This document shows, one piece after another, positions 1 to 27,672 of a DNA stretch of 27,672 bases. Numbering within the stretch: the stretch's first letter is position 1; each line of letters opens with the position of its first letter. Made by a program: the position numbers and the translations under genes. Source of the DNA: a virus; the IMG/VR virus record IMGVR_UViG_3300017613_001032, positions 1-27,672 of that record. One strand, given 5' to 3'. The notes under the pieces are model-generated. The model saw nothing but the letters and a program-made list of their open reading frames with translations, did not search any database and had not been told where the DNA came from.

Positions 1-77
1 AGGACATTTTTAATGCCCTTCATGTTGGAGCGGATAAAGTGCTGAATATCTTACAGCCTACCCAGAAAGTTTTACTG
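1..77. repeat. Left copy of an exact 77-bp inverted repeat
   Basis: Bases 1-77 are the perfect reverse complement of 338-414. The repeat starts at the first base of the window and lies inside the major capsid gene. Its length equals a k-mer size commonly used in de Bruijn assemblers, and it ends at the point where the two arms diverge. I read it as an artefact of a fold-back join and not as a biological repeat. Confidence 0.95.
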
Positions 78-337
78 TTTTCTGACCTGGTGTATGAGAA
101 TTACATGACCTATTTGGAGGGCCTGGGAACAGAACGGGCGCAACTGCAATTGGAGAACGGGCAGAGCCTTTACACTTACCGAGGTATTCCAATCCTTTCA
201 ATGGGATGGGATGTGCACCTGGATGCTGATTTTCCCCATGCAACGGGTGAACTTTATGCAAATCCACACAGGGTAATTTATACCTCAACGGATAACCTGG
301 TACTGGGTATTGATTCCATGAACCAGTTCAACGAAAC
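3..337 (+). pseudogene. Inverted downstream piece of the major capsid gene
   Basis: Read on the plus strand from base 3, this segment repeats the capsid residues DIFNALHVGADKVLNI and onward to KVLL. It then continues with about 86 new residues that look like the genuine C-terminal part of an HK97-type capsid protein (YRGIPIL..., then HRVIYTSTDNLVLGID). The repeat ends on a codon boundary at base 77, so the frame is preserved. Those residues should follow residue 325 of the minus-strand capsid gene. The plus-strand frame after base 337 runs into the repeat and is meaningless. The real capsid C-terminus extends past what is present here. Confidence 0.85.
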
Positions 338-414
338 CAGTAAAACTTTCTGGGTAGGCTGTAAGATATTCAGCACTTTATCCGCTCCAACATGAAGGGC
401 ATTAAAAATGTCCT
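338..414. repeat. Right copy of the 77-bp inverted repeat
   Basis: This is the exact reverse complement of bases 1-77 and lies within the minus-strand capsid reading frame (capsid residues about 300-325). The 260 bases between the arms are unique and encode the next part of the capsid protein in the opposite orientation. Confidence 0.95.
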
Positions 415-1312
415 CAGATTCACCGGAGGCAAGGGCCGTTGGTGCTGTGTTGGCTGTGGTTGCTGCATTGGTTCCGGTAAGGTCACCTGTTACGGCTGCA
501 CTCGGAACCGGGGTTGGTGTTGGCTGTCCTGCAACCGCACTTGTGAAAATTAGTGTAGTTGTTCCGGTCAGGGTAATACCCCTCAATGCCAGGGCTGCCG
601 CATGAAGGGCAACAAAATTGGCACTTGTTACGGCAATACTGGTTGCGAAGGTGGCCAGGTAATCTACGCCTCCAACGGCAACATTACAGGTTCCCGATGT
701 TCCGGTAAGGGTAACGGTATCCACCTGGGCAACGGCTCCATCTGCCACAACTTTGCGGAAAATTTGATCTGCCGTTGGGGTTGCGGATGCATTGGCCATA
801 AGTTTGTACAACATCCCACCATCAACGATTGAATTATAATCCAAATCGGCTGTACCGTCAATTACCCCGGAGGTAACGGTTTCCTTATTGGGATCATCCA
901 ACCAGAATTTCCGGTAAACATCGGAGGCAACCGCATTGCGGTAAATCTGAATTATAATGTCTTTCAACATTGTTTCATCCAGGTTGTTCCAGTCATCGGT
1001 TCTCAACCCCTGCTCGAAAACAGTTTGGTAAAATTCCAGGGCATCATCTGCCGCCTCTGCTTTCAGTCGGTACGTGGTTAACGTCCTCTGGGTATAGGTC
1101 GTTCCGGCTGCACCGTTAAAACCTTTTGCATACGCTTTCAACAATTTTGATGCTGCACCAAAATAGTTGAGTTTTTGGGAAGATTGCACATTAGGAATCA
1201 CTCTTACACCCTGGGTTTCCCAAGGCTGTTTCCCGATGAACATTGGCTTCAAGAAATATTCAAGATTTTCTTTGCCTCCCCAAGTGATCGAACTTGTGAT
1301 AAACATTGCCAT
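338..1312 (-). CDS. Major capsid protein, N-terminal 325 residues (assembly-truncated)
   Basis: This is the putative HK97-fold major capsid protein. It follows the head protease/scaffold gene by 35 bases. The start MAMFITSSITWGGKE is the first Met after the protease gene. Residues 1-190 form the typical N-terminal and peripheral region (YAKGFNGAAGTTY, then an Asp/Glu-rich helix at 85-125). Residues about 195-290 are a Thr/Ala/Gly-rich beta-type insertion (VDTVTLTGTSGT...), after which capsid-like sequence resumes at SEDIFNALHVGADKVLNI. The minus-strand frame formally continues to base 278, but those last 19 residues are the antisense of real capsid sequence. The true continuation is the plus-strand piece at 78-337. 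The assembled protein would exceed 411 residues. The capsid call rests on position and general features, not on a catalytic motif. Confidence 0.8.
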
Positions 1313-1347
1313 AATTTCTGCTTTTTTGTGTTATATATAAATGATTC

Positions 1348-1821
1348 CTATGAATGTACGTTGGTCATTTCCCCCCGGAGGTTGGCCAGGTCATTTTTCA
1401 ATGCCTTTTGCTCTGGGTTCAGGTTGGTTTCGTCCGGGTCTTCCAACCCTTCCGGCCCTTCTACCCCTGTGGATTTCCCGTTGAGTTTGGTTAGTTTCCC
1501 TTCCAGTTCAACAATCTTATCCGCTTTGGTTTTGTTCTCTGCGGTAAGGGTTTCCACCTGGGCCGTAATGGTGGCCTTTTCCGCTGTCAGGGTTTCCACC
1601 TGGGTAACGGCTTCCTCGTTACTTTCGATGGCATCCAGGGCAGTTTGAAACGCTGTGAGTTTTGCGTTCAGTTCTGCCGGGGCAACCAGTATTTCACCGT
1701 CTTTGGCAACTGGTGTTTCCTTACCTTCATCACCTTCTTTGGCTTCTGGCTTGATTAGGTTTGTGATGAAAGTTTTTAATTCATCGAACATACCCTTTAC
1801 GGTTTTTGTTTCTTCGGTCAT
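1348..1821 (-). CDS. Possible nested scaffold protein, in-frame internal start
   Basis: The 157 residues from Met229 of the protease gene begin MTEETKTVKGMFDEL, which reads like a natural N-terminus. They hold all of the coiled-coil scaffold part and none of the protease domain. Lambda uses the same arrangement: Nu3 is translated from an internal in-frame start in gene C. The bases before the ATG are A/T-rich, as is common for Bacteroidota starts. The internal initiation is inferred, not shown. Confidence 0.4.
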   Translation of the reverse strand: MTEETKTVKGMFDELKTFITNLIKPEAKEGDEGKETPVAKDGEILVAPAELNAKLTAFQTALDAIESNEEAVTQVETLTAEKATITAQVETLTAENKTKADKIVELEGKLTKLNGKSTGVEGPEGLEDPDETNLNPEQKALKNDLANLRGEMTNVHS

Positions 1822-2505
1822 AATATTTCGGTTTATAAAATTGTCCGGTATCCCCGCAATCCCCAGGTTCTTTAATACTGCGGGTTCGTTAACACACGCT
1901 GCCATTTTCATAGGCTCAAAAACATGATCAACAAATAAATTCTCCCTGGCTTCATCCGCATCCAACCATTTCCCGGCACCTTCATTTTCTTCCATTAACC
2001 TATCAACGATATAATTGATGGCACCCCGCTTGATATAAATATCCCGGATACGTGCATCAACCATATTCAATTGTTCAATCCTGGTGGAAAGTTCGTTTGC
2101 ATTGAACCCGCCCAACATCATCAAACTGGGTTTGTGGATAAGGAATAAACTGTTGCTTGAAATTTCTCTACGGTCACCCGCCATTGCAATTACTGTGGCA
2201 ATGGAGGCGGTAAAACCGTTAACCCTGGTAATAATTTCTGCCTTGTTTTGGGCCAACATATCATAAATGGAAATGCCATGATTTACATCCCCACCGTATG
2301 AATTAATATTTACAATTATTTTGGATGCCTGAGTTTGGCCGATGGCCTTTAACTCGTTTCGCATTTGCTCCTTTGTGTTGATTGCCCCGTCTTCTTCTTC
2401 GTCCCAAAAACTGCCACCAATGATTCCTTCAATGTTAATTTCAACCTCCAAATCTGATTTGGCAACTATGGTCATCCAGGGGGATTCATTGATAATTCTG
2501 TCCAT
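1348..2505 (-). CDS. ClpP-like head maturation protease fused to scaffold
   Basis: This 385-aa protein is a prohead protease of the ClpP/S14 type that would cleave scaffold and capsid during head maturation. The NSYGGD turn (68-73) matches the oxyanion region. GFTAS places the nucleophile at Ser101, FLIH gives His124, and LDADEA (181-186) supplies Asp182 or Asp184. Residues 1-215 are the protease domain. Residues about 230-345 are charged and coiled-coil-like, with VETLTAE repeated at 303 and 317, and the tail is acidic, as in scaffold proteins. The gene lies directly upstream of the capsid gene, its expected substrate. An internal Met229 probably starts a separate scaffold product. The family is known for protease-scaffold fusions in phages; the cleavage itself is inferred. 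Confidence 0.85.
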   Translation of the reverse strand: MDRIINESPWMTIVAKSDLEVEINIEGIIGGSFWDEEEDGAINTKEQMRNELKAIGQTQASKIIVNINSYGGDVNHGISIYDMLAQNKAEIITRVNGFTASIATVIAMAGDRREISSNSLFLIHKPSLMMLGGFNANELSTRIEQLNMVDARIRDIYIKRGAINYIVDRLMEENEGAGKWLDADEARENLFVDHVFEPMKMAACVNEPAVLKNLGIAGIPDNFINRNIMTEETKTVKGMFDELKTFITNLIKPEAKEGDEGKETPVAKDGEILVAPAELNAKLTAFQTALDAIESNEEAVTQVETLTAEKATITAQVETLTAENKTKADKIVELEGKLTKLNGKSTGVEGPEGLEDPDETNLNPEQKALKNDLANLRGEMTNVHS

Positions 2506-2686
2506 TTGTTATGCTTTAAAACACAATTGTAACGTATTCGCTTTCAGTCGTTTGGCCGTTCTCCGTGGTAAGGTGTTACCCCTCCGGTTGAACCGTTCGC
2601 TCTCATATGAGGCTACAAAGGGCCTTCAACGCCATTTAGGATATTGTAAATCTATGGGATATATTAAAGCGAAACGCCCCAATATT
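2506..2686 (-). other. 181-base gap with hairpins and a start-less reading frame
   Basis: No convincing gene is present. On the minus strand, codons 2625 down to the TAA at 2509-2511 are open and encode a basic peptide (RPFVASYESERFNRRGN and onward), but there is no ATG, GTG or TTG upstream and an in-frame TGA sits at 2626-2628. Three short dyads are visible: 2567-2580 (GGTAA/TTACC), 2585-2595 (CGGTT/AACCG) and 2602-2611 (CTCATATGAG). There is no CCWGG site here, unlike almost every gene nearby. It could be a gene remnant, or a leader or promoter region for the capsid genes. Confidence 0.4.
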
Positions 2687-2944
2687 TTACGGAAAAAGTT
2701 CGTTCCCCTCGGTAATTATTTTCTCTACGGTGGACAGGGAAACGGCCCATTTTTCGGCCAGGTGAATTTTCAATTCTGTCTTTCTTTTGATCATCTGTTT
2801 GGCCTGGTATTCATCCCGGATCAATACCCGCCTGGCCAAATCTTCCCTGATCAATCCAATATCAAACAGGGTTTCCGTGGTGGCTTTTTCTATGTTTAAA
2901 TTATCCTTAATGTAATCCCCGGTACGGTCACGGATATTTATCAT
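2687..2944 (-). CDS. Small protein after the tape measure, possible HTH
   Basis: This is an 85-aa protein of unknown function. Its ATG overlaps the tape measure stop by four bases (ATGA), so it is likely translated by coupling. It is largely helical and charged. The segment AEKWAVSLSTVEKII near residue 63 resembles a helix-turn-helix, which could make it a DNA-binding or head-tail regulatory protein, but the match is short. It is the last gene before the break that precedes the protease and capsid genes. Confidence 0.6.
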   Translation of the reverse strand: MINIRDRTGDYIKDNLNIEKATTETLFDIGLIREDLARRVLIRDEYQAKQMIKRKTELKIHLAEKWAVSLSTVEKIITEGNELFP

Positions 2945-5900
2945 AATTCTGCCGTTTCGTTAATCACTTCCAGTTCATCTTCCGCCCGGTGCAACTCATT
3001 TACATTTTGAGTTACCTTGATGTTTCTGAATAGGTCAACCATATCGCCACCCCCGTTTAGATTGGTAACGGATGGATCAGGAACACCCACAACCCCGCCC
3101 CCGGCAAATCCAGGAACCCCGGCTTTGCGTAAAACGTCTGGGCCACCGATGGCCAACTGTTGCCTGGTATTCAAAATGGCTTCCCCAGGTTTCACCAGGG
3201 CCAGGGTATTATCCCCGGATTTTGGATAACCTGGCATTTCTGAACCGCTCTGCACAACTCCCCCTTCCTCAAATTCCTGTTTCTTAATGGTGGATAATTG
3301 GACGGCTCCCGCTGCCGCTGTAATCCCTGCCAGGATAAAATTCAATGGTGGTGCCGCACTTCCCAGGGCCTTAATTACTCCCTGGGCAATATTGATAATG
3401 GAGGTAACGATTGCCAGGGCTTGTTCCCGTTTGGCATATTTGCGTTCGATTTCCTCCCGCTTTTTCGCATTGTCACCAACTGCGGAAAGTTCTTTTTCTT
3501 TCTGGGCCTTGAAAATATCTGAAAACTGGCCTGTAATATCTGATGCAATGGCCAACGATTTGGAAATTATTGCCAGGGTATCTTCCCAGTTTTCCATTTC
3601 AATACCCAAACGCTTCCGGCCACCATCCGCCTTAATCTCTGTAAGGTCGGTTTCCAATTGTTCCGCTGCCAACCTGGTTTGCTCATCAATCTGGGCCTGG
3701 GTCATTGTAATATTCTCCTGGGCCGCTTCAATGATTTCCTGTTGTGCATCAAAAAATTCCTTGGTAATATCCCCCTTTTGCAACCGCTCTTTTAATCCTT
3801 CCAGGGTAGTTGCAAGTTCCTGGTAATCGGCAATGGCTTCTTCTTTTAACAAATCCCTGGCAACCTGATCTTTGTTAAACTCCGCCAATCGTATTTCAGA
3901 TTCCAATTGCAGGGTACGTTCCAACTGGTCAACTTTTTCTTCCTGCCCTTTGGCTTCCTCCGCCTTAACCGCTTCCAGGCTTTGTTTTAAAATGTTTATC
4001 CGCTCCGCTGCAATTTTTTCTTCCGCCTTTATTACTTCGCCCCCGGATTGCTCCAATGCCTTTGCCGTTGCCCCCGCTGTATCGGAAATATATTTTTCCC
4101 GCTCCCGCTGTGCCTCATCTGCAATTTTTTTCTCCGCCCTGGCTTTTTCCTTTGCTGCTTTTTCCGCTGCCGCAATTTCTTCCTTGGTCTTTTTTTCCAG
4201 GGCCTTTGCATCTTTTTCCGCCTGTTCCGCTGCCGCATCTTCACGGGCCTTTTGTGCATCCGCTTCCCTACGTTTGGCCACATCAATTTCATCCTGGGCA
4301 ATCCGTTCCGCTGTCGCTTTGGCAATCTCTGTTTCCTTCTTTGCGGTTTCCTCTTTACGCCTCAGATATTCTTTGGCCAGGGCAACCCCTTCTTTTTTAT
4401 TCACCCCCTGGATCAATGCAAAATCCGCTGCATATTTTTCCGGGTCTAATAGGCCCCCGGTGATGGCTTCCTGTTCCTCAAAATACAATAGCATCTCGGA
4501 AAAATGGGTTCCCCTCCGGTTATCCAGGGCCTCCATTAAATCGAATGAACGTTTCAGTTCGTTATCCGTTTGGCGGTTGAATTTCTTTAGGGCAATATCC
4601 AGGTTCCCCAGTTCCAGGGTGAAATCCTTTAACCCCTGTACGATGAACCGCAACCCGCCCCCGGCCTTTAGTTTCAGAATAAACCCCTCCCAGGCACTTC
4701 CCAGGGCCTTAACGTCACCCGCATAGGAATCCAGTTTGAGTTTAACCATTTCATCCAGTTCATCCCTGGAATCCACAACCGCATCCTTTAATACCTTAAC
4801 ATCTTCCGCCCCGGCCAGGAATTTGGCGAAGGCTGCAACGCTCCGCTTATCGGTAATCTCCAACGTTTCATTCAGACCAATACCCGCATCATCCAGGGTA
4901 ATCAATCCCTCAACCAGTTCATCCAGGGTGCCAACAGAACCGCCCAACTTCTGGGCCAATGCTCCGTTTGCATCTGCCAGGTTCAGTAAAATATTCCTGG
5001 TGGCTGTCGCTGCTTTGGATGCATCAAAACCCGCATCCCGTAAACGGCCAGTAAGGGCAATGGTATCTTCCAGGGTAAAACCGTATGCTTTGGCAACTGG
5101 GCCAACGGTTCCCAGGATTGTTTCATAGTCGGCAAACGCCAATGCGGATTCCGTTGTTCCAATGGCCAGGGCTGCAACCGCCTGTTCCGTTTCCAGGGTA
5201 TCCAGGCCAAATGCCCGAACGGCAATACCCGCTGTTTTGGCCGCTGTTCCCAGGTCTGCTTCAACCGCTGTGGCAAATTTAATTACCCCTGGGGTTGCAT
5301 CCGCAATCTCTGCCGCTGTGAATCCCAGTTTGGCCAGGGAAATTTGAAGTTCCGTAACCTCGGTGGCTGTAAATATCGTAACGGCTCCCAGTTCTTTTGC
5401 CTGTTCGGTCAGTTCTTCAATTTCCTCCCTGGTGGATAATGTTACGGCTGCCAATGATGCTGTTGCGGAGTCGAAATTTCCCGTTACTTGTACCAGGTCT
5501 TTCATTACCCTGATTAGGGCAGTAAACCCCACCAATCCGGCTGCCATGCTTTTGAAGGATTGGACAATGCCCCGGCCATATTCACCAACCAGGGTTTTGG
5601 AACCGCTCATTGAACGGTCAAAATTCCGGATGGATGTTTTATTTTTGTCAACCTGTTTCTGGATTTCGGCAAATCGTTTTTTCCCGGTGGCTGTGGCCAG
5701 GTTCAGTTTGTTGGCCTCCTTAATCAAAAGGCTCGTTTCCATCCTGAGATTTTCCATTGAACCCTTTGTTCCCAACATCTGGGTTGCAAGGTTCCTATCC
5801 GCTTTGGCCAGTTGGGTTTTGGAAACCCGCAACTCGGTTTCCTTTAGTTTAACTTTCCTTAGAATCTGCTCGTATTTTTCCTGGGAAATGTTGCCTTTAT

Positions 5901-6030
5901 CCAAATCCTTTTTGGCTTTCTTCCGGGTTTCGGTAAGTTTCTGCAGGGCAGCATCAATATTATTAATCTCCTGGGCCACCTGGCCCCTGTCCTCAATATC
6001 AATCCTGAAACTATAAATCTTGTCTGCCAT
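2941..6030 (-). CDS. Tail tape measure protein (TP901 type)
   Basis: This 1029-aa protein sets tail length and is probably threaded through the tail tube. Residues 1-150 are predicted coiled coil (QEINNIDAALQKLTETRKK). Residues about 175-400 match the conserved TP901/PhageMin_Tail region, with alternating Ala-rich helices such as ELQISLAKLGFTAAEIADAT and YETILGTVGPVAKAYGFTLED. A long Ala/Lys/Glu-rich coiled coil covers about 560-700. Residues about 915-955 are hydrophobic (IVTSIINIAQGVIKALGSAA and on), followed by a Gly-rich stretch containing GGVV and GGPDVLRKAGVPGFAGGG. It is separated by five bases from the upstream tail gene. It is the longest gene here, as expected for a tape measure. 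Confidence 0.93.
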   Translation of the reverse strand: MADKIYSFRIDIEDRGQVAQEINNIDAALQKLTETRKKAKKDLDKGNISQEKYEQILRKVKLKETELRVSKTQLAKADRNLATQMLGTKGSMENLRMETSLLIKEANKLNLATATGKKRFAEIQKQVDKNKTSIRNFDRSMSGSKTLVGEYGRGIVQSFKSMAAGLVGFTALIRVMKDLVQVTGNFDSATASLAAVTLSTREEIEELTEQAKELGAVTIFTATEVTELQISLAKLGFTAAEIADATPGVIKFATAVEADLGTAAKTAGIAVRAFGLDTLETEQAVAALAIGTTESALAFADYETILGTVGPVAKAYGFTLEDTIALTGRLRDAGFDASKAATATRNILLNLADANGALAQKLGGSVGTLDELVEGLITLDDAGIGLNETLEITDKRSVAAFAKFLAGAEDVKVLKDAVVDSRDELDEMVKLKLDSYAGDVKALGSAWEGFILKLKAGGGLRFIVQGLKDFTLELGNLDIALKKFNRQTDNELKRSFDLMEALDNRRGTHFSEMLLYFEEQEAITGGLLDPEKYAADFALIQGVNKKEGVALAKEYLRRKEETAKKETEIAKATAERIAQDEIDVAKRREADAQKAREDAAAEQAEKDAKALEKKTKEEIAAAEKAAKEKARAEKKIADEAQREREKYISDTAGATAKALEQSGGEVIKAEEKIAAERINILKQSLEAVKAEEAKGQEEKVDQLERTLQLESEIRLAEFNKDQVARDLLKEEAIADYQELATTLEGLKERLQKGDITKEFFDAQQEIIEAAQENITMTQAQIDEQTRLAAEQLETDLTEIKADGGRKRLGIEMENWEDTLAIISKSLAIASDITGQFSDIFKAQKEKELSAVGDNAKKREEIERKYAKREQALAIVTSIINIAQGVIKALGSAAPPLNFILAGITAAAGAVQLSTIKKQEFEEGGVVQSGSEMPGYPKSGDNTLALVKPGEAILNTRQQLAIGGPDVLRKAGVPGFAGGGVVGVPDPSVTNLNGGGDMVDLFRNIKVTQNVNELHRAEDELEVINETAEL

Positions 6031-6035
6031 GATGT

Positions 6036-8120
6036 TTACATTTTCTGTATGAACTCCGCCTGTACCCGGTCACCATCGGTAATTATTTTCGAGCAAATAA
6101 ATAACATATCCACCCCCTCAATATTCAATTTGTACGTTGCCCTGAACCCCTCGTTTGCCGCTGTTCCTACAACGGTCATGAATTTCATAATCTCAACCGG
6201 GGAAAGTACCAGGGTAACGGTAACAATTTTATTTTTCTCCACCCGGTTCCAATCCTTCAACAAATAATCATCGTACATATCTGCCATATCTGGGGTAACG
6301 GCCTGGGGAAATGTGGTGTAATTTGCCGGGGTTGTATCGTTAATGTTTGCCAACCAATCCCAGTTGCCACCCCCCAGGGCTGTCATTCCTTTCCACTCAA
6401 ATATCCTGGGGTTCCAACTGGATGCCCTGTTTGCCGGGTATGCCCTGGATGAAGAAACAAAATCAGCACTCCCGAAAATTCTGGGCATCCTGTCAATTAG
6501 CCAATGGCCAATTTGTGGCATTGATCCGGTTGGGGTTGGTGAAAAAATATTGTTCTGGTGTTCCGTTGTGCCTGGCTTCATATATTCGCTGTCCAGGGTA
6601 ATGATTTTTTGGAAGGGAACCCCGTTTGCCGCAACCTCGTTTGTATATGCTTTGTCGCTCGTATCCGGGTTGTAATGTAGTTTATGGATTTCCTTGTAAC
6701 TGGCCGCAATTATTTCCTGTTTCACCCCCTGGGAATAATCAATTTTATCCGTCCAATCCACAACTGTACTGCCGTAAAAATCGTTACTGGTTTCAATGTA
6801 AATACGTCTGTTCATCCTGTCCACAAAAAACCGTAATCCAAACGCTTCCTTTAATCCTTTCAGAAATGAAACCGCCTCAATTTCTGGTATCAGTTCTGCC
6901 GGGTTAATGGTTTCCCCGTATCCAGGTAACAGGTTTTGCCCATCCCAAACGGCCTTCAAATATGAACCCGAACTGGTTAACATAACGCTGATTTGGGCCT
7001 GTTGGGTAACCGGGTCTACATTTGTTCCACACGCTTCCAACCTGGCAATATAAATATCAATATAATCCCCTGCCGTTAATGGAATGTATCCGGTATCCAG
7101 GGTGAAATATGGGTTGCTGTCCAGAATATGGGGTGAACCATGGGTTTCCGCAACGTATGATGCCAGGGTAACAGAACCGTTTTTTCGTATCCGCCAACTC
7201 AGGTAATTATCCGTTACGTTCCACCTGGAAATTGAATCATTGATTTCGCTGTCTACCCTTATCCCTGCCTGGAATCTGTACGTTCCTGTTTCCGGTGCTG
7301 TATATCTGTGGGTTGATACGCTGTAATCGCTGCCCTCGTCCTCAACTTCGCCATCCATTACCAAAACGTGGCTTCCCAGGTTAACGCAACCCCAACCAAA
7401 TGCCCCAATATTTTGATAAGCAATATTATCCGTTCCGCTGTTGACATATGCATGCATTGCCTTCCCGGTAAGAAATGAATCATCTGCCGTTTTTGACTGG
7501 CTCATAAGATACAACGCCTGGCCAAATGTGGTATGAAAAAACCCGGCTGTATCCAGGGTGTACCCAGATTCCAAAAACAGTTTAGAAACAATATCCTGAA
7601 TGTTCCACATGGGCCAAAATTCACGGGTGTAAACCTTTGATCCACCTGTTCCATAATCCCCGCTTTGCAACTCGGCAAAATTAATCATGGGGTAACGATA
7701 AAATGCCCCGGCTGCCGCTGTCCAACTGGTTGAAACGTTGCCCTGGATTAGTGTATGGGTATCCCCTGACCAATCCAAATCATTTATATTTATCCCGGAA
7801 ATATCGTTTACCCAGTCTGAACCCTCAATTATTGCCCTGGCTTCATTTCCTTCAACGGATAATATTCTGAACTTCCCCCGTATAACCTCCATGCCATTCA
7901 CAACCAAACGGGCCGTTTCGGAAACCTCCGCCCGGCTCCGCACATCATCCACAAACCCCAGGATTGAACGGTTCGTTTTGGTCAGGGGAATGGCCAGGGT
8001 ATAAGATTTTACGCTGCTTCCTATTGCCGGGTCACGGTAATCATTTACCTGTCTTTTAATATTTATTTCAGCATTAAAATCCAACAGGTCAAGACCAATA
8101 TACAGTTGTGTTTTACTCAT
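6036..8120 (-). CDS. Putative tail/baseplate protein with C1q-like insert
   Basis: This 694-aa protein is probably a distal tail or baseplate component, judged from its place directly upstream of the tape measure. Residues 1-130 look like a beta-rich tail scaffold (SVKSYTLAIPLTKTNRSILGF). Residues about 215-390 contain a jelly-roll signature, YTAPETGTYRFQAGI, followed by alternating hydrophobic strands, as in C1q/TNF-like domains that bind ligands. The part after about 400 returns to tail-like sequence (VDRMNRRIYIETSNDFY, then VVDWTDKIDYSQGV). It overlaps the preceding gene by eight bases. The specific role is inferred from order and fold hints only; it could also carry receptor-binding activity. 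Confidence 0.6.
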   Translation of the reverse strand: MSKTQLYIGLDLLDFNAEINIKRQVNDYRDPAIGSSVKSYTLAIPLTKTNRSILGFVDDVRSRAEVSETARLVVNGMEVIRGKFRILSVEGNEARAIIEGSDWVNDISGININDLDWSGDTHTLIQGNVSTSWTAAAGAFYRYPMINFAELQSGDYGTGGSKVYTREFWPMWNIQDIVSKLFLESGYTLDTAGFFHTTFGQALYLMSQSKTADDSFLTGKAMHAYVNSGTDNIAYQNIGAFGWGCVNLGSHVLVMDGEVEDEGSDYSVSTHRYTAPETGTYRFQAGIRVDSEINDSISRWNVTDNYLSWRIRKNGSVTLASYVAETHGSPHILDSNPYFTLDTGYIPLTAGDYIDIYIARLEACGTNVDPVTQQAQISVMLTSSGSYLKAVWDGQNLLPGYGETINPAELIPEIEAVSFLKGLKEAFGLRFFVDRMNRRIYIETSNDFYGSTVVDWTDKIDYSQGVKQEIIAASYKEIHKLHYNPDTSDKAYTNEVAANGVPFQKIITLDSEYMKPGTTEHQNNIFSPTPTGSMPQIGHWLIDRMPRIFGSADFVSSSRAYPANRASSWNPRIFEWKGMTALGGGNWDWLANINDTTPANYTTFPQAVTPDMADMYDDYLLKDWNRVEKNKIVTVTLVLSPVEIMKFMTVVGTAANEGFRATYKLNIEGVDMLFICSKIITDGDRVQAEFIQKM

Positions 8121-9618
8121 AATATTCTATGTCAATACTGGATTCAAACAGTTCGTTCCTATCCCCAACAATCACATTATCATCAATTACGGTAACCTCT
8201 TTATACCCGCTCGTTTCATCTTCATCATACATCCAAACATCCTGTTCCGTATAGGTCATTTCGTGTAACAATCTTCGGGCCGCCTGGGTTTCAACCAGGG
8301 TTCGCAATTTCAACCTGGTACGCTTGAATGCATTTAGAACTTTTCTGATCCGGTTCAGGTTTTTGTAATAGGTTTTCTCCGCCTGGCCAGATTCCGTATG
8401 TAGGCCCCTAAATAAAAACTGTTCATCCCCCAGGGCACCCACAAAGTTTACCAGTTTCATATTTGGGAAACATCGCTGTTCCATTGGTACAACTGTATAG
8501 GCCCCGGAGTAAATTATTCCACCCCCGTTTATAATACAGTCAATTCCTACGGAAACGGTTTCATCACCGGAATCGAAACCGGGTGCCGAAACATCATTTA
8601 CGGTAAACATTCCCCAACCTACATTTGGCAGATCATTTTTCTGATATGATCCAAAATCACCAACCACTTTTGAACGGATGTATGCACCAACGGCCAACGT
8701 TAACACCCTCAATTCAAATCCCTGGTCAGGTTTGAAAAATGAATCTTCCGCCCTGGAAAGGTTCTTTTTCCCTCCGGGGAATGCCTGTAGAAAATCGGAA
8801 AATGATTCACCCGCCCGTACCTGGGCAGGAACAAACAGGCCACAATCTGACCATTCAACATCTGCTGTTGTGGTAACATCACTCGCATTTTCATAAACTT
8901 CTTCAAACTTGATATGATAATAAACACCTGGGTTGTTATGGAAATCGGTAATCTTTCTACAAAAAGAAGTGAAAGCGGTTCCCCCGGCTGCACCCCAGGA
9001 TTTGAAATGCAAACGTGGAATTGAACTTGTAACATGGGCCATCATGAAATAAATATGGTTTGGTGTCATCTTATCCGCTGACAACCCCTGATATTCCACT
9101 TTACAATCCAGGCTTGTACCCCCGGTATTGGTATCCAATCCCAGGTACGCTTCACCCCCTGCCCCGGCTGAATCGTTATATCCATTCTCACAACAAACCA
9201 CAAAAATATCACCCGGAACCATACTGCCAATATCATTTGAATAAGCACTTGCCGCCCCGAATGATGCCCATGAACTTATTGTCCTGCCGGACGTTGAAAA
9301 TGTGAAATATGAACTACTGTAATTTGTCCAACTGGTTAACAGTTCTGAACTTATTGTTGGTTGGTTGAATGTGGTTCCGCCCCCTGGTGGCACATCGCAT
9401 TTCCCCACAAACGAATTTAGCACATCATAAAAATCCCAATTGTCCAATCCTTTGGGCTGTTCCAAAACGGCAACGGCTTCCGTTTGGCCCCCTATGTAAA
9501 TGGTTGCCCGTACCCTCAAATTCTGATAACTGGCCCCCTCTGTTAAGGAAGTGACTGCCGTTGCAACTGGGTTGTTCGTTATGTTCTCAGAAGGGAAACC
9601 GGATAATGTAAGTGCCAT
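8113..9618 (-). CDS. Structural tail protein with possible carbohydrate-binding insert
   Basis: This 501-aa protein is of unknown detailed function and probably part of the virion. The start MALTLSGFPSENIT lies one base from the upstream stop. Residues about 100-240 (SELLTSWTNYSSSYFTFS, then SGRTISSWASFG) are Ser/Gly/aromatic-rich and beta-like, resembling carbohydrate-binding modules in tail adhesins. The C-terminal 130 residues are more helical and charged (RIRKVLNAFKRTRLKLRTL), ending in an acidic segment. It sits between a gp10-like small protein and the 694-aa tail protein, so a role in the distal tail is reasonable. No enzymatic motif is visible. Confidence 0.55.
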   Translation of the reverse strand: MALTLSGFPSENITNNPVATAVTSLTEGASYQNLRVRATIYIGGQTEAVAVLEQPKGLDNWDFYDVLNSFVGKCDVPPGGGTTFNQPTISSELLTSWTNYSSSYFTFSTSGRTISSWASFGAASAYSNDIGSMVPGDIFVVCCENGYNDSAGAGGEAYLGLDTNTGGTSLDCKVEYQGLSADKMTPNHIYFMMAHVTSSIPRLHFKSWGAAGGTAFTSFCRKITDFHNNPGVYYHIKFEEVYENASDVTTTADVEWSDCGLFVPAQVRAGESFSDFLQAFPGGKKNLSRAEDSFFKPDQGFELRVLTLAVGAYIRSKVVGDFGSYQKNDLPNVGWGMFTVNDVSAPGFDSGDETVSVGIDCIINGGGIIYSGAYTVVPMEQRCFPNMKLVNFVGALGDEQFLFRGLHTESGQAEKTYYKNLNRIRKVLNAFKRTRLKLRTLVETQAARRLLHEMTYTEQDVWMYDEDETSGYKEVTVIDDNVIVGDRNELFESSIDIEYYE

Positions 9619-9619
9619 A

Positions 9620-10150
9620 TCAAATCTGTTTTATATGCTTTGTGATAACTGATTCAAATTCTGTTCTCATGTACTGGGTGTAAAACTGCCGGATGTATGC
9701 CCCCAATTTCGGTTGCGCTTTTATGATGGCATCCGTTACCCACTCGGTACGTTTCCCGGTGGATGAATATTGGTATGATCCGCCCGTAGGCATCCCCTCC
9801 CGCTTCTGGGTATGGGCAATGGCAAAGGCAATTGATTTGGCTTGTGTTAATTCTGTTACGGCCATCCGTTGTTTAACGAATCTTATCAGGTCCTCAATAT
9901 ACTTTGAAGATTTGGCCCCGCTCCCAGGTGAGAAAGGAATATTTGCGGCCTCAACGCCCCTATCAATGAACGTTCCATACGGGTACATTTTTCCAATAAT
10001 TGAAGTTCTGCCCAGGTCACGTTCAATCAGAAATTCCATTTCCTCAACAATCTTTCCATTCATGTAATGCCCCTGGGCTTTCCACTCATTCAGTAATGCT
10101 TCTTTCAGGATTACTTTTATAGGTTCTATTTGCGCATTTGTGATTGCCAT
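9620..10150 (-). CDS. Small structural protein, HK97 gp10-like by position
   Basis: This is a 176-aa protein with a helical start (MAITNAQIEPIKVILKEALL). A middle section, YPYGTFIDRGVEAANIPFSPG, resembles the core of minor head-tail or neck proteins that hold a Tyr-Gly strand before a buried Arg-Gly. It is followed by a basic region and an aromatic C-terminus (IRQFYTQYMRTEFES). It has a four-base gap from the upstream gene and a one-base gap to the downstream one. A head-tail joining or tail-completion role is likely from position; the family assignment is tentative. Confidence 0.5.
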   Translation of the reverse strand: MAITNAQIEPIKVILKEALLNEWKAQGHYMNGKIVEEMEFLIERDLGRTSIIGKMYPYGTFIDRGVEAANIPFSPGSGAKSSKYIEDLIRFVKQRMAVTELTQAKSIAFAIAHTQKREGMPTGGSYQYSSTGKRTEWVTDAIIKAQPKLGAYIRQFYTQYMRTEFESVITKHIKQI

Positions 10151-10154
10151 TTTC

Positions 10155-10589
10155 CTATGGAGTATAACACCATAATTTCAAAGTCACATTGTACCGGATA
10201 CCCATTTCACGTTCCAGGCTGAACAAACCCCCTGGGAAGTATTCAAATGGCACTTCCCTATTGTTCTGAACGGTTATGTTACCATCCTGTTGAAGTGCCG
10301 TTAAATAGGCTAAAAAGGCGGTTTCCAAATCATCCCAAACCAAATGCCTGTTCACAACATCCGCTTCCGGTGCCACATCCCCCAGGCACCAACAATTTAG
10401 GGTAATGATTTTTTCCATATCACCCCCCAGGTTCTGGGTTCCTGTCATGTTATTGAAATCCCACAATACAATTGGATAGGATTTTGAATCACCGTTTCGG
10501 TTCATCGCACTTAGGTAATCGAATATTATTTGTGCAATCCCTTCCGTTTGTGCCGCCACCAGTTTTATTCTCAATTGCTCTAAGGTCAT
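10155..10589 (-). CDS. Putative tail terminator/connector protein
   Basis: This is a 144-aa protein. It starts with a helix (MTLEQLRIKLVAAQTEGIAQ) and continues with alternating strands (YPIVLWDF, EKIITLNCWCLGD, YNVTLKLWCYTP). The alpha/beta pattern and size resemble tail-terminator or tail-completion proteins, which usually sit beside gp10-like genes, as here. No sequence motif proves this. The start at 10589 is the first ATG of the frame. Confidence 0.5.
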   Translation of the reverse strand: MTLEQLRIKLVAAQTEGIAQIIFDYLSAMNRNGDSKSYPIVLWDFNNMTGTQNLGGDMEKIITLNCWCLGDVAPEADVVNRHLVWDDLETAFLAYLTALQQDGNITVQNNREVPFEYFPGGLFSLEREMGIRYNVTLKLWCYTP

Positions 10590-10734
10590 TTTTCCTCTGG
10601 TTTAAAAGTTTGTTCAAATAATGCCTCCCAGGGTTTGTTAATTCCCGGATACATAATGCCCCTTTCAGGTGTTCCAGTATTTCAATCTCTGCCCTGAGTT
10701 TAACCAGTTGGCAATTTCGGTGCGGTAAGTTCAC
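10489..10734 (-). CDS. Weak ORF between chaperone and connector genes
   Basis: This 81-aa frame would start with GTG and is the only reading frame covering the 110-base interval 10590-10699. It overlaps the end of the chaperone extension by 35 bases and the 144-aa gene by 101 bases. Residues 11-58 read like a charged helical protein (LVKLRAEIEILEHLKGAL). The long overlap and lack of an ATG count against it. A shorter product, or none, is possible. Confidence 0.3.
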   Translation of the reverse strand: MNLPHRNCQLVKLRAEIEILEHLKGALCIRELTNPGRHYLNKLLNQRKNDLRAIENKTGGGTNGRDCTNNIRLPKCDEPKR

Positions 10735-10969
10735 GGTATCGGTTTTGCGCTCGTAAATAACTCAGGTAATTTATGAACTCGTAAAGGTTTAAATTCTCCA
10801 CATCCGTAACCGATCCGTAACCACCATCCTGGGCAACCTCATACAACATTCCCCGCCAACCGAAATCCGCTAAACCAGATTCTTTAACCGCCCCGGAAGA
10901 ACTTCCACCACTCTTTTTGAATACTCTTGGATAAAGTTCTGGTATTTTCCAAGTTGCCTGTAAATGCAA
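10700..10969 (-). CDS. Tail assembly chaperone extension (-1 frame, gpT-like)
   Basis: This 89-codon frame has no good start of its own and is entered from the upstream chaperone ORF by a -1 slip on the T9 run. After the slip it reads LHLQATWKIPELYPRVFKKS, a Ser/Gly linker, then FGWRGMLYEVAQDGGYGSVT and an NYLSYLRAQNRY segment. This W...LYEVA..GG...LSYLR pattern is typical of the C-terminal part of frameshifted tail chaperones. The fused product would be 316 aa. The frame extends about 170 bases beyond the upstream stop at 10870. Confidence 0.75.
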   Translation of the reverse strand: MHLQATWKIPELYPRVFKKSGGSSSGAVKESGLADFGWRGMLYEVAQDGGYGSVTDVENLNLYEFINYLSYLRAQNRYRELTAPKLPTG

Positions 10970-11649
10970 AAAAAAACCCTCCAAACTTCCTCCATTGACA
11001 AATCCATAAAAAGTTTCTCCCGTTCCAGGGTTCCGGCCTCGCTGTATTCCGTTTCCTCTGGTCTGCAATAGATGGCAACGAACATTGGCAGCCTATCCGC
11101 TGCCCCCTCTGCCATGTGCTGTAAGGCAACCTGAATATCCGATGCCTCGGTAAATGTTATGGCCCGTTCTCTGCCCAGGGGTATGGATTCACCATAAACT
11201 TTCAAATCCCTGGGTAGGTAATACACCACATCATTCAAAACGAAACTGGTTTTATATGGCGGGTCATACATTTCCAATTTCCCATTGACGAGATGAACCG
11301 GATACCTGGCAAAACTGGAATAGATAAAATGGCGCAAATGGGTGTTAAAAAACTGCTCCCTTAATGCACCATCAACCCTATCAATTATATCCTGTGGCAT
11401 ATCGGTAAGGCAACCCATAACCTTTCCGAAATAGTCCGGGAAAATCTTGTGGGTTTCCGCCACCCCAATAACATCATTCGCCTTTTTGTATGCCTCATCA
11501 TCTGGCGGGTCTGCTGCCGATGCAAACCAAAGGTTCCGCAACTTTTCGGGAATCTCAATTTCGCATAACTCTATGAATTTACTCAGGGTCATTTCCCCCC
11601 AATCCTGGGGTGCATGATATTCAATTTCGTCAATGGTCAGGGTTATCAT
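10870..11649 (-). CDS. Tail assembly chaperone (gpG-like)
   Basis: This 259-aa protein probably binds the tape measure protein during tail assembly and is absent from the finished virion. It begins MITLTIDEIEYHAPQDWGEM, where the Asp-Trp-Gly segment followed by SKFIELCEI matches a common opening of tail chaperones (a Trp before a helix of target-binding type). Residues about 170-225 (DIQVALQHMAEGAADRLPMF and VAIYCRPEE..., EREKLFMDL) match the conserved C-terminal helix set. The gene follows the 88-aa gene by one base. The last 33 residues, past the T9 run, are those of the unshifted product. In lambda-like phages the chaperone pair lies just upstream of the tape measure; here about 4.7 kb of tail genes intervene. 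Confidence 0.72.
   Translation of the reverse strand: MITLTIDEIEYHAPQDWGEMTLSKFIELCEIEIPEKLRNLWFASAADPPDDEAYKKANDVIGVAETHKIFPDYFGKVMGCLTDMPQDIIDRVDGALREQFFNTHLRHFIYSSFARYPVHLVNGKLEMYDPPYKTSFVLNDVVYYLPRDLKVYGESIPLGRERAITFTEASDIQVALQHMAEGAADRLPMFVAIYCRPEETEYSEAGTLEREKLFMDLSMEEVWRVFFCIYRQLGKYQNFIQEYSKRVVEVLPGRLKNLV
10968..10976 (-). promoter_or_regulatory. T9 slippery site for -1 frameshift
   Basis: On the minus strand the zero-frame codons are GTT TTT TTT TGC, which contain the slippery heptamer T-TTT-TTT. A -1 slip changes the following codon from TGC to TTG and joins residue 227 of the chaperone to the extension frame. The geometry (long conserved -1 frame, chaperone-like on both sides) is the classic lambda G/GT situation. 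A missing T from a T10 run would give the same picture. Confidence 0.7.
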
Positions 11650-11650
11650 T

Positions 11651-11917
11651 CTACCTCATGGATTTAATGAAATTCATCTTCATCACTTCCATACGTTTCC
11701 GGTGCATGAAATAAATCCGGTACGGTTTGCCGCTGTTCCGCTGCTTTGATTCCACTTTGGCCAGGGTATCAATCAGGTCATCATATTTTTTCAATATGGC
11801 TTCCGGGTTGGCCAATTTGGCATTCATTTGAACTTTCAACTCCCGCTTCTTTTCTGGTTCGGGCCTGGTTGCTTTGGGTGCTGCTTTTTTGGTTGGTGCT
11901 GCTTTCTTTGTAGCCAT
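11651..11917 (-). CDS. Small basic protein before the tail chaperone
   Basis: This 88-aa protein has an Ala/Lys/Pro-rich N-terminus (residues 1-25, repeats of KKAAPTKKAAPK) like a disordered nucleic-acid or partner-binding tail. A charged helical C-terminus follows (LANPEAILKKYDDLIDTLAK) and a basic end (RKRMEVMKMNFIKSMR). It ends one base before the chaperone start. The function is unknown. The lysine-rich tail would suit a packaging or tail assembly accessory role, but that is a guess. Confidence 0.6.
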   Translation of the reverse strand: MATKKAAPTKKAAPKATRPEPEKKRELKVQMNAKLANPEAILKKYDDLIDTLAKVESKQRNSGKPYRIYFMHRKRMEVMKMNFIKSMR

Positions 11918-11986
11918 GATATAAATTTTTAATTATTAGATTTTGGTAAGTTAAGTTATTCCGGTGTATCTATTCACGTAAACTTT

Positions 11987-12337
11987 TTACGTATGATCAA
12001 TCCTATCTTTTGAACTTCGCAAAACTCCGCTCTGTTCCGCCCGTTTCAGGCCCAACAAAATGCGCCTTTCTTCCAGGTAATCCGCTGCATTTTTTGACAC
12101 CCGGATAACGATATTGGGAAGGCTCCACAACAAAACAAATTCCTGGTCAGTCAGGGTTTCAAATCTGCCCTTGTTTATGTAGGTTTCCTTTTCTTCAACC
12201 AGGTCAGGTATTTTACGGAAGATAGATTTTACTAACTCCTGGTGTAACTCGCTCAACCTGGCAACCCGTTTATCAAATTCACTCTGGTTTATCTTTTCCA
12301 TCTGATTTTTTTGATTTGTATCCAACATAAAATTCAT
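11987..12337 (-). CDS. Hypothetical helical protein
   Basis: This is a 116-aa mostly helical, charged protein without a recognised domain. Two starts are possible: Met1 at 12337, which overlaps the upstream gene by 59 bases, or Met13 at 12301 (MEKINQSEFDKRV), which overlaps by 23 bases and looks more natural. The middle part LTDQEFVLLWSLPNIVIRVS is hydrophobic. It lies in the run of small genes between the large terminase and the tail chaperone. Confidence 0.55.
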   Translation of the reverse strand: MNFMLDTNQKNQMEKINQSEFDKRVARLSELHQELVKSIFRKIPDLVEEKETYINKGRFETLTDQEFVLLWSLPNIVIRVSKNAADYLEERRILLGLKRAEQSGVLRSSKDRIDHT

Positions 12338-12590
12338 CTACTTCCAACAACATTGCATCCGCCCTGGCCTCCGCTGTTACCCCGTCAACTTCCCCTTCAA
12401 AACGAACGGTATCTTCAAAACGTTGCCCGGCTTCTGAATAAACGAAAGTAATATTCCATTGGGTATGCGGCACCTGGGTTTCATCTTCCAATTGTTCCGT
12501 CCAATTAACCCGGTGCTTAAAATACCTGACTATGTTTGTAACAAGTATCCGCACATCCCCCACCTGTAAAAAATTCCCAATCTGTTCCAT
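12279..12590 (-). CDS. Hypothetical small structural-region protein
   Basis: This 103-aa protein has a strand-rich start (MEQIGNFLQVGDVRILVTNI) and an acidic central part (VRFEGEVDGVTAEARADAML), ending in Lys/Asp-rich residues. Its stop lies within the next gene. The A/T-rich stretch upstream (12591-12660) may hold its ribosome entry region. The position suggests a tail or neck component, with no direct motif support. Confidence 0.55.
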   Translation of the reverse strand: MEQIGNFLQVGDVRILVTNIVRYFKHRVNWTEQLEDETQVPHTQWNITFVYSEAGQRFEDTVRFEGEVDGVTAEARADAMLLEVDEFYVGYKSKKSDGKDKPE

Positions 12591-12613
12591 AATTTTTGTT
12601 TTACAAATTACAC

Positions 12614-12733
12614 CTATTTCCTTATTTTAATTCTATTTATATCTTCATTTTCATTTTCATTTTCTAAAGGCATTCCCATCGCATTCCCATCGCATATGCC
12701 ATCGCATATGCCATCGCATTCAAAGAAATATAT
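12614..12733 (-). pseudogene. Remnant of a DUF1376-like replication gene linker
   Basis: One minus-strand frame is open between the TAA at 12734-12736 and the TAG at 12614-12616 but has no usable start. It encodes repeats of CDGI, then CDGNAMGMPLENENENED. The replication protein at 23618-24364 contains the near-identical CDGNATAMPLENESEN. At DNA level, 12658-12695 and 24016-24053 match at 34 of 38 positions, with similarity continuing into the ATTTTC-rich flank. This looks like a short relic or recombination scar placed 11 kb from the intact gene. Confidence 0.55.
12671..12718. repeat. Short tandem repeats, units of 11 and 12 bases
   Basis: The plus strand reads two copies of an 11-base unit, GCATTCCCATC, beginning within 12670-12691, then two copies of a 12-base unit, GCATATGCCATC, to about 12715. 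They lie within the remnant frame and encode the repeated CDGI/CDGN residues. Related repeats occur in the linker of the intact replication gene near 24030. Confidence 0.8.
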
Positions 12734-12865
12734 TTAAAATACTGATTGATAAGAACATAAGGAAAATGGCAGAAATGCATTGCCAAAAAACGTACAACCC
12801 CAGGTTATTTATGTTCACCCTGGCCAGGTAAACGCAACCAATGTATGTTATTCCCCAGACCAAAA

Positions 12866-13024
12866 TCATAACTTTTCAATATCAATTCTTTCCCTTATGC
12901 TTCTTTTTTTGTCGCATCCACAACAAAAATATTCAATTACGGATTCCTTTTTCACTTTGTCGAAATCATAACCAATCAAAATCCAGGTATGATTACAAAA
13001 TAATTCCCTAATAAACTTCATCAT
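12866..13024 (-). CDS. 52-aa Cys-containing small protein
   Basis: This is a small ORF starting at 13024 (MMKFIRELFCNHTWILIGYD), 52 residues long, with TGA at 12866-12868. A first Cys-Asn-His-Thr-Trp segment at 10-14 and a CCGCDKK segment at 34-40 suggest a small zinc-binding knuckle, a pattern seen in many short Bacteroidota and phage proteins. It lies 25 bases after the large terminase stop. The function is unknown. Confidence 0.6.
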   Translation of the reverse strand: MMKFIRELFCNHTWILIGYDFDKVKKESVIEYFCCGCDKKRSIRERIDIEKL

Positions 13025-13049
13025 AATTCTGTTTGTTTACTGTTCATAA

Positions 13050-14510
13050 CTATGTTACACCCATGCCAAAAATGGTGCTTCCGGCCCGGTCACCCTCCGC
13101 CCGGTCAATGGCCATTACCAGGGTATCCGTAATATCCGTATACTCTCCAAAGGGAAACGCTTTCAATTCATCAATAAACATATCAACCCAGGCCCCGGAT
13201 GATTCCAGAAACACCCGCTGCCCCTCAATGTATGGCAACTTTCCCTTCAACCTTTCAACCTTCCCTTCCCTCGGTGGCTTGTCCAGGATAACGTTTAACG
13301 GGGTGTACTTCCATAGCATCTGGCCAATGGATAACCCGGAGGCTTTCGGCTCAATGATCACCGCACTTTCCCCGTTCATGCTGTTCCGATTTGTCACCCT
13401 GGGAATCTGTTTTAACAGGTCAGGTAATTCCATCCAGGCCCGTTCACAATCCCGGATATACAGATTATTTCCCCAGGTTCCCGCCACCAGTATGGCCGTT
13501 GGACAGTTCAATAAATCCTGGGTGTACGCTCCATCAATAAACACATTCCAAACAATCTTTTCCTGGGAATCATACAACCGTTTTTCCAACTCATGCAATT
13601 GGAACCGCCCGAACCATTCAGGCCGTACCAGGTTGCCACCCTCTGCAATTGGGTTCTGTGCAAACTGGCCGGAATAATTATTGCTGCCCAGTGATACCCG
13701 GAACCCTTTTAAAACGTCGTGGGGTAACCGCTCCGGGTCTAATAATCCATTCATGTACCGGGCTTCCAGGCTGTGCGGAATAACATATTTTGATGCCTCT
13801 GCGGGTAAACAAATATGCCTATACATTCCTTCCTTTTTGTTGAGGCAATGGCCCGTTAAATCATTCACTCCCAACCGCTGCATAACAATAATTTTCTGGC
13901 TTACCCTGGCATCCGTTAACCTGGTTGGTATTGTGTTATCCCAAAGTTCATTAATCTCATTTAACTGAACTGGTGAGGCTGCCATTTTGGGGTTCAATGG
14001 ATCATCACAAATAAAAATATCTGCGTGTTTACCTGTTGCGCTTCCCTTTATCCCAATGGCTATACGGCTGCCCCCCTTATCATTGGCATACTCAGATTTT
14101 TTGTTCACATCAAATTTCAGTTGGAATACGCTGCCAAAGTTTTCCTGAAACCAATCACTCTGTATAATATCCCTGGATTTCACCGCATGGATAATGGCCA
14201 GGTTTTCCGCATAACTGGTTGTGATAAATCTCAGGTGCGGGGAATGTAGCCAACACCAAACCGGGAAAACAATTGTGATTAGTGAGGATTTCAGGGTTGA
14301 AGGTGGCACGTTGATAATGGTATCCTGCACCCTGGTTTCCCTGTGCTTTACTTTCAGCAAAATATTTTCCAGTTGTTCGCATAGGTATGCATGATGCCAG
14401 TTCCATTTCAACGGGGTTTCCGGCTCAATCACTTTCCAGGCTGCCTTAAAAAAATCTTCCAGGCTATCCCGGTACATCCAAATTTCCGTATGCCTATCGT
14501 TCGCATCCAT
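13050..14510 (-). CDS. terL: Terminase large subunit
   Basis: This 486-aa packaging motor has an N-terminal ATPase that drives DNA into the procapsid and a C-terminal nuclease that cuts the concatemer. NVPPSTLKSS (67-76) is the degenerate Walker A, and IFICDD (165-170) is Walker B with the catalytic acidic pair. TSYAENLAI (98-106) is in the place of the adenine-binding/coupling region. The nuclease carries VFIDGAYT with Asp326, IIEPKASG with Glu387, and TDITDTLVMAID with Asp462, matching an RNase H-type metal centre. Its ATG overlaps the upstream gene's stop as TAATG. Its length is normal for the family. The last residues end 25 bases before the next gene. Confidence 0.95.
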   Translation of the reverse strand: MDANDRHTEIWMYRDSLEDFFKAAWKVIEPETPLKWNWHHAYLCEQLENILLKVKHRETRVQDTIINVPPSTLKSSLITIVFPVWCWLHSPHLRFITTSYAENLAIIHAVKSRDIIQSDWFQENFGSVFQLKFDVNKKSEYANDKGGSRIAIGIKGSATGKHADIFICDDPLNPKMAASPVQLNEINELWDNTIPTRLTDARVSQKIIVMQRLGVNDLTGHCLNKKEGMYRHICLPAEASKYVIPHSLEARYMNGLLDPERLPHDVLKGFRVSLGSNNYSGQFAQNPIAEGGNLVRPEWFGRFQLHELEKRLYDSQEKIVWNVFIDGAYTQDLLNCPTAILVAGTWGNNLYIRDCERAWMELPDLLKQIPRVTNRNSMNGESAVIIEPKASGLSIGQMLWKYTPLNVILDKPPREGKVERLKGKLPYIEGQRVFLESSGAWVDMFIDELKAFPFGEYTDITDTLVMAIDRAEGDRAGSTIFGMGVT

Positions 14511-14817
14511 TACCGTATAAATTCACCTGGGTTTGGTAACTCAAATTTTATCCCGCTTTCAAAATCGTAACCATCACAAACCGCCTGTTCCTCAACGGTC
14601 AGTTTCATCCTGGCCACCACTTCATCAATGCAATGGTAAAACGGTTTTTCCTCCCGCTCTATTACAACCGGAGTTTTTTTTTCTCCTTTACCAGAACATA
14701 AAAATCCAGGTCAATAACTTTGCCCAGGTGCACATCCGATGCCATCAAAATACCATATTTGAACCGCTCCGTTTCCAGGTTGGTTGACATTTTTTCAACT
14801 GGTTCTATTTCTGCCAT
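14510..14817 (-). CDS. Small gene split by an A9 run (-1 frameshift or indel)
   Basis: The frame from 14817 (MAEIEPVEKMSTNLETERFK) stops at 14662 after 51 codons. In the -1 frame, an open stretch runs from the A9 run to TAA at 14510-14512 and reads TPVVIEREEKPFYHCIDEVV and onward, ending in PNPGEFIR. That TAA overlaps the terminase ATG as TAATG, the arrangement seen throughout this operon, so the second part is probably translated. Joined at the A-AAA-AAA heptamer, the product is 102 aa. Its function is unknown. It overlaps the upstream 88-aa gene by 13 bases. Frameshifting, a sequencing error (A10 read as A9) and real decay all fit. Confidence 0.6.
14674..14682 (-). promoter_or_regulatory. 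A9 slippery run
   Basis: On the minus strand the zero-frame codons are GAG AAA AAA AAA CTC. The heptamer A-AAA-AAA allows a -1 slip into the frame that ends at the terminase start. A run of A7 or A10 would put both halves in one frame. This is the second nine-base homopolymer in the window that sits at a -1 frame change. Confidence 0.5.
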
Positions 14818-15071
14818 CCGTCCGGTATTTCGCACCATCTCAAAACGTGGTCAGGTTTCATTTCCCGGCCATCCAGCCACCAGGTTTTTTGCTCATGGTG
14901 GATAACTTGCATGGTTTTGATCAATCGCATTTCCTTTGCCTCATCATACCAGGCGGGTTTCCAGATGTACGCCAAAATATCCCTGGCATCATTGGGAATA
15001 TCCTGGGCCGCATCATGCCATGCCATGCAATATTTGTCCTGTTTTGCTACTCTGTTTTTGAACCGTCCCAT
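14805..15071 (-). CDS. Hypothetical Trp-rich protein
   Basis: This 88-aa protein has several Trp residues (AWHDAAQD, YIWKPAWYDEAKE, TWWLDG) and ends KPDHVLRWCEIPDGWQK. The final segment recalls the C-terminus of DUF551-type phage proteins, but the match is too short to name. It is the first gene downstream of the methyltransferase, after a 50-base gap, and overlaps the next gene by 13 bases. Confidence 0.55.
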   Translation of the reverse strand: MGRFKNRVAKQDKYCMAWHDAAQDIPNDARDILAYIWKPAWYDEAKEMRLIKTMQVIHHEQKTWWLDGREMKPDHVLRWCEIPDGWQK

Positions 15072-15121
15072 ATTTTATTCCTCCATTGGATTTGAAATTT
15101 GTCAACAAGAAAATGAGGTGT

Positions 15122-15730
15122 CTAAATAGGTTTAGCGGCATTGAATACGTGCTGTCCTACGTCAGGATGAACACAGTTTCTCAAGATTTGTGTTGGGCAA
15201 TGATTTCCATCATAGTATATGTTTTCATCATAATGGATGCCCAACCAATCTTGTAATTGTTTCTTTGCAGTCAGGTTTTGCCTATTTATGAAATTTTTAA
15301 ATTCTGGAATATCCATTTGAGGAATATCAAAATTACTCCAAAACAAGTGCCTTCCCAAAGCCGTTGTGGGGGGTACTAGAGGAGCATAATAAGGTTTTAC
15401 GTTCTCAACAACCCATTTCCCCTTGAAGTTGTGGTAGAGGAGGAGAATCTCTTCATATAGCTTTAGGTCAGCGTATCGGGGTTTCCTGTTGCGACCTGAC
15501 CGAATCATTCTGCTGTGACTCTGGCACGGTGGACTGCTCCAAATGAAATCGAAGTCTTGGTAGTTCTTCAACAGGTATTCGTGAGCATCTCCAAGTATAA
15601 CAGTGTCCTTTGGATGATTTACCTGGTAAACGTGTGCGATTTTTTCATCCCATTCAATGGCGGTAACTTTCACATTTTTCCAAAGCTTTCGATTACCGCC
15701 TAAACCCGCATATAAATTCAGTACTTTCAT
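15122..15730 (-). CDS. Short DNA cytosine-C5 methyltransferase
   Basis: This 202-aa enzyme would transfer a methyl group from SAM to C5 of cytosine in duplex DNA. Motif I is NLYAGLGGNRKLW (5-17), motif II AIEWD (25-29), motif III GDAHEYL, motif IV SSPPCQSHSR with catalytic Cys69, motif VI WVVENV with Glu109, GRHLFWSN in the place of motif VIII, and NCVHPDVGQHVF near the end as motif X. It is much shorter than Dcm-type enzymes (over 400 aa) and has only a short target-recognition region, a size seen among phage C5 enzymes. Composition differs from the neighbours: one CCWGG in 609 bp, against 8-20 per kb nearby. No restriction partner is visible. The start lies one base after the upstream stop. 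Confidence 0.9.
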   Translation of the reverse strand: MKVLNLYAGLGGNRKLWKNVKVTAIEWDEKIAHVYQVNHPKDTVILGDAHEYLLKNYQDFDFIWSSPPCQSHSRMIRSGRNRKPRYADLKLYEEILLLYHNFKGKWVVENVKPYYAPLVPPTTALGRHLFWSNFDIPQMDIPEFKNFINRQNLTAKKQLQDWLGIHYDENIYYDGNHCPTQILRNCVHPDVGQHVFNAAKPI

Positions 15731-15731
15731 A

Positions 15732-15908
15732 TCATTTGTTTTTGAGCGATTCTGGATTTGTATTTGTCCAACCTAAAAGCCATTCAATCCCGGCCTTAAT
15801 TCCATCTTCATAACTCATGCCTGGTGCAATGCTTTCACCCATTTCCTGGGCCTCTGAACATTGGTTTAACACCCGGTTTACCTCGTTTTCGCTCTGCTTT
15901 ACGTCCAT
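15732..15908 (-). CDS. 58-aa hypothetical protein
   Basis: This small ORF starts at 15908 with MDVKQSENEVNRVLNQC and stops with TGA at 15732-15734, directly before the methyltransferase. The C-terminal half (MSYEDGIKAGIEWLLGWTN) forms a likely amphipathic helix of the kind seen in short phage proteins. It contains two CCWGG sites in 177 bases, so it fits the phage background, unlike its downstream neighbour. Confidence 0.55.
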   Translation of the reverse strand: MDVKQSENEVNRVLNQCSEAQEMGESIAPGMSYEDGIKAGIEWLLGWTNTNPESLKNK

Positions 15909-15972
15909 ATCCTAAATCGTTTTAAACATTGTTTTAAGCCTCATACGTGGCACTTCGTTTCAACTGGCCCCG

Positions 15973-16257
15973 TTACCCGTCTGGGGTGCCGTTCGTTGAT
16001 TTCCCTGTGGTATCCTGCGGTACAAACGCCTCATTGAGTAACGCCCTCAACCCGTCCAAAAACACTTTGGATAATCTTTTTGTGTCGCAACCAGGTTTTT
16101 CAATCTGCTCTTTTATCTGCACCATATCATTCTCAATCTGGATACGTGAAACCCCGTATTCCCTTACAATTTCATACGCCTGGTCAACCAGATTTTCAAA
16201 CGGATCATTCACCCGCTCCCAGTTCTGCCCTGCCGCTGTCAATTTCTTCATGGTCAA
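15973..16257 (-). CDS. Hypothetical helical protein
   Basis: This 94-aa charged helical protein (ENLVDQAYEIVREYGVSRIQ, then a Lys/Asp-rich region) has a disordered, Gly/Thr-rich C-terminus. It overlaps the end of the small terminase gene by 53 bases; a start two residues later at 16251 is equally possible. It could be a packaging accessory. No motif is recognised. Confidence 0.55.
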   Translation of the reverse strand: MTMKKLTAAGQNWERVNDPFENLVDQAYEIVREYGVSRIQIENDMVQIKEQIEKPGCDTKRLSKVFLDGLRALLNEAFVPQDTTGKSTNGTPDG

Positions 16258-16687
16258 TATCTATGGTTTGATTGTCAATCCTGGCCAGGTTGTATAATTC
16301 ATACCAGGTTTTCCGTTGCTCCCTGGTCAACCTCCCCAGGTCAATATTTGGCTGATTATTTATTTCACCCGAAACCTTCAACTCGGTCATTGATAATCTG
16401 CGCCTTTCTTCATCTGAACCAATCAACTTATACAGGGCCATCCGGTCAACCGGGGAAACGCTGTTGGCCATCTTCGCCCTCAATGATACTTTTATTCGCA
16501 TCCGGTTACTGGCCAGGGCATCTTTTATTGCGTTCATTTCCTCCGATCCCTGTTTGAATTTATAATAGATGGTTGTTTTGGAAATCCCTAACCAATCGGC
16601 AATATCTTCAATGAAGAAAAGTTTATTTTCCTCTATGGCAACCAGGGCCTTTGCAAATAGTTCCTCGGTATTTATTGCCATTGTCAT
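16205..16687 (-). CDS. terS: Putative terminase small subunit
   Basis: This 160-aa protein would recognise phage DNA and recruit the large terminase. The start at 16687 (MTMAINTEELFAKAL) overlaps the upstream stop by one base as TAATG; Met at 16681 is an alternative, and the longer frame from 16753 would overlap the previous gene by 67 bases. Residues about 20-50 (FFIEDIADWLGISKTTIYYK) form a clear helix-turn-helix. The central SPVDRMALYKLIGSDEERRR segment and helical remainder are typical of small terminases that oligomerise into rings. It lies about 1.7 kb upstream of the large terminase, with small genes and the methyltransferase between. Confidence 0.7.
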   Translation of the reverse strand: MTMAINTEELFAKALVAIEENKLFFIEDIADWLGISKTTIYYKFKQGSEEMNAIKDALASNRMRIKVSLRAKMANSVSPVDRMALYKLIGSDEERRRLSMTELKVSGEINNQPNIDLGRLTREQRKTWYELYNLARIDNQTIDIDHEEIDSGRAELGAGE

Positions 16688-16899
16688 TACAGTTGTTTTA
16701 ATTTCTGGTACATCTCCGGGGAAACAATCAAAACGGTTCCCTGTTGAATACAATCAATTTTCTTTCCGCTCAGAACATTCACTTCCCGCCTGGTTTCTAT
16801 ACTGGTTGCCGGAAACGTTTCATCAACTGGCAATAGTTGTGATTCAATTACCTGGATTGCTCCCTGGCTGTTGTAATTAAAAGTGAATGCATTTGTCAT
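16687..16899 (-). CDS. 70-aa hypothetical protein
   Basis: This small protein starts at 16899, four bases inside the radical SAM gene end (ATGA overlap), and its stop overlaps the small terminase start. It has no Cys pair or membrane segment. The middle (ATSIETRREVNVLSGKKIDC) looks like a short strand-turn-helix. The function is unknown. Confidence 0.6.
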   Translation of the reverse strand: MTNAFTFNYNSQGAIQVIESQLLPVDETFPATSIETRREVNVLSGKKIDCIQQGTVLIVSPEMYQKLKQL

Positions 16900-18020
16900 T
16901 TCATTTTATCTTTTGCGAACTGAATAAAACGTTTCGTATCATTGGTTGGATACTTCATTTGAAATTCCTTCATGTAGGTTGCCTTTTTGATGAATTCTGA
17001 CAAATCCCCTGCCAGTAAAAAATCCCACAATCCGGCCCTGGAAATATTACCTGTAACAACCCAGGCCAGGGTTTGCCCCCAAAGGTCACCGATGCCCCCC
17101 CATTTTCTAAGTAGTACCCCGGTATCCAAATCTTTGAAACGCATCATTTTCATTGAAATGTTCATTGGGTGTTCCTTCACCAGTTTTACCCTGTCGTACA
17201 CTTTTTCCGGTGAATCATCCGCATCATATAGCATTAACAGGGAATGGTTTTTGGCCCGGATTTTATTTTCATGCAGGAAATCCAGGGTGAATATAACGGA
17301 ATCCTTAACCCTGTCGGAATCCCAGGCAAACCGTAACACTTCCCAAACCTTTGGATATTCCAGGAACACTTCCTGAATCTTTTTGTTTTTGTGGAAAATC
17401 TCCGCATCCATCGCCTGGTTGAAATCAATTTTTATTCCGCTCTGGTGGCAATATTTCAAAACCTCCCTGAAATGGTTACTGCCACAAGCCAAAATATTAT
17501 TATCAAAACCGTAGAACTTTTTGTACCTGGCATCAATCTGGGTTTTCCAATCAAATGATTTATCAACCTTCCCCTCCAACCTGGGAACAACGCACCAATC
17601 ACAACTATTTGGGCAACCCCTGGAAGTGAACCCGTATGAATAATCGTATCCTGTAATTCCGAAATCCGGTGTCAATTTTTCCAGTTCCAAATCCCGGCCA
17701 ATGAACAGTTCAATATTTTTCCCGGCAAACCATTTTTCAAACTTATCCTGGATCAATGAAAGGGAAACGCCCCCGATGATAATTTTTGCCTCCGGGTACA
17801 ATTTGCGGTAAGCCAAAACCCATTTTACATCTGATTGGTAATCAAAAAGGAAAATGAAACTGAAATAGATTATATCCGGCCTGTTCCTGGGCCTTTTCCC
17901 GGCCATCACCAGGTTAACGTTATCCCCCTGGGCTTTGTGCCTGGCTGACAATCTGAGCAATGCCAGGGGAACAAATACCCGGAAATGCTTTTTGGTTGTA
18001 TCAATCAATAAAATGTTCAT
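16896..18020 (-). CDS. B12-type radical SAM protein
   Basis: This 374-aa radical SAM enzyme has the cluster-binding CxxxCxxC at Cys136, Cys140 and Cys143 (RGCPNSCDWC). Residues 1-110 look like a Rossmann-type cobalamin-binding region: a start of MNILLIDTTKK, a PLALLRLSARHKAQGD helix and IIIGGVSLSL near 80-90, although no clear cobalamin DxHxxG motif is seen. Such proteins occur in many gut phages and their reactions are mostly unknown. The ATG overlaps the ParB-like stop (TAATG) and its own stop overlaps the next ATG, so it is part of a coupled set with the sulfotransferase-like and ParB-like genes. It could modify DNA, a nucleotide or a protein, and the sequence does not decide which. Confidence 0.85.
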   Translation of the reverse strand: MNILLIDTTKKHFRVFVPLALLRLSARHKAQGDNVNLVMAGKRPRNRPDIIYFSFIFLFDYQSDVKWVLAYRKLYPEAKIIIGGVSLSLIQDKFEKWFAGKNIELFIGRDLELEKLTPDFGITGYDYSYGFTSRGCPNSCDWCVVPRLEGKVDKSFDWKTQIDARYKKFYGFDNNILACGSNHFREVLKYCHQSGIKIDFNQAMDAEIFHKNKKIQEVFLEYPKVWEVLRFAWDSDRVKDSVIFTLDFLHENKIRAKNHSLLMLYDADDSPEKVYDRVKLVKEHPMNISMKMMRFKDLDTGVLLRKWGGIGDLWGQTLAWVVTGNISRAGLWDFLLAGDLSEFIKKATYMKEFQMKYPTNDTKRFIQFAKDKMK

Positions 18021-18583
18021 TACGCTTTTGGGTCTGGTGGATCAAAAATACCCTGGATCACCTGTAAAATTGTGGCCTCCGCTTCCAGGTACGCTTCCGA
18101 AATTAGGATTTCTTTGTCTAACTGTATTTCCTCCGCATATTTATTGCGGAGTACCATAACCTCAGTAATAAAAGTTTTCGTTTTATCCTCATCATCCATA
18201 TCCAGGTCAATTTTTTCCACATCGGGAAACGCTGCCTCAACCCCCCAGGCTTCCAGGTCACCTTCCGGCCATTCATTGGCCAGGGTATCCATATCCCACA
18301 TTCCAAAATTCACATTATCCTTAATGATAAATTCCTTTTTCTGTTCCTCGGTTAAATCCTTTGCCTTTTTAACCCACCCTGCCGGAAGGTTTGTGTAATC
18401 CAGTTCCAGTAATGCCCGGTAACGCATATTGCCCCCCAGGATTATACCGTTTTCATCAATCACAATTGGCCGCAATTCCATCATTTTGGGGAATGCCTTA
18501 ATTGAGGTAACCAATTTCTCCATACGGTCATCTTTGATATACCTGGGGTTTTCCTCATTCAGTCGAATATCTGTAATTTTCAT
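18020..18583 (-). CDS. ParB/Srx-fold domain protein
   Basis: This 187-aa protein has an N-terminal ParB-like domain. MKITDIRLNEENPRYI and SIKAFPKMMELRPIVI lead to GIILGGNMRYRAL, where the GGNMR segment (50-54) holds the signature of the ParB/Srx phosphate site. FIIKDNVNFGMWDMD and LANEWPEGDLEAWGV (86-115) match phage ParB-domain proteins that are often fused or adjacent to DNA methyltransferases. No separate DNA-binding HTH is visible, so plasmid-style partition is unlikely. It is coupled to a sulfotransferase-like gene upstream (ATGA) and the radical SAM gene downstream (TAATG). Confidence 0.85.
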   Translation of the reverse strand: MKITDIRLNEENPRYIKDDRMEKLVTSIKAFPKMMELRPIVIDENGIILGGNMRYRALLELDYTNLPAGWVKKAKDLTEEQKKEFIIKDNVNFGMWDMDTLANEWPEGDLEAWGVEAAFPDVEKIDLDMDDEDKTKTFITEVMVLRNKYAEEIQLDKEILISEAYLEAEATILQVIQGIFDPPDPKA

Positions 18584-19224
18584 AATGCTTTTAAGATTTG
18601 TTTTTGGTCATCTGTTAATTTAAAATGCTTTTGGTACAGGGCCACCGCCTCCGGGTTGTCTGCCAACATTTCCCAATAATAATCATGCCCAGTCATTTGG
18701 TGATACCTTAAATCTGTTTTCATCTTCCGCCCTGGTACGCTCTGCCCGTCAAAACTACTACCCCGCCCGGCCTCCAAAACCTGATCAATCCGGGCCTCTG
18801 TATATTCCCCGCCTAATCGGTGGCAAAGGTATTCCCGTTGGCATTTCCCAGAATTAAAATGATCATAATTTACAACCTCCTTATGGGTAATGTAATCCGT
18901 TTCTCCAAACGCCTCTTTTACATGGGACACCCAAACATCAAAAAGGTTTTGGTGATTTATCCGGGATACCTCCGGTACGAAAGTTAAATATGATGCCCAC
19001 CAGTTCAATAAATCCCGGACAATCAAAACCGGGGTAACTGTCGTTTGACAGCAATCAATCTGCCCGGCCTCAATCCAATTACATAACGTTCGCCTGTAAT
19101 CGTATGCCAGGATATTTTCATAGTTTATCAATTTGGCCCCTCCCCTGGTAAACCAGGATTCCGTTTGGTTCATTATAAAATTGTGGCCTGTCCTGCTCCC
19201 GGATACAAAAACAATTGTGTTCAT
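18580..19224 (-). CDS. Sulfotransferase-like protein
   Basis: This 214-aa protein resembles PAPS-dependent sulfotransferases. Residues 5-17 (VFVSGSRTGHNFI) occupy the place of the 5'-phosphosulfate loop, and LIVRDLLNWWASYL (67-80) matches the 3'-phosphate motif with Arg70 and Ser79. The fold would transfer a sulfuryl group to a hydroxyl or amine, or bind a nucleotide without doing so. It is shorter than most sulfotransferases, and the loop lacks the usual Lys/Arg-Ser-Gly-Thr order (it reads SRTG). The gene has ATGA overlaps with both neighbours. The substrate is unknown; DNA, a capsule or a tRNA are conceivable. Confidence 0.6.
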   Translation of the reverse strand: MNTIVFVSGSRTGHNFIMNQTESWFTRGGAKLINYENILAYDYRRTLCNWIEAGQIDCCQTTVTPVLIVRDLLNWWASYLTFVPEVSRINHQNLFDVWVSHVKEAFGETDYITHKEVVNYDHFNSGKCQREYLCHRLGGEYTEARIDQVLEAGRGSSFDGQSVPGRKMKTDLRYHQMTGHDYYWEMLADNPEAVALYQKHFKLTDDQKQILKAL

Positions 19225-19481
19225 GCTGCTTTCCGGTTTATCTGCCTGGATTTCCTGGCTACCTTATTTTTTGCCCTGCGTTTCCAAACCTTCTTTGATT
19301 TGGTGCGGATAATCCGGTTATGGGTGATAATGTGGCGGCCAGGTGGTTTTTTCCTGGGTTGGAATAATCCCGTTTGCTTCTTTTCGGGTTCCTTCTTTGG
19401 CTCTGGTTGCTTAACGGGTTCCTGCTTCCGCCTGGAAAATATACCCCTGAATAAATCCCTTAATAGTTTCATAAGTTTCAT
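19221..19481 (-). CDS. Small highly basic protein
   Basis: This 86-aa protein is dominated by Lys, Arg and Pro (SRRKQEPVKQPEPKKEPEKK, and ending in RKSRQINRKAA). The start MKLMKLLRDLFRGIF could form an amphipathic helix. Its stop overlaps the sulfotransferase-like start as ATGA. It is likely disordered and nucleic-acid-binding in character. No domain is recognised. Confidence 0.55.
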   Translation of the reverse strand: MKLMKLLRDLFRGIFSRRKQEPVKQPEPKKEPEKKQTGLFQPRKKPPGRHIITHNRIIRTKSKKVWKRRAKNKVARKSRQINRKAA

Positions 19482-19483
19482 AT

Positions 19484-20545
19484 CTATACAATCTCAATTC
19501 CGAAAATTTGATACATATAATTTGAGGTTGGATTTACCCCGTAAGAATTTTCATTATCATACGAATATTTCAAAAACTGGTACTGGTTCAAAGGCTCGTA
19601 ATTTGTGGTATTCCATATCACCCGGTTATCATTATCCACCTGGCCGCTGCAATAGGTTCTAATTGCATACCATCCGCCCCGGATCAAAACCCCGTCTGAA
19701 ACATTTACCGTTTGCCAAATCAATTCCGCTGCCGGAACATTTTGGGGATTTGAGGAAACCCGGCTGTGAATATCATTCAAATCAACCTGGGTGCCGCAAA
19801 CAGGATAATACAAACTGGTATCCACCATATTCAATTGCCAAATCTCAACGTGCAATTTTCCCTGTGGGTTCCCTACTTTGGCCAGGGCCATATACATATC
19901 CATAATCCTGTAAGTTGAACTGGCCATGAATAAAGACTGTTTGTAATAATCCGGGTTCCGGTAATATGCATCATGGATTTCCGTACCAATCCCGGTTGCC
20001 CTATCCCTGGCCCGTTTCTCATGTGAGTAATAAACCTGGGGTAAATCCTGGGTTGTATCCGGCTCCGCCTCTGTCCAGAAATGCCAGGTACGGTTTTCAT
20101 TTTGGTACTGGCCCATTGGTAAAAACTGGGTCGAATCATAATGAAATGTTGGCGGCACCTTATCAATTACCACAACATCAAATTGCATACTGGCTGTGTT
20201 CCCGTAACAATCCCGGCCAATTAATGTAACCGTTACATCCTGGCCCGGAATCAAAAGGGTTCCTGAGTTTGGGATTTGTGTGAATCCCAGGGAATCAACG
20301 CAACAATTATCCCTAACCTCAACGGCCTGGGAATAATCCGGCAAATAGAAATTGCAGGAATCAGTTGCAAAATAATACTGGGTTGGAATCTGGGAAATGC
20401 AACAACTGTTTAGCAATATCCCGGCTGCGAAAATCAGAAATAGTTTTTTCATTTTGTCATCATGTTTTTTGATTAGGTAGGCCCATCGGAAACCGATTAT
20501 TGCGGCCAGGCCCAAAATGGTTAATATGGATAAAATTGTAATCAT
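19484..20545 (-). CDS. Lipoprotein with HYR-like and lectin-like domains
   Basis: The open frame of 353 aa starts in an ATGA overlap with the upstream gene. Residues 3-24 are a first hydrophobic segment ending in basic residues. Met32 then begins a second signal, MKKLFLIFAAGILLNSCC, with a lipobox and Cys48. Residues about 55-130 resemble a HYR domain (VRDNCCVDSLGF, then IPGQDVTVTLIGRDCYGNTA and VVVIDKVPPTF). Residues about 205-353 resemble a beta-sandwich binding domain (MDMYMALAKVGNPQGKLHVE, RGGWYAIRTY). The product would sit in an outer or inner membrane facing outward. Surface exclusion or adhesion are candidate roles, not shown. Either the long form or the one from 20453 may be made. Confidence 0.65.
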   Translation of the reverse strand: MITILSILTILGLAAIIGFRWAYLIKKHDDKMKKLFLIFAAGILLNSCCISQIPTQYYFATDSCNFYLPDYSQAVEVRDNCCVDSLGFTQIPNSGTLLIPGQDVTVTLIGRDCYGNTASMQFDVVVIDKVPPTFHYDSTQFLPMGQYQNENRTWHFWTEAEPDTTQDLPQVYYSHEKRARDRATGIGTEIHDAYYRNPDYYKQSLFMASSTYRIMDMYMALAKVGNPQGKLHVEIWQLNMVDTSLYYPVCGTQVDLNDIHSRVSSNPQNVPAAELIWQTVNVSDGVLIRGGWYAIRTYCSGQVDNDNRVIWNTTNYEPLNQYQFLKYSYDNENSYGVNPTSNYMYQIFGIEIV

Positions 20546-21474
20546 GCCTTTCGTTTTTCGTTAAACTTACACCATAGGTAATTCAAAAACTGCTTATCTG
20601 GTTGGTATTTTTGCTCTGGTGGAATCAAATCTTTTTTGCCATCTCTGTAATCTTCCCGGCTCCATTCCCAACCGCCCCGGCTCTGGTAATTTTCAATGAA
20701 ATCTTTGGCCAGGTACATGGTTGGTTTTTCGCATAAAAGCAGAACCCCGTAATTCCAATGTGGGGTAACCCTGGCAACGGCTTCCTGAACCCGTTTTGCG
20801 CCCGTACAATAGGCCATCCATGAATGCATGAACTTCACATAACCCGGATTGCCTAAATTGTTTTGAAGGCGGCCATATATGTAATGCCTAAACTTGTTTC
20901 CCGCATCCCTGTGGAACCCTGCTTTTTTTCTCCAAACCAAACGCCTGGGTTGCATCCGTTCACGAAATTTGAAATCCCGCATCATGGCCCGTTCCAGGTG
21001 GCGAAGATTCTTTGGATTCAATAGGGTACGTTTCAACCAGAATAGGTTTGCCCGGTTCATCCAAAATGGAATCTTTATTGCCTTAATCCAAACGGCCTTT
21101 GTATCCGCATCCCAATTTTCCATTAACGAAATGGCACAAAGGGTTTGCAAATATGGGTCACGTGTCATTGATCGTTGCCCCCTAAATTTTTCATATCCCT
21201 GGGCATGAAATTCCTTCCGCTTTTCCCGGCCAGGCTCCAACCAATCCGGCCACCGTTTATAATCATTCAACAGGTGGATGTTCATTAAAATAAGTTCTTC
21301 ACTCTGTAAGATCACCGCAAACTTTGCATTCCTTACCATCAAATCACCCATGCCATTGGTTGGGAATCCCCTGGCCCTAATTTCCCATTGTGGGGATTTC
21401 TCCAACATACAATCTGAATGCCTTTCAAACTGATCCAATAAAACTAATTCAACCCAATCGTTTTTGCTTTTCAT
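20542..21474 (-). CDS. Unknown 310-aa protein rich in Trp and Arg
   Basis: I do not recognise this protein. It has many Trp and Arg residues and no transmembrane segment. A segment near 100-115 reads MTRDPYLQTLCAISLMENWD, and another near 215-245 reads YVKFMHSWMAYCTGAKRVQE and continues with VARVTPHWNYGVLLLCEKP. The pattern of buried aromatics suggests a folded helical enzyme or structural protein. It is coupled by ATGA overlaps to the VRR-NUC gene upstream and the lipoprotein downstream. Not a visible lysis gene, though that remains an option. Confidence 0.6.
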   Translation of the reverse strand: MKSKNDWVELVLLDQFERHSDCMLEKSPQWEIRARGFPTNGMGDLMVRNAKFAVILQSEELILMNIHLLNDYKRWPDWLEPGREKRKEFHAQGYEKFRGQRSMTRDPYLQTLCAISLMENWDADTKAVWIKAIKIPFWMNRANLFWLKRTLLNPKNLRHLERAMMRDFKFRERMQPRRLVWRKKAGFHRDAGNKFRHYIYGRLQNNLGNPGYVKFMHSWMAYCTGAKRVQEAVARVTPHWNYGVLLLCEKPTMYLAKDFIENYQSRGGWEWSREDYRDGKKDLIPPEQKYQPDKQFLNYLWCKFNEKRKA

Positions 21475-21893
21475 CTGTATTCATTTAAGTAATTTACGCC
21501 TGGATATGCATCTGGTTTATCTTCCAGATACCAATTGATAACGGCCATCGCTTCATCAATCCCAACGGCAAAATTGGCCAGGTATCCCCGGTTCTGCAGG
21601 TGCTTTAATATTTCCGCCTGTTCCCTGATATGTGAATCTTTTGTCATTGATCCATCTTTCAATAAAATCCTGGTTCCTTCCGCTTTCAGTTCCAAAAGTA
21701 AACCGCCAAATCCATGCTTCATTTCATAGATTGTAATATCTGGTTGCCCCCGGTGCGAACGTAACCTGGAAACCTTCGCCTGTAATCCCCGGTGCAATCG
21801 TACCCCGCTCATATCGCTGTTGAAAATAACGCCCCGGTATTGCATCCGCAACCAACGGCATAACCCTGAATGTAAACTTTCCTCCCTGTTCAT
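21471..21893 (-). CDS. VRR-NUC domain nuclease
   Basis: This 140-aa nuclease is of the PD-(D/E)XK type. GQPDITIYE carries Asp52, and LLLELKAEG carries Glu68 and Lys70, giving the catalytic D...ExK. HIREQAEILKHLQNRGYLAN (88-107) is the conserved Gln-helix segment of VRR-NUC proteins. Such phage enzymes often act as junction resolvases or replication nucleases. Its ATG overlaps the stop of the 59-aa ORF upstream (ATGA), and its own end overlaps the next gene. Confidence 0.85.
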   Translation of the reverse strand: MNREESLHSGLCRWLRMQYRGVIFNSDMSGVRLHRGLQAKVSRLRSHRGQPDITIYEMKHGFGGLLLELKAEGTRILLKDGSMTKDSHIREQAEILKHLQNRGYLANFAVGIDEAMAVINWYLEDKPDAYPGVNYLNEYR

Positions 21894-22069
21894 TTCATTA
21901 ATTTTTTGGCATAAAAAAAGGGCAACCCAGTTTCCCGGATCACCCTACACCCCAACAATCTTTTCAAAGATGAAACCGCACCGTGTATAATGCGGAAAGC
22001 AGGAATATTCCAATGCTCTGGTGGCATCCCCCTGAACCCTCTATGGCTTCCATCTTTTACCCTGGTCAT
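21890..22069 (-). CDS. Possible 59-aa ORF spanning a hairpin
   Basis: This frame starts at 22069 (MTRVKDGSHRGFRGMPPEHW) and its TGA overlaps the nuclease ATG as ATGA. It is the only candidate gene in the 188-base interval and ends 12 bases after the previous stop. It carries a CCWGG near its start. However, a hairpin with a T-run (21913-21946) lies within it, encoding the residues around RVIRETGLPFFY. Either the ORF is fortuitous or the hairpin acts within a gene. Confidence 0.4.
   Translation of the reverse strand: MTRVKDGSHRGFRGMPPEHWNIPAFRIIHGAVSSLKRLLGCRVIRETGLPFFYAKKLMK
21913..21946 (-). terminator. Hairpin with T7 tail, possible intrinsic terminator
   Basis: On the minus strand, AGGGTGATCCGG and CTGGGTTGCCCT pair over 12 positions (four G-U in RNA) around a GAAA tetraloop, followed by TTTTTTT. 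This is a normal intrinsic terminator shape with a stable loop. It lies between the DnaA-like gene and the nuclease gene, and would reduce read-through into the later genes. Confidence 0.5.
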
Positions 22070-22081
22070 ATATTGCCAAAT

Positions 22082-22561
22082 CTACGCAATAAAATCCGCC
22101 TGGGCAAACGCATTGAGAACCCGGTTTAAACCCTCCCGATATTCCAGGGTTGTTTCTGCCAGGTCAATACATTTTTTGGATTTGTGATAAACTCCGCTCC
22201 TATCCCATTTTAATATTCTGAGAAAGTCAGGCGGTTCAAAATCCAGGATCAACCCGGTATAACAAACCCATTGCCGAACGTCAACCAGTTCCCGTTCCCT
22301 GGCCTTGCTGTTTACCTGGGTAACGGAAACGCCCCGAACATCACAAGCAAATTGCAAAATATCAACCAGGGTTTGGCTTGGTGGTTTAATCTTCACCTTT
22401 TCCGGCTTCACCTTATTTGGCGGCTTAATCGGTTGGGAAATATCCCTGGGTTTTTTAGAGTATTTGGCGAAATTGTGTAACATTTCATCCATTGTCAGGC
22501 CCGTTGATTCATACCTGTGGTAAAAATCGGCAAAGGCAAACATTTCAATTTTGCTATACAT
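22082..22561 (-). CDS. Protein with isolated DnaA domain IV-like fold
   Basis: This 159-aa protein starts at 22561 (MYSKIEMFAFADFYHRYEST), which overlaps the previous gene by eight bases; the longer frame from 22714 would overlap it by over 150 bases and is rejected. Residues 65-135 match the DnaA C-terminal DNA-binding domain: DILQFACDVRGVSVTQVNSK, KARERELVDVRQWVCYTG, then ILKWDRSGVYHKSKKCIDL in the place of the DHSTV-containing recognition helix. No AAA+ ATPase domain is present. It may bind DnaA boxes or a phage origin. A Lys/Pro-rich linker (45-62) precedes the domain. Confidence 0.75.
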   Translation of the reverse strand: MYSKIEMFAFADFYHRYESTGLTMDEMLHNFAKYSKKPRDISQPIKPPNKVKPEKVKIKPPSQTLVDILQFACDVRGVSVTQVNSKARERELVDVRQWVCYTGLILDFEPPDFLRILKWDRSGVYHKSKKCIDLAETTLEYREGLNRVLNAFAQADFIA

Positions 22562-22895
22562 CCGCCCCCCCTTTCCTGTACTTCCAGAAATCGTACCCGG
22601 AATCATCATCATACTTTTCAACTCCCAGTAATTCCCCCAGGCGGTTCCCGGCTTTTTCCATCCCTTCATGGTCACCACAACATCCGCAACCTTTGGCCGC
22701 ATAGAAATCCGCAAACGCTGCCCTAACCTCCGCCACCTTTGGCCCGGTTAAAAGTTCTGCTTTATCCGCTTCCTGGATGCAAATTGCAATTGGATCATTG
22801 TACTTTATAACCTGGGCAACTCCCAGTATTGTTTTGCCCTGAACCAAATATGAATGATTCTCTGTAAATACCTCAAAGGTTTTTAAATCTTTCAT
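22554..22895 (-). CDS. Hypothetical protein with CGCC motif
   Basis: This 113-aa protein starts MKDLKTFEVFTENHSYLVQG and reads as a small alpha/beta protein. A CGCC cluster (KGCGCCGDHEGMEKAG) around 69-74 may bind a metal. The C-terminal segment (YDDDSGYDFWKYRKGG) is polar. It overlaps both neighbours by four to eight bases in the operon. The function is unknown. Confidence 0.6.
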   Translation of the reverse strand: MKDLKTFEVFTENHSYLVQGKTILGVAQVIKYNDPIAICIQEADKAELLTGPKVAEVRAAFADFYAAKGCGCCGDHEGMEKAGNRLGELLGVEKYDDDSGYDFWKYRKGGADV

Positions 22896-23110
22896 CCCTG
22901 GCCCCCTTTCTTTTTTTTAGGGCCAATTTCCCAATCAAATTCACTGTGCGGATTTTCCGGCTGCAAATATCCGGCTTCGCAAGTTTCAATTCCATAACCT
23001 TCGCATGGACACAATTCAGAGTTTAAACAAGCACATTCCCCAGGTTGAAATAATCCATCAAACCCGTTTTCTTCCAGGTAGTTTTTAACTATCGTTTTTA
23101 CATCCATCAC
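22892..23110 (-). CDS. Cys-rich small phage protein
   Basis: This 72-aa protein, MMDVKTIVKNYLEENGFDGL, has six Cys residues in a GECACLNSELCPCEGYG segment followed by ETCEAGY. The pattern is typical of small phage proteins predicted to bind zinc. A Lys-rich end encodes an A-rich run without a frame change. It starts by ATGA overlap with the 62-aa gene. Confidence 0.65.
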   Translation of the reverse strand: MMDVKTIVKNYLEENGFDGLFQPGECACLNSELCPCEGYGIETCEAGYLQPENPHSEFDWEIGPKKKKGGQG

Positions 23111-23295
23111 CCTGGGTATATTTGGTTCATAAACTGGGCCTGGCTATCCTGGTGGATCGGGAAGGATAACCCCCCGGCCACCTCAACGGAAAGAAATGTT
23201 CCATCCTGTAATTTGGTTCCTATTCCGGTAATTTTCCGCCTGGGTAAATCCAGGGTCATACCGTTTGTGGCTTTCACTTTTATTCTGTTTGTCAT
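23107..23295 (-). CDS. 62-aa hypothetical protein
   Basis: This small beta-rich protein (IKVKATNGMTLDLPRRKITG, then GTKLQDGTFLSVEVAGG) has no recognised domain and no Cys. It lies in the replication-region run of small genes, with a four-base gap upstream and an overlap downstream. Its sequence is consistent with a small SH3-like fold, not tested. Confidence 0.55.
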   Translation of the reverse strand: MTNRIKVKATNGMTLDLPRRKITGIGTKLQDGTFLSVEVAGGLSFPIHQDSQAQFMNQIYPG

Positions 23296-23299
23296 AAGG

Positions 23300-23581
23300 C
23301 TATTTCTTTAACTGGTTTAATAATTTCCTAACCCCCCGGCCATCGGTAACCGTTTTGCCTGTGAACCATCCGCTGTAAGGGAACAGTTTTATAACTGAAC
23401 CCTTCCAGTTAAACCGGATTTCTGTTTCACTAAATTTGGTTACTGCCAGGCCAATTTTATTAAGTTCGCCCAGGGCATAATTCATACGAACAGGGGAAAG
23501 GTTTTTTTCTCTTTCCTGGTCTAATCTGTTGCTCATATCCGCAACTGTTTTGGCATCGTTTTTACATTGTGCTTTGTCCAC
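23300..23581 (-). CDS. 93-aa hypothetical protein
   Basis: This protein has an N-terminal helical stretch (MDKAQCKNDAKTVADMSNRL and further) followed by a beta-like part, IRFNWKGSVIKLFPYSGWFT, then a short helix. The function is unknown. It follows the replication protein by 36 bases. Confidence 0.55.
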   Translation of the reverse strand: MDKAQCKNDAKTVADMSNRLDQEREKNLSPVRMNYALGELNKIGLAVTKFSETEIRFNWKGSVIKLFPYSGWFTGKTVTDGRGVRKLLNQLKK

Positions 23582-23617
23582 CTGGGCCGGGGTTCGCCCT
23601 TCCTGTAAAACGTTATT

Positions 23618-24364
23618 TCAATCCCCAGAATTTTCCTTTTTTTCATCCTGTTTGGCTTTTTTCTGTCGTAAATATTCTGCCCTGGTAATCTCGTTACCTG
23701 TTACTGGGGAAGGCTTAAAATTTTCTTTCCCGGCCACCAGGTTTGAACCCCCGGCCTGTTTGAAATTTGAAAGTTTTAATTTTCCATCCCGCAAATCCCG
23801 CCTGGCAAAACTTCGCATGGTGGCAATCCAATCTTTACGCATATTGCCATTATCTGACCAATCCAATGCGGAATTATAATAAAACTTCACATCCGCATTT
23901 TTCAGGTCATCGGTTTTGGCAAATGCCTGGGCTACCTGGGTAATCGTAACATCTGAATTTTTCAGTAAACAATTACCTTTACTTTTATTTACAACTTCAT
24001 TTCTATTTTCACTTTCATTTTCTAAAGGCATTGCCGTGGCATTGCCATCGCATACCTCAGAAGGTTTTTTATCCCAACGTTTTTTAGCATTTAAACTTTG
24101 CTGTGCTGAATGTTTTTTGCGTTTCTGCATTTCTTCATCCATCCGTACATTGAAATATTTGCCCTCGGTATCTTTAGAGAATTTGGATAAAACATCTTCA
24201 TCCAGGGTTCCGCAAATTTTTAAAACAATCGCTTCCCCCAGGTGGCCTTTTTGGTGCTGAATGCATAACAATTGGATGTACTGCCCAATTTGTGAATCAC
24301 TCAAACCAATGCACCCAACAATAAAATCTGCCGGGTAAAATAAGACTGCCGGGTCTTTACCCAT
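23618..24364 (-). CDS. DUF1376/DnaD-like replication protein
   Basis: This 248-aa protein starts MGKDPAVLFYPADFIVGCIG, and residues 1-55 (SDSQIGQYIQLLCIQHQKGHL) match the winged-helix N-terminal region of DUF1376-type phage replication initiators. A Lys/Asn-rich linker follows, including CDGNATAMPLENESEN near 108-123. The C-terminal part, FYYNSALDWSDNGNMRKDWI, is a DnaD-like helical segment. It likely binds the phage origin and recruits host helicase. It lies next to the gp3-like and exonuclease genes. The linker sequence reappears as a remnant at about 12.6 kb. Confidence 0.7.
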   Translation of the reverse strand: MGKDPAVLFYPADFIVGCIGLSDSQIGQYIQLLCIQHQKGHLGEAIVLKICGTLDEDVLSKFSKDTEGKYFNVRMDEEMQKRKKHSAQQSLNAKKRWDKKPSEVCDGNATAMPLENESENRNEVVNKSKGNCLLKNSDVTITQVAQAFAKTDDLKNADVKFYYNSALDWSDNGNMRKDWIATMRSFARRDLRDGKLKLSNFKQAGGSNLVAGKENFKPSPVTGNEITRAEYLRQKKAKQDEKKENSGD

Positions 24365-24367
24365 AGC

Positions 24368-25276
24368 CTAATTATCAAAACTGTTCTGTGGCTTCTCCGG
24401 GTCATTTGGATCAACTTCAAAAAGGGTTCCTGGGCCTGGCTCTGAACTTGCCGGGGCATCAATTTGGTCAGATTGATCCAGTTTTGCATCCTCGTAAATT
24501 TCGGCCTCTGTCGGTGTCAACCCCTCAGAATCATTTTTTGCCTGGGGTAACGCTGCCAGTTTTGCATCCGTAATCATCCCGATTTTTTTCAAATCCAAAC
24601 CGGATTCCATGAACCCCCGCAACTGTTCCATATTCTCGGTGCTGATATTTGGCACCAGGGAAACAACTGGGAACGTGGTTTTATCCCCTGGCTTGTTACC
24701 CTTCACCTTTTTTACGGTCAGGTCAAACGGGATATTCACAACCGTTCCGGCCTGGGCTTTGATTTCGTCAAACATGGAACGAATGGCAACCATACTGGAT
24801 TTATCCCCGGAGGTTGAAAATTTCCAACAACCGAAAATACCCCGGATTGCCGGGATAATAAAATGCAATGTTAAAACTGGTTTCCAGGTCACCCCGTATT
24901 GCTTCGTATAAGCCTCCATTTTGGCCCTATCGGTTTCAGGGGCATACTGGGTGCCATCCCACAAATGGAACGTTTCACCATCCCCGTAACCGCTTCTACG
25001 GCCCTCATTGTTTCTTCCATCCCATTCCTCAAAACAGGATTGGAAATTATCATCTGAAATAAAGACAATTTGGATTTTGGTTGGCTTGTCTGGGTATGCC
25101 TCGTTAAACTTCGCTGCATAATCCCCGGTGGCAATAAAATAATCCAGGGAAACCGGGTATTCCTTCCCGGTTTTTTGGCTTTTGCGTTTCTCCCCAATAC
25201 GCACATTTCCGATCAACGGCAACCTGGTTGCGGGTTGGCCGGATGTTTTTCTAATAATTCTTGAATTTCTGTTCAT
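24368..25276 (-). CDS. gp3-like/RDF-family protein
   Basis: This 302-aa protein begins with an Arg-rich N-terminus (MNRNSRIIRKTSGQPATRLP). The conserved block near 40-75 (YPVSLDYFIATGDYAAKFNE and KPTKIQIVFISDD), followed by WDGR and YGDGETFHLWDG, recalls the gp3-like family that includes recombination directionality factors of serine-integrase phages and is often annotated as a hydrolase or metal-binding protein. The C-terminal third is acidic and low complexity. No integrase is visible in this window, so the role here is uncertain; single-stranded DNA binding next to the exonuclease is another option. Confidence 0.5.
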   Translation of the reverse strand: MNRNSRIIRKTSGQPATRLPLIGNVRIGEKRKSQKTGKEYPVSLDYFIATGDYAAKFNEAYPDKPTKIQIVFISDDNFQSCFEEWDGRNNEGRRSGYGDGETFHLWDGTQYAPETDRAKMEAYTKQYGVTWKPVLTLHFIIPAIRGIFGCWKFSTSGDKSSMVAIRSMFDEIKAQAGTVVNIPFDLTVKKVKGNKPGDKTTFPVVSLVPNISTENMEQLRGFMESGLDLKKIGMITDAKLAALPQAKNDSEGLTPTEAEIYEDAKLDQSDQIDAPASSEPGPGTLFEVDPNDPEKPQNSFDN

Positions 25277-25312
25277 CTGTTTGAAATTAAAAGGTTAATA
25301 ACTTACTCAAAG

Positions 25313-25663
25313 TTAGCACTTTATCCATTGGGTAATGTACCCGGTATGGCTTGATGCTTTTTTGGCTTTCACAATTCCCAGGGCCTTAACAAATCCCTGC
25401 CGTTTAAGCCTCACAATAACCCCTCCCCAGGCTTTATTTGTTGGAGGTTGTGGAATGACCATTTCGGAGGCTTCAACCGCCTGTTCAATGGTAAATGGAG
25501 TTTCCGGCCTAATCCAGTTTTTCAAAAACCGTTCCGCCTGTTCGCTCCATGATAGATGCACCTGGTTTGCATGGCTTTCCGCCTGTTGCATACCCCTTTC
25601 CTTTAACGCCTGGCCGGAAGGCTCCCTGGGAACCTCCTGACCAAATAAATCAAATTGTTTCAT
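25313..25663 (-). CDS. Winged-helix-like small protein
   Basis: The start at 25663 (MKQFDLFGQEVPREPSGQAL) is chosen because it overlaps the previous stop as ATGA; an upstream Met at 25681 lies inside the previous gene. The 116-aa product has a helical central part, then TNKAWGGVIVRLKRQGFVKA, a likely recognition-helix/wing segment, and a basic end. The fold suggests DNA binding in the recombination region. Confidence 0.6.
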   Translation of the reverse strand: MKQFDLFGQEVPREPSGQALKERGMQQAESHANQVHLSWSEQAERFLKNWIRPETPFTIEQAVEASEMVIPQPPTNKAWGGVIVRLKRQGFVKALGIVKAKKASSHTGYITQWIKC

Positions 25664-25788
25664 TTTATATTTTTGAACCATTTTTTATGAATCCGCCAAA
25701 TAACAAAGGCAATTATCAGGATGCAAAAACATCCATACAGGCCAACGAAAACCGCCAACCGTTCCAGGTAATCAACGTTTGGATTCAT
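25660..25788 (-). CDS. 42-aa single-span membrane peptide
   Basis: MNPNVDYLERLAVFVGLYGC starts a 42-residue ORF whose ATG overlaps the previous stop (ATGA). Residues about 11-31 (LAVFVGLYGCFCILIIAFVI) form one membrane helix, followed by a basic tail. It is the second of two tandem tiny membrane proteins. A holin, exclusion or regulatory peptide are options; none is supported by sequence. Confidence 0.55.
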   Translation of the reverse strand: MNPNVDYLERLAVFVGLYGCFCILIIAFVIWRIHKKWFKNIK

Positions 25789-25895
25789 TTTTTCCTCCTT
25801 TCCTTTAGAATCTGGTAAACCAGTACCAGGTACATGATCATGGCCCCGGTTGAAATCCCCAGGGCAAATACGCAAATAGGTTCCATATTATTCAT
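25785..25895 (-). CDS. 36-aa single-span membrane peptide
   Basis: MNNMEPICVFALGISTGAMI starts a 36-residue ORF ending in KERRKK. Its stop overlaps the next ATG, and its start overlaps the previous stop by eight bases. Residues about 5-27 are a membrane helix with a basic cytoplasmic tail. It is coupled to the 42-aa peptide below. Confidence 0.55.
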   Translation of the reverse strand: MNNMEPICVFALGISTGAMIMYLVLVYQILKERRKK

Positions 25896-26052
25896 CACGG
25901 ATTTCCTTTCCTTTAGGTTCCAGTATTGCATAAGGTTCCAGTTTTTCAATGGCTTCCCTTAATCGGGCAATCCCGTTAACCTTTGCCATTATATGGGTAT
26001 CCTGGCTTAAATGCCATTCCGCCTTTTTGAGAATTTCTATAATTGCCTCCAT
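25888..26052 (-). CDS. 54-aa helical protein
   Basis: MEAIIEILKKAEWHLSQDTH starts a 54-residue helical protein that lies in an overlap with the exonuclease stop and with the next gene. A central VNGIARLREAIEKLEPYAIL segment looks amphipathic. The function is unknown. Confidence 0.5.
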   Translation of the reverse strand: MEAIIEILKKAEWHLSQDTHIMAKVNGIARLREAIEKLEPYAILEPKGKEIRDE

Positions 26053-27170
26053 TATTCACCCTCCTTTCCAATTGCCAGGCCCGTTTCCCCCAGGTCACCA
26101 TCCATCAAATCATCAACGGTATCATATTTCCAAACCTCAACCGGGGTTTCATCTTCAAACCGCTCTGTTGCCAGTTCAGGTGCCGTTTTGATTTTGTAAT
26201 TTTCAACCGGATCAACCCCCAGGGTAACAACCCCGGAATAAAAGGTTTTGGTTTTTTCCTCAATCGGTTTCTGGCTCAGTTTATACATTTGAATCATGGT
26301 GTACATCTGATCATCACTAAAGGAATCCGTTTGTTCTGCCAGGTGGTAACCAGGTTCCGTTTTCCAGTTTTTCGGTGACCAGTTAAACAGGCGAACATCA
26401 ATATTACCCAGGTCGGAAGGTGGCGCAAAATTGCGAACCCAAAGGGCCTTATATAATCGCAACTGGGCTGCCGCATCAACCATACCCCCGTATGATTTCC
26501 GGCCAGATTTGAAATCAACAATGGCCAGGGAACGAACCCCCTTTGTTGTTAATTTTGGTTGCCCTTTATTGGCACCAGATTTATAAACCTCCCCCCAATC
26601 CCCCTTTGTTGGGATTGTCATAATGCAAGGCAAATCAACCGTTCCGGCAATCCCCAGTTCCTTATCACATAAGGAAATTTCAATGGCCAGGGGTTTTACA
26701 TCATAATCGGAAACCCATTTGGCAAAGGCAATAATATCCTGCTTAATATCCTCAGTCCATTGCCAGGTATTAACAACCCGGTTCTCCCTTTGTGCATACT
26801 CATGCACCAGGGAATCAACAAATTGAAGATCAATAGAACCATTTATCAACACATGGGCAAACATTGTGTGCATAAGGGTTCCGTAACTGGCCCGTTCATC
26901 CCGGTATTTAATTGCGTTATCATATCCCATATCCGCAATCCATTTTACCAACTGTTCCGCTTTGGGAAGGGTTGCCCCGGTGACTGTCGTAACCCCGGAA
27001 TAAAAATCATAATCCGGTGTTCCGTTGGTTTCCGTAAGTTCGTTAATCGTAAAATAATGCCTGGCTCCTTTTACATCTAATCGGTAAAGGGTAACAGGCG
27101 GAAGTTCCAGGGTTGCATCATCAAAATACATACTCCGAACTTCACCAATTGTAAGGTTCTGGTTGTTCAT
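26052..27170 (-). CDS. PD-(D/E)XK exonuclease, Cas4/RecB type
   Basis: This 372-aa protein carries the full Cas4/RecB nuclease set: YGTLMH with His101, LAIEIS with Glu164, GIAGTVDL with Asp179, IVDFKSG with Asp219 and Lys221, and AAQLRLYKA with the Gln236 and Tyr240 motif. It would degrade DNA ends during recombination or replication, as lambda Exo or RecB-type phage exonucleases do. No iron-sulfur Cys cluster is visible, so it is not a typical Cas4. It starts 30 bases after the upstream gene and ends overlapping the 54-aa gene. Confidence 0.85.
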   Translation of the reverse strand: MNNQNLTIGEVRSMYFDDATLELPPVTLYRLDVKGARHYFTINELTETNGTPDYDFYSGVTTVTGATLPKAEQLVKWIADMGYDNAIKYRDERASYGTLMHTMFAHVLINGSIDLQFVDSLVHEYAQRENRVVNTWQWTEDIKQDIIAFAKWVSDYDVKPLAIEISLCDKELGIAGTVDLPCIMTIPTKGDWGEVYKSGANKGQPKLTTKGVRSLAIVDFKSGRKSYGGMVDAAAQLRLYKALWVRNFAPPSDLGNIDVRLFNWSPKNWKTEPGYHLAEQTDSFSDDQMYTMIQMYKLSQKPIEEKTKTFYSGVVTLGVDPVENYKIKTAPELATERFEDETPVEVWKYDTVDDLMDGDLGETGLAIGKEGE

Positions 27171-27201
27171 AATGTTTAAAATTTGAGGTTAAAAAAAACT
27201 G

Positions 27202-27408
27202 TTATTTTGTGGCAAATTCTGCCCGGTGTACTGGTAATCTGTGAATGCTGAATGCTCCAAATTCTGCGGCCCCCTTCCCGGCTTCCAATAACCGCCAAAC
27301 GGTGGAATATTGGTTGGCTGCCAGGATGGATTCCAACAGGGTTTTCAAATTACCAAACGCCCGGATATTTTCGCCATCTCTTAAAATGTAAATTAAATCT
27401 CGCTTCAT
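27202..27408 (-). CDS. 68-aa hypothetical protein
   Basis: MKRDLIYILRDGENIRAFGN begins this small protein, and its ATG overlaps the preceding stop as TAATG. A LKTLLESILAANQYSTVWRL helix follows. It has no recognised domain. Confidence 0.5.
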   Translation of the reverse strand: MKRDLIYILRDGENIRAFGNLKTLLESILAANQYSTVWRLLEAGKGAAEFGAFSIHRLPVHRAEFATK

Positions 27409-27551
27409 TAGTTCATACTTATTTCCGGTGGTTCAAATGCTCCATTTTCTACACGAAAGAAACGGCCCCCCCGCTCAATTGATACGCTCCGTACCCGGTA
27501 TTGATTTACCTGGTGGAACCCCAAACGAACAAAGGAATCCGTTACTTTCAT
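27408..27551 (-). CDS. 47-aa hypothetical protein
   Basis: MKVTDSFVRLGFHQVNQYRV starts a 47-residue ORF that ends at TAA 27408-27410, overlapping the next ATG. A likely promoter lies 28 bases upstream, so this may be the first gene of the operon downstream of it. Confidence 0.5.
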   Translation of the reverse strand: MKVTDSFVRLGFHQVNQYRVRSVSIERGGRFFRVENGAFEPPEISMN

Positions 27552-27578
27552 CTTATATCTGGATACATAATACATACA

Positions 27579-27608
27579 CAAATATAATTATATCTGATCA
27601 AATGCCAA
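27579..27608 (-). promoter_or_regulatory. Possible Bacteroidota promoter
   Basis: On the minus strand, TATATTTG (27579-27586) matches the -7 element TAnnTTTG, and a TTG is found 19 bases upstream, the usual spacing for the -33 element. It falls at the short gap between the partial upstream gene and the 47-aa gene and would drive transcription of the right-hand genes. Confidence 0.4.
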
Positions 27609-27672
27609 GAAGTTTACCCGCAATCTGTTCCAGTTCACGTTTGCGCCCGGCCTCGGAATCCCTGGCCAGGGC
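27598..27672 (-). CDS. C-terminal end of a gene cut by the window edge
   Basis: The minus strand reads 24 codons ending in RELEQIAGKLLGI and a TGA at 27598-27600. It is helical and basic (ARDSEAGRKRELEQIAGKLL). No identity can be given. Two CCWGG sites occur within the last 15 bases of the window. Confidence 0.5.
   Translation of the reverse strand, partial: ALARDSEAGRKRELEQIAGKLLGI

Follow-up and report, generated by a model that had tools for sequence, protein, structure and literature searches.

CCWGG is packed into the silent sites of one phage genome and nearly erased from those of its sister

Gene content of the window

The window, that is, the whole stretch of DNA analysed here, is a virus record of 27,672 bases (IMG/VR record IMGVR_UViG_3300017613_001032), the genes of which are located mostly on the minus strand. 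The features of the window are as follows.

278..1312, minus strand: probable major capsid protein, adjoining the head maturation protease; 81% identity to L192
1348..2505, minus strand: head maturation protease, ClpP-like
2941..6030, minus strand: tape measure protein (PF10145); the densest CCWGG stretch, with 15-18 sites per kb
13050..14510, minus strand: terminase large subunit; matched best by phages and prophages of Bacteroidota
15122..15730, minus strand: compact C5 cytosine methyltransferase of 202 aa with motifs PPCQ and ENV (PF00145, E 8e-14; PHROG 363)
16896..18020, minus strand: radical SAM domain protein (PHROG 9298, E 9e-40)
18020..18583, minus strand: ParB N-terminal domain protein (PF02195 match under its cut-off)
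24368..25276, minus strand: recombination directionality factor-like (Gp3-like) protein (PF18897, E 2e-33)
26052..27170, minus strand: PD-(D/E)XK exonuclease
1..27672, no strand: CCWGG sites, evenly spread; 148 CCAGG and 145 CCTGG on the plus strand

Since Bacteroidota phages and prophages gave the best matches to both the terminase and the recombination directionality factor (RDF), the host of the window is likely to belong to Bacteroidota. The relatives of the C5 methyltransferase were at most 74% identical to it and were carried by other phages without CCWGG saturation, and no close relative with a solved structure was found. Relatives of the window were also sought with the radical SAM protein, and none was confirmed; no known phage isolate related by the capsid protein was found, and no Vsr was noticed among the scanned proteins of the window.

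Density and silent-site choice of CCWGG

At 44% G+C, the window contains 293 CCWGG sites, or 10.6 per kb, with 4 to 18 sites in each fixed kb, a median spacing of 69.5 bp and a longest spacing of 620 bp. An earlier note on this DNA had given ten to twenty sites per kb, which is somewhat high as a figure; its observation is confirmed, and its local counts were exact (in 4501-5500, 21 CCWGG and no GGWCC; in 26041-27040, 10 and none). The 5.3 kb outside the assigned gene set held 58 sites at a density about equal to that of coding DNA, where the sites fell into the three codon phases 148, 69 and 18 times, and the density of CCWGG, not its position, seems to be under selection. Over the whole window, GGWCC occurred once, CCSGG 132 times, GGSCC 74 times, and CTWGG and CCWAG five times each.

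Shuffling synonymous codons within genes did not reproduce similar counts, with 70 CCWGG expected in coding DNA against the 235 seen (3.35-fold, z 25), and CCTGG and CCAGG were the two most enriched five-mers under this shuffle by a wide margin. Codon bias was thus ruled out as the cause of the excess, as the earlier note had argued, and the sites span three phases and several amino acids. Against a dinucleotide null, CCWGG was 4.9-fold enriched. The enrichment of over tenfold claimed earlier was inflated, since the control word GGWCC is itself avoided (1 against a codon-shuffle expectation of 27); a fair figure is 3.3 to 5 fold.

A harder null was obtained by fitting codon choice on codon identity together with di- and trinucleotide context, with training solely at places unable to form CCWGG and prediction of the remainder. 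Under this null, CCWGG in the window had an odds ratio of 5.75 (447 observed against 273 expected, z 17). When the context model was fitted to all places, which favours the null, CCWGG still ranked first of 475 five-mers; plain dinucleotide context shrinks the effect and does not abolish it.

One synonymous substitution is enough to create or destroy the word at 295 places, of which 244 (83%) are CCWGG, compared with 32% in shuffled genes, and the z-score of CCWGG in the window was the most extreme among 11,728 locus-by-palindrome comparisons. CTG encodes 105 of the 108 leucines that have C before and G after, compared with 10% of those that have neither. Of the 51 codons for Ser, Thr, Pro and Ala ahead of AGG, 50 end in C, and the fourfold third base ahead of CTGG is C at 57 of 58 sites, with A, G and T all lost. 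All five positions were attracted, the synonymous choices fitting CCWGG in 85, 97, 85, 97 and 98% of cases at positions 1 to 5 against 35, 47, 53, 62 and 75% expected, and the centre favours A/T over G/C. The choice at silent sites in the window is shown to be strong and word-specific for CCWGG.

The words CTWGG and CCWAG, which had been described as apparently absent, are present over the window and yet about sevenfold depleted in coding DNA (4 against 26.5 and 5 against 34.4 expected). Five-mers that are not substrates of very-short-patch repair were also depleted, with CAAGG, CCACG and GCTGG at 0.27, 0.31 and 0.02 of expectation. Dozens of palindromes were at zero in the window, including CGCG, CGSCG, ACCGGT, GGTACC and CCGCGG, and AGCT, CTAG and GGWCC were nearly absent.

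Opposite CCWGG states in two phage families

The capsid protein nearest to that of the window belongs to L192, and the two genomes are sisters in the tree (support 100/99). L192 contains a single CCWGG in 19.2 kb, with an occupancy of reachable places of 0.007, and shares with the window the avoidance of AGCT, CTAG, CGCG and GGWCC. Sister phages are thereby shown to choose opposite directions at CCWGG silent sites. A column-by-column ancestry of the two was dropped, as their third positions are only 40% identical and directions cannot be inferred from them. Across the capsid family, the odds ratios for CCWGG were 5.75 (window), 3.99, 3.79, 3.72, 3.46, 2.04, 0.89, 0.07, 0.04 and 0.02, corresponding to five strong accumulators and a weaker one, one neutral genome and no fewer than three near-total avoiders (avoidance was seen in L192, L200 and L201). 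Accumulator L199 shares its sample prefix with avoiders L200 and L204, and accumulator L198 likewise with avoider L192; the prefixes with both states are 3300017971 and 3300017963.

The same split into accumulators and avoiders is present in a family unrelated to that of the window. Its CCWGG-saturated member L046 was found through its methylase, and 44 testable contigs were related to it by their tape measure proteins, 24 of which showed attraction of CCWGG, 5 avoidance and 15 an intermediate state. A weak match to a Gordonia phage suggests that these are probably phages of Actinobacteria. In the tree of this family, a change from one extreme state to the other is needed at least twice. Its pooled accumulators had odds ratios of 5.0 for CCWGG, 0.34 for CCSGG, 0.04 for GGWCC and 0.02 for GGSCC, and because the accumulators here avoid CCSGG (0.30-0.34, against 5.0-6.7 for CCWGG), CCWGG itself is the favoured word.

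In the window's own family, CC and GG were the most enriched dinucleotides under the codon shuffle, and CCSGG was enriched about twofold in the window and L192 alike. The earlier note had set equal enrichment of GGWCC and CCSGG against its claim; GGWCC proved depleted and CCSGG enriched, less than CCWGG. Under the context model, CCSGG in the window had an odds ratio of 1.7, rising to 3.35 where CCWGG is not an alternative, and at such places the ratio was 1.8-3.7 in the window and the avoiders. The attraction of CCSGG in avoiders as mere displacement from CCWGG was ruled out, since it persists where CCWGG is no alternative. As CCSGG is raised in the window too, part of the effect in its family is a general CC-N-GG preference. 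The attraction of CCSGG in the window and the avoiders counts against host selection directed purely at CCWGG.

Outside both families, attraction of CCWGG was observed in none of 11 phages and terminase/RDF relatives, in 2 of 55 other methylase-bearing contigs and in 2 of 74 prophage loci. In the MAG bin containing L113, where the binning may be wrong, the phage contig accumulates CCWGG (3.67) and the host DNA of the bin mildly avoids it (0.3). This pair, in which the nominal host mildly avoids what the phage accumulates, runs against a host-driven reading.

Host chromosomes, vsr and methylases

At the scale of host genomes, clusters of three CCWGG sites were counted in 395 Bacteroidota genomes and reached at most 222 per Mb, against about 720 per Mb in the window (20 events). 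In about 50 Bacteroidota stretches, mostly of 20 kb and picked mostly from both CCWGG extremes, plus one MAG, the odds ratio of CCWGG ranged from 0.01 to 2.29, compared with 5.75 in the window. Inheritance of the density from the host genome was rejected, as no sampled host came near the window, with the phage's own host possibly unsampled.

The vsr gene was found in 116 of the 395 genomes, and its association with CCWGG was weak overall (p 0.05). The strongest vsr matches went with a higher CCWGG:GGWCC ratio (p 2e-5), in a subset that was selected after the fact and in which kinship is a confounder. The sampled Bacteroidota chromosomes, whether or not they carry vsr, displayed a weaker pattern that has its centre at positions 2 and 4, with no preference at position 3.

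No match to PF00145 or PF01555 was found in the accumulators L193, L199 and L203, the records of which are 37-42 kb long. A phage methylase of the C5/PF01555 kind therefore seems unnecessary for accumulation, unless these records are incomplete, and a phage methylase was rejected as a necessary cause on account of these three genomes and of the closest methylase relatives, which are unsaturated.

Comparison with known systems

The closest known kind for the CCWGG of the window is the highly iterated palindromes such as HIP1 (GCGATCGC). HIP1 is found in cyanobacteria, once per 1131 bp in Synechocystis; it is apparently selected, is spread across genes by base substitution, and has a core that is a methylation target in cyanobacteria (PMC6604393). 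CCWGG in the window is likewise a palindrome at very high density, apparently kept by selection, and the earlier note's likening of it to such palindromes is supported by an enrichment that survives the codon and context nulls, beyond composition. Unlike HIP1, CCWGG is 5 bp long and occurs once per 94 bp, about 12 times denser, is dense in phages and not in the sampled hosts, and is almost totally avoided in a sister genome. HIP-like over-representation in a cellular genome was not found, the samples reaching at most 2.29 and the phage's own host possibly being unsampled.

Avoidance of restriction sites is known in phages (PMC6286503). L192, L200 and L201 fit this pattern for CCWGG, and the window fits it for many other palindromes and does the reverse for CCWGG. 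The very-short-patch signature of Dcm/Vsr in enteric bacteria (Bhagwat and McClelland 1992, cited in PMC4687349) concerns the same site, and the window resembles it in the depletion of CTWGG/CCWAG; the window goes beyond what Vsr can do in being attracted at positions 1, 3 and 5 and in having lost the A and G alternatives. No report of a CCWGG-enriched phage was found in the open-access literature.

A possible host-imposed selection in both directions

We put forward, tentatively, that hosts may impose selection on CCWGG in both directions, so that the agent behind its gain and loss would be the host. Avoidance has a ready explanation in restriction, as hosts cutting unmodified CCWGG would cause phages to lose the site. 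For accumulation, we infer that in other hosts CCWGG could be methylated and a defence could be at work that the mark represses, instead of one that an unmarked site sets off; each added CCWGG would then lower attack, and phages would accumulate the word. Accumulation would require an agent that favours a greater number of sites, and a mark-repressed defence would fit. The methylase encoded in the window may add to the marking, and it would not be required, since related accumulators do without one.

Class 2 DISARM would be the nearest known model for such a defence, as a model and not an identification. DISARM is reported to be controlled through repression by methylation, not through activation by a signal sequence, and to target more strongly where cognate methylation sites are absent (PMC9142583); it is also reported to mark CCWGG (PMC12926258), so that under such a system extra sites could help a phage. 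Unlike in that system, no DISARM gene was tied here to any accumulator or host, the helicase model NF038325 had no match in the 8 CCWGG-rich Bacteroidota genomes tried, and DISARM may be too rare to explain the 24 of 44 attracting phages of the L046 family.

It is a real possibility, though short of probable, that CCWGG is a protective self-mark and that selection maximises its density, with lineages flipping between saturation and erasure according to host defence; that phages can be selected to gain a restriction-type palindrome is part of this reading and is held with equal caution. The rule that phages shed restriction sites here meets a family whose members either have erased one site or carry it at up to 83% of its possible places, and genomes in opposite states can be sisters or come from one metagenome sample. 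Should a mark-repressed defence be the cause, site density would be a readable fingerprint of defence and host, and the existence of iterated palindromes such as HIP1, a long-standing puzzle, could be approached in a fast-evolving system that offers both states for direct comparison.

Alternative explanations

Another explanation is that, in Bacteroidota phages, mutation or codon-pair effects favour CC and GG whichever base lies between them, with avoiders facing restriction at CCWGG and accumulators being released from it. The CC and GG dinucleotides at the top of the shuffle comparison and the raised CCSGG in the window and L192 are in agreement with this. However, a trinucleotide-context model removes most of the preference and leaves CCWGG first, A/T is preferred at position 3, and the accumulators of the L046 family avoid CCSGG while attracting CCWGG; this explanation is rather unlikely.

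The known Chi sites lack symmetry and vary from one lineage to another. That unmethylated CCWGG serves as a Chi-like signal, shielding phage ends from a host nuclease of the AddAB/RecBCD/AdnAB type, is quite improbable, although phages acquiring a host signal would present such a picture, density rather than position seems selected and the window encodes an exonuclease of its own. Such a signal is expected to be an asymmetric motif with biased orientation, whereas CCWGG is palindromic with its two forms in nearly equal numbers (148 and 145), the one palindrome is used by two unrelated phage families, and the sampled host chromosomes reach at most 2.29.

It is likewise improbable that the C5 methylase encoded by the phage is directed at CCWGG and requires its target to be dense, for example as a shield against several other enzymes. 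The window, L046, L068, L056 and L113 do carry a C5 methylase and attract CCWGG, but L046, L068 and L056 were found only through their methylases, relatives with methylases 60-74% identical are unsaturated, and L193, L199 and L203 accumulate without one.

Very-short-patch repair, in which Vsr and a Dcm-like methylase would turn CTWGG into CCWGG, as the earlier note had suggested, is highly implausible and contradicted as the main cause: the sevenfold depletion of CTWGG/CCWAG and the strongest vsr matches agree with it, but it is limited to changing T to C at position 2 and to the complementary change, is powerless at positions 1, 3 and 5, all of which are attracted, does not account for the loss of A and G as well as T ahead of CTGG, and meets a vsr association that is weak overall.

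Words avoided or enriched beside CCWGG

The non-palindromic word GCTGG/CCAGC was nearly missing from the window (1-27672), with 1 occurrence observed against 41 expected from the shuffling of synonymous codons within genes. This near-absence was common to the window and to L200 and L201, CCWGG-avoiding phages of the same capsid family, and GCTGG/CCAGC looks like another restriction-type site. CASTG, AGCT, CTAG, CGCG and many six-base palindromes were also avoided across 1-27672, and most of these were likewise avoided by L192, the CCWGG-avoiding sister of the window by capsid protein. CGCCG/CGSCG was avoided in the window too (1-27672; 0 of the 222 places reachable by one synonymous change), but L192 did not avoid CGSCG (57 of 187).

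CCSGG was enriched in the CCWGG-avoiding phages or prophages L092, L141, L154 and L262-L264, even at places without a CCWGG alternative. The contig of L001 (L269-L270), a phage with shared recombination directionality factor and exonuclease genes, avoided CCNGG and GGNCC almost totally (CCWGG, 1; CCSGG, 0; GGWCC, 0; 40 kb at 48% G+C).

L113, a phage contig that had been assigned to the bin of a Muribaculaceae MAG, accumulated CCWGG (odds ratio 3.67), contained no CCSGG and encoded a 544-aa C5 methylase. The chromosome pieces of that bin showed the opposite, a mild CCWGG avoidance (0.3). The clearest case of a different palindrome that behaved as CCWGG does was GCGC in L074, which was attracted (131/180 places, 72 expected).

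Gene neighbourhoods in the window

16896-18583: radical SAM protein gene adjoining a ParB-like protein gene

The radical SAM protein was rejected as an explanation of the CCWGG state, because the avoider L200 encodes a homologue. At 278-6030 the gene order is unusual, the tape measure gene having the terminase gene on one side and the genes for the head protease and capsid on the other.
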